Positions 1-64,000 of a stretch of 64,000 nucleotides of DNA are shown one piece after another. The notes under the pieces were generated by a model. The model was given only the letters and a program-made list of their open reading frames with translations, was not told the DNA's origin and made no database searches. The DNA comes from Bugula neritina. Lineage: Eukaryota; Bryozoa; Gymnolaemata; Cheilostomatida; Bugulidae. The number at the start of each line of letters is the position of its first letter. Position 1 is the stretch's first letter. The translations under genes were made by a program, and so were the position numbers. The DNA lies in NCBI GenBank assembly GCA_964035545.1, contig OZ037765.1:34113504-34177503 (forward strand). The letters run 5' to 3'.

Positions 1-59
1 AGCATGCAATTTATTGTCACAGACTTTCTGAAATATGACATCACTCCCTACTCACTCAC

Positions 60-2509
60 CTCTTCTGTTGTAAACTTCTTGCAGTGAGTCATGGAGGTCA
101 CGTGTTCAATCAAACTCTCCGCCCCTCCTAGTGACACAGCCAGCTTGAATATTCTTGTTGACTCTGCAAAGATGATGCTCTCCCTTTCGCTGTGCATTTC
201 AAAGGACATCATTCCACCAAAACCCTGCCGACAGAGCGAGAAGTTGTCTTACCTGTTCATATTCTTACTAAATTGATGAATCACTGACAATGTGACTAAC
301 TCTTAACTTTTTACATCAATAGTACTTTATTTTTGATCTGTTTGGTTTATTTGTGTAATTCAAGCTAAATAAAAGCATTATTTACACAACTGACTGGAAA
401 TAAGAGACCTTTCAAAGCAGAGTTTGTTTTGTAAATTCGAAGTGCACCATGTATGTGTAGACAGATATAATGATATCCAAATTTGTGTAAATTCAACAAA
501 TAAGATGAATAACACAGCAAATTGATATATAGCTATAGTTTAGAGTATAGTCTGTCTGTTTATACATGAAGAAACAATTGTTGATTGACTTCAATATGTT
601 AGATAAATAATTCCATTGAATTTCATCAAAATCAATCACTAACTCTCACATGAACAAGTGACTGTAGAGTTACAGATAGTCTTATACCTTCATAGTCCTA
701 GAGGCTAATTTGTGTTGGGGGTGGGAAGGCAGTCCCAAATAATAAACCTTTTTAACTTTTGGGTGCTTTTCTAGAAACTTGGCCACTTCCATTGCATTTT
801 CATTATGAGTTTTCATTCTGTAAAAAGCATTAGAAAACTATCAATTTATTTATTTAAATGATTCATAGTCAGTTAATCCAATATATTGCCTTTATTAACA
901 TAAAATAAACTTGTGTACACTTTGCAAAAGTATTGAAAATAGCTAATATATATTCAATTTATTGTGATTCAATGTAGTTGTATATATAATTATAATACAT
1001 TTTAGTATTCAATTATTTGGCATTTTTATAATCTTTCATCCCATTGGCATGTTATGTTCATTTGTAATCACACCAAATCATAATTATATCATACAAACGT
1101 ACAATCGACATGCCTAAGAATACTTTAAATAATACTTTAATAAAGTTTACAACTGCATCAATAACCAATACTCTTTGTAATAAATATAAATACTGAGTAT
1201 ACACAGTTGTACTTATACAGTTATACTGCAAGTACACATGTACTAAGTGACAGCATGTAACAAGTGCCTGCCCTCCTACCTGACATGCAGTGTCCTGAGG
1301 CTCCTCAATAGACTGACACTGTTGTGGGCCGACTGAGAGATGCCCGTAAAGGTTTGCCAAGCTTTAAGCTTCCTATAATGATCAATGTTGTTGACAGTGG
1401 TACAGCCGGCTAGCAGGTCACTGTGTCCTCCCATGTACTTGGTACAGCTGTGCATCACCATGTCTATGCCATAGTCCAGGGGCGTCTGCAAAAGTATGCA
1501 CTCAGACTACCAACTGCTGCTATGTGTAGGTTAAACATGTATGAGAGAGGTAACATCTTATGGTAGTTGTTTGCTCATGCTACTTATACGTCAAGTTTTT
1601 ACTTATATTGTAAGCTAACTAATTTCAGTTTTTCAACCTAAAATCAAACTTTTTCATGCTGTTGGTTGGAGATTTAGCACACATAAGCATATATTTTGTA
1701 CCACTAATTACTGTCTCGATCTGTACCAATAAACATGCTACACACTATATTATACAGCCTTAAATATAGCTGCAAGAATTTACAGGAAGTACATGTCCAC
1801 AGAAGAGTTTACAGGAAGTACAGCGTCTGTACAGGAAGTAGCAGATGGAAGGTAAGCTACTCACAGGAAGTACAGGTAAGCTGCTCACCTGGTTGATGGG
1901 AGTTGAGAATGTTCCGTCTACGACTGTCAGGACGTTCTGCTCTCGACCAATCACAGCCAGCTTCTCGATATCCACGTACCACATCATAGGATTGCAGATG
2001 CTCTCTGCGAAGTACATCTTAGTGTTGGACTTGGTGGCGGTCCTGTACAGCTCTACGTCTGAGCTCGCATCAACATAGCTCACTTCTATGTTGAACTGTG
2101 GCATGAGGTTACGCAACGCAAAGGAAGTACCGCTATAAACGGGGGCGGAGACTACGATGTGATCTCCCGATTTCAGGAAACACATCAAAGTGTTGAAGAT
2201 GGCCCCCATCCCGCTCGGGAAGTCTACCGTGCCGACGCCGTGCTCTATCTTTGAGATTATCATAGACAATTCCTCAAAGTTTGGAGTGACCATTCTCTGG
2301 TAGATGTACGCTTCCTTGACCTGACTCACGAAGTCTTTGCATTTCTTTGTGTAGTAAGTGGAGCTGTGGTAGATGGGCGTTATGATTGGTTTACTCTGAG
2401 AAGCGTCACTTGCCCCCACCTCTAATGAAATGAGTTGTGTCGCAGAACTTAGCTTATCTACATCTCCCTCCTTGCCATAGAGAGACTCTGGTCTGCTTGG
2501 GGTATCCAT
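60..2509 (-). CDS. Cystathionine/methionine gamma-lyase family PLP enzyme (3' end outside window)
   Basis: Exons in coding order: 2509-1889, 1485-1280, 817-688, 224-60. Phases close (0, 2, 0, 0) and about 220 codons of the fold are unmistakable. The missing last exon(s) lie left of base 1. The family cleaves cystathionine or methionine at a PLP cofactor in the cytosol as a tetramer. The PLP Schiff-base lysine is predicted at residue 223, in [12 protein letters not shown], and the ring-binding Asp at 198, in VVDGTF. Exon 3 carries the family signature GLPSHPQH and exon 4 has [15 protein letters not shown]. That last stretch is closer to methionine gamma-lyase than to human CTH as I recall them, so I give no symbol. 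The ATG at 2507-2509 has a good context, and possible 3' splice sites just upstream suggest a 5'UTR intron. Oddities: the phosphate-binding YxRxxNP motif reads YQRMVTPN, and DNTF reads DGTF. Confidence 0.88.
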
Positions 2510-3477
2510 TTGAATACGTCTGCAACAAAACCATCTGCAATATGCTGGCTGTTTACAGAGTCCTCTATTAAACTTATACTCAATTTATGCTAGAAGGTAC
2601 ATTCTAATTATCTAGAACTAATTAGGAGTTGTTCCCACTAGAGGGTACATCCTTTAACCTGATTATTTAGAGCTGCCTATTGAAACCTCAAAGTTTGACT
2701 ATTGCATGAAATCAAAAGTATGCTACAGAATGACGTTGCCCAAGGAGACAGATAGTTATCGGTATTAGGTGATATATAAACACCTATTAGTAGATTTTGT
2801 AAAACATTACTTGGAAAAAATAATAAACTTTCAAACATTTTTGTGGTCACTTGTTTATTTAGAAATGAAGCAATAACAGATCAAATATATGGAATTGTTA
2901 AATTACTTGTAGACGCAAATCAGCAGGTACAAGGATGTTTAATAAACCATGGCAAGTAGCAACAGGTATATGCAAGAGGGTCTATATTCTATATGCATAA
3001 AATTATGAACCAATTTCTTTTATAACTATTTTTAGCGAATGTTTTGACAACCTAATAACAAATAATAACTTTTCCGAAAGAAGGAAAAGAAAGGAAAAAA
3101 TGAATCATTAGAAGAGTGAAAATGCTTTTAGAATATCCTGTGATGCAGCTTATGCTTCAACAAAACTCCTTAATAGTTTACACTTACAGCTTTTAATTAC
3201 TGGATACTGTGACCATCACCACAACATATTATTTATTCCAGAAATTGAAGAAAATTAGTCTCACTACTTTGACCTAAATAACAAAACTTGGTAGTGCTGG
3301 GTCTGTAGTATCAGTGTGAATGCTTGAATATAAAGATTGCTATATAATAATGAATTGAAATACAGCATGCAATATAGTGTAATATGTAAACATATAAAAC
3401 ATGATATGTGACACGGTATTAGTATATTATTGATAAATTATATAACAAATATATTATAAAGTGTTCTTAATATGTAG

Positions 3478-3880
3478 CACAATATAATATAATGCAATAT
3501 GCATTATATTATATTACAATAAGTAAGGTAATATAATACAGTAATATAATACAGTATATCATACAATACAAGATGCATTATATTATATTACAATAAATAA
3601 GGTAATATAATACAGTATATCATACAATACAAGATAATATAATGCAAGATGCAATATATCATATTACAATAAGTAAGGTAATATAATACAGTAATATAAT
3701 ACAGTATATCATACAATACAAGATGCAATATATTATATTACAATAAGTAAGGTAATATATTACAGTATATCATACAATACAAGATAATATAATGCAATAT
3801 GCAATATATTATATTACAATAAGTAAGGTAATATAATACAGTAATATAATACAGTATATCATACAATACAAGATAATATA
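3478..3880. repeat. AT-rich tandem array
   Basis: Imperfect long-period repeat built from elements such as ggtaatataatacagta and tatcatacaatacaagat, repeated about five times with internal deletions. It lies in intergenic DNA and has no coding potential. Confidence 0.8.
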
Positions 3881-5094
3881 GTCTATATCCTAACCTGACT
3901 TCTCAGCTGGTGACCAACTAATGTTATACTTGAGACACGTCAAGAGTATTTATAGTATCATGTGCTTTAACTAATAGTCCAACTAATAGAAGTAGGGGGA
4001 GGGTGTCCACAGCCCACAATATGCTCCTTAAACTGAGAACTAAAGGGGAGTGAACATATCATAGGAACACATGCTGTAGACTTGCTCTAAGGAATGGGAT
4101 AGTGAGAGGCAGCCAATAGAATGAAGGCATGAAATACCAACGGAGAGGCCGAATTCACACAGCATAGTGTCTCCTCTCTAGCAATTCAGTAAATAGTGAC
4201 AGCAGATTGTGTTTAAGTTTTTGTGTTCAGAAATTGTATAAAATATTCAGACAAAAATTGCTAACAGCTTTTTAGCTAATTTCATATTTTTGAAGACACT
4301 TGTCAGTTAATCATGGATATAGAAAAAGTTTATCCGCATCCCCTCCCTCCCCACATCGCTGCATGCAATCACTCTGTCTCCACCCCCTTTAGTTTTGCCA
4401 AATATCAATTGTAAATTCAATCTATTGTTCATGCTATGTTGTAGATTTCAATAAATCACAAAACTTAAACATTATTAAAATTTGTTTCATTTGCTTATAA
4501 AAAGTTATCAGTTTTGAGTAAAATAGATCAGCTTTCAATTAAACATGGCAGTAGAATTTGCAACAATAAAAATATAACAGCTAGGGACCCCCTCGACCTA
4601 CCCTTAACTGGGACATGTTTAGTTTGAAGAACTTCGGCTAGTAGATTGTTCTACACTTGGCTAGGTTGACACTCACTGAGATTGCATAAAATAGACTATA
4701 ATAAAATAGACTATATATTAGTATACAATGTATTTATTATTCTAAGATGAGAGAAAACTCCTTCAACAAACAAGCAGAAGATAAACTGAACCACAGGACT
4801 GGATACAGAGCAGAGTTGTGGTGTATCTGACTAGACTTCAGACCAGATGGCATGGGAACAGTTGACCACCACACTGTGATAGAGGCATATGTTTACCCTC
4901 CATGTTTATGTAACTGTGACAGTTCCCACTGCAATATTTAGTATACTTTCTCAACGTTAGTTGGTTAAAACTGAAGCTGATTTGTTTTTATTAAATAAAG
5001 GTTACAATTTTAAAACATTTCCTAAATCTAGAAAACATTTTAGAAGTTATATAAGTTTGGTGATCACATATTTTTATATACCTTTTAAAAATAT

Positions 5095-5130
5095 CAGAGA
5101 TACATCAAGGAATTCTTTGATGTATCTCTG
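5095..5130. repeat. Short inverted repeat (hairpin)
   Basis: Arms of 14 bp (cagagatacatcaa and its complement) flank an 8-base centre containing GAATTC. It is isolated in intergenic DNA. Its function is unknown. Confidence 0.7.
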
Positions 5131-7017
5131 AGCTGCATGACTACATGCAAGGTGTATATTATAATATTATTCATTGCAATATACATGCTATATTATGTTT
5201 GGTGATGTAATGTGAATATAATAATGTGATATATATGATACTATAAAATAATAACGTAACATAGCATAATAACTTTAAATAAATACGTGTGAGAGTGTGT
5301 GAAATAATAAAACATATGTGCATAAGCAAGCAATTTGTTCAAAAAACAGTTCATCATAATTATATATTTTATATTATATATAATAAAACAACAATAAAAC
5401 AATAAAATATTAGACTTTTTAAGACCCAAACAAACTTTAAAAAGATTCACACATTAAATCAGAGCCACAATTGGCAGATTTGCAGTCTAACAGGTTGTAT
5501 GGTTTGTACTTTAAAGTGAATTTACTGTAGTGCAGTGTAGATGCGTATTATAAATTAAAAGACAATGTCAATTTTAAGGTTGTTTATATTATGCAGGGAA
5601 GACAATATCTATATTAAGGTCACTAAATACTTGTTTCTAAATTCATCACCACATTCTACTATAAAAGGACTTGAAAAACTTTAAAGAATTTAGGAGCTTA
5701 ATGAGCAGCTTTCACAGCTTCTTATCAGGTTTTTAATATAAACTCTAATTAATAAAGATAAGCATGTTGTATGTTTTAATCTGTTGCTAAGCAACAGCTA
5801 ACTTAGATTGTGGATGTTTATTTACTGCTGAGTTACTTTCTTCCAATTCCAATTATCAGTCAATGACATTATAAAAAAGGGGGTTTATTATTAAAATATT
5901 CATATTTGTCAAGTGAGATATGTAAATATTTAAACTTCAAGGGTTCTACTTTAACTTAGCAAATATACTACTACCTCAAACAAAAACCACAGAAAGAACT
6001 AAGAGAAACAGGCTATATTAATCTGCAAAGATTTGCTAACTCTTTGAACCCCCATAAAGTGTATAATAAGAATTCTCTGATCAGTTAACTCATTCAAGTT
6101 GTTCATAAAATGCAACTGAATCAGTAGAACTGCTGTGTGTAGACAAAGTTTCCAGTATGTAAGTCATGAGGACAGACAACTCCGTATAGTATATTTCTAA
6201 GGTCAGATAAATCTTGTTACAAGCAGAACAAGGTTTAAAAATTATCAGCTGTATAACTGTATAAACACTTGTAAGTTGCTACAACACTCAGTAACAGGTA
6301 AATATGATATGGTACTTTAGAGTTATCCTACACTCTCACTTAGTCATTCCAACAATTCTCCAGCGTGCTTTTTATAGGTTTATAATTTTAAACGTAAATT
6401 TTCATGTAAAAATGTCACCTTTGAACCAAAATTCACGTAAAATTCTGCCTACCATTACAACTAACTTTTGTAAAGCTAAAAGACTGCTTATGAAGCCAAT
6501 TCTAAAAACATTGCATAAATTTGCATATAAATCTTTAGTTTCTTTTTCAGCAAAACCAAGTCTTTTTGTGAAGATGAAATACAAAACATAGCAGAGTTAG
6601 CTTGTAGATAATTGCTAGCTGTCTGTTATTATGTAATAAATAATCCTAAGTGCTTTTGCAGTTTGAATGGAAGTCATAATGATACATTCTATAACACTGT
6701 ATAAGAATTGAATACAAAAATTTATTTCTGGCCCACATCTTGTAGTTTAGTTTTATAATTTGTTGATGATATAAAGAAAATTTATTAAAAGTACAATAAA
6801 AATGGGCAGGCTATAAGGCAAGCAGTGTTAGACCATATAGAGTAATTATATTGTTTAACATGAATAGATGTATTGATTTAATAAGAATGTATATAATATA
6901 ATAGCTCAGCAAACAAATGAAATGCTTGCAGCTTTATGCTGACTAGCAAACTAGTAGCGCTTTAGATTTACATTCTGGCAGCGGTGGCGTGTAGAATGGG
7001 TAATTATCAGTTATATA

Positions 7018-7796
7018 TAATATATAATACTATACAGTAATACTATATGGTAGTACTATACAGTAATACTATATAGTAATACTATACAGTTATACTATAC
7101 AGTTATACTATACAGTAACACTATACAGTGATACTATACAGTGATACTATACAGTGATACTATACAGTAATACTATACAGTAATACTATACAGTGATACT
7201 ATACAGTAATACTATACAGTTATACTATACAGTAATACTATACAGAGATACTACACAGTAATACTACACAGTAATACTATACAGTAATACTATACAGTAA
7301 TACTATACAGTAATACTTTACAGAGATACTATACAGTAATACTATACAGTTATACTATACAGTAATACTACACAGTAATACTATACAGTAATACTATACA
7401 GAGATACTACACAGTAATACTATACAGTAATACTATACAGTAATACTATACAGAGATACTACACAGTAATACTACACAGTAATACTATACAGTAATACTA
7501 TACAGATATACTACACAGTAATACTATACAGTAATACTATACAGTAATACTTTACAGAGATACTACACAGTAATACTATACAGTAATACTATACAGTAAT
7601 ACTTTACAGAGATACTATACAGTAATACTATATAGTAATACTATACAGTGATACTATACAGTGATACTATACAGCAATACTATACAGTATAACTATACAG
7701 TAATACTATACAGTAATACTATACAGTAATACTATACAGAGATACTACACAGTAATACTATACAGTAATAATATACAGTAATACTATATAGATAAA
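7018..7796. repeat. 13-bp minisatellite
   Basis: About 60 copies of a 13-bp unit close to acagtaatactat, with variants carrying gagat or gttat. It lies about 560 bp upstream of the dioxygenase start codon. Confidence 0.9.
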
Positions 7797-8361
7797 ACCT
7801 GGGACTGCAAGCTGTGTAATACAATATTCAAGTTGTATAAACAACAACATAACATTACAGGAACTTGTCATACTGTGACATGTGGCAGCTCTCTCAAGCT
7901 GAAACAATATTATACAACATCATAGCTTAGAAGTTGTTTACAAAGTCAAGTTTCAAATCCTGGCAGATATCTCCCACTTTGTCTCCAGCTCAGACAGCTC
8001 TGTGAAAGTCTGCTGTTGCTTTGTTTCTTTAACTGAATTTACACCTTTTGGTTTGGAGCCCGAGGTGAACCTCCCAACTTTGAGAGTCATAATCAAATAC
8101 TGGATATTACACAGTTTATACCTGCACATACCGAGTATACAGAATTATGAAAAGTTGACACATGTTTATGCCGGGATATCAACATAGTCACGGTGTTTAT
8201 GAACAAATGTGCAAATATGTTGAGGAATTTAAACTTTTTGCAGGCAGCTGTACCAAAGGTCAATCTGCCCATCTCCGTCAGCAGTATAAAACTCGGTGAG
8301 GAAGCTGATAACGGCTTCATTGTCAGAACTCGTCTGCTCAGTGAACTGAAAGTAATTCAAG

Positions 8362-9287
8362 ATGGCTGACGAAGTGACAATGGATACTTTGTTTGGCAAC
8401 TTTGGAGTAGAGATTAAATCCGCGTCAGTCGTAGAAAACTCAAGAGTGGCGGTAGAGTGGAGTGACGGGTCAGCCACTAGCCTGTACCCCATGCTGATGC
8501 TGCGAGACTGCTGTCCGTGCGAGAAATGCTTCAACCCGGTTGTCAACTCGAGACTCATTCTCTTTGAGCATCTCCTGGAGTCCAGTTGCAGCGTCTCACA
8601 GCTCAACTATGAGGTTAGTCTGGAATATTCTCTACACATTAGAACACATGACATCATTATATCTGTATTATGTTCTATATTATTATTATTATTTTAATGC
8701 AATATGGTATATTAGAATATAATATAATATAATATAGTATAATATATTTATATTACTTAAACTGATATATTATAGTATAAAATAAGATAAATATAGGCTA
8801 CATAATGTAATAATGATACAAAATGCTACAATACCAATTTAGCAATAAAACAACTTCAGGATATAACTAAATTATAGGAACTCCATGTTTATATCAAAAA
8901 CTCTAAATTTCAGCTAAAATTTAGCAGGAAATAATGTACCTATTTGTATTCATCAGAAAGCTATATTATATTAACTTAATTATATAGAGTACAGCATTAG
9001 ATAACATAGGTCATAGGTTATAACGATGTCACTGTAGACTGACTGTGTCAACATAGAGTGGCTGGACGGTCACCAGAGTGTCTACAGCGCGGAGTGGCTC
9101 TACAGAAGGAGGTTAGAAAGAGAGGCTATAGAGAAGAGACTGGAGAGCGTCTACACGGCTGTCGTGGACACTCCCTGGACCGGCAGCACACCATCTGAGA
9201 TCATCAAGTCAGCCAAGTATGACGAGGTAGAGTTGTTCTCTCTCTATATGCAACATATTGTGGTGGTACTAGTGTTTATATATACTA

Positions 9288-9371
<84 letters not shown>

Positions 9372-9597
9372 ATAGGTATACGAGAAACATTGTTATTTAT
9401 TACTTTATTAGGTAAAGTAATTACACTGATATTTCGGGTACCACTGTACCCATCTTCAGAGTAGCAATGAATTGCTACTCTGAAGATGGGTACAGTGGTA
9501 CCTGAAATATCAGTGTAATTACTTTACTTAATAAAGTAATAAATAACAATGTTTCTCGTATACCTATTTATAATCAAATTGCTAGCTCGTAAAGATA

Positions 9598-9659
<62 letters not shown>

Positions 9660-9959
9660 AATATATATATATATATACATATATATCTCAATCTGTGAAC
9701 AGCAGCTGTTTCGGGATTTGTCCCCTCATCAGCACAGAACAGGGTACCATGGCCCACACCTTCGCAATAGTAAAACTTATAGTTTTACTAAAGCATATTT
9801 AAAAGGTGTGTAAACTCAAGCCAGAGTGCTCAAGTGACTCTAGGGGTTGCCCAGGAGTCACGAGCATTGCAAAATGCTAGCAGCTTGAGTTTGTGACCAT
9901 GGTGAGAGTGCTCAATCATTTAATGTCATTGCTAAGCATTAAATGAGAGCGTAATATAT

Positions 9960-9996
<37 letters not shown>

Positions 9997-10004
9997 ATAT
10001 TATA

Positions 10005-10051
<47 letters not shown>

Positions 10052-12448
10052 TAATATCAATGTTATATTAGAGGCCAGTGCTTACATACACTAAAAGACT
10101 ATAATATGAAGGAGGATACGTTATTCACTGTTAGATCCTGAGTGACCCCCAGAAAGTCGTAGAGTTTACCGAGTGTATGATAAAGGACGGAGTGTTTGTG
10201 ATCCAAGAGGCACCAGACAGACACTGCCTGGTGGAGTTTCTCAAAACCATCGGCGCCAAGCACCAAGGCACCCACTACGGCGACAACGAGTGGGTCATCA
10301 AAAACGTCCCGACCAGCAAAGACCTGCCCAACTCCAGTAAGAAACTGGAGCTTCACATTGACATGCCATATCTCGCCAAGCCACAGCAGGTACCTGTCAT
10401 ATGGTGTCACATGTTATATGGTGTTACATGTCATACAATATTACATGTTGCACAGGGCCACAATATTACAATGTTCCAGTGTCACACAATGTTCCAGTGT
10501 CACACTATCATGCAGTATCATATAACAATAATTTATGTAGAAATTTTAAATAGAGTTGAAAGAAATTTATAGTCAACATAATTATATTAAAGCACATTAA
10601 ATATAGCAGTTGCAGTATGTTTCTGGAGTGGTATTCGGTTTTGAAATTTATTATAAGCAGCCTCTCCCCATTTCTTAAGTTCTGGCAGGTGGGCGGTGTT
10701 TCTATTAGCCTGAGAAACATAAACTCATAACTTAAAATTCTGCATAATAACTATTGAAGCTACAGACTGAAACGTAACTGAAACCATTGCTACACTTTTT
10801 CGTGTGATAGTTTGTACAATACAGGCTGGTGATGACTTTTAAACTTCTCTTATAGCTTCAGCTCCTGCACTGTCTAATACAATCAGAAGATGGGGGAGAG
10901 AACAAGCTGTCCGATGCCCTCAAGGCAGCTCTGATACTGAAGGAGAAGAAGCCGGACTATTACAGATTACTCAGCACTGTTGAGGTTGACTTCCAGTTTA
11001 TTAAGAAGTACAAGGGGGCACAACACTGGCTCATCTGTAACAGAGCCCCTGTCATACAGTGAGCATAACTCCTACAATTCACCTTCCTACAGTCTTTAGT
11101 CTGAGAATATGCATGTGATTATCGAACTGTAGTAAATGTCACCATAATATGTAGTAGGAGTGTATTAGCCCAGTGCAATACTATAGGGTACATCTATATA
11201 GTGAAGCATATATTTTGTGTCAATGGACTAAATTAAAGATTAGTATGATGGAAGATTTTCCTGCGATAATAACTGACATCTAAACTGATTCCCAGACAAA
11301 ATGCAGACATCAGTGTCCTGTTTAGAAATTCTATAGCTTGTTCCAAAGACATACGAACTACATTATGTTGATGGAATAACTCAATAATTTCTACATATTG
11401 GGTTATCAGAGATACAAACTTGGCTACTGATATTTTAGAGAAGACCCCAAAACAGGACTACCTACTCTTTGTCGGTTTGCAGCAGAAGTGCGCTGTTCCT
11501 CTTTCAACCAGCCTATTGATGTGGTGGAGGCGTGGTTTGAAGCGTTCCGTTACTACTGGAAGATTTTAGAATCCAATGCTATCTTCATCAAATCACAGCC
11601 AGGTTGAGTTTTGATTCACTAGCTGACGTCTTTCATGAAACTAGTTTATCACATAATGTAACAGCTTTAGCTATTCTGTAACAGTATATAACTTGTTTCT
11701 AATATTTAAACTCATATTCAATTAAATTCTAATCAGCATTCGGAAAGAAGACTTGGCTGACAGTTTTGAACATGTTTTTTATAACCAAGTGTTGCAGTAT
11801 TGTTGTTATTGTTATTGTTGTTGTTGTATTGTTGCCCTTTCAAGATGTGATCCAAAGGGCCTTGTTCTACTGGACAAACTCTATCCCCCTAGACACACTT
11901 TGCCGCACCGTAGGTCGTAATGTAAAATCGCAGCCGTTTTTCAAATGTCTGAGTTTTCTTTATGGCGTTGTGGTTCATTGGGATCAAGAACTTCTTGATT
12001 AAAAAAATTTGCGGCTGACTTCTATATGGATAGGAGGTCGCCCAAGTAAATTCATTGGATTTAAATATCTAATGAGATGCCATAGATAATACCTAATAGC
12101 GAACTTTGAGAACTTCAGCCCGTACACATTAAAAATGGCTGACATTTCGCGGCCTATGGTGCGGCATTAAAGTGTCTCTAGGAGGGGGGGGGGAGGTGAG
12201 TAATAGAAGTTCTTTTCTTGTTACACTGAAGTTATCCCCCCTGAGAGCTGCATGTTTATATCAGTAGGTGTATTACAGGAGACATTCTGGCCTTCAACAA
12301 TGGCAGAGTGATGCACGCCAGGGAAGCATTCAACAGTCAGCAAGCTCGGCAGCTGGAAGGAGTGTATGCAGAGTGGGATTATCTTTTGTCAGCATGGAGA
12401 ATGGCCAAAGTGAAACTGAGCAAACAAGTAGCCAATGGGCATTGCTAG
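8362..12448 (+). CDS. BBOX1: Gamma-butyrobetaine / trimethyllysine dioxygenase family protein (BBOX1-like)
   Basis: Exons: 8362-8613, 9038-9226, 10135-10389, 10856-11058, 11439-11602, 12279-12448. The total is 1233 nt, or 410 aa with all phases closing; human BBOX1 has 387 aa. The family is Fe(II)/2-oxoglutarate oxygenases acting in carnitine synthesis. The N-terminal zinc site is present: C51, C53 and C56 in RDCCPCEKC, with His96 in WLDGHQS. The iron facial triad is predicted as H221-I-D223 (exon 3) and H367 (exon 6), and R378 matches the 2-oxoglutarate-binding Arg. An in-frame TAA nine bases upstream fixes the ATG, in context CAAGATGG. Domain order and exon 2 favour BBOX1 over TMLHE, but parts of exons 4-5 have drifted, so the exact substrate is inferred. 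Introns hold a hammerhead/palindrome patch (intron 2) and a MITE (intron 5). Confidence 0.88.
9291..9366. repeat. (TA)n tract left of the palindrome
   Basis: Nearly pure TA dinucleotide tract directly bordering the 206-bp palindrome in dioxygenase intron 2. Confidence 0.9.
9367..9572. repeat. 206-bp near-perfect palindrome (foldback element)
   Basis: The two arms, about 103 bp each, are almost exact reverse complements meeting near 9469/9470 (agtagcaat / attgctact). I see only a few differences, for example accc versus acct. Each arm reads CTGAAGA, then the inverted GGGTAC/GTACC, then GAAA. TA tracts flank both sides. It has no coding capacity and is probably a foldback or inverted terminal copy of a mobile element. 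Confidence 0.88.
9598..9690. repeat. (TA)n tract between palindrome and hammerhead
   Basis: Interrupted TA dinucleotide tract. It ends one base or so before the 3' strand of hammerhead stem I. Confidence 0.85.
9692..9738 (-). ncRNA. Type I hammerhead ribozyme
   Basis: Read on the minus strand from 9738 to 9692, all hammerhead parts occur in order. Stem I 5' strand is TCTGTG, followed by core CTGATGA. Stem II is GGGG/TCCC (one G-U pair) with loop ACAAA. Core GAAA follows, with its last A opening stem III. Stem III is ACAG/CTGT with loop CTG. The cleavage triplet is GTT, then stem I 3' strand CACAGA pairs with TCTGTG over 6 bp. Every invariant core base is present. Hammerheads of this short-stem-III kind are known from Penelope-like elements and retrozymes in invertebrates. 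It lies antisense to the dioxygenase gene, inside intron 2. Confidence 0.85.
9739..9954. mobile_element. Non-coding flank of the hammerhead element, with internal inverted repeats
   Basis: Adjacent to the hammerhead is about 210 bp of unique sequence holding imperfect inverted repeats: gtgctcaagtgactc against gagtcacgagcat, actcaag against cttgagt, and accatgg motifs near both ends. It ends in another TA tract. This looks like the body of a small non-autonomous retroelement or a Penelope-like fragment. No open frame is visible. Confidence 0.45.
9955..10042. repeat. (TA)n tract right of the hammerhead element
   Basis: Interrupted TA dinucleotide tract closing the repeat-rich patch of dioxygenase intron 2. 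Confidence 0.85.
11885..12190. mobile_element. Probable MITE with terminal inverted repeats
   Basis: The left end (ccccctagacacactt, then gccgcaccgtagg) and the reverse complement of the right end (cctagagacacttt, then gccgcaccatagg) match over about 55-60 bp with scattered differences. The internal 190 bp is non-coding. It sits in dioxygenase intron 5. I could not define a target-site duplication, so the superfamily is unknown. Confidence 0.55.
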
Positions 12449-13309
12449 CTCAACCAAGTAGCCAATGAACATAACTCTCCCATACAATTGACCAATGAGC
12501 ATAAGTAATGCAGAAGTATACATTATGAGAGCATTTGTTCTTACACTTTAAGTTTCAGACACTGAAGTGAAGCATTGCCACCAACAGGGATCTTACTAAC
12601 TTTAAATATATTTTACTAAACTATATTATGCAGTAATGAGCTAACAGTTGCGTCTTCATATTTACACTTGAACTTTATTTAATAAGTAATTTGGAATTAT
12701 AATGCCGATAGAATGTATAATATACTGCGTAACAATAATATTATGTTCACAACACAATAGATTAACAAATTTATAAATAATACGTACAATAATATATAAA
12801 AATATCCTAAAGTGACCAAAAACTAATTTATATATAAACATTGCATTCGGCAACTTGGCATTGAGCATTGGGTCGTGCAGATAAACTGACTGTTAGTGTA
12901 GTCATCTTAATCAAGAGTACACATGTATCGGAGTCGGCAGAAGTACTTACTAAGGGGGGTGGATAAAGGACGAGAGGGTGGAGGGGGTAGGGGTTAACAC
13001 ATACATATATACCCTGATATATTGGAAATGATTTAATAAGAGTTATGAAATTATATGACTGGTTTGTGGTACGACACAATCTAACAGCAGATGACTTGCG
13101 GCAGCACTAGAGCCGCTGTCAACTGTCAGGGAGGAGACGACTCCTGTAGAAAACGCTGTTCAGTTGTAAGGATTGTCTTCTCTGCGTCTCATATTCATAT
13201 TATGCTGAGTTCTGTACACGTGAAAGACTAAGTTCAGAGGTCAGCAGGCAGCGTGCGGAGAGTGAAAGACGTACAGATTAGTTGATGATGCTGACTTTAC
13301 TACTTGATG
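12449..13309. other. Tail-to-tail spacer between the dioxygenase gene and NPC1
   Basis: 3' flanks of two convergent genes. A minus-strand AATAAA (plus-strand tttatt at 12674-12679) is a candidate NPC1 polyadenylation signal. Just after the dioxygenase stop, the last coding bases (aagtagccaatg) recur at 12456 and, weaker, at 12490, a small local duplication. I see no gene here. Confidence 0.5.
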
Positions 13310-16300
13310 CTAGAACAGGTCTCCGTTGCTGATGAGCTGTTGCCTGTCTTCCCGGTCCTTGTGGGCCAGTCTCTCTTTGTTCACTGGGGGACCTGTAACC
13401 ATAGCAACGCGTCAGCATAGCAATATGGAGACATAGTAACATGAACTCAGACTGTCTACTAGCATATATACTACAAGATTAGGAGTTATCTCTCCCCACT
13501 CACCTACGAAGCTGAGTAGAACGGGGAGAAATACGAGGCCGTGAAGCAGTCCAAAGGACACGATGCCGACGTACATCCGGAAGTAGAAGACGACAAATAT
13601 CTGGGAGTCAGCGAAGGCAAGCACTACTATACCGACTATCTTGGTGAATGTGATGCCGTTGAGTACCTGCAGGGAGATCATGTCTTCTATTATATTATAT
13701 TATATTATTTTACAATATATTACATTATATTACAATATATTATATTATATTACAATATATTATATTATAATAGTATATTACACTGTATATGCTATTATAC
13801 TATATGATATTATAGTATACTATATGGGTATATTATTATATTACAGTATATGGTAATATACTGTTATATTATACTACTAATATAATTATATGATATATTA
13901 CAATAAATTATATAAACAACTGTTGTGAGAGTAATATTAAAATCAAGCTGCAAGACAGCTGTGTATTGCCGTGTATAGCAAACAGCCTCATTTCTACCTC
14001 TGCCACCAGAGGGAGTGGAGATTAATGTAGAACTAAGACTATAAAGTAGAACTCACGGAGCTGCCCATAGTAGAGAGTGCGTGACGGGCTCTTTCAACTC
14101 TCGTCTTGAGGGGACTCACGGCAAACGAGCGGATGATGTGAGAACAGAATTCCACTGATATACCAACAGTCTGCGGGGAAATATAGTAGAGTATATGGGG
14201 GATATACAGTAGAGTATGTGGGGATATACAGTAGAATGTGTGGGGATATACAGTAGAGTATGTGTGGGGATATACAATAGAGTATGTGGGAATATACAGT
14301 AGAGTATGTGTGGGGATATATAGTAGAGTACGTGTGGGGATATATAGTAGAGTATGTGTGGGGATATACAGTAGAGTATATGTGGGGATATACAGTAGAG
14401 TATGTTTGGGGATATACAGTAGAGTATGTGTGGGGATATACAATCGAGTATGTGGGGATATACAGTAGAGTATATGGGGGATATACAGTAGAGTGTATGT
14501 GGGGATATACAGTAGAGTGTATGTGGGGATATACAGTAGAGTATGTGTGGGGATATACAGTAGAGTATGTTTGGGGATATACAGTAGAGTATGTTTAGGG
14601 ATATACAGTAGAGTATGTGTGGGGATATACAGTAGAGTATGTGTGGGGATATACAGTAGAGTGTATGTGGGGATATACAGTAGAGTATGTTTGGGGATAT
14701 ACAGTAGAGTATGTGTGGGGATATACAGTAGAGTATGTGTGGGGATATACAGTAGAGTATGTGAGGGGATATACAGTAGAGTATGTGAGGGGATATACAG
14801 TAGAGTGTGTGTGGGGATATACAGTAGAGTATGTGGGGATATACAGTAGAGTATGTGTGGGGATATACAGTAGAGTATGTGAGGGGATATACAGTAGAGT
14901 ATGTGTGGGGATATACAGTAGAGTATTTATAGGGATATACAGTAGAGTATGTGCGGGGATATACAGTAGAGTATATTTCATGACTCATAGGCTACTATAT
15001 TCTATGATATGAAAGCTTAGACTGTGAACCAACCATAACTAGGTTGACGAGAGAGACGGCGTTGAGGCTGATGTCCCACAAGTACATCAGGCCGAACATG
15101 CTGTTGACTATCATGGAGATGGTGACGACAGCGATCACCGCTGACCAGATGTCAAAGCCGAGGAGGAGGAAGGTGACGACAAACACGGCAGCCATACAGA
15201 TGAGCAGATTCTGCCAGGTCTGAGTGGCCACTGTCAGGTACTGCTCGTAGAAGACGTGCCATACACTGCCGGTATATAATAATACCGTATACGTACTATA
15301 TATGTATATGTGTATGTGAGTGGTAATATATGGTATACGGTCATGTAATATAATATATAATAAACAGTGACTGGCCTGAATACACAGCATTCATTAGACT
15401 ATATAGAGCACACAGGTTACAGTAACAGGTCTAGTAGAGAGCATTAGAGTTGATATACACACAGACAGACACACAGGCAGACATACACACAGACAGACAC
15501 ACAGACACACCTGTAGGGGAAGACCTCGATATCGTGGCACTGGGTACAGTTGTGTTGAATGGTTCTCTCCAGATCCTTGGCGAGGCCGAGAGAGAAGTTG
15601 AGGGCGTTGATATAGTCGGCGTCCTTCTGCAGCACAGTGTGGTACGTCATGTAGTAGGACGCCCCGACCTTTGTCTCAGAACCCGAGCCAGACAGCTTCA
15701 CAGCATCTCCGTATGCTGCATGACCCCTGAAAGTTATTACATAGTCTACACTCCTTGGAGTAGGCGAGGGTAAGTCTACACCCCTTAGAGTAGTATAGTA
15801 GTACACTCACCCCCTAGAGTAGTATAGTAGTACACCCCTTAGAGTAGTATAGTAGTACACCCCCTAGAGTAGTATAGTAGTACACCCCCTAGAGTAGTAT
15901 AGTAGTACACTCACCCCTTGGAACAAGCAGCTGTGGGATTGTCATGGAGATACCAGTCTAAATATTCCTTAAAATCTTCTGGTTTCGGCCTTCCCTTGTC
16001 AAACGAAGCGTTACAACTTTTACATCCGGGTGTCGTGGTATCTGAAAAACAGGAAATACTAAACTTGTCTGAGGAACACCGTTGATTCTGTGACTATTGT
16101 ATATGTAGGATACTATAAGCATGCAGTTACTATACTATAAGCATACAGTTACTATACTATAAGCATACAGTTACTATACTATAAGCATACAGTTACTATA
16201 CTATAAGCATACAGTTACTATACTATAAGCATACAGTTACTATACTATAAGCATACAGTTACTATACTATAAGCATACATTTACTATACTATAAGCATAC

Positions 16301-19300
16301 AGTTACTATACTATAAGCATACAGATAATATACTATAAGCATACAGTTACTATACTATAAGCATACAGATACTATACTATAAGCACACAGTTACTATACT
16401 ATAAGCACACAGTTACTATACTATAAGCATACAGTTACTATACTATAAGCATACAGATACTATACTATAAGCACACAGTTACTATACTATAAGCACACAG
16501 TTACTATACTATAAGCATACAGTTACTATACTATAAGCATACAGATAATATACTATAAGCACACAGTTACTATACTATAAGCAAACAGATAATATACTAT
16601 AAGCATACAGTTACTATACTATAAGCACACAGTTACTATACTATAAGCATACAGTTACTATACTATAAGCATACAGTTACTATACTATAAGCATACAGTT
16701 ACTATACTATAAGCATACAGTTACTATACTATAAGCATACAGATAATATACTATAAGCATACAGATACTATACTATAAGCACACAGTTACTATACTATAA
16801 GCACACAGTTATCATACTATAAGCACACAGCTGCCGCTACTAACCACTGGAGGAACAGAAAGTCTTCGTCCCGTTATCATCCACAGCGTACCGGCAGCAG
16901 GCTAAGCCTGACGCTGCCGGGGCCACCCATGAGAAATAGTCATCAATCCAGGCAGAGGCAGGGTGAGCAATGTATGTGCTATAAATATGTGTATACAGTA
17001 TAGTATGTATATTAGTATAGTATGTATAGAGTATAGTATGTATATTAGTATAGTATGTATAGAGTATAGTATGTATAGAGTATAGTATGTATATTAGTAT
17101 AGTATGTATATTAGTATAGTATATTAGTACAGAGTATAGTATATTAGTACAGAGTATAATATATTAGTATATAATACAGAGTATAGAGTACAGAGTACAG
17201 AGTATAGAGTAAAGAGTATAGAGTATAGTATAGAGTATAGAGTAGAGTACAGAGTACAGAGTATAGTATAGAGTATAGTATAGAGTATATTAGTATAGAG
17301 TACAGAGTACAGAGTATATAGTAAAGAGTATAGAGTATACAGTATATAGAGTATAGCATGTATACTAACTCACCCGTTGGGTTCCCCTGCTGCCTGGTAG
17401 ATCTGACCGGCCAGGGAGTCGTAGGGGCAGCCCGCGGACCCACACACCATATTCTGCTGCTGCCGGACGCTGTAGTCCAGCCCCGGCTTCACCACAAAGT
17501 ATAGCGGAGCTCCTGTGTATCGTAAGATACAGTGTATAGCAGAGAGTATGTACATGTAAGTGTATAGAGTATGTAGAGTATGTACAGGTAAGTATATAGT
17601 AGAGAGTATATAGAATATATACAGGTAAGTGTATAGAAATTACCTGTAGACAGGTAGGTGTTGATCTCAGACAGATAGTCGATGACGTAAGACCCGCGGG
17701 GCATAGACAGCGTCTGGTCGAGGCCGATATCCAGTTTGTTGACGACAGCGATACAGAAGCAGGCCCAGACGCCGAACACGAGGATGACAAGACTGCGCAC
17801 CCAGTCGGTGAGGAGACCAACCGAGTAGAAGTTCTTGAAGAACGCGTAGAGGATTCCCTCAGACTTATCAGAGTATCTTGGGGGAGTTATCTTCAGACAG
17901 CACGCGACGTCCACTCTGTGTTGCTGTGGAGTGAAACAGGTTATATATATATAGATAGAGGGGATAACTCTACATGCTAAAACTCTCGTTATTTAGAAGA
18001 TAATAAACAAGTCAGTTTGACATGACAGAAATATATGCACTTTGTCCCGCAGTAAACAGATTGACTATCACCGAGCAGGAGTTACAGCGACAACAAGAGA
18101 CAACTCATAATATAGCAGTGTGAGGAAAACTCCGACTCAAACATTGCACTGCACGAGATCCTGAGCTACAGGAGACCACGAGGTGGGGGGGGATACCAAC
18201 CTCACTCCTTTTCATATCCAGACTGATGATGCTGACAAAGCAGGTGATTTGAAGGAGGAAATCAAAGAGGACAGCAAAAGCCGAGTAGAAGGCAAACGTC
18301 TTGACAGCCGGCATCTCAGTCAACCCACCTGCAAGGAGAGAAGTACACAGCTAAAAGTCAAGGTCACTCGTACAAACACTCAGCTAGGGTCAAGGTGACG
18401 CTGACTCACACTCAGCTAAGGTGAAGGTGACGCTGACTCACCGAGGAAGAAGGCGCACACCTCCGTCAGACTAGTCAGCAGCATGCTGGGGCCGATCTTG
18501 CCGAGAACTCTGCCAATCTGTTCCTCCCTCGTCTCACTCACAGCTCTCTGGTCTCTCTGTGGAGGGAAGAGAACTCAATGGGTTACAAGAAGACAAGTAG
18601 CTGAGTGTTGGAATACTTTCAGAGAGACAGACACTGGTTGGTTAATGAACCCCTGTCTAACCAATCATCTACCAGTAACCGCTGCGCTACACAGAATGCA
18701 GTGCGCCATGACTCACCCCGAGAGCGTTGACCAGGATGAAGATGTTGTCGGTGCCGACAGCGAGCACGAGGAAGGGCACGACCTCCAGGATGATGAGAGT
18801 GAGGCTGAAGCCCATGTAGCTGTTGATGCCGATAGAGGAGGCGACGGAGAGCAGCACCACCAGGACTCCGCACATGCCCAGAGAGAACTTCTGCTGCACC
18901 TGCAGGAATAGCGTGTTACTATGGTAACAGTGTGTGTAACTATGTGTAATACAACTTGGTAAACTCAAGTAACTGTTGTTAGAACTCGAGTGCTAGCAAG
19001 AGAGACCGAGTAACAAGAGAGACCGAGTAACAAGAGAGACTGAGTAACAAGAGAGACTGAGTAACAAGAGAGACTGAGTAACAAGAGAGACTGAGTAACA
19101 AGAGAGACTGAGTAACAAGAGAGACTGAGTAACAAGAGAGACTGAGTAACGAGAGAGACTGAGTAACAAGAGAGACTGAGTAACAAGAGAGACTGAGTAA
19201 CAAGAGAGACTGAGTAACAAGAGAGACTGAGTAACAAGAGAGACTGAGTAACAAGAGAGACTGAGTAACAAGAGAGACTGAGTAACAAGAGAGACTGAGT

Positions 19301-22300
19301 AACAAGAGAGACTGAGTAACAAGAGAGACTGAGTAACAAGAGAGACTGAGTAACAAGAGAGACTGAGTAACAAGAGAGACTGAGTAACAAGAGAGACTGA
19401 GTAACAAGAGAGACTGAGTAACAAGAGAGACTGAGTAACAAGAGAGACTGAGTAACAAGAGAGACTGAGTAACAAGAGAGACTGAGTAACAAGAGAGACT
19501 GAGTAACAAGAGAGACTGAGTAACAAGAGAGACTGAGTAACAAGAGAGACTGAGTAACAAGAGAGACTGAGTAACAAGAGAGACTGAGTAACAAGAGAAG
19601 ACTCACCAGCACTTGAGGGGTGCAGCAGGGCAGCCAGTCTCCTAGAGCACAGGCTATGTAGAGGAACATGGCTAGATAGCTGATAGCGATAGTGGCCACG
19701 TCAGACTTACTCGCTCTGGCCAGCTCGTCTTCTATTGACCTCTACAACACGTGCCACTTAGTAATATACACACACGGCATATCTACACGGTAAGCTATAT
19801 AGTATATTATAGAGTATATTAGAATATACAAGATATACACATTCCTCAACCCCTACACTACAACATGCACAGTAAACTAGAGAGAGAGAATAACTCCAAC
19901 CTCCGCACTGTAAGCTATCATCATTCCCTTCTCCTCAGCCTCTTCTCTCACGAACCTCTCAACAAACGTCAAGTACTCTTTCTCCCAGGCTTTGGCCTTG
20001 GCCAGCCGAGGGTCGTCCGGGTTGTGATAGTTGTTGACAGTGAAGGTGACGACGTGGGCCGTGGCCTGCAGGTAGTTGTTACCTGCGCACACAGAACACG
20101 GTACGTTAGTCATGTCTCAGCTAACAACACTGTAACCGTGACAACACTGTAACCACGGCAACACTGTAACTACGGCAACACTGTAACTACGGCAACACTG
20201 TAACCATGGCAACTGAAGAGAAGATAAACTCACCAGAATAACCCCCGAGAGCCACCCAGGGAGAAACCGGTCCGCCAAACTCTGCCAGACAGCTGGAGGC
20301 CAGTTTAGTCGAGTCTATGGTCTGACTGGGATCTCTACAACATGCAGCTATATGTAAGTATATGTATATGTGTATATGTAGGCAGCTAAACTCTGCTGTA
20401 TGTAGGCAGCTAAACTCTGCTATATGTAGGCAGCTAGACTCTGCTATATGTAGGCAGCTAGACTCTGCTATATGTAGGCAGCTAGACTCTGCTATATGTA
20501 GGCAGCTAGACTCTGCTATATGTAGGCAGCTAGACTCTGCTATATGTAGGCAGCTAGACTCTGCTATATGTAGGCAGCTGTATGTAGGCAGCTAGACTCT
20601 GCTGTATGTAGGTAGATTCAGAATAAATAGAGAGACGACTCCAAGAATAAAACGAGTCTAACCCATACGACAGATATAAAAGGCAATACTGCAGCTATAG
20701 CCTAGCACACCGTGATACTAACAATGCATATACTACTGTAACCTTATCATAAAAGGGCCTGTATTTTTGCTAAGGATAATCTTCTGTAATAAAACATTAT
20801 ATTTTAGCAACAAGTTTAAATTCCAAATCTTCAATTACATAATAGCTACTAGACATTCCAAAGGTGTAGCACCAATCAGCTGCTATCAGTATAGATGGGG
20901 GGGGGTCCCGGAGTACACCAGCTGATGGTACTTTGTACTCTGGGGCTGTGATATCAGCCAGGGTATCTCAGAGTTGTACTCAGCCAAGGCCAGAGTGAGA
21001 TAAGACTGTAACACTGTAACACTGTAACACTGTAACACTGTAACACTGTAACACTGTAAGACTGTAACACTGTAACACTGTAAGACTGTAACACTGCACT
21101 GTAACACTGTAACACTGTAACACTGCGCTATGTGCTGTAACACTGCGCTATGTGCTGTAAGACTGTAACACTGTAAGACTGTAACACTGTAACACTGCAC
21201 TGTAACACTGTAACACTGTAACACTGCGCTATGTGCTGTAACACTGTAACACTGCGCTATGTGCTGTAAGACTGTAACACTGTAACACTGTAACACTGTA
21301 ACACTGCACTGTAACACTGTAACACTGTAAGACTGTAAGACTGTAAGACTGTAAGACTGTAACACTGTAACACTGCGCTGTGTTGTAGTTACTGGATGGT
21401 CCAAGGGTCACCCTAGCAGAGCACGTGTCTATCATATCACATAGTTCAGAGTGAACTTCAGAGTAAACTCGTTAGAGAAAGTGTGTGAGAATCAGACAAA
21501 ATGAACATCTACCAACTTTTAGAACAAATACAGCTTATAACCACAAACTTCTGCGTTCAGCTGCAGGACTTCTGCGTTCAGCTGCAGAAGTCCTGCATTC
21601 AGGTGCTGGAGTTCTGCATTCAGGTGCAGAAGTTATACACTCAGCTGTAAGGTACAACACAACCTGAAGGTATATTATGTAACAAACCCCAGCACTTCAC
21701 ATCTGTGGTGAGGTTGAAATGAATAGCTCAACAACAAACTTGACCTGGCTTACACAAGAGTCACTAGCCAAGCACTCAAGTCACTTACCAAGTACTCAAG
21801 TCACTTACCGAGTACTCAAGTCACTAGCCAAGCACTCAAGTCACTTACCCTGTACATGACTTGATATGGTCCACGTAATCGGCAAGAGTGTTGAAGAAAT
21901 CAGTCACTTTCCTCTCGAGGGCCGTCTCGTTGTTCTACAACAGACAGAAAGTGATGTCACAATGTACTCTATATCCTGTGCATAACAAGGAGGTTGATAG
22001 CAGAACTGGGCAGCTTATTTATTTGAATTTCTGTAAAGTTTGGTAAGATAACTCTAAACACACAGATAAGATAGTTGTCAGTTATCACGGCCTGTTATCT
22101 TAGCTATGGAAGGTGAGCAAGTGGGGGGGGGTTGACCTGCAGGTCGTTTACAGGAGAGTTTATCAGCTGTAATGACTGGCCATGTTAGGCCATAGGGTAA
22201 TGGAGACAAATTGAGTTAAGATGAAGGAATTAACTCGTTATTTCATATAATGACTGCCAAGAAGATTAGAAATATTCTGTTATACAGCTGAACAAGACAA

Positions 22301-25300
22301 GTCAGTTACTGTATAGTAACTTACCTGTAAGTAGTGTATAGTAACACACCTGTAAGTAGTGTATAGTAACTTACCTGTAAGTACTGTATAGTAACTCACC
22401 TGGAAATACTGCAGGACGCTGTTGATGACGCAGTTCTTATTGTCGGGGTAGAGCGGCTGGTAGCAGATATCCTCTAATCCCACAGTCTCGTTGTTGCCCA
22501 TGTCAGCCCTCAGGGCAGAGATGTTGTTTTGGAGGTACAGAAGCTAAAGAATGAAAGAGAGACATGAGTTCACAAGAAGATGTAGAGAATGCTGGCAGAG
22601 AGAAGGTAAAGCGCAGTATTAGTATGCAGTGGCTAGATCAGCTGAGAGCCACAGCACCTAGGGCTATAGCCACAGCACCTGGGGCTATAGCCACAGCACC
22701 TGGGGCTATAGCCACCTACACTTTACTCATCCATCTGCACCTCATATCAAACATGTGCCCAGAATCCTACAGCTAGCGGAGCAGAAAGTCGGGTGGGTAA
22801 TGCAGACTCACCTCCTTGAGGAAGTCGAGCTGGAAGCCGCCACTGATGTTGGTGTAGGTGATGGCGGGGTAAGGGTCCTCGTGCATTGAGCTCTTCCACT
22901 TCTTCGGGTCAAATCTGATGATAAGCTGCTCGGTTCGGTAGAAGGGGCTGTAAGGGACAGAAGTATAGTGTCAGGGTGGTGTCAGTATAGTGTCAGGGTG
23001 GTGACAGGATGGTGTCAGGGTGGTGTCAGTATAGTGTCAGGGTGGTGACAGTATAGTGTCAGCGTGGTGACAGTATGTGTCAGGGTCGTGACAGTATAGT
23101 GTCAGGGTGGTGTCAGTATAGTGACAGGGTGGTGTCAGTATAGTGTCCGGGTGGTGACAGTATAGTGTCAGGGTGGTGACACTATAGTGTCAGGGTGGTG
23201 TCAGTATAGTGACAGGGTGGTGTCAGTATAGTGTCCGGGTGGTGTCAGTATAGGGTCAGGGTGGTGACAGTATAGTGTCAGGGAGTTAGTGACTGTGAGA
23301 GAGTTAGTGACTGTGAGAGAGTTAGTGACTGTAAGAGAGTTAGTGACTGTAAGAGAGTGACTGTGAGAGAGTTAGTGACTGTGAGAGAGTTTGTGACTGT
23401 GAGAGAGTTAGTGACTGTAAGAGAGTTAGTGACTGTGAGAGAGTTAGTGACTGTGAGATAGTTAGTGACTGTGAGAGAGTTAGTGACTGTGAGAGAGTTA
23501 GTGACTGTGAGAGAGTTAGTGACTGTAAGAGAGTGACTGTGAGAGAGTTTGTGACTGTGAGAGAGTTAGTGACTGTAAGAGAGTTAGTGACTGTGAGAGA
23601 GTTAGTGACTGTGAGAGAGTTAGTGACTGTGAGAGAGTTAGTGACTGTGAGAGAGTTAGTGACTGTGAGAGAGTTAGTGACTGTGAGAGAGTTAGTGACT
23701 GTGAGAGAGTTAGTGACTGTGAGAGAGTTAGTGACTGTAAGAGAGTTAGTGACTGTGAGAGAGTTAGTGACTGTGAGAGAGTTAGTGACTGTGAGGTAAC
23801 TAAGACTCAGAGTACACTAACTTGAAAGTGCTGTCAAAGTAGTTCTTGTTGCTCCTAGTGACGCTGGTGGGAGCAGACCACAACTCCACGGGGTCGGTGA
23901 TGACCTTAGCGAAGTATATGCCAAAGGTCAGGATGCCGCATATGATGAAACTGATGACTATCACTTTAATAGGATGTCTGGCAGCTACACGGCCCCACCT
24001 ACAACAACAAAACAAAAATTAGTCTAGGAGAAAACTTGAATTAAAGTTAACAAGAAAAATTGAAATTGAACAACAACTATCATCAACTCATAAACGGTAT
24101 TCCAGATGACCTTCAACATACTGACAACTAAATTCAGGTATTGCTCACTACGTAGTCCTCTTGTTTACTGCTAAACACTCGACATATTCCTGCTCAGAGC
24201 ACCATCAGCAAACAATTCCCCGACCTTACTTATTCAATAGGAAATGCTAAACGGGCAGCGAAAGACGTACCATGAAAACGCTGACTCTAGCATTTGCTCC
24301 CACTTCAGTCCGATTTTCTCCAGAATATTCCCTCCGCGAGACTGACTGGCAGTGTGGGACCTGCTGCTGCTGCCGTTACCGAGTGTGGTGCGCACCTGCA
24401 GGAATAGAAGAGTTACCAGGTGATACACCTACCCTATCAGCAGTACTGCTTGTCTAACAGAGTATAATCTAGTGCAGCAGACAGCATTATATTATATGAT
24501 ATACAATATCATAACTCCATTAAATTGTTATATGATATATCATAGTATACATCACATTCATACATTGCTAACTAGAAACTATCTAACTGACACAGTACAC
24601 GTGTACCGAGTAAGGAAAATACCGGCACTACCAGAGAGTTAGTTACTCCACGAGATAAGAGTACATGAGGTGATGGAGATGAGGTGATAGTTTGCTCAGC
24701 TGATAAGCTGCTAGAGACAGACAAGAAAATCACTGTCTGCAGATGTAGAGATATGTGTGCAGATGTAGAGGTGTCTGCAGATGTAGAGATATGTGTGCAG
24801 ATGTAGATATGTGTGCAGATGTAGATATGTGTGCAGATGTAGATATGTGTGCAGATGTAGAGGTGTGTGCAGATGTAGAGGTGTCTGCAGATGTAGAGAT
24901 AAGTGTGCAGATGTAGAGATGTGTGCAGATGTAGAGATGTGTGCAGAAGTAGAGATGTGTGCAGTTGACAAAACTCCCAACTACACAGTGAAGCTGAGAG
25001 TGCATTCTGTTGGGTTATTCGGAGGCCATTGTGATAGCTGAAGATTGTTATCTAAATTATCGTGAGATTAGCGATGAATAGGATACAGTATTTGTACAGT
25101 GAGTACAATATGGCCGCAGCACGAGATGTACAGTGAGTACAACATGGCCGCAGCACGAGATGCAAAGTGAGTACAATATGGCCGCAGCACGAGATGCAGA
25201 GTGAGTACAATATGGCCGCAGCACGAGATGCAGAGTGAGTACAATATGGCCGCAGCACGAGATGTACAGTGAGTACAATATGGCCGCAGCACGAGATGTA

Positions 25301-28300
25301 CAGTGAGTACAATATGGCCGCAGCACGTGATGCAGAGTGAGTACAATATGGCCGCAGCACGAGATGCAGAGTGAGTACAATATGGCCGCAGCACGTGATG
25401 TAGAGTGAGTACAATATGGCCGCAGCACGAGATGCAGAGTGAGTACAATATGGCCGCAGCACGAGATGTACAGTGAGTACAATATGGCCGCAGCACGAGA
25501 TGCAGAGTGAGTACAATATGGCCGCAGCACGAGATGCAGAGTGAGTACAATATGGCCGCAGCACGAGATGCAGAGTGAGTACAATATGGCCGCAGCACGA
25601 GATGTAGAGTGAGTACAATATGGCCGCAGCACGTGATGTAGAGTGAGTACAATATGGCCGCAGCACGAGATGTACAGTGAGTACAACATGTCCGCAGCAC
25701 GTGATGTAGAGTGAGTACAATATGGCCGCAGCACGAGATGTAGAGTGAGTACAATATGTCCGCAGCACGTGATGTAGAGTGAGTACAATATGGCCGCAGC
25801 ACGAGATGCAGAGTGAGTACAATATGGCCGCAGCACGAGATGCAGAGTGAGTACAATATGGCCGCAGCACGAGATGCAGAGTGAGTACAATATGGCCGCA
25901 GCACGAGATGCAGAGTGAGTACAATATGGCCGCAGCACGAGATGTACAGTGAGTACAATATGGCCGCAGCACGAGATGCAGAGTGAGTACAATATGGCCG
26001 CAGCACGAGATGCAGAGTGAGTACAATATGGCCGCAGCACGAGATGCAGAGTAAGTACAATATGGCCGCAGCACGAGATGCAGAGTGAGTACAATATGGC
26101 CGCAGCACGAGATGTAGAGTGAGTACAATATGGCCGCAGCACGTGATGTAGAGTGAGTACAATATGGCCGCAGCACGAGATGTACAGTGAGTACAACATG
26201 TCCGCAGCACGTGATGTAGAGTGAGTACAATATGTCCGCAGCACGAGATGTACAGTGAGTACAACATGTCCGCAGCACGTGATGTAGAGTGAGTACAATA
26301 TGGCCGCAGCACGAGATGTAGAGTGAGTACAATATGGCCGCAGCACGAGATGTACACTGAGTACAATATGGCCGCAGCACGAGATGTAGAGTGAGTACAA
26401 TATGGCCGCAGCACGAGATGTAGAGTGAGTACAATATGGCCGCAGCACGAGATGTAGAGTGAGTACAATATGGCCGCAGCACGAGATGTACACTGAGTAC
26501 AATATGGCCGCAGCACGAGATGTACTGAACTCATCAGAGAACAGAATGTTGAGGTTACTCAATCAACTTAACAGTAATCTATTTGGAAACGACAACAGGA
26601 TATACGAGTGTGTCAGTAGTAACAACTATACATCAAGTATCTAACAATGTACGGAGTAGGTACTGTGAGATAAACAGGATGTGATGTCAGAGTAGATTAC
26701 CTCATGCTCCAGACCGAAACTGTCCTTCTTGTGAACATAGTACCAGATCTGACAGGAGCCGAAGAGGATGACGAAGCCAACTAGAATGCTGCCGGCCACA
26801 AATACCATGCCCTCTATACTCAGTATCTCCCACTCCACCGGGTGGGGCACTATGTCCCTGTGAGGGGGGCACATGGCAGCGCAGTCCTACGGCAGCAGAT
26901 GTATCATTATACTATATTCTATCAAACTGAACATGGCAGGAGAAATATACAATACTGATTGAGTATAATACTAATAAGTTTACTTCATAAGGCACTGTCA
27001 AATCACTGCATGCACTAATTCAGATTACTGGTCACAGTAGTAGTAGCAGCAGCAGTAGTAGTAGCAGCAGCAGCAGTAGTAGCAGCAGTAGTAGCAGCAG
27101 TAGTAGTAGTAGTAGCAGCAGCAGTAGTAGTAGTAGTACTAGTAGTAGTAGTACTAGTAGTAGTAGTACTAGTAATAGCAGTAGTACTAGTAGTAGTACT
27201 ATTACTACTGATATAAATTTAACACTGATGGCACAAGAAGAATATAATACCACAGGATAATTCACATGACAGAGCTTGTATAATATATTACATATGATGA
27301 TATAATCTGAGCACAGCATCTGTCTGTCTGTCTGTCTGCATATGATGCTATTATTATGTTGTTATTGTCTTGACCTTTGGCCCTGACTTGTAGCCAGTGC
27401 AGTGAACGACCCCTGAATCAACACCTAGTTGCAGTTATAGAGACATTTCAATAGCCTAACTTCTTTAATCTTTCTTATTTTCCTTTAGAACACAGGCTTT
27501 CCCTAAATTTTCTAATACTACATCTAAAACTTATAAAACTCTCGGTTTTGCATCAAAAATGATTACCTGTATTCAATGCATAATACTGGCCAAGCCATTA
27601 TTCCGACAGAGTAGTAATACGTCACAAGGTAGTAACAAGTCACAACACAGTGTAGTAATACGTCACAAGGTAGTAACAAGTCACAACACAGCGTAGTAAT
27701 ACGTCACAAGGTAGTAACAAGTCACAACACAGCGTAGTAATACGTCACAAGATAGTAACTAGTCACAACACAGCGTAGTAATACGTCACAAAGTAGTAAC
27801 TAGTCACCTGACAGCTGCAACTCGGTTTAGACGGATCAGGACTACTTGAGCAGAGATAGCTCGTCTCATTCAGCGGGGTCAAGGACACATTAACCTTCCG
27901 ATAGCTTTGCCAGACGACTGGAGTATCGGAGATGTTGTAGTACATGGGGAAGGGAGAGTTGCTGCCGTGACCGAGGAAGTCTAGCCACGCCTGGGGAGTG
28001 CAGACTCCGTCAGACCCGGTGCCGCACAGCAGGTCTATAGCCTGGAATATACACAACACACCTAGACTCCGCCTACATAGCACATCTATACTCCGCCTAC
28101 ATAACACATCTATTCTCCGCCTACACAACACATCTATACTCCGCCCACATAGCACATCTATACTCCGCCTACACAACACATCTATACTCCGCCTACACAA
28201 CACACCTAGACTCCGCCTACACAACACATCTATACTCCGCCTACACAACACATCTATACTCCGCCTACACAACACACCTATACTCCGCCTACACAACACA

Positions 28301-31240
28301 CCTATACTCTGCCTACATAGCACATCTATACGCTGCCTACACAAGCTCTCATGTTGAATATAATAGCCGTGAGATGAGACAAGGAAACAAACAGGATCTT
28401 AGTTGTGATGATTTACATTCACAAAGTTAGGCTGTTGTTTATCACTAGGAGTACAAGATATAGAGTATAGAATAGGGTATAGAATACGGAGTATAGAGTA
28501 TAGAATACAGAGTATATAATTATATAATACAGAGTGTAGAGTATAGAATAATGAGTATATAATACAGAGTATAGAGTATAGAATACAGAGTATAGAATAC
28601 AGAGTATAGAGTATAGAATACAGAGTATAGAATACAGAGTACAGAGTATAGAATATAGAGTATAGAATACAGAAAATAAAATTATATAATAAAGAGTGTA
28701 GAGTATAGAATACAGAGTATATAATACAGAGTGTAGAGTATATAATACAGAGTGTAGAGTATATAATACAGAGTGTAGAGTATAGAATACAGAGTACAGA
28801 GTATAGAATACAGAGTATAAGGTATAGAATACAGAGTATAGAATACAGAGTATAGAATACAGAGTATAGAGTATAGAATACAGAGTATAGGGTATAGAAT
28901 ACAGAGTATAGGGTATAGAATACAGAGTATAGAGTATAGAATACAGAGTACAGAATACATAGTATAGAGTATAGAATACAGAGTATAGAGTATAACACAC
29001 CTTCTGATTGTTGCTAGGGAACTGCACATCTTTACACGACTCAAACAAGCCATTAGCAAAGTTACTGGACAGCGCGACAGCGACAGAGCCCACTGACTCT
29101 GTAGAGTTGAGCGGGGAAGGGCCGGTGTACGTGATGTTGGTAAGGGGCTGAAACAGAATATAATACAGACGCTGTGATAACATTACAAGACTGCAGTAAA
29201 TGCCTCAGCTCAGCTGATTGGTCTATACCAGAGCTGCAAGTCTCTGTGTTATTACAACTCTTGAACTTTACTATTCCTCACCAAGCTACAGCTGTAGAGA
29301 TGAATAGCCTAAGCAAAACAAATGTACAAAAACACTCTTTAGAGTTACATGAACAGCATTTGTCCTCTGATATGAGACCATGTTGTACTGATGAGTCATA
29401 GTCCGACCTCAGGTAGGTGGATCCCACCTCAGGTAGGTGGATCTCAGGTGTGTGACATGACAAAGTGTAGGAGAGAGGATGCAGTAGAGAGATGGCACAT
29501 TATATTACTATAATATACAAGCAATGTGGTAATAGGGTGACATAGTACGATGCAACAGAAATAGTATAATTTACCTGGTTATTAGCAAGATAAGAAACAT
29601 CAATGGAAAGATAATGACAGGGTCAAAGGTTGCATGCCCTGGAGTTATGTAACCCAAAGTTGCTGGTAGATAAAAGATTTAACTTTTACTAGTACCTGGG
29701 GTCAGGATATAGCTACAGTTAGCCACCATAGATCTCTACTCACTGATCTCTACTCACTACCATAGACTTCTACTCACCGTCATGAAGGTAGACGCATTGG
29801 GATAGCATGTTGTGTAGCAGAAGAGATCAAGGAAGTTCTGGTAGCAGGACGGACATCTGGAGAGGAACTGCTTTGGTGGTCCCATGTTGTTGGCAAACGT
29901 AGAGACCTGGTGTGAGTCACAGCAGAGGGGAGGGTCATCACCTGCGGCAGCGAGACACATGTGACAGCATATATGTGTGCAATTGTATATAATAGTGTGT
30001 AATAGCATATAATAGTATATAATAGTATATGATAATATATTATAGTGTGAGATGGAAGAAGTATATATTACAGCATTTATGATTCACAAAACAATAATCA
30101 TGACAATAACAATGAGAAATCATCTAAATTCATCCCAAAAGAGAACAGAACAAAAAAAAAAACAAATGAAGGAGAGAAGAGAAGAAAGCATAAAGAGAGG
30201 GGGATACTACAGACATAAAGAGAGGGGGATACAGACATAAAGAGAGGGGGATACAGACATAAAGAGAGGGGGATACAGACATAAAGAGAGGGGGATACAG
30301 ACATAAAGAGAGGGGGATACAGACATAAAGAGAGGGGGATACAGACATAAAGAGAGGGGGATACAGACATAAAGAGAGGGGGATACAGACATAAAGAGAG
30401 GGGGATACAGACATAAAGAGAGGGGGATACAGACATAAAGAGAGGGGGATACAGACATAAAGAGAGGGGATACAGACATAAAGAGACATAAAAAAGAGGA
30501 CATACTGTGGTCAAAGAGGGTAGGGCAGTAGTTTTTCAGTATGCTAAGAGCAGTGTCGTTGTTCATATTGAGAGGGGGTCCTTCATACAGACAGTTGACA
30601 TTGTTGTTAGAGTTGAAGCATTCTCCATACCACACGCAGTCAGCCTGCACTTGTACCAGGAGAGAGAGCAGCACCTGCATATACAACATATACTACACTA
30701 CAGTAGCCTGCACTTGTACCAGGAGAGAGAGCAGCACCTGCATATACAACAGATACAACACTACAGTAGCCGGCATGTGATTGGAGAGTCACAACTCTTT
30801 ACATGTTCAACAGTATTGTTAGTTTATTCATGCTAAACTCTTCTATTTACAGTGAATATAATGATTTAATGATAAGGCGCAGCCAATCATGGCTTTCTCT
30901 TTAGAAGTGAACATTGTCAAGGGTCTAGCTATGCGTCATCTCCTTTTATTATTATCACTTGACCTTTCGACCTTGTCATTGTCAGCTCTACTGATTGTCA
31001 CTGAATACAGCTGATTGTGCATACAACTTGATGCACTCATCCAACATTTTATTGAGCAGAAAACAAACAGTGAAGCACTTTCAGAAATAGGAAATGTGCC
31101 ATAAAACTTTGCCATACAATTAAAATTTAATTATAGATAAACTGTAACACAATGAATAAACATTTATAGATCTATTGATTAGCAATGTAACAATAATATA
31201 CCAGTATTGGTGCTGCTAGCAGAGTGTGTGTTATCTTCAT
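13310..31240 (-). CDS. NPC1: NPC1 intracellular cholesterol transporter
   Basis: The 26 exons in coding order are 31240-31202, 30674-30506, 29941-29778, 29147-29001, 28041-27808, 26886-26701, 24395-24271, 23998-23822, 22947-22812, 22543-22400, 21934-21849, 20334-20234, 20082-19901, 19741-19607, 18899-18717, 18556-18442, 18328-18201, 17923-17644, 17512-17374, 16978-16845, 16041-15915, 15726-15511, 15265-15034, 14170-14057, 13666-13504, 13392-13310. The sum is 3939 nt, or 1312 aa with every phase closing; human NPC1 has 1278 aa. NPC1 exports cholesterol from late endosomes and lysosomes. A signal peptide of about 24 residues spans exons 1-2. Exons 2-5 encode the Cys-rich sterol-binding N-terminal domain ([18 protein letters not shown]). 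Exon 6 has the first membrane helix. Exons 14-17 (about residues 631-817) are the sterol-sensing domain. Exons 18-22 form the Cys-rich luminal domain and 23-25 the last helices. The tail has a DRQQLI dileucine-type signal. Most introns hold minisatellites. Confidence 0.97.
13681..13900. repeat. AT-rich array in NPC1 intron 24
   Basis: Repeats of the type attatattacaatat begin about 15 bp from the exon 25 acceptor and fill half of the intron. Confidence 0.8.
14172..14972. repeat. 23-24-bp minisatellite, NPC1 intron 23
   Basis: About 34 copies built around gatatacagtagagtatgtg with a short G run. The array abuts the exon 24 acceptor, and the acceptor's pyrimidine tract looks like a degenerate repeat unit. 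Long stop-free frames on both strands come only from the repeat. Confidence 0.95.
15775..15914. repeat. Donor-adjacent repeat, NPC1 intron 21
   Basis: Five or so copies of about 25 bp (tagagtagtatagtagtac plus a C run). It runs directly into the exon 21 donor at 15914, and a second gtgagtgtac-like copy occurs near 15810. Confidence 0.85.
16105..16830. repeat. 22-bp minisatellite, NPC1 intron 20
   Basis: About 33 copies of a unit containing ctataagcatacagttacta. It starts about 15 bp beyond the exon 20 donor and fills nearly the whole intron. Confidence 0.95.
16985..17365. repeat. Minisatellite, NPC1 intron 19
   Basis: Two related zones (agtatagtatgtatatt, then agtatagagtacagagt) run from the exon 20 acceptor to the exon 19 donor, filling the intron. 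Confidence 0.9.
18988..19600. repeat. 17-bp minisatellite, NPC1 intron 14
   Basis: About 36 near-identical copies of gtaacaagagagactga. On the coding strand it begins within six bases of the exon 14 donor. The unit is stop-free in all three frames on that strand. Confidence 0.97.
20125..20233. repeat. Short array, NPC1 intron 12
   Basis: About five copies of a 17-18-bp unit, acggcaacactgtaact, close to the exon 12 donor. Confidence 0.8.
20368..20615. repeat. 24-bp minisatellite, NPC1 intron 11 acceptor side
   Basis: About ten copies of a unit containing tgtaggcagctagactctgc, starting about 35 bp from the exon 12 acceptor. Confidence 0.93.
21005..21375. repeat. 8-bp array with a higher-order pattern, NPC1 intron 11
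   Basis: Tandem cactgtaa octamers are broken by repeated gcgctatgtgctgtaa segments, giving a second, longer period. Confidence 0.92.
21765..21848. repeat. Donor-containing 20-bp repeats, NPC1 exon 11
   Basis: On the coding strand, copies of gtaagtgacttgagtact continue from the true donor into the intron. At least two further copies keep an intact GTAAGT. The remaining copies have ctagtgac in its place. Confidence 0.85.
22310..22399. repeat. Donor-containing 25-bp repeats, NPC1 exon 10
   Basis: The real donor is CAG/GTGAGTTAC. It is followed at 25-bp spacing by three further CAG/GT sites, two of which read CAG/GTAAGTTAC. The unit includes the sequence preceding the splice site. Confidence 0.88.
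22650..22715. repeat. 19-bp repeat, NPC1 intron 9
   Basis: Three to four copies of cacagcacctggggctatag. Confidence 0.85.
22950..23282. repeat. 22-bp minisatellite at the NPC1 exon 9 acceptor
   Basis: About 15 copies mixing gtcagtatagtg and tcagggtggt blocks. It begins within about 25 bp of the exon 9 acceptor and borders a different array in the same intron. Confidence 0.92.
23283..23800. repeat. 16-bp minisatellite near the NPC1 exon 8 donor
   Basis: About 32 copies of gagagttagtgactgt fill the donor half of intron 8. Confidence 0.95.
24735..24965. repeat. 18-bp minisatellite, NPC1 intron 6
   Basis: About 13 copies of gcagatgtagagatgtgt, next to the larger 34-bp array of the same intron. 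Confidence 0.92.
25075..26530. repeat. 34-bp minisatellite, NPC1 intron 6
   Basis: About 43 copies of a 34-bp unit containing gtgagtacaatatggccgca and then gcacgagatg, with variants (cacgtgatg, aacatgtcc) that recur in blocks. This suggests segmental amplification. All three coding-strand frames are open for about 480-500 codons because 34 is not a multiple of 3 and the unit lacks stops. It is intronic, so no protein is called. Confidence 0.97.
27032..27210. repeat. AGC/AGT trinucleotide repeat, NPC1 intron 5
   Basis: A run of agt and agc triplets. The long polyleucine frame on the minus strand is an artefact of this repeat. Confidence 0.95.
27605..27807. repeat. Donor-side 41-bp repeats, NPC1 exon 5
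   Basis: About four to five copies of a 41-bp unit (gtagtaatacgtcacaag, then tagtaacaagtcacaaca). The array begins exactly at the exon 5 donor. On the coding strand, gtgactagttact recurs once per copy. Confidence 0.88.
28045..28345. repeat. 24-bp minisatellite at the NPC1 exon 5 acceptor
   Basis: About 12 copies of ctatactccgcctacaca plus acacat, ending next to the exon 5 acceptor. Confidence 0.93.
28445..29000. repeat. Minisatellite at the NPC1 exon 4 donor
   Basis: Variable units of the type agagtatagaatacagagt. The array runs exactly up to the exon 4 donor at 29000. The same intron holds a different array at its other end. Confidence 0.93.
30195..30505. repeat. 22-bp minisatellite at the NPC1 exon 2 donor
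   Basis: About 13-14 copies of a 22-bp unit containing ataaagagagggggatacag. The terminal degenerate copies touch the exon 2 donor. Confidence 0.95.
30642..30767. repeat. 63-bp tandem duplication including the NPC1 exon 2 acceptor
   Basis: Two 63-bp copies (30642-30704 and 30705-30767). Each contains the exon 2 3' splice site and the first 33 bases of the exon, which code part of the signal peptide. The downstream copy is used in the model. Starting from the upstream copy (5' end 30737) gives an in-frame TAG after 14 codons. Confidence 0.9.
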
Positions 31241-32170
31241 GGTGATTGGTGGATATTATACCATGTAGGTTATACAATCAGATTCTGTGAGATCTATTCT
31301 ATACTCTAGAAAAACAAACAAACAGCTACATTAAAAGCTGCATAAAACCAAGTCAGGCAACGGAGGGCAGCCTTTACCAAAGTGCAGTAGACCTAAGGCT
31401 ATGCTTAGTGTATTTCCTGGCTTATATAAAACACACTGCGTAATAAGATGGATATCACTTTTCCTTCCTAAAGAATAACTCCACCAGTATTTGAAGATAA
31501 AGGTATGCAGCAACAGAGAAAGATCAAAAACCTAAATTCTTCAATTGCTTTCATGAACTCTCGGTTAATATTCTCACAAAAACATTACTTGTGATGCTAA
31601 ATTTCTCATTTATGAGAAAAGTTTTTCTCAGTTCCTTCATCATTGCACTTATCTTGAAAATCAGGCCTTAGGATATTGAGCCTTTCATATGTATCACCAG
31701 CTAGAGTCATAATAATCTAAGCATTGTGTAAAGCACAAGACAGTGTGATCCATCACTTGAGAGTTAGTTTAACTTGGTTGAATACAACTTAATTTAAACT
31801 TTTTCAAGTTGAATTGAATCACAAGTGACAATGAGAGTGAAACAGCATGGCAGTCAGCAGGCACACATATCTTTACACATCACTCTTCAATGTCTATTTG
31901 AAATGACCCTGACTAAAAATGTTTATTATTGCACTTTTATAAAATTAAAATTAATTTTCTATTAGGAAAAATTTACATTTCATAAAAACATGAAATTCTA
32001 GATAGCCTGACTAACACATTAATATTTTTCCTGTCAAGTTAAATAACATAAGTTTACTGAAGACATCAGCAACTGCAACAATTCAATAGGAAATAATACC
32101 AACAGATCCATAACCTAGTGATGGGCATACTCTACTTACTGGTATTAACACTTGTAGGAATAGGGAGCAG

Positions 32171-32225
32171 CTGTGGGCGATGGCTTAGTGTGCTTTTGGT
32201 CAGGGGTTTGAAACCCACTTAGACC
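32171..32225 (+). mobile_element. tRNA-like SINE fragment
   Basis: An A-box-like tggcttagtgtg (from 32181) and a B-box-like ggtttgaaacc (32205-32215, one mismatch to GGTTCGANNCC) occur at tRNA-like spacing. There is no complete cloverleaf, so a decayed tRNA-derived SINE head is the best reading. Confidence 0.4.
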
Positions 32226-33309
32226 AGCACCACCACCCAGCCCTATGAATCATAACAAGCTATAATGAAACTGCTACTCAAATATATTAGGACTGTAGCA
32301 TGATATTTGAACAGTAACTGTGACAATGGCTGTCAAACTAAAAGAGTAAGTGAATTAAAAAGATAGGCAATATTGGTATTTATATAATATTACTATTATT
32401 ATCACTCTGAGTGTTACAATTATTTATATACTTTTTATTGTAAGACACTGCTAAACGTATTGATTCAACTATTAATACACCTATAAGCATGAATATCATA
32501 TTAAATATTAATATAAACAAACAATCAACTGTCCCTTACTCAACAATTTAGGTTTGGTCAAAAATTACTTTTTCATTTAAGACTTAACTTTAACCATAAA
32601 CATTGCACCCCAAGCTTAAACCCCAAACTATAAGTATCACTATTAGTATTGCTATTACATAACCCTATATTCAGCCATTCTGCACAGTATTAGTATGCTA
32701 TTTTGTGTATGATTATGACTATCACCACCACCGTGACTACTCCCAATATCATTATTACATATAAAGTCGATGTAGTCATTAAGACATATAATTATAATGA
32801 TTGGTATGAGTTGAATAAGTTAAACTTCGAGTTTATATTATGAATAATTAAAATTGCCATTAATAGAAATTCAAATAGTAAATAATAATTAGTATTACTT
32901 ACACTTGCAGATATATATCAGTCTTTAATATTTATATTAACCTTTGGCTTTGCTTTAATTTACTTTTAGTCTTATACTTATAGTCGTACTGATACTTATA
33001 GTAATACTTTAAATTGGCCTTATGAGTTATGATATAGATATAACTATAAGTATACATATTGATTTTTATTAATATTATTATCATGACTATCATGAATCAC
33101 CACTTCAAGTGACAGCATGAGTATGACTCATACTATAAGTATAACTAATACTATGAGTAAGAAATAATTCAACTATTTTTAATATTACTATTAGTATTAG
33201 TGACTATTAGTATTACTAATGACAATGTGATGCTACTACTACGTCTACTGTCAACTAGTACTAGTACTATCAGTATTACTATTACCAATACTCATACACT
33301 TCCACTTAC

Positions 33310-33434
33310 AGTAATACTAATAGTACTAGTACTAGTAGTAGTACTACTAGTACTAGTAGTAGTAGTAGTACTACTACTACTACTAGTAGTACTACTACTA
33401 GTAGTAGTAGTACTAGTAGTAGTAGTAGTAGTAC

Positions 33435-33465
<31 letters not shown>

Positions 33466-33480
33466 CTAGTAGTAGCAATT
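33310..33480. repeat. AGT/ACT trinucleotide repeat
   Basis: Mixed direct and inverted agt/act triplets in the NPC1-NPRL3 spacer. The open frames over it are artefacts. Confidence 0.93.
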
Positions 33481-34809
33481 AGCATGAGCATCACATTTGA
33501 TTTTATGATTCACTATTACTATTAACTTCAAGTATTAGACTTGGTATTACTATTAGTATTACTATTAGTATTAGTATTACTATTAGTATTAGTAGTATTA
33601 CATTTACGTTTAGTTTTACTAAGCTATATTATAACTATTTTAATATAATTTCAAAACTAACAAACATATAAACGTAAAATATTAAGACGAAAAAGTAGGA
33701 GAAAGCACGACCTTTGGATTTCGTGCATACAAAAACAATCCATCCACTTGTCACAAGTTGAAGTTCAAGTTGAGTGCGTAGTTACATGTGAACGTTACCG
33801 TATCAGGTTGCTTGATGATTCAAATGACCTCTGTTGATATCAGAGTGGACTGATATAGCCTATTGCGTGCTTGGTAGTTGTCGCTTCTTATCGGATAAAA
33901 TCCGAAATTTATTTACGGAAAAAAAGCTAAATGTTTAGGCAAAAACCTTGACCTTGACATAGATCTAGTTTTTTGTGCAACAAGTTTTCTCATATAACGA
34001 CCCTGTCCAACAGCTGTAAGTTAGAGATTTTCTAATAATTTTCTGTCAAAGTGAAAATGAAAAGTTTAATAATAATATATCCATTCCATATTCAATATGA
34101 ATATGAATCAAACCAATAACAACACTATTTAATAGCAATATAGATCAATTAATTGTCAATATCATCCATTCGTTATTTAATTTGGTGAATGTTCTATGTA
34201 TTGAGCTATGAATATGAGTAAAATTTCGAATAAGAATTGGGTCAATTTCAATTTGACTTCGGTTTTACTTTTAGTAACTTTTACTTTCAGTTTCAGTTTT
34301 ACAATAACAATTGGATTAGGAATTGAAAATCAAAACAAAAATAAATTTCAATTTGAATTTAGATCGCATTTACTTTTAGTTTTACTCATATCCATACTGT
34401 CTAGTGTTATTGACTTGGTTTTGCTTTAAATGATAAATCTAACGTATTTTTTCCAAATCATAATTATTTTACTTTTACTTTTAGTCTTTGATGGCGTCAA
34501 CCTAAACTTGTAGTTCAAGTTGAAGTTTTTTAATGGTTAGTAATAGCGGATTATTAATACTAATAGTTGCAATCTATCTTTCTCTTTTATTATTGTATAT
34601 AAATAAATTTACTAATAATAATAATAATTTTATACTTATAAATATAAATTATAATTATCCTCATCTTGGTAATAATCATTCTAATACTAATAGTAGTAGT
34701 GAAATGATGCAACTGCAAGGTGGCCAAAGCCCTTCGAAATTGAATTTATAAATATACAAGCAACATCAGATATTGTAATGGTCACTTGTCTAATTTCAGA
34801 TCTGAAAAG

Positions 34810-37800
34810 ATGCTGCCGAATTCACTAAGAGAGGCCCAAAATACAAAACCAAACTGCCATAAGCACGGCCAAGTTCTTGCAGTGATTCTCTCTGTGTCAA
34901 GCAGCAAAAATAACAATCTGCTGTTTCGTTACCCTTGTGATACGTCGGAAGAGCTGCAGGATGCTGGGGCTGAATCAGGTGAATTAATGGCTGTCAGTAA
35001 ATCACTGAAACTAAACAGTATATGTGAGCTTTGAGACCCCTAAATCTAGAATGATCCGTTTTGTAACTTTACATTTTGCTTGTTCTCAAGGAATACTCTG
35101 TTTTGTACGACTTCTGGCTGATATATTTTATTACAGGACTCTAATATGAAGCATATCTCTTTGGTTTAATTTAACTATAAACTGTGTTTATCTTACAGAT
35201 TCTACCGTACGAAATGAATTTGCTGTAAAAAATGACGACAGTTACTATGAGGTCACTAACCAGTAAGTCCTTCTGATTTAGGAATATATAGCGGTTCAAT
35301 TTGATTCTTTTTTCGGAATATGGCTATAGAAGTATAATATATATAAGCCATCCAAAGTACTCTAAACTGATATTAAAGAGCAATTGTCAAGTTCCTCTGC
35401 TATTATAATATGATTCTGAAACAAATTAATAAGTGTTTTGTTGATAAGCTGTGGTATTATGTTATTCTAAAACTAGGAAAGAAATCTTTTTTGTAAAATA
35501 TTAAAAAGTACCAAATGAAACTCGCTGGTACAGAAGTTACTGCTCAGGGGCAGTTATCTAGTTAGGTGTATGTATTAGCTCAGTTGGACTCTAACCCATG
35601 TTCTAGATTCTTCCAGCATCTGGGCATTGGTGAGAATGGTTTAATCACGTGAGTAGTATTTCTCACTTTCCACACTTCTGACTCATGACGTCGCTTTCTA
35701 ACATTACATGTTTGTTTGGTGTCCATCTTTACAGCACCCAGTGTTTCAACTCTGTGCATATGAAAGATCTTTTCTCCACACTATTCTAAAATATTCTTAG
35801 CTCTCTCCTTTCCTTTACGTGTCCACATTTTTATCACCGCTATGCAATTTTATGTGCTTTTCACTTCTATCACTATTGAAGAAGTTTGGGAATTTTCGCA
35901 CGGCGTTCTCAGCCTACCATTCTCCCTCCTTTTAGGTGAACACATTCCTGATTTATATTCTGCTTTGGCGCCACGCTTTTTTTGTTTAAATGTTGCTGAT
36001 ATTTTGTAGTGTCAACGTGATGAATAACTGTGTATTGTTCAACCATCGTATAACATTCTAGCAGTTGAATTAAACTAAACTTAGCAGTTGTTTGCTGTGC
36101 AGTCTCATTATTACTCAAGTATTGCTCTTTGTGTTTTTATCAACACTTACTGCAGTGTGTTAGCTTATGCACTGAAACTGGTCCACCTGATGTGTTTATT
36201 CATCCCTTCCCCCACAACCTGGCCAAGCTTTCTCCTTAGACACCCTAAATTGTATTTTAAAGAACTATATCCAAGAAAATACATATATGAAATAGTAATT
36301 TGTAGCACAATAACCTCCCTTCACACTACAGTTTGATATCGTAGCTCAGCTCTGCTGTTGAGAGGTCTGGTCACACTACAAGTTGTCACCAATTATTAAA
36401 GCTAATTACCAACCAGCAAACATTTAACTAGAAAGCAGTTTGTCATTTACTCCTGCACTTGCAACAGCAAATATCTATATGAACAGAGTTTAGCTGGATC
36501 TGTGAATATAATTCAACCAAGTTCACTAATGTAAACAATGAATGTTATTTTCTCTTGATACATCCCCAATGAATGGAAAAATAGTGCTGGAGGTATTAAA
36601 CTACTCAGCCAATCAGCAGGTGGCAACAAGCAATATAATTAGTTGACAACATGTTGCTGTCTAAATTCAGATGTGACTCACCACTCAACAGCAGTGCTGA
36701 ACATCTAGCTGTAGTGTGACGTAACTGGCATTATGGTTGAGCTACAGTCTATAATAGTGTCATTCATCTTCACTACTACAGATACTCGGACAATGTTCTC
36801 TCCACATTCCTAGCTGTGCAGTCTTCACAGCTGGCTAACAAACCCTTTGATGTCAAAGTAGACGACGTCCAGTTTGTCGGTTATCCCGTCTCCGTGAAGC
36901 ACAGGAAGAAGCAGAGCAAGGAGACGAGCAGCGCCAGTCTAACCAATGTCAACGTTGTATTTGCCTTGCCGGTAATTCCCTCTTCTTGTATTGCAGTTTC
37001 ACTTTGCTGGTAACTCCCCTTTTTGTATTGCAGTTTCACTTTGCTGGTAATTCCCCCTTTTTGTATTGCAGTTTCACTTTGCTGGTAACTCTTCTCTGTA
37101 TTGTTGTTTCATTTTGCTGGTAATTCCCCTTACTGTATTATAGTTTCACTTTGCTGGTAACCCCCCCTTCCTGTATTTTAATGCTTCAGTGTATGAATTG
37201 GAGTTGCGAGTAACTTTAGTATTTTTTTCACCATGTCAAATTTAGCCTAAGTTCTTATATTTTCCTCTCATTGTAAAAGGAGAGTGTGACGGAGGCAACC
37301 AAGGCATGCTACCATCAGCTCTCTCAACAGGTTGCCATGGCGATCAAACATGAAGAAAGTCGTTGTTGTTACTTCTGTACTCAGAAGAAGCTGATGGAAC
37401 CCATTTTAGAGGACTATAGGGAAGGTGGGCTGTACTAGTATATGTTATCTAATAGTACATGTTATCTAATAGTACATGTTATCTAATAGTATATGTTATC
37501 TAATAGTACATGTTATCTAATAGTACATGTTATCTAATAGTATGTGTTATCTAATAGTATGTGTTATCTAATAGTATGTGTTATCTAATAGTACGTGTTA
37601 TCTAATAGTATGTGTTATCTAATAGTACGTGTTATCTAATAGTACATGTTATCTAATAGTACGTGTTATCTAATAGTACGTGTTATCTAATAGTACATGT
37701 TATCTAATAGTATATGTTATCTAATAGTATATGTTATCTAATAGTATATGTTATCTAATAGTACATGTTATCTAATAGTATATGTTATCTAATAGTACAT

Positions 37801-40800
37801 GTTATCTAATAGTACATGTTATCTAATAGTACATGTTATCTAATAGTACATGTTATCTAATAGTATATGTTATCTAATAGTATATGTTATCTAATAGTAT
37901 GTGTTATCTAATAGTATATGTTATCTAATAGTATATGTTATCTAATAGTACATGTTATCTAATAGTATATGTTATCTAATAGTACATGTTATCTAATAGT
38001 ACATGTTATCTAATAGTACATGTTATCTAATAGTACATGTTATCTAATAGTATATGTTATCTAATAGTATATGTTATCTAATAGTATGTGTTATCTAATA
38101 GTACATGTTATCTAATAGTATATGTTATCTAATAGTATATGTTATCTAATAGTATATGTTATCTAATAGTACATGTTATCTAATAGTACGTGTTATCTAA
38201 TAGTATGTGTTATCTAATAGTATATGTTATCTAATAGTACAGTTGAATAGCTGATTAATACTTCTGGTACAGATTATAGTCATAGTTACTGTCAATATTT
38301 GGGGACTCTGGAGAAGAGGTTCTGGACCTAGCCCCAGGCCCATGACAGCACGCGATCTTCAGAAGGAATCATCATACGCCCTTACCCTGTTTATATAGAC
38401 TGTCTGTTTCAACCTGTATTTATACTTGAGCATGGTTTGCATACAGTCTATCTTCACATTGGCAGATCCCTGCAGACACCCCTCCCTCATCATGCTGGAT
38501 AAAGGCTACACTCTCCCTACTACTCTCAAGAATGTATTTGATCAGTAAGTGCTTGTTTCATTTGACAATTTGTTTCTATGTGGTTAGATGTAGTTTATCT
38601 TGAGTATGAATATGATGTTAACATGCCATGCATTAGTGTTGTGGTGGTTATATATGGTGTCAGCCACTGGTATCATAATATTTACAGGGTGTCAAACACT
38701 GTATCATAATGTATACAGGGTGTCAGCCACTGGTATCATAATATATACAGGGTGTCAGGCACTGGTATCATAATATTTACAGAGTGTCAGACACTGGTAT
38801 CATAATATATACAGGGTGTCAGGCACTGGTATCATAATATTTACAGGGTGTCAGACACTGGTATCATAATATTTACAGGGTGTCAGACACTGGTATCATA
38901 ATATTTACAGGGTGCCAGACACTGGTATCATAATATCTACAGGGTGTCAGACACTGGTATCATAATATTTGCAGGGTGTCAGACACTGGTATCATAATAT
39001 TTACAGGGTGTCACACACTGGTATTGTGCTGGAGCTGATGAATGGTTGGACTGAAATAAACTTTTGTCTTCCTATAAAAGCTCACAACCTGCCCTTTGAT
39101 TCAGAGCTGTACATAACGGTAAGTGTATACTGTATTATATATAACAGTAAGTATATACTGTATTATATATAACAGTAAGTGTATACTGTATTATATATAA
39201 CAGTAAGTGTATACTGTATTATATATAACAGTAAGTGTATACTGTATTATATATAACAGTAAGTGTATCTTGTATTATATATAACAGTAAGTATATACTG
39301 TATTATATATAACAGTAAGTATATACTGTATTATATATAACAGTAAGTGTATACTGTATTATATATAACAGTAAGTATATACTGTATTATATATAACAGT
39401 AAGTGTATACTGTATTATATATAACAGTAAGTGTATACTGTATTATATGTAACAGTAAATATATACCGTATTATATATAACAGTAAGTGTATACTGTATT
39501 ATATATAACAGTAAGTATATACTGTATTATATATAACAGTAAGTGTATACTGTATTATATATAACAGTGAGTATACACTGTATTATACATAACAGTAAGT
39601 GTATACTGTATTATGTATAACAGTAAGTGTATACTGTATTATATGTAAGAATTTATTTGTTTGTTTGTGTAGGAGGGGGACATAGACAGCTGTCTGGACC
39701 TTCTCAGGTGAGTAAAGTATTCAACAGCCACTCTTTTAGCTCTGAGAGAGAAGATAATAATATTGAGTATAGTAGCCCTCATAGTAACGTTGTGTTCTTA
39801 TTGGATAAGGAGTCCCTATATATACATCTGGTAGGTAGGTAGGTAGGTATGTCAATACTTATGTAGAGTTTATGTAACACCACGTAGCCACGCCATGTTA
39901 CTGCTCGTGTTTGCAGACCGTATCACGCCATGTTACTCCACGTGTTTGCAGACCGTATCACGCCATGTTACTCCTCGTGTTTGCAGACCGTATCACGCCA
40001 TGTTACTGCTCGTGTTTGCAGACCGTATCACGCCATGTTACTGCTAGTTGAGGTGAGGTCTCTCATCAAACAGCTGCCCACCGACTCCAGTCCCGCTCTG
40101 GTCAGACTCCTCAGGGTTTACTCGGCTAAGAAGAATCTGCAGGAGCTTGCTGCCGACAGCGACCTGGAGTTGTCTCAGGTGTGTGACAAGCAGTTCACCT
40201 TGACCTTAGCTGTGTGTCACAATGTCCTGTGTCTCTACCTCATGTCACATCATGTTACACTGGACATGTCACAATGTGATGTGTGTGACTCAGTGTCATG
40301 CACATGATGTCACACATGATGTCACACGATGTCACACAATAGTACCTGACTAGCACCTGCCACTCTCATCTCTGTATTCCCTGCAGATATTCAAGCTGGT
40401 GAGTCACCTGGTATACTGGGCTAAAGCTACCGTTATCTACCCCCTGTGTGAACACAACGTGTACGCCCTCTCTCCTAACGCTCCCACATCTATGTAAGTG
40501 TTAGTAGTCTGGTCATGTGATAGGATATGATGTCATTAGTTACAACATCACATAGATTACATGACTAAATATTAGCATTTTATATTTTAAATCTTGTTAT
40601 TACTTGTATGTATGGTACTATTATTTTTATGCAAAGCATATTATATGCATGCTATACTTGTGCTATACTTGTATTATACTTGTATTTCACTTGTGCTAAA
40701 CTTGTGATATACTTGTGCTATACTTGTGCTAAACTTGATCTAGAAAGTCCCACCTGGTGGATGAGTTTAACAAAGCATTTCCCGAGTACAACCTGACGGA

Positions 40801-42107
40801 GATTCTGTCGGAGTTTTCCTTCCCCAGTCAGTTTGACGAGCACCAGAAGGTGATTGATGGCAGACATCGCAAGGTGCTTGTTTTAACCAGCTCTCCAGTT
40901 TCTAGTCTGAGTAACCGAGATATGTATGCATGTGAAGACTGCATAGATATAATATAACTACAATATATACTATACTGTATTGTATAGTATTATACACCCC
41001 AGTACACTACATAGCTATACTCTATATTATACTATATACTATATACTATACTCTATATTATACTATATACTATACTATATACTATACTCTATATTATACT
41101 ATATACTATACTCTATATTATACTATATACTATATACTATACTATATATTATACTATATACTATATACTATACTATATATTATACTATATACTATACTCT
41201 ATATTATACTATATACTATATACTATACTATATATTATACTATATACTATTTACTATACTATATACTATATACTATATACTATACTATATACTATACTAT
41301 ATACACACATATATACACACATATACACACCACAGAGTGAGATGGTAAAGATAGTCATCTGGTTACTAAAGCACAGACTACTCATACAGCTCCACGACTA
41401 TCTCTACCTCAAACCATCCTATTGTGAGATTACCACCTCTGCAGACGGGAAGCGAGGTTAGTCTGAGTATCTCTGCAGCCCTAGCATACTTTTCATTTAC
41501 TTCTAGCTTGTTCTCTAAACCTTTCCTGTTGTTGTGTACCTTGTGGATCTGCGTTGTAGTTGTGGAGCTCAATGAGGCAGGGAAGGAGCAGCTGGCAGCA
41601 GTGGCCGATGCTAACAGTGCGGCAGCATTCTCTGAGTGAGTGTCTCTTCCCCTCCTTTAACTATGTACACTAGTGGGTAGTTAGTCTTCACTATAATAGA
41701 TGGTATTTATGTCAAGTATATGTAAAGGATGGACAACTCTATAATAATGAGTGAGCTTCCAGTAAAAGATTAGTTTATATGTGTTTATTCACTTGATTAT
41801 TTATATCTAGTGAATATATAATATAATTTCATGAAAATTAAATAATATTATAAAACTAGAATACATTTATGGTAATTGTGAAGACAACTCCCAAGTGTTC
41901 ATTGCAAGGAATTTCCCTCCTAACTTTATGATGTCTAAACTTTGCAGTTTGATAAAGTACTTTGACGGAACGAGGCACATTGAAGACATCATGTACTTCC
42001 AGGATATTAACAGATGTCAAGTAGCCACCATAGTGGACAGGTTCCTGCCCATGTTGTATAAAATACAGCTGGCCGACCCGGCCACCTCCTACTACGCTAA
42101 AGTGTAG
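34810..42107 (+). CDS. NPRL3: NPRL3, GATOR1 complex subunit
   Basis: The 14 exons are 34810-34978, 35199-35262, 35607-35648, 36782-36971, 37280-37424, 38466-38544, 39007-39118, 39673-39707, 40022-40178, 40387-40493, 40744-40873, 41336-41456, 41560-41635, 41948-42107. The total is 1587 nt, or 528 aa with all phases closing; human NPRL3 has 569 aa. With NPRL2 and DEPDC5 it forms GATOR1, the Rag GTPase-activating complex that restrains mTORC1 at the lysosome. Diagnostic stretches are the N-terminal longin-like strand ([17 protein letters not shown]), [66 protein letters not shown], and the C-terminal [13 protein letters not shown]. The last-exon acceptor was chosen because AFSDLIKYF matches the human spacing. 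Four introns carry arrays that copy neighbouring exon/splice-site sequence. Confidence 0.95.
36972..37165. repeat. 37-bp repeats copying the NPRL3 exon 4 end and donor
   Basis: Four to five copies of a 37-bp unit. Each contains an acceptor-like tttttgtattgcag, then tttcactttgctg, then GTAAYT. The stretch ttgctg/gtaattccc resembles the end of exon 4 and its donor (ttgccg/gtaattccc). Confidence 0.88.
37432..38240. repeat. 17-bp minisatellite, NPRL3 intron 5
   Basis: About 47 copies of gtacatgttatctaata (variants gtatatg, gtatgtg, gtacgtg). It begins within 10 bp of the exon 5 donor. Confidence 0.97.
38657..39024. repeat. 32-bp array of decoy acceptors running into NPRL3 exon 7
   Basis: Eleven intronic copies plus the start of exon 7 itself. 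The unit holds acag/ggtgtcagacactgg then tatcataatat. The last copy is coding and keeps the true acceptor (39006/39007). Confidence 0.93.
39119..39650. repeat. 28-bp array of decoy donors at NPRL3 exon 7
   Basis: About 19 copies of a 28-bp unit beginning gtaagtgtatactgtatta and ending tataaca. It starts exactly at the true donor. Most copies present ACA/GTAAGT, a strong 5' splice site. Confidence 0.95.
39883..40045. repeat. 35-bp array of decoy acceptors running into NPRL3 exon 9
   Basis: Four to five copies of a 35-bp unit holding cgtgtttgcag then accgtatcacgccatgttac. The final copy is the real acceptor plus the first coding bases. The three upstream copies at 39917, 39952 and 39987 keep the same acceptor. 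Confidence 0.93.
40980..41315. repeat. AT-rich minisatellite, NPRL3 intron 11
   Basis: Units of the type tatactatatactatactc fill the intron up to about 20 bp before the exon 12 acceptor. Confidence 0.9.
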
Positions 42108-42377
42108 TAGTAGAACTCAGTCTACTAGTCTAATGTACATTTACTGTAAATAGTAGAGTTTATTTACATTCTATTTTTATGTATTATTTCTACTTAATAT
42201 GGAGGAAAGCCTTTCGGGTATCTTTTTTTATATATTTTTGTACATAAATGCCCAGATAGTTAATGAAAATGTTATCACTTTTGCGATTCTATTGTAACAA
42301 ATTTGGGTGCTAAATAATCTGGGAAATATTTTGTATGATCTAATATCTTTTTTGACTGGAAGTTGTCTTTTCTCGCT

Positions 42378-42383
42378 AATAAA
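42378..42383 (+). terminator. Candidate NPRL3 polyadenylation signal
   Basis: Canonical AATAAA about 270 bp after the NPRL3 stop codon. Confidence 0.5.
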
Positions 42384-42585
42384 TCGTTATTGGTTATCCA
42401 TTCATTGATAATAGTTTCCTGTGTTTTTTAATTGTTCCTTTACTTGAATAACTATTCACTTTAAATACAATTTCTAGTCTCATTCATATCAGATCAGTAT
42501 TGCTAACAAGTATGTCTCTCACAGAGTCGCTCAAATCTCTCACATATTCACTCAAGTCTCTCACCGAGTGACTCGTTATCATTAA

Positions 42586-42622
42586 AAGATGGTTCTTATA
42601 AAATTTTTATAAGAACCATCTT
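42586..42622. repeat. Perfect inverted repeat downstream of NPRL3
   Basis: aagatggttcttataaaa is followed at once by its reverse complement, giving about 18-bp arms with almost no loop. Confidence 0.85.
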
Positions 42623-43704
42623 ATATAATATGCTACAGGTGCCTGCAATTAATATTGCTAATTGTGAATATAAAGCAAAAATAATTTACCTAATTTTGCT
42701 TTCGCACTCTGTTGTGAAATCAAGTTCCTTTATATTGTCTGATGATTCACGTAAAAAAAAATGGTTTTCCAGTATGAATTTTACCACCTTTGCAATTTTC
42801 TTTTTGTAAAAGCAATGCTAGGATAGATTGTTCCTTTGACACATTTGAACCTAATTATTTACCGATTAATTGTCGCTATGGCATAATGAATAGCTTAAAG
42901 TGTATTGTGATGCAGCTATTGGTGTGGGATTAATATTTTGTTGAAAATACATAATATTTGCAGTAGATACAATTTCTATATAGTTTTATTTTAGAGTTTT
43001 AGACAAACATCGTTCAAAGTGGGAGTTGTCAACTATATTGTACTAGAAATTACCTGAACGCACGCGCGTTGTATCGGATATGGATACCTTGGAATCATGA
43101 AAACAACATTTTTTAAAATCGGAATATCTTGTTAAATTCTCGCAAGAGGCCTGAGATCGTGTGGATATTTTGTACATAATAATTATATATAATATATGTA
43201 TAGCTGTAGCATTAAAACCTCAATTTTACTACTGTATAGATAATGAGAGTGAGCTACTTGTTATGACTGACTAATAAGTTTTTCAAGTAAGTTGCAATTT
43301 CAACTAAACTTACTCTTACAGTAACTGTAAAGTTTACTAGTATTACTATTAGTATAAGTATTAGTATTACTATTAGTATTACTATTATGTCTATTAGTTA
43401 TACTTATAGGCACAGTTATAGTAATGCTAATAATAGCAATACTAATGCTAATAGAATCAATCAATGTGAATCAGTATCGGAATGGGAATCAGTCACTTTT
43501 TTATTTTAAATTTATATAAATAGCCTCAAACACTGTAAATCTTTTATTTGTTCAAGTTATATAAATAAAAGTATTACTGTAATAAAAGTCGCAATTAAAT
43601 TATGATAAACATATTATGATAATAATTATGATGATTATCATAATATAAGTACTGCTTTTATTTAATTTTGAAACTTAATTTTAGGTCATTTAGCTGGATA
43701 AGTC

Positions 43705-46700
43705 ATGGATACAGGTGATAGTGGTAAGTGAATGAACTTTACACAAATTGAATTAAATAATCAATTGTTTAATTTATCTTTGATTCATTAGTTTTGAAAA
43801 ATGTTATTGACAACTTTGTAAATCTGCTTTTGAAAAACGGTCTTCTTCTCAACTCTAACTATTATTCACTAATTCTTCAATTTGATTTTTACTTTTGTTT
43901 AGGGGTGAAGGTTGACAAGCGGTTTGCTCGTAAGAAATGGTCAAGTGAAAAGAGCCATGAGATTATGATGACTCCGCGGCGTCACGACAGGGTCCGTATG
44001 TCACAGATCACCAATAAAACTCATTAATGTATTCTTTTCACATGATACCAAAAGTTTCAACAACGTTCTAAATAGTTTCAGTTAGTGGTTACAGTACGAT
44101 ATGTTGATACAGGTAGCTGTTGCCAAGCAAATGGAGCCATCCCCCGGCTATGATGAGTACTTGTTTCTACTGCAACAGAGGAATAAGTAAGTTGTCTTTA
44201 TATATTTCTTTAATATAACCCTTTCTCAATTGCTTATTGTAAGTCAAAAAACATTCTCCAGCATCAGTTTTTTATTTTGCAGCAACTTGGAGCATTCATT
44301 TTTTAAATCATGTTTTATTTTCAACATTTTTAAAATGAATAAAAGTTTTTCGAGGATGAGTTATAACCAAAATCCTATGAAGGTAAACATTGTAACATAT
44401 TGAAGATTATGCTTATAGAAAATTTCTATTAAATAATGTTTAAACATCATTTAAACTTTATTTTTATATTATTTGCTATAAAAAAATAAAGTGTGTGAGT
44501 ATAGTTGGTTTGATTTCAGTTCAATACAATCAATTACTCTCCTCGTTGTTTATGCAGAATGCTGGAGAAAGTGAAACTCACTGATAAAAAGCAAATAGAA
44601 AAGGAGAAGAAAGAAAAGGGCTTCAGTTTGTATGTGAATGGTGCCAATGACAAGAAAGGTAACAACGCTCGGCGTAGGACGCCCCGGCATACTCCTAGAC
44701 ACACCCCAAACTCTCGGCTAGCCACTGGTGAGGCTATTACAAAATATTTAGTCCTGTAAAAGCTGCTTTATTATGTTTCCTTTATTTTCTGAGGAATATT
44801 TAGTGTACTATTTTCCTATGAAATTTTATTATGGATTTTTTTAGAAGACTATATAAATTAACTGTATAGGAAGAAATTATTATGCTAAAGATTGTATATA
44901 AATTACCTATACATAAGAAATATCAGAGCAAAGACTATAAATTATTTATAGTAAAGAAATATGATGGTAAAATTAACTAGTAGCATTGACGGGCTTCTAA
45001 AAGAGTTATTTAGAGATTATAATGAATATTATGTATAATGTATATTATTTGTATATATATTATATTTTTTGTGTGTTTCAGAGTTGTCTCATCTATCTAA
45101 GAACTCTCCACGACAGGAAGAGCTAGCATTAAACATTCCTTCTTTGACCTCGAGGTCAAGGTCAGCCCCGGAGAAAGCCGAGAAGAAGTTGAGGAAAAAC
45201 TGGAATGCCTCGTCAGTCAACATTCAGACGGCGAGGGGAGAGAAGATGCACCTCAATGCACCAGGTTAGGGTACAATGATATTATGTAGTATATAGCATA
45301 ATATATAATAATATGTAACATAATATATCATAATATATAACATAATATATAATAATATATAACATAATATATAATAATATGTAACATAATATATCATAAT
45401 ATATAAGAATATGTAACATAATATATAACATAATATATAATAATATATAACATAATTCTATCATTTATTGTGTAACATCATTTTCATGATATGCTATATT
45501 TTGTAAAGTATACTAGTGGCTGCGTATAATTTTCTGCTACTGCATGTATTATGCACAAGATTTAATATTATCTGATGGGCTGGAACACAGAGCCTCCTTT
45601 AGTATATATAAATAGCGTGATGAGAAGAAATATTATCACAATCTTTTTGGAATCTCAAGGTTTTTGTTAGATGGCCATAAGTGAAATTTTAATTAAGTTT
45701 TTATGGATAGTATCAGTTTTTTAATACTACATTTGTATATTATTATATTTGTTATATATTTACATATGATTATGTAACATTTAGATACAATAACTGGCGA
45801 CTACTCTGAAGATTTTGAAGAGGTGACGGAGAGTATAAACAACAATAATGAGGTTGGTGATGTCATGTTTGTTGTAACGCTGAAAGTATTAGCAGTATCT
45901 TGTGTCAAACTCTTATGTAGTACTTGGGTTTTATTGTATTGAAGCTTTTATGCATCTATAACATGTGAGGTTTATAAGAGAAACAAAATACTTGGTGAAA
46001 TTGCAAGCACTAGTTAGCTGTAGCACTTGTTACTGGTGTCATCAAGCTGTAGCACTTGTTACTGATGTCATCAAGCTGTAGCACTTGTTACTGGTGTCAT
46101 CAAGCTGTAGCACCTGCTACTGGTGTCATCAAGCTGTAGCACCTGCTACTGGTGTCATCAAGCTGTAGCACCTGCTACTAGTGTCATCAAGCTGTAGCAC
46201 CTGCTACTGGTGTCATCAAGCTGTAGCACCTGCTACTGGTGTCATCAAGCTGTAGCACTTGTTACTGGTGTCATCAAGCTGTAGCACCTGCTACTGGTGT
46301 CATCAAGCTGTAGCACCTGCTACTGGTGTCATCAAGCTGTAACACTTGTTACTAGTGTCATCAAGCTGTAGCACCTGCTACTGGTGTCATCAAGCTGTAG
46401 CACCTGCTACTGGTGTCATCAAGCTGTAGCACCTGCTACTGGTGTCATCAAGCTGTAGCACTTGTTACTGGTGTCATCAGGCTATGGTGTTCTGTAGAGT
46501 GAGGCCACAGTACATGACAGTATAAACTCTGACGGGGATGAAGATACAACTATTAGTGATCACGTGCTTCTCTCTGTACATGACATTTCTGTAAGTATAT
46601 CAACTACTTACCTCTGTAAGTATATTAACTACTTACCTCTGTAAGTACATCAACTACTTACCTCTGTAAGCATATAAATTAATTACTTTTGTAAGTATAT

Positions 46701-49700
46701 AAATTGCATTCTTTTTTATATTGATTTTATGTCTCCTAATTTAGAATGCTTATTTGAAAACTTTAGTGTCAACATAGAGCACATAACTCCAAATTACACG
46801 ACTCTTGCTGTGTTTGTAGAAACTAAGAAAGAGCCTGGAGCTAAGCAAGTTTGTAAGAGAAAGCATCTGTCAAAATACTGTGAGTTATCCCCACAATCTA
46901 TTGTACCTCCTGAACCCCCCCCCCCCCCGACACACTTCATTTGCGCAGTAGTTGGAATATTTATATATATCTTAGCTATCATCTACATACTGTTTGAGGG
47001 TTGTATGATCAAACAATTTTGCGTAAGCATGTCTTGAATTATTGTAGGATTTCTAATGGTTTGCTGAGAACATTTCTAGTTTGCTCAAAAGTTAGCTGTA
47101 TTATAAAACTAATAGTAATTTTTGCTGACTTTCATTGAATGCTATTTTTGGTTGCTGCAACACTGAGCTGGTTTGAAAGTTTAAATTATGGATGTACATT
47201 GTTTACTATCTGACTCATCTTTTTCTTTATATAGGATGATGATGACTCAGAGGTTGATGAGGAGATCGAAGAAGTAACAGGAAGTGATCTCATCAGTGCA
47301 GGAGACACCATTGTACTGGAGTTTGCTCCGTCTAAACCTTCTAACCTACACACCGACTCAAAGACTTCCAGTGAGTCACTTTGAATAGTCTGACTGTGTT
47401 ATGGCACCACATGTTTCAGTTTCTAGTCACTTTGAGTTTGCTCCACACCGGCACGTTATATTTTCAGCTAAGAGCTCTCTCTCTAGTCATAAGACAACCA
47501 GGAGTAAGCAGGAAGCTGGGAGGCAGATTCATCTCAGACCAAGTAAGAACCGTGATTTCAAATTTAGAAAATTTACTATTTTTTGATGGCGAGGAGTTTT
47601 AAATATTCCTTCAATCACAGCACACAAACTTGGTGTTTATTTTATGTGTTTTTATTTCATTAATATTAGTTATGTGTTGTCATTAATGTTAAATAAAATC
47701 ATATTTGGTAAATTTCAAACAGTTTACTAACGTTTTTTGTAAAAGAGTATAATTGTTATAAATATAACAAATTATATAATGTGATATGCATTAAATATAG
47801 TAAGTTATATAATAAAATAACAATATATAATAAAAAAATTAAAATACATAATAAATATGATAATACATAATATATTGTGCCATAAATATAATATAACATG
47901 TAATATAATAAATAATAAATAGTAGATTATATAATAAATATAATATATTAGATAATGAATTAGTGTAGAAAGTCAACAAGCTGCTAAATGCGTTTGATTG
48001 CGTTCTCTAAACTCTGCAGGTAAAACCCCCGACAAGACACCCCGCCCACTCTCCTCCGTGAAAAGGAAGTCAACTGACACTAAGACTGAGAGTGTGGAGC
48101 AGAGAAGCCAGGTGTTGTCTGCCCTTGCTAAGGAGAATCAGCAACTCAGCGAGTATCGTAGAATTTCAGAGAAGGTCTGTTATATATTGTAATATATTCA
48201 CAGTAATATAGTAATACTGTGTGTTATGTATTGTAATATATTCACAGTAATATAGTAATACTGTGTGTTATATATAGTAATATATTCACAGTAATATAGT
48301 AATACTATGTGTTATATATAGTAATATATTAACAGTAATATAGTAATACTGTGTGTTATATATAGTAATATATTAACAGTAATATAGTAATACTGTGTGT
48401 TATATATAGTAATATATTCACAGTAATATAGTAATACTATATGTTATATATAGTAATATAGTAATACTGTGTGTTATATATAGTAATATATTCACTGTAA
48501 TATAGTAATACTATGTGTTATATATAGTAATATACTCACAGTAATATAGTAATACTATGTGTTATGTATTGTAATATATTCACAGTGATATAGTAATACT
48601 GTGTGTTATGTATTGTAATATATTCACAGTGATATAGTAATACTATGTGTTATATATAGTAATATACTCACAGTAATATAGTAATACTATGTGTTATGTA
48701 TTGTAATATATTCACAGTGATATAGTAATACTGTATGTTGTATATAGTAATACAATCACAGTAATATAGTAATACTATGTCGGCAGGGAGGAAACTCAGG
48801 GCCACTCATCAACAGCTTCATGCTGAGTACAGATGAAGACATCAAGGAGGTGGAGGGAAGAGTCCTGCAGATGGAGCCACGGCAGCAACGGCAGCTCATC
48901 AAAACTCTCTACCAGCTGGAGAAGACGGTACGACCTTCTAGCACGGCGGTCACCACCAGAGGAAGCAAACATGGCCGTTCAAAGGTAACATAACCACAGC
49001 CGCATTGTCTATAAATGTATTGTTACCTGTACACTTACGGTAGTCATGTAGACTAAGCTGCTCAACTGTTAGTTTCTCCTCCATTGTGATGATGTGACTC
49101 TTGTGATGATGTGACCCTTGTGATCATGTGACTCTTGTGATCATGTGACCTTTGTGATGATGTGACCCTTGTGATCATGTGACTCTTGTGATCATGTGAC
49201 CTTTGTGATCATGTGACCCTTGTGATCATGTGACTCTTGTGATCATGTGACCTTTGTGATCATGTGACCTTTGTGATCATGTGACCTTTGTGATCATGTG
49301 ACCTTTGTGATGATGTGACCCTTGTGATCTTGTGACCCTTGTGATCATGTGACCCTTGTGATCATGTGACCCTTGTGATCATGTGACTCTCATGTCCAGA
49401 GTAAAGACACGGAAGTACACAAGGTGGTGTTGGAGTTGGTGTCTAACTGGGGACACAATAAGCTGATTGGATTGACTGAGATCATGCTGCTAGACGAGTG
49501 CAATAGACGGTTGGAGGTGAACACCTCCTTCCTCAGGGTTGACGGAGCAAAGAACTTTGTTGGTGCTGAGGCTAACTTATTCAACAACAAATATCGGGTA
49601 TTTAGTTACTTTATTTTCTGATTTCAATTGTTTTATTCTTTTATCAACTGATTTGTGGAAGTTGTTTTATATATTCTGCTGACACGCTACTGGATGTATT

Positions 49701-52700
49701 TTGCTATCACGCTATTGGGTGTATTATGCTATCACGCTATTGGCTGTATTATGCCGACACGCTATTGGCTGTATTCTGTAGACTGTGAAGGATAGGAACA
49801 TGTTTTGCTGCCAGAGGTCGGGTCAACGTCCTGTCAGCCTCTCTTTCAGAATAGAAATTCCTCTCGGGTCACAGATTAGTAAAGTTAGGATATGGAACTA
49901 CAACAAAAGTCTAAATGCAAGTACTATAACTTAGAAGTCATTTTATAGAATTTTGATGATGAAATTTGAGACTGAAAGTTTTGTTTGTGTTGTGGAACTT
50001 GGGGGATATTGTACTAGATTTCTGATTGTTATGGAGGAATTCTTTCCATCAACTATCTGTAAGATCTATTGTGTCCCAATATGTTATACATTACTCCATT
50101 ATTAGAAATATAAGATGTTTTAAAGGAGCAAGTGATAATATAATTATTTCAATTGTTGTGCGGTTTCTCACAGGATCTGAATATTGGAGTGCGAAGATTA
50201 CGTATCAGCATAGACGATGACATTCTATATGACGGAGAGTTGGAGAAGGGGTGTGGCAATCAGGTGTTTGACTACGGTCACTCCATCGTCATTGGCTCTG
50301 TCAAATCAGACAGTGATGCGGAGGAAGATAGTGGTAAACGTATGCTTGAGATGATTCTATTAATAGTAGGAAACTTAAGGTGTGGTTTTATTTCTTTTCT
50401 ACAATTGTTTAGTCGGTGAATAAAAGAGTAACCATTTTTTATGTTTGGAGAGCTAATGTGACACTCATCTACTGAATTCTGGTGATGTCATCAGTTCTTG
50501 TGATGTCATCATTTCTGGTGATCATCAGTTCTGGTGGTCATCAGTTCTGGTGCGGACCAGTCTTTAGCTTGTATGAAACTACTGAACATCAGTCAGAGAT
50601 TCCATTAAAACACGAGTTTTAGTAACTGGAGATAACTAGTTGAGGAGCTTCCAAGACATTAGATTTGTTTAGCTGAGTTGAAACTCTTCTTCACTGCTTA
50701 TGATACACAGACTTTAACTTGTGTCTACTTGCAGTTTCAGTTATTTTAGATGTTAGTTTTGTTTCATCTCTGAAAGCACAACAACTGCTGCATTGTTTCA
50801 ATATTTTACAACATTTAGTGGGCAGCTCTATTTCTGCTGCAAAATTGACGTCTGCAGCCGATCAGAAGTCAGCCGCTGTCACCTCACCCCAGCACCGTCT
50901 GCACCACCCTGACCACAACTCAGTGCGTAAATGTACACACAACTCATCAGAGATGTGGATACCCCTGAGTAACACCCCGGAGCCAGTTGAGAGATCTCAG
51001 ACTAGGATACTGGTGAGGTCTACTGATGGGGTCCAAGTGCCGACCATAGAGTCTAGTGAGTCTGATAATGGTGAGTCATTCTGATAACGGTGAGTCATTC
51101 TAATAATGGTGAGTCATTCTGATAATGGTGAGTCATTCTGATAGTGGTGAGTCATTCTGATAATGGTGAGTCATTCTGATACGGTCTTGTTGAGTCATTC
51201 TAGATCTTTCTATATAAACATCATTATTATACATTTGTCTGATTAGTTCTGTTAGATGAACAGAATATGTTGATACATACATGCTGGGTAAAACATAAAA
51301 CATTGCAAAGCTTATTAATTATAGCAAGTGTTATTTTGATTTTGCTATTACTATCCGTTGACGATATGTATATGAAGGCATCAGTATTAGTTGATGGAGA
51401 CCACTCTAAGGAGTTTCCTGTGAACACAGGAGTAAAACAGGGATGTGTGATAGCACCTACTTTGTTCTCGATTTTCCTCACTGCTGTACTTCAACTAGTG
51501 AGTGAATGTATGCCATCTGGAGTAAGAATCAGATATAGATTTAATGATATTTTCAATGTCAGACGTCTCAGAGCTAAGACGAAGACAGCTACCGAGGCTA
51601 TCCATGAACTGCAGTATGCTGATGATAACATGATCCTGGCTCATTCCGAGGAGGAACTTCAACTTGCTCTCACAGCATTCAATACAGCATACACCTCTCT
51701 TGGTCTAACACTCAATGCCAAGAAGACGCAAGTAATGTACCAACCACACCCGAATACTGAAAGACATGAGGATTTTTCCCTCAAGGTGGGAGACCAAGTA
51801 TTAGACCAAGTCACTACCTTCAACTATTTAGGTAGCTGCCTATCCTCTAAAGCAAACATTGATGCTGAAATAAACCGAAGACTCCAGGCCGCCAGCTCCG
51901 CATTTGGGAGGCTGCAAACACGCATTTTCAACAACAAGGATATATACAGACAGACCAAACTAAAAGTATACAAAGCCATTGTTCTCCCGACACTACTTTA
52001 TGCCTCTGAAACTTGGGTAACCTACAGCCACAACCTGCTGTCCCTCGAGAGATTTCACAACCGCAGTCTCAGGCGAATCCTCGGAGTCAAATGGCAAGAT
52101 AGGCAGACTACTAACAGTGTCCTCGATAAAGCTCAAACTACAAGTATTACTACCATGATTGTGAAGAGACAACTGAAGTGGTCTGGCCATGTGGTAAGAA
52201 TGGATGATAACCGGCTACCAAAAAAGATCATGTACTCTGAGCTGAACACTGGAAATCGCTCACAGGGTGGTCAGAGGAAAAGGTATAAAGACACTCTACA
52301 CGAGAGCCTTAAGCAGTGTTTCATTCGACCACAGACCTGGGAAGTTCAGGCCTTGGACAGAAAAAATTGGAGAACTGTTGTGCATCAAGGGACAGCGATT
52401 TTTGAACAACAACAACGCCAAAAACGAGAGCACAAACGGTTGTTAAGGAAAAGCAGGGAGTTATGCTCTGTTACACACCCACCAGTGACTGACTCTAGTA
52501 ACATTTGTCCTCACTGTGGCAAATTATGCCGATCTCGAATTGGGCTTGTGAGTCACCTCAGAACTCACAACCTCTAGTAGGATTTTACGGATTTTTGAAC
52601 TGGAACGGATTACGGATCACGGCACAGACTAGGGCTTGCAAGCAGACATCATACTCGTCACACGAGGGATTGCTGACACTATATACTATTGTTACTATTA

Positions 52701-55700
52701 CTATATGTTGTTATGTATGTATATATTATTACTATTACTATATCATGCTGATATGTATGTATATACTATTGTTACTATTACTATCTGTTGATATGTATGT
52801 GTATATTATTATTACTATTACTATATTATGCTGGTATGTATGTATACTATTATTACTATTACTATATGCTGATATGTATGTATACAGATACAGAGACTTA
52901 CAATGACACATCCTCTACTAAAGCTCATGACACTAAAACCTCATTGAGAGGAGAGAAAGAGAGATCTACTGTATCCATGAAGCCTCCTTTACCAGTGAAC
53001 GGCGCCATCAGGTTTGTTAGTTAACTTACCATAGCATTGCTGCACCTTTAGTCCATGTGTTCTGAAGCTAATGGATAGAGTATTTTATACAGTAACATAT
53101 ATTTAATTACAGAGTGAATTGGGTTTATACTTCAAAGGAACATTGATTCTAACCCTAATTCCATGCACTTTATTCTACAGTAAGGGGAGTGCAATGGGGA
53201 AACCTGTGAGACAGAGCACCCAGTCTAAGTTACCGTGGATGGACAAGTCACTGGAACCAGTGTCTGCTGTAACTCCGCCTACTAAACAGATCTCGTCTGC
53301 TGCACCACACTGGTTGGACAACTCCAAGTCTAACCCTCTCCGGTCTTCTTTAGACGACATGTTGGAGGCTCTGGACAAGTGGGAGCCTGCAGACGTAGGG
53401 CAAGTATTTCAGTAATTTCTCGTTTCTGCTCTCAGTCTAACTTGAAATATATGATGGTTGTTGATTTGATGCACGAGTAATGCTCTGGTGTGTGTCACTC
53501 AGTCACTCAGTTACTACTCTGTTGTGTGCCACTCAGTGACTCAGTTACTACTCTGTTGTCACTCAGTGACTCAGTTACTACTCTGTTGTCACTCAGTGAC
53601 TCAGTTACTACTCTGTTGTGTGTCACTCAGTGACTCAGTTACTACTCTGTTGTCACTCAGTGACTCAGACACTACTCTGTTGTGTGTCACTCAGTGACTC
53701 AGTTACTACTCTGTTTTGTGTCACCCAGCTACTACTCTGTTGTGTGTCACTCACTCATCTCCAACTCCCATCCCGAACCCTAATTTTAAAATTGTGCCAT
53801 TTTTACCTTCTTTGCCACTTATTCCATTATTACCTGTGCCATTTTTACTGGACACCGTTTACCATAGTCTCGGCTACCAGCTATTGCTGACATCTATCTT
53901 CTTTTAGATAATCTATTTTATTGTAAACATGAAACCGTAGCTTGCTTACCATTTATGGAGACATTCTAAATCTTTTCAATGTAGAGCAGTAGAATTTTTT
54001 ATTTAATGTTAATAATTTAGTAAATTTTGTAGAAAAGATAAACTAAAAACTATATTTGATGAAACTGTGGGACATGATATAACACCCCAACCATCTCAAG
54101 GTGTTCCTGATAAAGGTGAGTTCAGATTGTTCCTATTAATAGAAGTGGCACATGTTGTACTACGAACTATATGTCTGTTTAATACTAAAGTCTGGCAGTA
54201 TGTATGTACATCACAACAATGTCACATTGTGTAATGACACGTGTATAAATTACAAATTATGAGTCATAATAATTTGAATGAGACACAAGGCAAGCAACAA
54301 ACATCTAATAAAATATGTTGAAATTTTAACCTTTTTTACACACATTATTATCAGTGTGCATGCAGGCTTTATTTAGCTTGGGTTCCTATTTGTTCTTATA
54401 CAAATTTTTATGGAGGCGCTAGCATTTTACAGCCCAAATTTTACTGAAAGAAAGCAAAAATATTCAATAAATTAGAATTCTTTTTGCATTTACGCTTTTT
54501 ATGTTTAAAATATTTCTATGCTTGAAATATCAAAGCCTAGCCTAAAGCAGTCTCGCAGTAAATGCAGTAGTGATGTAGTTATAAGATAATGTAACAATAC
54601 TCTCCCCAGTTGCTACGGAGATGGAAGACTCTGTGTACATACGGGCTGCTAGTCGGGAAATGATGGCCAAATCCAACAGCTCCGTCACCACGACGTCTCG
54701 CAGGAAGAAGTGGCAGCAGCCCTCAGCTGACCTGGAGGCCTCTTGGACGTCTCTGGATATATTTGCTAAATCTCATAAAGGCAGACTTTCTATGGAGGGT
54801 GAGTGTGTGTGTGCGTGTGTGTGTGTGCGTACGTGTGTAAGTGAGTGTGTGAGTGAGTGTGTGTGTGTGTGTGTCTGTAGCTATGTGTGCATCTGCGTAC
54901 ATGAGTGCGTATATAATGCAGTGTTATTGCGTTACAGGGGATACACTGGATGAATATCTGCGTACCGTCAGCACCCCTGGAACAGGCATCACTGTGGATG
55001 GCTCCTCCCAGAAACCGGCTGTCACCAAAGTCCCGACAGCTCCCTTGCAGACGATCTCCGAGGAGTAGGTTTAGAGTTGTGGTCTCATGTTACTAGTAAC
55101 TTCTTACTAGGAGTTAGTTGGCAAGAAAGTAGTTCTCAGTGTCGTGAAGAGTATTTCTAAGGCTGTTGTGTTTCTTGTCATGCAGAGCCCCGTTTATCAT
55201 CCCAGAGTTGCCTCACGGCCAGAACATGATAATCAACATAAAGTCAACATGGGGAGATAAATACTATGTCGGGCTCAACGGCATCGAGTTGTTTGCTGAC
55301 AACGGGGAACCCATCTCCATATCAAAGGTAGAGAGATCTGGCTATTGCCATTAATCATGTGATGAGAGTTGAGTTATAATATATTGGAACACTGTTACTA
55401 ATTAATAGATAGTTGGAGAAAGTGGAAGACACTTCTATACCATATTATTTTATTTATACCAGAATTTTGCAATAAAGATTAACATTAAATATCGTAGTAA
55501 CTTATTCTAATACTTCCTGTGATTTATTCTAGTACTTCCTGTGTTTAGTCATAGCCAGACGGTGCTTGAAGAGGGGTTGTTTGAAGACCCCCTCACCTCT
55601 TCTGTCTCGCACTAGTCCCGGGAATAGAGACTTCACTCAGTCTCATTGGTCTCTTCAACTACACACTATGTTATACATATATGTAGATACAAGCTGACCC

Positions 55701-58700
55701 GAGAGACATCAATGTCCTTCCAGACTACAAGAATGACCCCCGAGTGGTGACCAACTTGACCGACGGCGTCAACAAAACCCGAGACGACATCCACATGTGG
55801 CTGGCTCCTTTCACAGACGGCGGCAACCATTTTATATGCGTGACCTTCAGCCAACCTTGTCATGTGGCTCTGCTGCGAGTCTGGGTGAGAGAAATGTAGA
55901 AATATTAGACATCATTGAGTGATCGGAGAGCTCAAAGGAGTTGATGTTATATCATAGGTTCACGGTCTCCTGTTTGTATAAAGCTAGGTTTAGTACTGTA
56001 CTCTGTGCGCTACAGAAGTAGTTTGAAATTTGAAAAATTAAAATATTTTTGAAACGTACGAAGATGAAATATTAGCAAGAATTACTGCATAACCCATTCT
56101 TAGGTTAGTTTAGCCCTTTCTTTATCACATGACACACTTTGTAATGGTTGAAGCATGATTGGTAAGTTTTCCAGCTTTCCAGTGATACAGAAGGGTAGGC
56201 AACTTCTGACAGTGTGGGCTAAATATTATATTTTCTATTACCATTAAATGATTAACGTGGAGTCATCCCACAATGCAATGCATGAATTTTCCGCCTTTTA
56301 TAATCACATTACGTATAATATTATATTATATTGAGTCGTTTGAAAGCGTGTTTTTATGTTTAAATATATAATTAAATGTTGAATAATATTGCCCATGGAT
56401 ATGAATTTCATACAAAGCGTCACAAACAGCATACAGGAACTAGTGGTTAGCACTATGAAAATACTGAATAATCAGATTCATTGATGTTGTAGAATTACAA
56501 CAAGTCTCGGATTCACTCATACAGAGGAGCTAAGGATGTAGAAATATCACTGGACGGGACGTACATCTTCAAAGGAGAGATAGCTCGTGCTTGTGGCGGC
56601 ACTCAGGGTGGTACTGAGGCTTTTGGTGATGTAAGTATTCAGTCTGACTTTTTAGAAGTTTAGCTTAAGGTTAAACAAGCTAAGCTTTTGGGGTTCTTTC
56701 TTCAAACGAAAGAATTTTAAATTTGTCTCTAGACAGACAATTAGACGTGTGTAACTGTTGATAGAAGGAGGTTGTCTTTCATTAAACTGGCGAAAATTCA
56801 AGCAAATTAAACATTTTATGAGAAATTTCTCTCTAATAGTATATCATTACATAATGTATTCAGCTGGTTTTATCTATTATTATGCAATATATATAATATG
56901 TATAAAACTTTTGCCTCCTCTGGGATTCGAACCCGAGACCTTCGCTGGGTAAACTCATCACTACAATATGTTCATTATATTAAGATAAATATAATATATA
57001 TTATATTTATCCTAATATATATTAGAGTAAATACAATATGTGTTATAATATAAATATAATATACATTATAATACATCTAGCTAACACACACAAAGTACAA
57101 GATATTAACTAGTTTCACACACTGCGTATTTTAGACGATATTATTCACCATGTCTGATGAAATACTGGACGCTGTGTCGCGACACGACGGGCAGTACGAG
57201 GGAGGCAACTTCTCGGATGAGTGGGAGGATGACGTGCCGTACGATGCCAGACCTGCTACGGCAGACAAAGGAGACTCGGTGAGTTTAGTAGACTGTGAAC
57301 TTAGAGAATAGCCAGCGGTCCTAGCATCCACTGCACTCTATTAGTATCAGTGGCAGTGACTTGATATTGAGTCACATTCAAATATATAAATACCTGGGCT
57401 GAAGCAAGAGCTAATAGCTAACTTATAAATACAGTTAATATAAAAATATGTAAAGGTTGTAACCTACAGGCTGCTGTGGCTGTTCAAACAAAACACTTTT
57501 TAGAAAAAATCGATTCTTTTTAGGCTCAAATTTACAATGTGATTCCCAAATATGATATTTTTCTTTAATGGCTGAATATGGTGAATTATACAATCAATAT
57601 AAAAGATGGTATGATATAATATGATATGATGCTAACATTGTACTTCTAATTCATTTCCAGATAAATTCACCCAATCAGGTAGTTCCCAGTCTATCTTTTC
57701 AGTTTCTGGTTTTTCCTGTCCATCTGCATACATCTGCATACATCTGTATTACTCTATCTGCATACATCTGTATTACTCTATCTGCATACATCTGTATTAC
57801 TCTATCTGCATACATCTGTATTACTCTATCTGCATACATCTGTATTACTCTATCTGCATACATCTGTATTACTCTATCTGCATACATCTGTATTACTCTA
57901 TCTGCATACATCTGCATTACTCTATCTGCATTACTCTATCTGCATTACTCTATCTGCATACATCTGCATTACTCTATCTGCATTACTCTATCTGCATTAC
58001 TCTATCTGCATACATCTGTATTACTCTATCTGCATACATCTGCATTACTCCATCTGCATACATCTGTATTACTCTATCTGCATACATCTGTATTACTCTA
58101 TCTGCATACATCTGTATTACTCTATCTGCATACATCTGTATTACTCCATCTGCATACATCTGTATTACTCTATCTGCATACATCTGTATTACTCTATCTG
58201 CATACATCTGTATTACTCCATCTGCATACATCTGTATTACTCTATCTGCATACATCTGTATTACTCTATCTGCATACATCTGTATTACTCTATCTGCATA
58301 CATCTGTATTACTCCATCTGCATACATCTGTATTACTCTATCTGCATACATCTGTATTACTCTATCTGCATACATCTGTATTACTCTATCTGTATTACTC
58401 TATCTGCATACATCTGTATTACTCTATCTGCATACAGCTGTAATATTTCAATTGTTTGATTTTGATATTCTCAACTTTCACTATGTTATGTAATTCTGTC
58501 CTTTCTGTGTTTAGAGTTAACATATTTCCTGACGTAGCGATATATAATATATAGCAATGACTTTTAACATGTAGCACTAGATTCCCCAGCTAAGCTTTAG
58601 TGGAGAAATTTCATCAATATAACTTATTCATTTCAATATCCAGTCTAAGATTTTATCTGAAATATTCTGCTATAAAGTTATTCCATGTTCTAAATTCTAC

Positions 58701-61700
58701 TCTATGATACATTATATACAATAAATACAGTCTTTCTCAATGAGGACACTCAGTTACTAGTCACTTGTATGTGGAGGCAATAAATTAGCTCTCTAGTATG
58801 TTTACATGGATAAGTCTAGTCTTTGTTTCACTCAACATGTCTGCATGTAACCTTTACAGGATAGACCTAGGACCAGTGTGGAAATGAAGAGTCAGAGGAA
58901 GCCCCCAGTACACCACTCGATAGTGACACCAGCCAAGACGTCAGTTGTAAACCCTGATGTGTCGGCACCAGTGCCGGTGGCTGTAGACGGGAGTACCCTA
59001 GTCTACCAAACTAGTAGTAAGTACTTCCTTCTCTCCCTGACTTACTCTCTATCACACAGATACTCTGTATAGCCTGTGTTTCAGCTCTCCAACTGGTCTT
59101 TACGGAGACGTGGGGTGACCCACACTACCTCGGACTAACCGGGTTTGAAGTCGTGGGTAAGGATGGCGAGGCACTTCCTCTCACAATGAGTATGTTACAC
59201 GCCGAGCCCCGTGACCTTCACATTCTTCCTGGCTATGAGACCGATGATCGTACCTTCGACAAGTAAGAGTTTTGTTTATAATCTTTAGATGCTTTGCTTA
59301 GAGATAAAACGTTTTACTCCTGTGTGTGTATATATACACAGACAAGGGGTAGTAACACCTGTATGTGTAGACAAGGGGTAGTAACTACTGTATGTATGGA
59401 CAGGGGGTAGTAACTCCTATATGTATAGACAAGGGGTAGTAACTATTGTATTTACAGACAAGGGGTAGTAACTACTGTATGTAAAGACAAGGGGTAGTAA
59501 TTCTCGTATTGACAGGGTGATTGACGGAGTAAACATCACCGTCTCTGACGAACACATGTGGCTGATCCCATACACGGCCGGAGCCAACCACACTGTCACC
59601 ATTTCCTTCTCCAAACCAGAAGAGATTGTCGGACTTCGGTTCTGGAATTACAACAAGTCAACAGAAGATACGTACAGAGGTGTAAGTGTGTTACTCTCTC
59701 CTTGATACTTACCTCTGTACAGAGGTGTAAGTGTGCTACTCTCTTCTTGATACTTACCTCTGTACAGAGATGTAAGTGCGTTACTCTCTCCTTAATAATT
59801 ACCTCTGTACAGAGGTGTAAGTGTGTTACTCTCTCTCTATCTTACTTACCTCTGTACAGAGGTGTAAGTGTGTTACTCTCTCCTTGTTACTTACCTCTGT
59901 ACAGAGGTGTAAGTGTGCTACTCTCTCTATCTTACTTACCTCTGTACAGAGGTGTAAGTGTGTTATTCTCTCCTTGTTACTTACCTCTGTATAGAGGTGT
60001 AAGTGTGCTACTCTCTCTATCTTACTTACCTCTGTACAGAGGTGTAAGTGTGTTATTCTCTCCTTGTTACTTACCTCTGTACAGAGGTGTAAGTGTGTTA
60101 CTCTCTCTATGTTACTTACCTCTGTACTGACAGTATTTTCCCGCAGGCTAAAACAGTACATGTAATGTTGGACAACTCCCCGATATCACCACCTCAAGGT
60201 TTTCTCATCAGGAAAGGTCCTGGAAACTGCTTCTACGACTTCGCGCAGGAGTTGCTCTTCTCCGATATTCTCAGACACATCCAACTGGACTCACAACTCC
60301 CCGAACTCAACAAGTCAGTTACTACATGCATTATACCTGTATACTACTCACCTGTATACTATATACCTGTATACTGTATACCTATATACTACTCACCTGT
60401 ATACTATATACTTGTATACTACTCACCTGTATACTGTATACCTGCATACTGTATACCTGTATACTATATACCTGTATACTATATACCTGTATACTATATA
60501 CCTGTATACTGTATACCTGTATACTGTATACCTGTATACTATATATACCTGTCTACCAGTGCTTTTATTAAATTTCCGTATTTACTCAATTTTGTAGCAA
60601 TGACACAAGTGCAGACGACTCTGAAGATTATGTTATCTCTGGGAATATGCCCAATGGCTGTATCTTTTGCCTCACCACAGCTAGTTTGTTTTGTAAGATA
60701 CAAGTATTAACATGCTGTTTGGAATTGTGTTAATTGAAATGGAAACCCAAAGACATTATAATTCAATTACCATTTATGAATTAATTTGTGGTTTTTGTAA
60801 AGCTACTTTTCTAATGCTATAACATGTCACCATATTTGATATTGTCCTTAATATTTGCAATCAGTTGTTTATCAGTTCCATTTGCTGTCCACTCAATCTG
60901 ACTTGTATTATGTTGGACTAAATGCCATCGAGTTCTTTAACTCTGAAGGAAAGAAAATAGAGTTGGATGAAAATAGTAAGTGCTCTATGATGAATATAGG
61001 TCAACATATAAGTCTGTTACTACACTACTAGTGCTGTGATATATGCAGTAGGCTATACACAGATATTCTATTGTATCTTACGTTGTGTTCCTACTTGTTT
61101 GTGTAGAAATTGAATATAAAACTATTGTTTCCCATAATGGGTGGAAAATTACTTGCTGAAACTTAAGTTTTTTTAAACCGGAACTGATTGGTCAGTTTTT
61201 AGTGTCAGTGTTGCTGACTCATCACTAGATGAGTAATACAAGTGTTCTCTCTCTGTCATTGCAGACATCGCTGCTTACCCAGAGAGCGTGAACGTCTTGG
61301 ATGGTATTGAAGGTGACGTGAGAACACCCGATAAACTAGTCAACGGCATGAATGATACCAACAATGGAGACCACATGTGGCTGGCCCCCATACTCCCTGC
61401 CATCGTACGTTGAGATTCTAGTTGTTTTTGTTTGAATCGGAGTTCCCAAACTATTTCCTCTCCCCTTTTGAGCTGTGCTGTCTCCCCCTAAACCACTTGC
61501 TAATGTGATTCTACTCTGTAGTAATTATGGCCAGCATTACATTGCCAAAGTTATTTTGTTCTGCTCATCATGTCTAGGCCGTTCCATTCCTACAAGCAGT
61601 GTCACTATTTAATAATAATAAACTGAGCAATAGTGTTAATTTCAAACCTTCGGTACTTATTATATAGAGTAAACAGTGAAACTGATAAGTGGTTTTACAC

Positions 61701-63473
61701 AATTGAATGATTCTATTACAGGAACACTTACTGTAGTATGAAGGGCAGATTACTCCAAGTAAACTTAATTTGTATTTCATGGGCTAAGATTTGTTACTCT
61801 AGGAAGAACTGTGGGATATATTAAGTTTAGGCTAGCTTACTCATGTGTATAACATAAAATATGAACATATAATTCTTATATAACTGTTTGATTTGTTAGT
61901 TAATTGGCTGATATTTCCTGGTTGTCGCATTCATGTACACCGTACTGAATTAATATCTATTTTCAGACTAATCGTCTTTTTGTCATCTTTGATTACCCGC
62001 AAACTGTGTCTATGATAAAGATATGGAACTACAGCAAAACACCAAGTAGAGGTGTCAAGGATTTTGCGGTGAGTTATCTCCTCTTCTCAATACTTGCTAT
62101 ATCATATACTAGGGAGTTGTGTCCACACTACACCCTAAACTAGGGAGTTGTGTCCACACTATACCCTATACTAGGGAGTTGTGTCCACACTATATCCTAA
62201 ACTAGGGAGTTGTGTCCACACTATATACTATACTGGGGAGTTGTGTCCACACTATATACTATACTAGGGAGTTGTGTCCACACTATATCCTATACTAGGA
62301 AGTTGCGTCCACATTATACCCTAAACTAGGGCTTAGCTTTCTCTACTAGACGCAATGTATCAAGCATATTATGTCAGTTAAATCAGCTGTGAACCAATCT
62401 CATTGGTTGCCTATCTCAGTGTTGATTGGCTGAGTTGTTCCACTTGTACTGGGCTGTATATTATCATTAGTAGTAAGAAATACTGTGATGTCAATTCCAC
62501 CTCATGACATGAGTTGAGTCACTGTGCTACGGACTGACCTGTAATCTTAGTGCATTGACTTCTAGTTTGCATAACTATGAATTAGTATCTTACATCGTGA
62601 ACAGTATGGAGAGGTTATTGCTGTCACAGGCATCTTCAGCTTTAAATAATTTCTATTCAACATGTTTAGTATTTGTATAGCTAGCAAGTTGGCTCATAAA
62701 TTTCTATATTGTTTGACTATATACAGCTCCTAGTAGATGACTTACTTGTCTACAACGGAATGCTGGGTCCAGTGAGGTACGGCAAAGGGATATTACCCAA
62801 TAGTTTAGGACCACAGTCTTTTCAAACTGTCCTCTTCACCAACAACAGGAAGATTAAAGACAAAGTCAAACACACCATAGTCAGGTATTTCACAAGAGTC
62901 ATAGATTGTCAATAGCAAACGCTTTTAGCTGATGAGTCTATTTTGAAAGCTTCAAGAGTTATCATAGAACCTCACAAGCTACCAATATGCTGATACTTAG
63001 TCAGGGGATAAATTTCAACCTTTTGCATTTCTTAGTATTTTTTCTCTTTTGCAGTAACAAAACTGAAAACTTGGAGGTTCAACTAACTAATGACAATCAG
63101 GTTGTTTCTAAACCTTCTCAGAGTAAACTGCAGAAATCTGCAGATCAAGGTGGGGCTTCAGTAACTTTTCCACATATTATACTTGTTTTTTGATACTCAA
63201 CACGACACACTTTTATGACTGGAAGAATTCAACTACAATGCAACACTTAGAAACAGCATTCAACTAATTTGTTGTTTAAGTTGCAGTGTTAGCTGCTCCA
63301 CTATGGCAATCATATCAAATATTATGTATTGCAAGGCACTATTATGTCAGGTTATTAAAACATATCAAAGAAATTTGTTGAATCATTTTTGCTTATATAA
63401 AACTTGTTTGTATTTCACAGCTCTCCGTCCCAAGACTAGTGTACAGAAGAGACCTTTGGGGAAAAGGAGGTGA
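43705..63473 (+). CDS. KATNIP: KATNIP (KIAA0556), katanin-interacting ciliary protein
   Basis: The 35 exons are 43705-43723, 43903-43995, 44117-44186, 44558-44727, 45082-45264, 45785-45852, 46498-46590, 47235-47370, 47468-47542, 48020-48174, 48787-48984, 49400-49597, 49782-49916, 50174-50333, 50858-51070, 52888-53011, 53181-53399, 54033-54115, 54610-54798, 54938-55064, 55186-55327, 55687-55884, 56493-56630, 57135-57278, 58860-59016, 59085-59262, 59516-59681, 60147-60313, 60598-60659, 60865-60975, 61265-61404, 61967-62068, 62727-62884, 63055-63149, 63421-63473. The total is 4719 nt (1572 aa); human has about 1618. KATNIP binds microtubules and katanin at the ciliary base. The N-terminus has GYDEYLFLLQQRN; exons 6-8 are acidic. 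Four DUF4457-type modules, each with WNYNKS or a variant, lie in exons 12-14, 21-24, 26-28 and 30-33. It ends ALRPKTSVQKRPLGKRR. Introns 13 and 17 appear to be GC-AG. The exon 2/3 junction and exon 15 start (50858 or 50819) are ambiguous. Confidence 0.95.
45275..45460. repeat. AT-rich minisatellite at the KATNIP exon 5 donor
   Basis: Copies of ataacataatatataataat beginning about 10 bp beyond the donor. Confidence 0.88.
46010..46485. repeat. 29-bp minisatellite, KATNIP intron 6
   Basis: About 16 copies of a 29-bp unit (gtagcacctgctactggtg then tcatcaagct), ending just before the exon 7 acceptor. Confidence 0.95.
46588..46700. repeat. Donor-containing repeats, KATNIP exon 7
   Basis: The exon end and donor (tct/gtaagtatat) recur three to four more times at about 25-30-bp spacing as ctctgtaagtatat, with cttacctctgtaag forming a small inverted element at each boundary. 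Confidence 0.88.
48178..48780. repeat. Minisatellite filling KATNIP intron 10
   Basis: About 13 copies of a unit of roughly 47 bp (gtgttatatatagtaatata, then ttcacagtaatatagtaata). It runs from donor to acceptor and leaves almost no unique intron sequence. Confidence 0.93.
49085..49395. repeat. 17-bp minisatellite at the KATNIP exon 12 acceptor
   Basis: About 18 copies of gtgatcatgtgaccctt, running into the exon 12 acceptor. Confidence 0.95.
49675..49781. repeat. Acceptor-side repeats, KATNIP exon 13
   Basis: Four copies of cacgctattggctgtatt plus variable bases. The last copy ends in the functional acceptor ctgtag. Confidence 0.85.
51062..51190. repeat. 19-bp array of decoy donors at KATNIP exon 15
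   Basis: Six copies of gtgagtcattctgataatg follow the exon, whose own last bases are tctgataatg. Each copy repeats both the exon end and GTGAGT. Confidence 0.95.
51350..52680 (+). mobile_element. 5'-truncated non-LTR retrotransposon (LINE)
   Basis: A continuous frame of about 400 codons to the stop at 52575-52577 shows reverse-transcriptase motifs: TGVKQGCVIAPTLFSIF, then the catalytic YADD at about 51615-51626, then the LINE-typical NYLGSCLS, LLYASETW and RILGVKW blocks. It ends with a C2H2 finger (CPHC...HLRTH). The endonuclease and 5' part of the RT are missing, so it is dead on arrival, though its frame is undamaged. It lies in KATNIP intron 15 on the coding strand. Clade not assigned. 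Confidence 0.9.
52680..52880. repeat. Array between the LINE tail and KATNIP exon 16
   Basis: Units of gctgatatgtatgtatata plus (ttactatta)n. The final unit supplies the exon 16 acceptor (gctgatatgtatgtatacag). Confidence 0.88.
53490..53760. repeat. Minisatellite, KATNIP intron 17
   Basis: About eight copies of tcactcagtgactcagttac and tactctgttg(tg) in the intron that starts with a GC donor. Confidence 0.9.
54800..54900. repeat. (GT)n-rich tract at the KATNIP exon 19 donor
   Basis: gtgagtgtgtg-type dinucleotide repeat starting at the donor and containing several gtgagt hexamers. Confidence 0.88.
56905..56970 (-). mobile_element. tRNA-like SINE fragment
   Basis: On the minus strand a perfect B box (ggttcgaatcc; plus 56923-56933) sits about 30 bases after an imperfect A-box-like tagtgatgag. 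The T-arm pairs poorly and there is no full acceptor stem, so this is not called as a tRNA gene. It lies in KATNIP intron 23. Confidence 0.4.
57661..57678 (+). other. Candidate 18-bp microexon of KATNIP
   Basis: A strong acceptor (ttcatttccag) and a CAG/GTAGTT donor bracket 18 bases coding INSPNQ. It would keep frame between exons 24 and 25, and a tandem array starts just after its donor, as at many real exons here. Not included in the model; needs transcript support. Confidence 0.3.
57715..58440. repeat. 24-bp minisatellite, KATNIP intron 24
   Basis: About 30 copies of ctgtattactctatctgc plus atacat, with truncated copies near 57900-58010. Confidence 0.97.
59290..59515. repeat. Acceptor-side minisatellite, KATNIP exon 27
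   Basis: About seven copies of acaaggggtagtaactactg plus tatgta. The last unit provides the exon 27 acceptor. Confidence 0.9.
59670..60130. repeat. Array of decoy donors copying the KATNIP exon 27 end
   Basis: About eight intronic copies of a roughly 55-63-bp unit containing tgtacagaggt/gtaagtgtg. Bases tacagaggt are the last coding bases of exon 27. Each junction reads acttacctctgtacagaggt, then gtaagt, an almost perfect palindrome. Confidence 0.95.
60320..60560. repeat. 15-bp minisatellite at the KATNIP exon 28 donor
   Basis: About 15 copies of actatatacctgtat (variants actcacctgtat, actgtatacctgtat) starting close to the donor. Confidence 0.93.
62095..62335. repeat. 28-bp minisatellite, KATNIP intron 32
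   Basis: About eight copies of actagggagttgtgtccaca plus ctatatcct, starting about 25 bp beyond the exon 32 donor. Confidence 0.93.
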
Positions 63474-63632
63474 CCCTCTACCCCCCCCCCCCCCACTAGA
63501 ATATGTCCTTCACTACTGCATATATAGCCTCTGTATTCACACTTATTAGTTTTGTACAGTTTTAATTACCATGAAGATTTTTCAACACCGTCCAGCTATT
63601 ACATAATAGAATGTATCATTTGTTACACAAAA

Positions 63633-63656
63633 TTTATTTGTTATAAGTGAAATAAA
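63633..63656. terminator. Overlapping polyadenylation signals of two convergent genes
   Basis: A plus-strand AATAAA (63651-63656) for KATNIP and a minus-strand AATAAA (plus tttatt 63633-63638) for the downstream gene lie within 24 bp. The two 3'UTRs probably overlap. Confidence 0.5.
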
Positions 63657-63741
63657 ATGATCTAATCTTAGCCTCAGATTTCAGCACATATAAATACAAC
63701 ACGTAGTATACTTTTAATAAACTAACTCCACAAAAATATGT

Positions 63742-63801
63742 TCATCCTTTAAGATTTCCAGCAAATGTTCCGGCTTCTATCTGCTCATCCCACTTGGTGT
63801 A
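63742..63801 (-). CDS. Probable last exon of an unidentified gene
   Basis: On the minus strand, an acceptor (gtattgtag) is followed by a short frame YTKWDEQIEAGTFAGNLKG and TGA. GC content and codon choice look coding, and a minus-strand AATAAA lies about 105 bp further on. Upstream (higher coordinates) there is only a tandem array to the window end. I do not recognise the family. The reading phase is assumed. Confidence 0.4.
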   Translation of the reverse strand, partial: YTKWDEQIEAGTFAGNLKG

Positions 63802-63811
63802 CTACAATACA

Positions 63812-63990
63812 GATATCCAATGGGGATAGTTATAACAACAGAGATATCCAATGGGGATAGTTATAACAACAGAGATATCCAATGGGGATAGTTATAACAG
63901 CAGAGATATCCAATGGGGATAGTTATAACAACAGAGATATCCAATGGGGATAGTTATAACAACAGAGATATCCAATGGGGATAGCCAAAA
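63812..63990. repeat. 31-bp minisatellite at the window's right edge
   Basis: Six copies of a 31-bp unit (gatatccaatggggatagtt, then ataacaacaga), starting about 10 bp from the acceptor of the putative last exon. Confidence 0.95.
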
Positions 63991-64000
63991 CTAGTTGAAG

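Follow-up and report, generated by a model that had tools for sequence, protein, structure and literature searches.

The closest described relatives of the arrays considered here are the "mirages" of amphioxus, which, as far as the available text of the reports describes them, are minisatellite-like tandem duplications across an exon–intron boundary, at donors as well as acceptors, in Adh3, the globins BflGb6 and BflGb9, and troponin C, with like structures in PGBD5 (PMC3087553, PMC3902484). The same text gives unit lengths that are specific to each gene (10–72 bp in Adh3, 150–160 bp in the globins) and many repeats that carry AG/GT signals; splicing is reportedly undisturbed, the length of the structures is unstable, and mirages have been proposed in amphioxus as a route to new introns (PMC3087553, PMC3902484). 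A second relevant process is intron gain by tandem duplication of AGGT-bearing sequence, reported in the available text of its source for potato RdRp and for a 24-bp segment in fission yeast; like some of the arrays described below, it places AG and GT inside the tandem unit (PMC4974935).

Based on interrogation of a 64,000-nucleotide window of the bryozoan Bugula neritina (G000:C1:34113504-34177503) and its flanks, we assign the boundary-crossing arrays of this locus to the mirage kind, as judged by unit content and size: the units contain the exon–intron boundary, and they are minisatellite-sized. The 44 other strict arrays (see below) do not cross a boundary and are not counted as mirages. 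Whereas mirages are known from single genes of a chordate, the Bugula locus has 13 crossing arrays among the 95 introns of four neighbouring genes; moreover, unlike in mirages, many Bugula arrays adjoin a splice site without containing it, acceptor crossings are fewer than donor crossings, and one array piece is identical in two introns. A literature search recovered reports of boundary-duplicating minisatellites in amphioxus and none outside it. Thus, the original prediction, which knew of no description at this density, holds for the density, but the kind of structure was already known. New features are the phylum; a density of 48% in intron DNA, compared with 9% between genes; the tolerance of donor duplication together with the avoidance of acceptor duplication; and the shared 137-bp piece.

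The window contains NPC1, NPRL3, and KATNIP (Table 1), in which introns were placed by reading of the masked sequence; both splice sites are known for 70 introns (24 in NPC1, 12 in NPRL3, and 34 in KATNIP). For NPC1 intron 1 the acceptor alone is known, and the array there stands outside the 70-intron and 43-array counts. The spliced frames of all three models are open, the spliced products match the Pfam NPC1 and NPR3 domains, and the NPC1 and NPRL3 models are collinear with PDB chains (the NPC1 alignment was seen to near its end). The NPRL3 and KATNIP models were aligned to proteins of the bryozoan Watersipora subatra, to whose NPRL3 that of the window is 65% identical, and a custom protein-guided spliced aligner recovered all 12 NPRL3 introns. 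Of the 14 boundary-array junctions in KATNIP and NPRL3, nine are gap-free against the W. subatra proteins, including r3, r5, r6, r7, and k27, where the reading frame is intact; the other five (r4, r10, k7, k10, and k15) are gapped, so these edges are less sure, and those of k7, k10, and k15 are unconfirmed by W. subatra. The r10 donor was shifted by 24 bp after this comparison, with near-splice-site counts unchanged. The right flank contains most of SNRNP200, matched to human Brr2, with 25 introns in the analysed part that were re-placed by the protein-guided aligner. An Rfam search of the window returned nothing at gathering scores.

Arrays were defined as Tandem Repeats Finder (TRF) hits with a score of at least 50, and the strict set as those with a score of at least 100 and a period of at least 10. 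In the three window genes, 46 of 70 introns hold 55 arrays, 43 of which are strict (12 were dropped). Arrays occur in 19 of 24 NPC1 introns (20 of 25 counting intron 1), in 8 of 12 NPRL3 introns, and in 19 of 34 KATNIP introns, which agrees with the original prediction of about 20 of 25 for NPC1 and of many in the other two genes. The intronic arrays total 15,487 bases against 34,259 intron bases in the three genes, and the longest array in the window introns, at 1,432 bp, is shorter than typical HiFi reads. Across the four genes, arrays account for 47.9% of the 41,877 bp of intron and for 0.8% of coding sequence, compared with 9.0% of the 13,516 bp between these genes. At loci sampled elsewhere in the genome, predicted introns consist of arrays over 8.2% of their length, and the remaining DNA over 3.1%; these loci are array-poor, and the window is therefore an array-rich place near the chromosome end.

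Table 1. Genes and individual arrays in the window (positions counted from its first nucleotide).
Feature	Start	End	Strand	Description
NPC1	13310	30644	-	coding exons 2-26, introns n2-n25 (24, known ends)
NPC1 n23 array	14175	14974	-	unit 24 bp; ends 4 bp short of exon
NPC1 n21 array	15777	15910	-	unit 25 bp; starts 4 bp behind donor; inner copy of GGGGTGAGTG
NPC1 n16 array	18348	18441	-	unit 32 bp; from donor to 19 bp before acceptor of a 113-bp intron
NPC1 n11 array	21759	21849	-	unit 20 bp; some units with donor GGTAAGT
NPC1 n10 array	22307	22411	-	unit 25 bp; 12 exon bases; CAG/GTRAGT or CAG/GTGTGT (slash, exon edge) per unit
NPC1 n5 array	27606	27807	-	unit 41 bp; starts on first base of donor
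NPC1 intron 1 array	30637	30775	-	unit 63 bp; 8 coding bases past acceptor
NPRL3	34804	42107	+	introns r1-r12
NPRL3 r3 array	36966	37177	+	unit 37 bp, with copied exon end and donor
NPRL3 r5 array	38656	39024	+	unit 32 bp, 11.6 copies; acceptor and first 18 coding bases copied
NPRL3 r6 array	39113	39648	+	unit 28 bp; 6 exon bases and donor; 19 more donor-like sites
NPRL3 r7 array	39889	40045	+	unit 35 bp; acceptor and first 24 coding bases copied
NPRL3 r10 array	41006	41330	+	ends 5 bp short of exon
KATNIP	43708	63473	+	introns k1-k34
KATNIP k7 array	46588	46700	+	unit 25 bp; TCT/GTAAGT and antisense donor ACTTACCT; edge unconfirmed by W. subatra
KATNIP k10 array	48178	48780	+	fills 603 of 612 intron bp; 3 bp off donor, 6 bp off acceptor
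KATNIP k15 array	51061	51181	+	unit 19 bp, 6.4 copies; 10 exon bases and GTGAGTCAT
Reverse-transcriptase ORF (RVT_1)	51243	52574	+	in KATNIP k15, flanked by two edge arrays
KATNIP k19 array	54799	54878	+	GT-rich, from donor; outside strict set
KATNIP k27 array	59672	60127	+	unit 45 bp, 10 copies; 10 exon bases and donor (GTAAGT and more)

Array placement was compared with two null models. In the first, each array was placed at random in its own intron with array lengths kept; since free space alone matters here, arrays that fill short introns are already covered. In the second, harsher model, an array may cross an exon edge by at most one unit, as neutral duplications might. Under the first null, 32 of 43 strict arrays start or stop no more than 20 bp from a splice site, or past it (16.0 ± 2.2 expected), and under the second, 31 of 43 lie within an absolute distance of 20 bp (16.1 ± 2.7 expected), while 14 strict arrays lie within 10 bp of a donor (4.6 ± 2.0 expected). 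Counting all 55 arrays with crossing allowed gives 34 against 19.2 ± 3.0, and across the four genes (95 introns, 57 strict arrays) 37 arrays lie within 15 bp against 19.3 ± 3.0, again with crossing allowed. The predicted concentration of array starts and ends within 20 bp of splice sites is thus borne out, but the description of the arrays as centred on these sites is not, as most of them adjoin the site. In introns with at least 200 bp outside strict arrays (23 arrays in the four genes), 8 arrays occupy the donor position (−25 to +20), where 1.8 would be expected, so that placement departs from random in long introns as well, in keeping with the original prediction.

The placement excess outside the three genes is weaker than inside. 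SNRNP200 alone has 14 strict arrays, 10 of them within 15 bp (6.5 expected, p = 0.02) and 10 within 20 bp (7.8 expected, p = 0.11). New loci were annotated ab initio with a codon model and with splice matrices from the three genes, and 105 introns were kept; in a check that withheld the test gene from the codon model, the method recovered 48 of the 70 true introns, and 48 of its 53 predictions were exact, although this result is optimistic, given that the settings were picked with the outcome in view and that the test gene had contributed to the splice matrices. Two of the sampled 20-kb stretches are pure satellite and contributed no introns. Of 25 strict new-locus arrays, which include SNRNP200 in its ab initio version, 15 lie within 20 bp (10.3 expected, p = 0.013), and 8 within 10 bp (6.0 expected), where the excess is not significant (p = 0.20); all 53 rows give 18 against 14.4 (p = 0.12). 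The distant loci alone give 5 of 9 arrays against 2.2 (p = 0.028). In the left flank, a gene encoding a fatty acid desaturase domain (PF00487) has an array that crosses 11 bases into a predicted exon, and SCAP, on C3, has a 50-bp unit with 42 predicted exon bases in 1.9 copies. The latter is probably an early-stage, two-copy boundary case on a predicted exon, although it is unsure because a rough alignment moves the donor back by 49 bp, in which case the array would be intronic. SCAP is also the second sterol-sensing gene that was considered for paralogue dating, and it proved too distant from NPC1 for a whole-gene intron comparison.

Nine of the 43 strict window arrays cross a boundary, with units that hold the donor or acceptor plus 1–24 adjacent coding bases, as had been claimed for the best cases. 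Seven of these cross the donor (bases into the exon: n10, 12; n11, 1; r3, 6; r6, 6; k7, 3; k15, 10; k27, 10) and two the acceptor (r5, 18; r7, 24). SNRNP200 adds three donor crossings and one acceptor crossing of a single base, so that 13 of the 57 strict arrays in the four genes cross a boundary (10 donor, 3 acceptor), one at the acceptor and two at the donor by a single base. The unit length is 19–45 bp in the 13 crossing arrays, and 63 bp in NPC1 intron 1. In the same four genes and over all introns, the 10 donor crossings equal the 9.3 expected when crossing is free, whereas the 3 acceptor crossings fall below it (9.3 expected, p = 0.0075). Crossing alone therefore does not show the exon boundary to be the seed of amplification that the original prediction took it for.

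These numbers bear on the most serious alternative, in which geometry and selection would suffice: arrays would arise anywhere in introns that were then short, and later arrays or transposons would lengthen the rest of the intron, leaving the old arrays at its ends. We consider this quite possible. The agreement of donor crossing with the permissive null is what it predicts, the share of crossing arrays is alike whether the intron has less than 100 bp (5 of 22), 100–200 bp (3 of 12), or more than 200 bp (5 of 23) of free DNA, and the shortest array-free introns are as small as 68 bp. The reverse-transcriptase ORF between two edge arrays in k15 shows how birth in a shorter intron could leave arrays at both edges. 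However, the crowding of arrays at donors in long introns is not expected from geometry, nor do decayed arrays visibly fill the intron DNA: its non-array part has a modest tandem trace (0.104 against 0.067 shuffled), below that of intergenic DNA (0.157 against 0.059 shuffled), which makes decayed arrays a weak explanation of the long introns, and just one non-array intron piece matched elsewhere in the analysed DNA. In these long introns the donor itself is crossed by 5 arrays against 1.5 expected. The donor preference left over in long introns is modest, and it may reflect either birth in a shorter intron or a real donor hot spot.

Some arrays also carry the splice signals of their own genes. 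Of the 14 window arrays near a donor, 8 repeat the donor word of their gene internally (shuffle p ≤ 0.05), as does none of the 29 other strict arrays; the acceptor word of the gene occurs in 2 of the 9 arrays near an acceptor and in 1 of the 14 near a donor. Among 17 donor arrays (strict arrays that start by +6 of the donor), 14 contain donor-like sites scoring more than 3 bits, many at multiples of the unit and up to 25 per array. In 14 of the 17, no inner site scores above the authentic donor; the exceptions are k15 and k27, where an inner site scores above it, and k7, where the two are equal after rounding. In the acceptor array r5, five upstream sites score above the authentic acceptor.

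We therefore favour, as rather likely, the reading that these are mirage-type minisatellites, in which gene DNA including exon–intron edges has been tandemly duplicated and has likely been kept because splicing ignores the inner copies. The first copy would arise while intron DNA is repaired or replicated, through slippage or a template switch, and copy number would then be altered by slippage and unequal exchange. Splicing would stay with the outermost authentic site, as the conserved frames suggest. On this reading, extra copies at an exon edge survive as long as splicing passes over them: copying a donor would do no harm, since the exon would still be defined by the donor nearest to it, whereas copying an acceptor would carry more risk, since splicing tends to take the first AG that follows the branch point. 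The combination of donor tolerance and acceptor rarity fits this behaviour of splicing, as a second acceptor copy puts an AG ahead of the authentic one. By stacking repeats, introns would thus lengthen from their own splice signals as well as up to them.

Alternatively, donors could be true hot spots, at which a transcription- or splicing-linked break or pause starts the duplication; we regard this as unlikely, even with the donor bias in long introns in its favour and with introns that are five times richer in arrays than the DNA between the same genes. Short introns have no excess of crossing (4 donor crossings against 6.4 expected). An R-loop-linked origin, one of the causes considered in the original prediction, would be expected to leave a strand bias and is dismissed here, as G exceeds C on the sense strand in 27 of 57 arrays, which is no skew. 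Hairpins are likewise rejected as the seed: the folding of 25 donor windows that have an array nearby does not differ from that of 58 that have none (p = 0.77), and palindromes in units hardly exceed the shuffled control (4.76 against 4.60 in 50 arrays).

A hot spot at donors could also be read from the genome as a whole. A search for AGGTRAGT occurring three times in about 80 bp, in which matches overlap and one array is counted repeatedly, gave 3,207 overlapping matches against 85 for the reversed pattern, a 38-fold excess, compared with a 2.2-fold excess of the single donor word outside arrays (29 against 13 reversed in about 250 kb of sampled DNA). The 38-fold figure overstates any seed bias because the single-word ratio would be higher in intron space alone, and it is inflated if arrays form mainly in introns, where donors are common. 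The matches listed fall at 15 distinct places on C1, of which 13 lie in its first 2.7 Mb, and of the four inspected, three have the orientation of a predicted exon and start at its donor. The first is at a caspase exon (PF00656) with the unit GTAAGTGTACAAGTTAGAG. The second has a unit consisting of GTAAGTC and a copy of the exon's last 12 bases; its predicted exon has no Pfam match and, from a motif, is presumably monocarboxylate transporter-like. The third follows a weakly scored, predicted 36-bp exon ending in TCTGAACAG, and the fourth array is antisense to a predicted gene, in mid-intron. In the window, the strict donor triplet occurs at one place, on the antisense strand of the k7 array.

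The original prediction held that the arrays have almost no shared unit. Most units are indeed private to their intron, but 13 array pairs in the window and right flank share at least two 12-base words, two of them more than ten (56 and 24), and one piece has been copied intact between SNRNP200 introns. This piece comprises 137 identical bases at 72890–73026 and 74565–74701, 1.7 kb apart; the former is the entire TRF array of one intron, and the latter is part of the boundary array of another. The identity reflects array copying and not local slippage. The copy was probably made from 74565–74701 to 72890–73026, because coding bases from the exon of the second intron are part of the unit, and it would be recent, because no base differs. 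Introner-like elements are present as near-identical copies in many introns; in contrast, the Bugula units are mostly intron-private, apart from this one recent copy. As a separate observation on the units, six single units are more palindromic than shuffled sequence, those of n18, k7, and k27 among them.

Exact AGGTRAGT words occur at least twice in eight arrays of the sampled DNA: in n10 in sense, in one array that could not be placed, and in six arrays in antisense (n18, k7, k27, k28, one in SNRNP200, and one in SCAP). All six antisense arrays lie within 18 bp of a donor (in SCAP by the rough alignment), and a seventh antisense array (locus L037) lies about 260 bp from a predicted donor. 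As RNA, the antisense arrays would read ACUUACCU or ACUCACCU, which we take to resemble the 5' arm of U1 snRNA. Plain boundary duplication gives no account of these antisense donor words. A broader proposal can be framed around them, namely that exon–intron edges, and donors above all, are genome-wide birthplaces of minisatellites, from which introns grow, arrays are copied onward, and rows of donor words form in sense and antisense; we offer it tentatively and consider it somewhat improbable as a whole.

That the arrays created the introns, by tandem duplication of an AGGT-bearing exon piece (the Rogers model), is very improbable, even though arrays fill nearly the whole intron in k10, n8, n16, and n19 and AG/GT occurs in some units (n10, and also among the genome-wide places inspected): unlike in AGGT intron gain, the crossing arrays of Bugula each occupy a single end of an intron that already exists, with none of the 13 crossing both, as a duplicated exon piece would, and in r6 and k27, the two introns viewed by eye at both ends, the downstream exon lacks the unit, so that intron making as raised in the original prediction finds no footing here. 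Tandem arrays are hard to assemble, but an assembly artefact is extremely unlikely, with no array in the window introns longer than 1,432 bp and with the assembly (tzBugNeri2.1) built, according to the available text of its report, from 132-fold PacBio HiFi data at QV 53.7 (PMC11480708).

Arrays of this mirage type bear on two questions that have few natural test cases, namely how introns lengthen and how splicing proceeds amid many extra good sites. The locus offers natural cases of both kinds, with a single authentic donor accompanied by as many as 25 donor-like sites in a row, and with rows of acceptors. The genome probably offers hundreds of such cases, given the 3,207 overlapping matches and about 15 places per 100 among the matches listed. 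Two haplotypes have been deposited (the alternate is GCA_964035465.1, according to the available text of the genome report; PMC11480708), so that the birth and growth of arrays could be timed. The occurrence of such arrays in a bryozoan suggests that mirages may be a wider animal phenomenon, beyond amphioxus.

The sense RNA of seven tandem arrays repeats ACUYACCU, the complement of the 5' splice site. In six of the seven, a donor lies no more than 18 bp away (that of SCAP, a second sterol-sensing gene, being placed by rough alignment), and the array of L037, a sampled locus elsewhere in the genome, lies about 260 bp from a predicted donor. Plain duplication of the exon boundary does not account for these arrays. 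Within the neighbouring gene SNRNP200, two introns share an array piece, with 137 bases identical between 72890-73026 and 74565-74701 (window numbering, right flank).

Among the listed matches to a tandem donor pattern (three AGGTRAGT words within about 80 bp), which span 0 to 8.57 Mb of contig C1, the arrays are denser towards the chromosome end, with 13 of the 15 places in the first 2.7 Mb.

Two of the 70 introns of NPC1, NPRL3 and KATNIP, both in KATNIP, start with GC (GCAAGT), and a further KATNIP intron, k15, holds an ORF with a reverse-transcriptase domain (RVT_1). At the junction of intron k7 (46591-47234), W. subatra KATNIP has about 21 extra residues; this intron may contain an overlooked small exon.

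Seven small contigs (C71, C90, C139, C186, C195, C211, and C147) show long stretches of similarity to chaperonins or sterol-sensing proteins, interrupted rarely or not at all; these are perhaps bacterial or other foreign DNA within the assembly. One 20-bp satellite (CTGAAATATACTGCAACATA) makes up the entire sequence of two 20-kb stretches, which are perhaps centromeric.

Features located in the window and elsewhere in the assembly
Feature	Position	Strand	Location
ACUYACCU array	46588-46700		KATNIP k7
ACUYACCU array	59672-60127		KATNIP k27
ACUYACCU array	60332-60545		KATNIP k28
ACUYACCU array	17531-17637		NPC1 n18
ACUYACCU array	73572-73720		SNRNP200, beyond window
ACUYACCU array			SCAP (L009+L010), beyond window
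ACUYACCU array	L037:686-888		L037, beyond window
RVT_1 ORF	51243-52574	+	KATNIP k15
GC-start intron	49917-50173		KATNIP k13
GC-start intron	53400-54032		KATNIP k17
20-bp satellite	C1:15.0 Mb		L015-L016
20-bp satellite	C2:19.0 Mb		L023-L024
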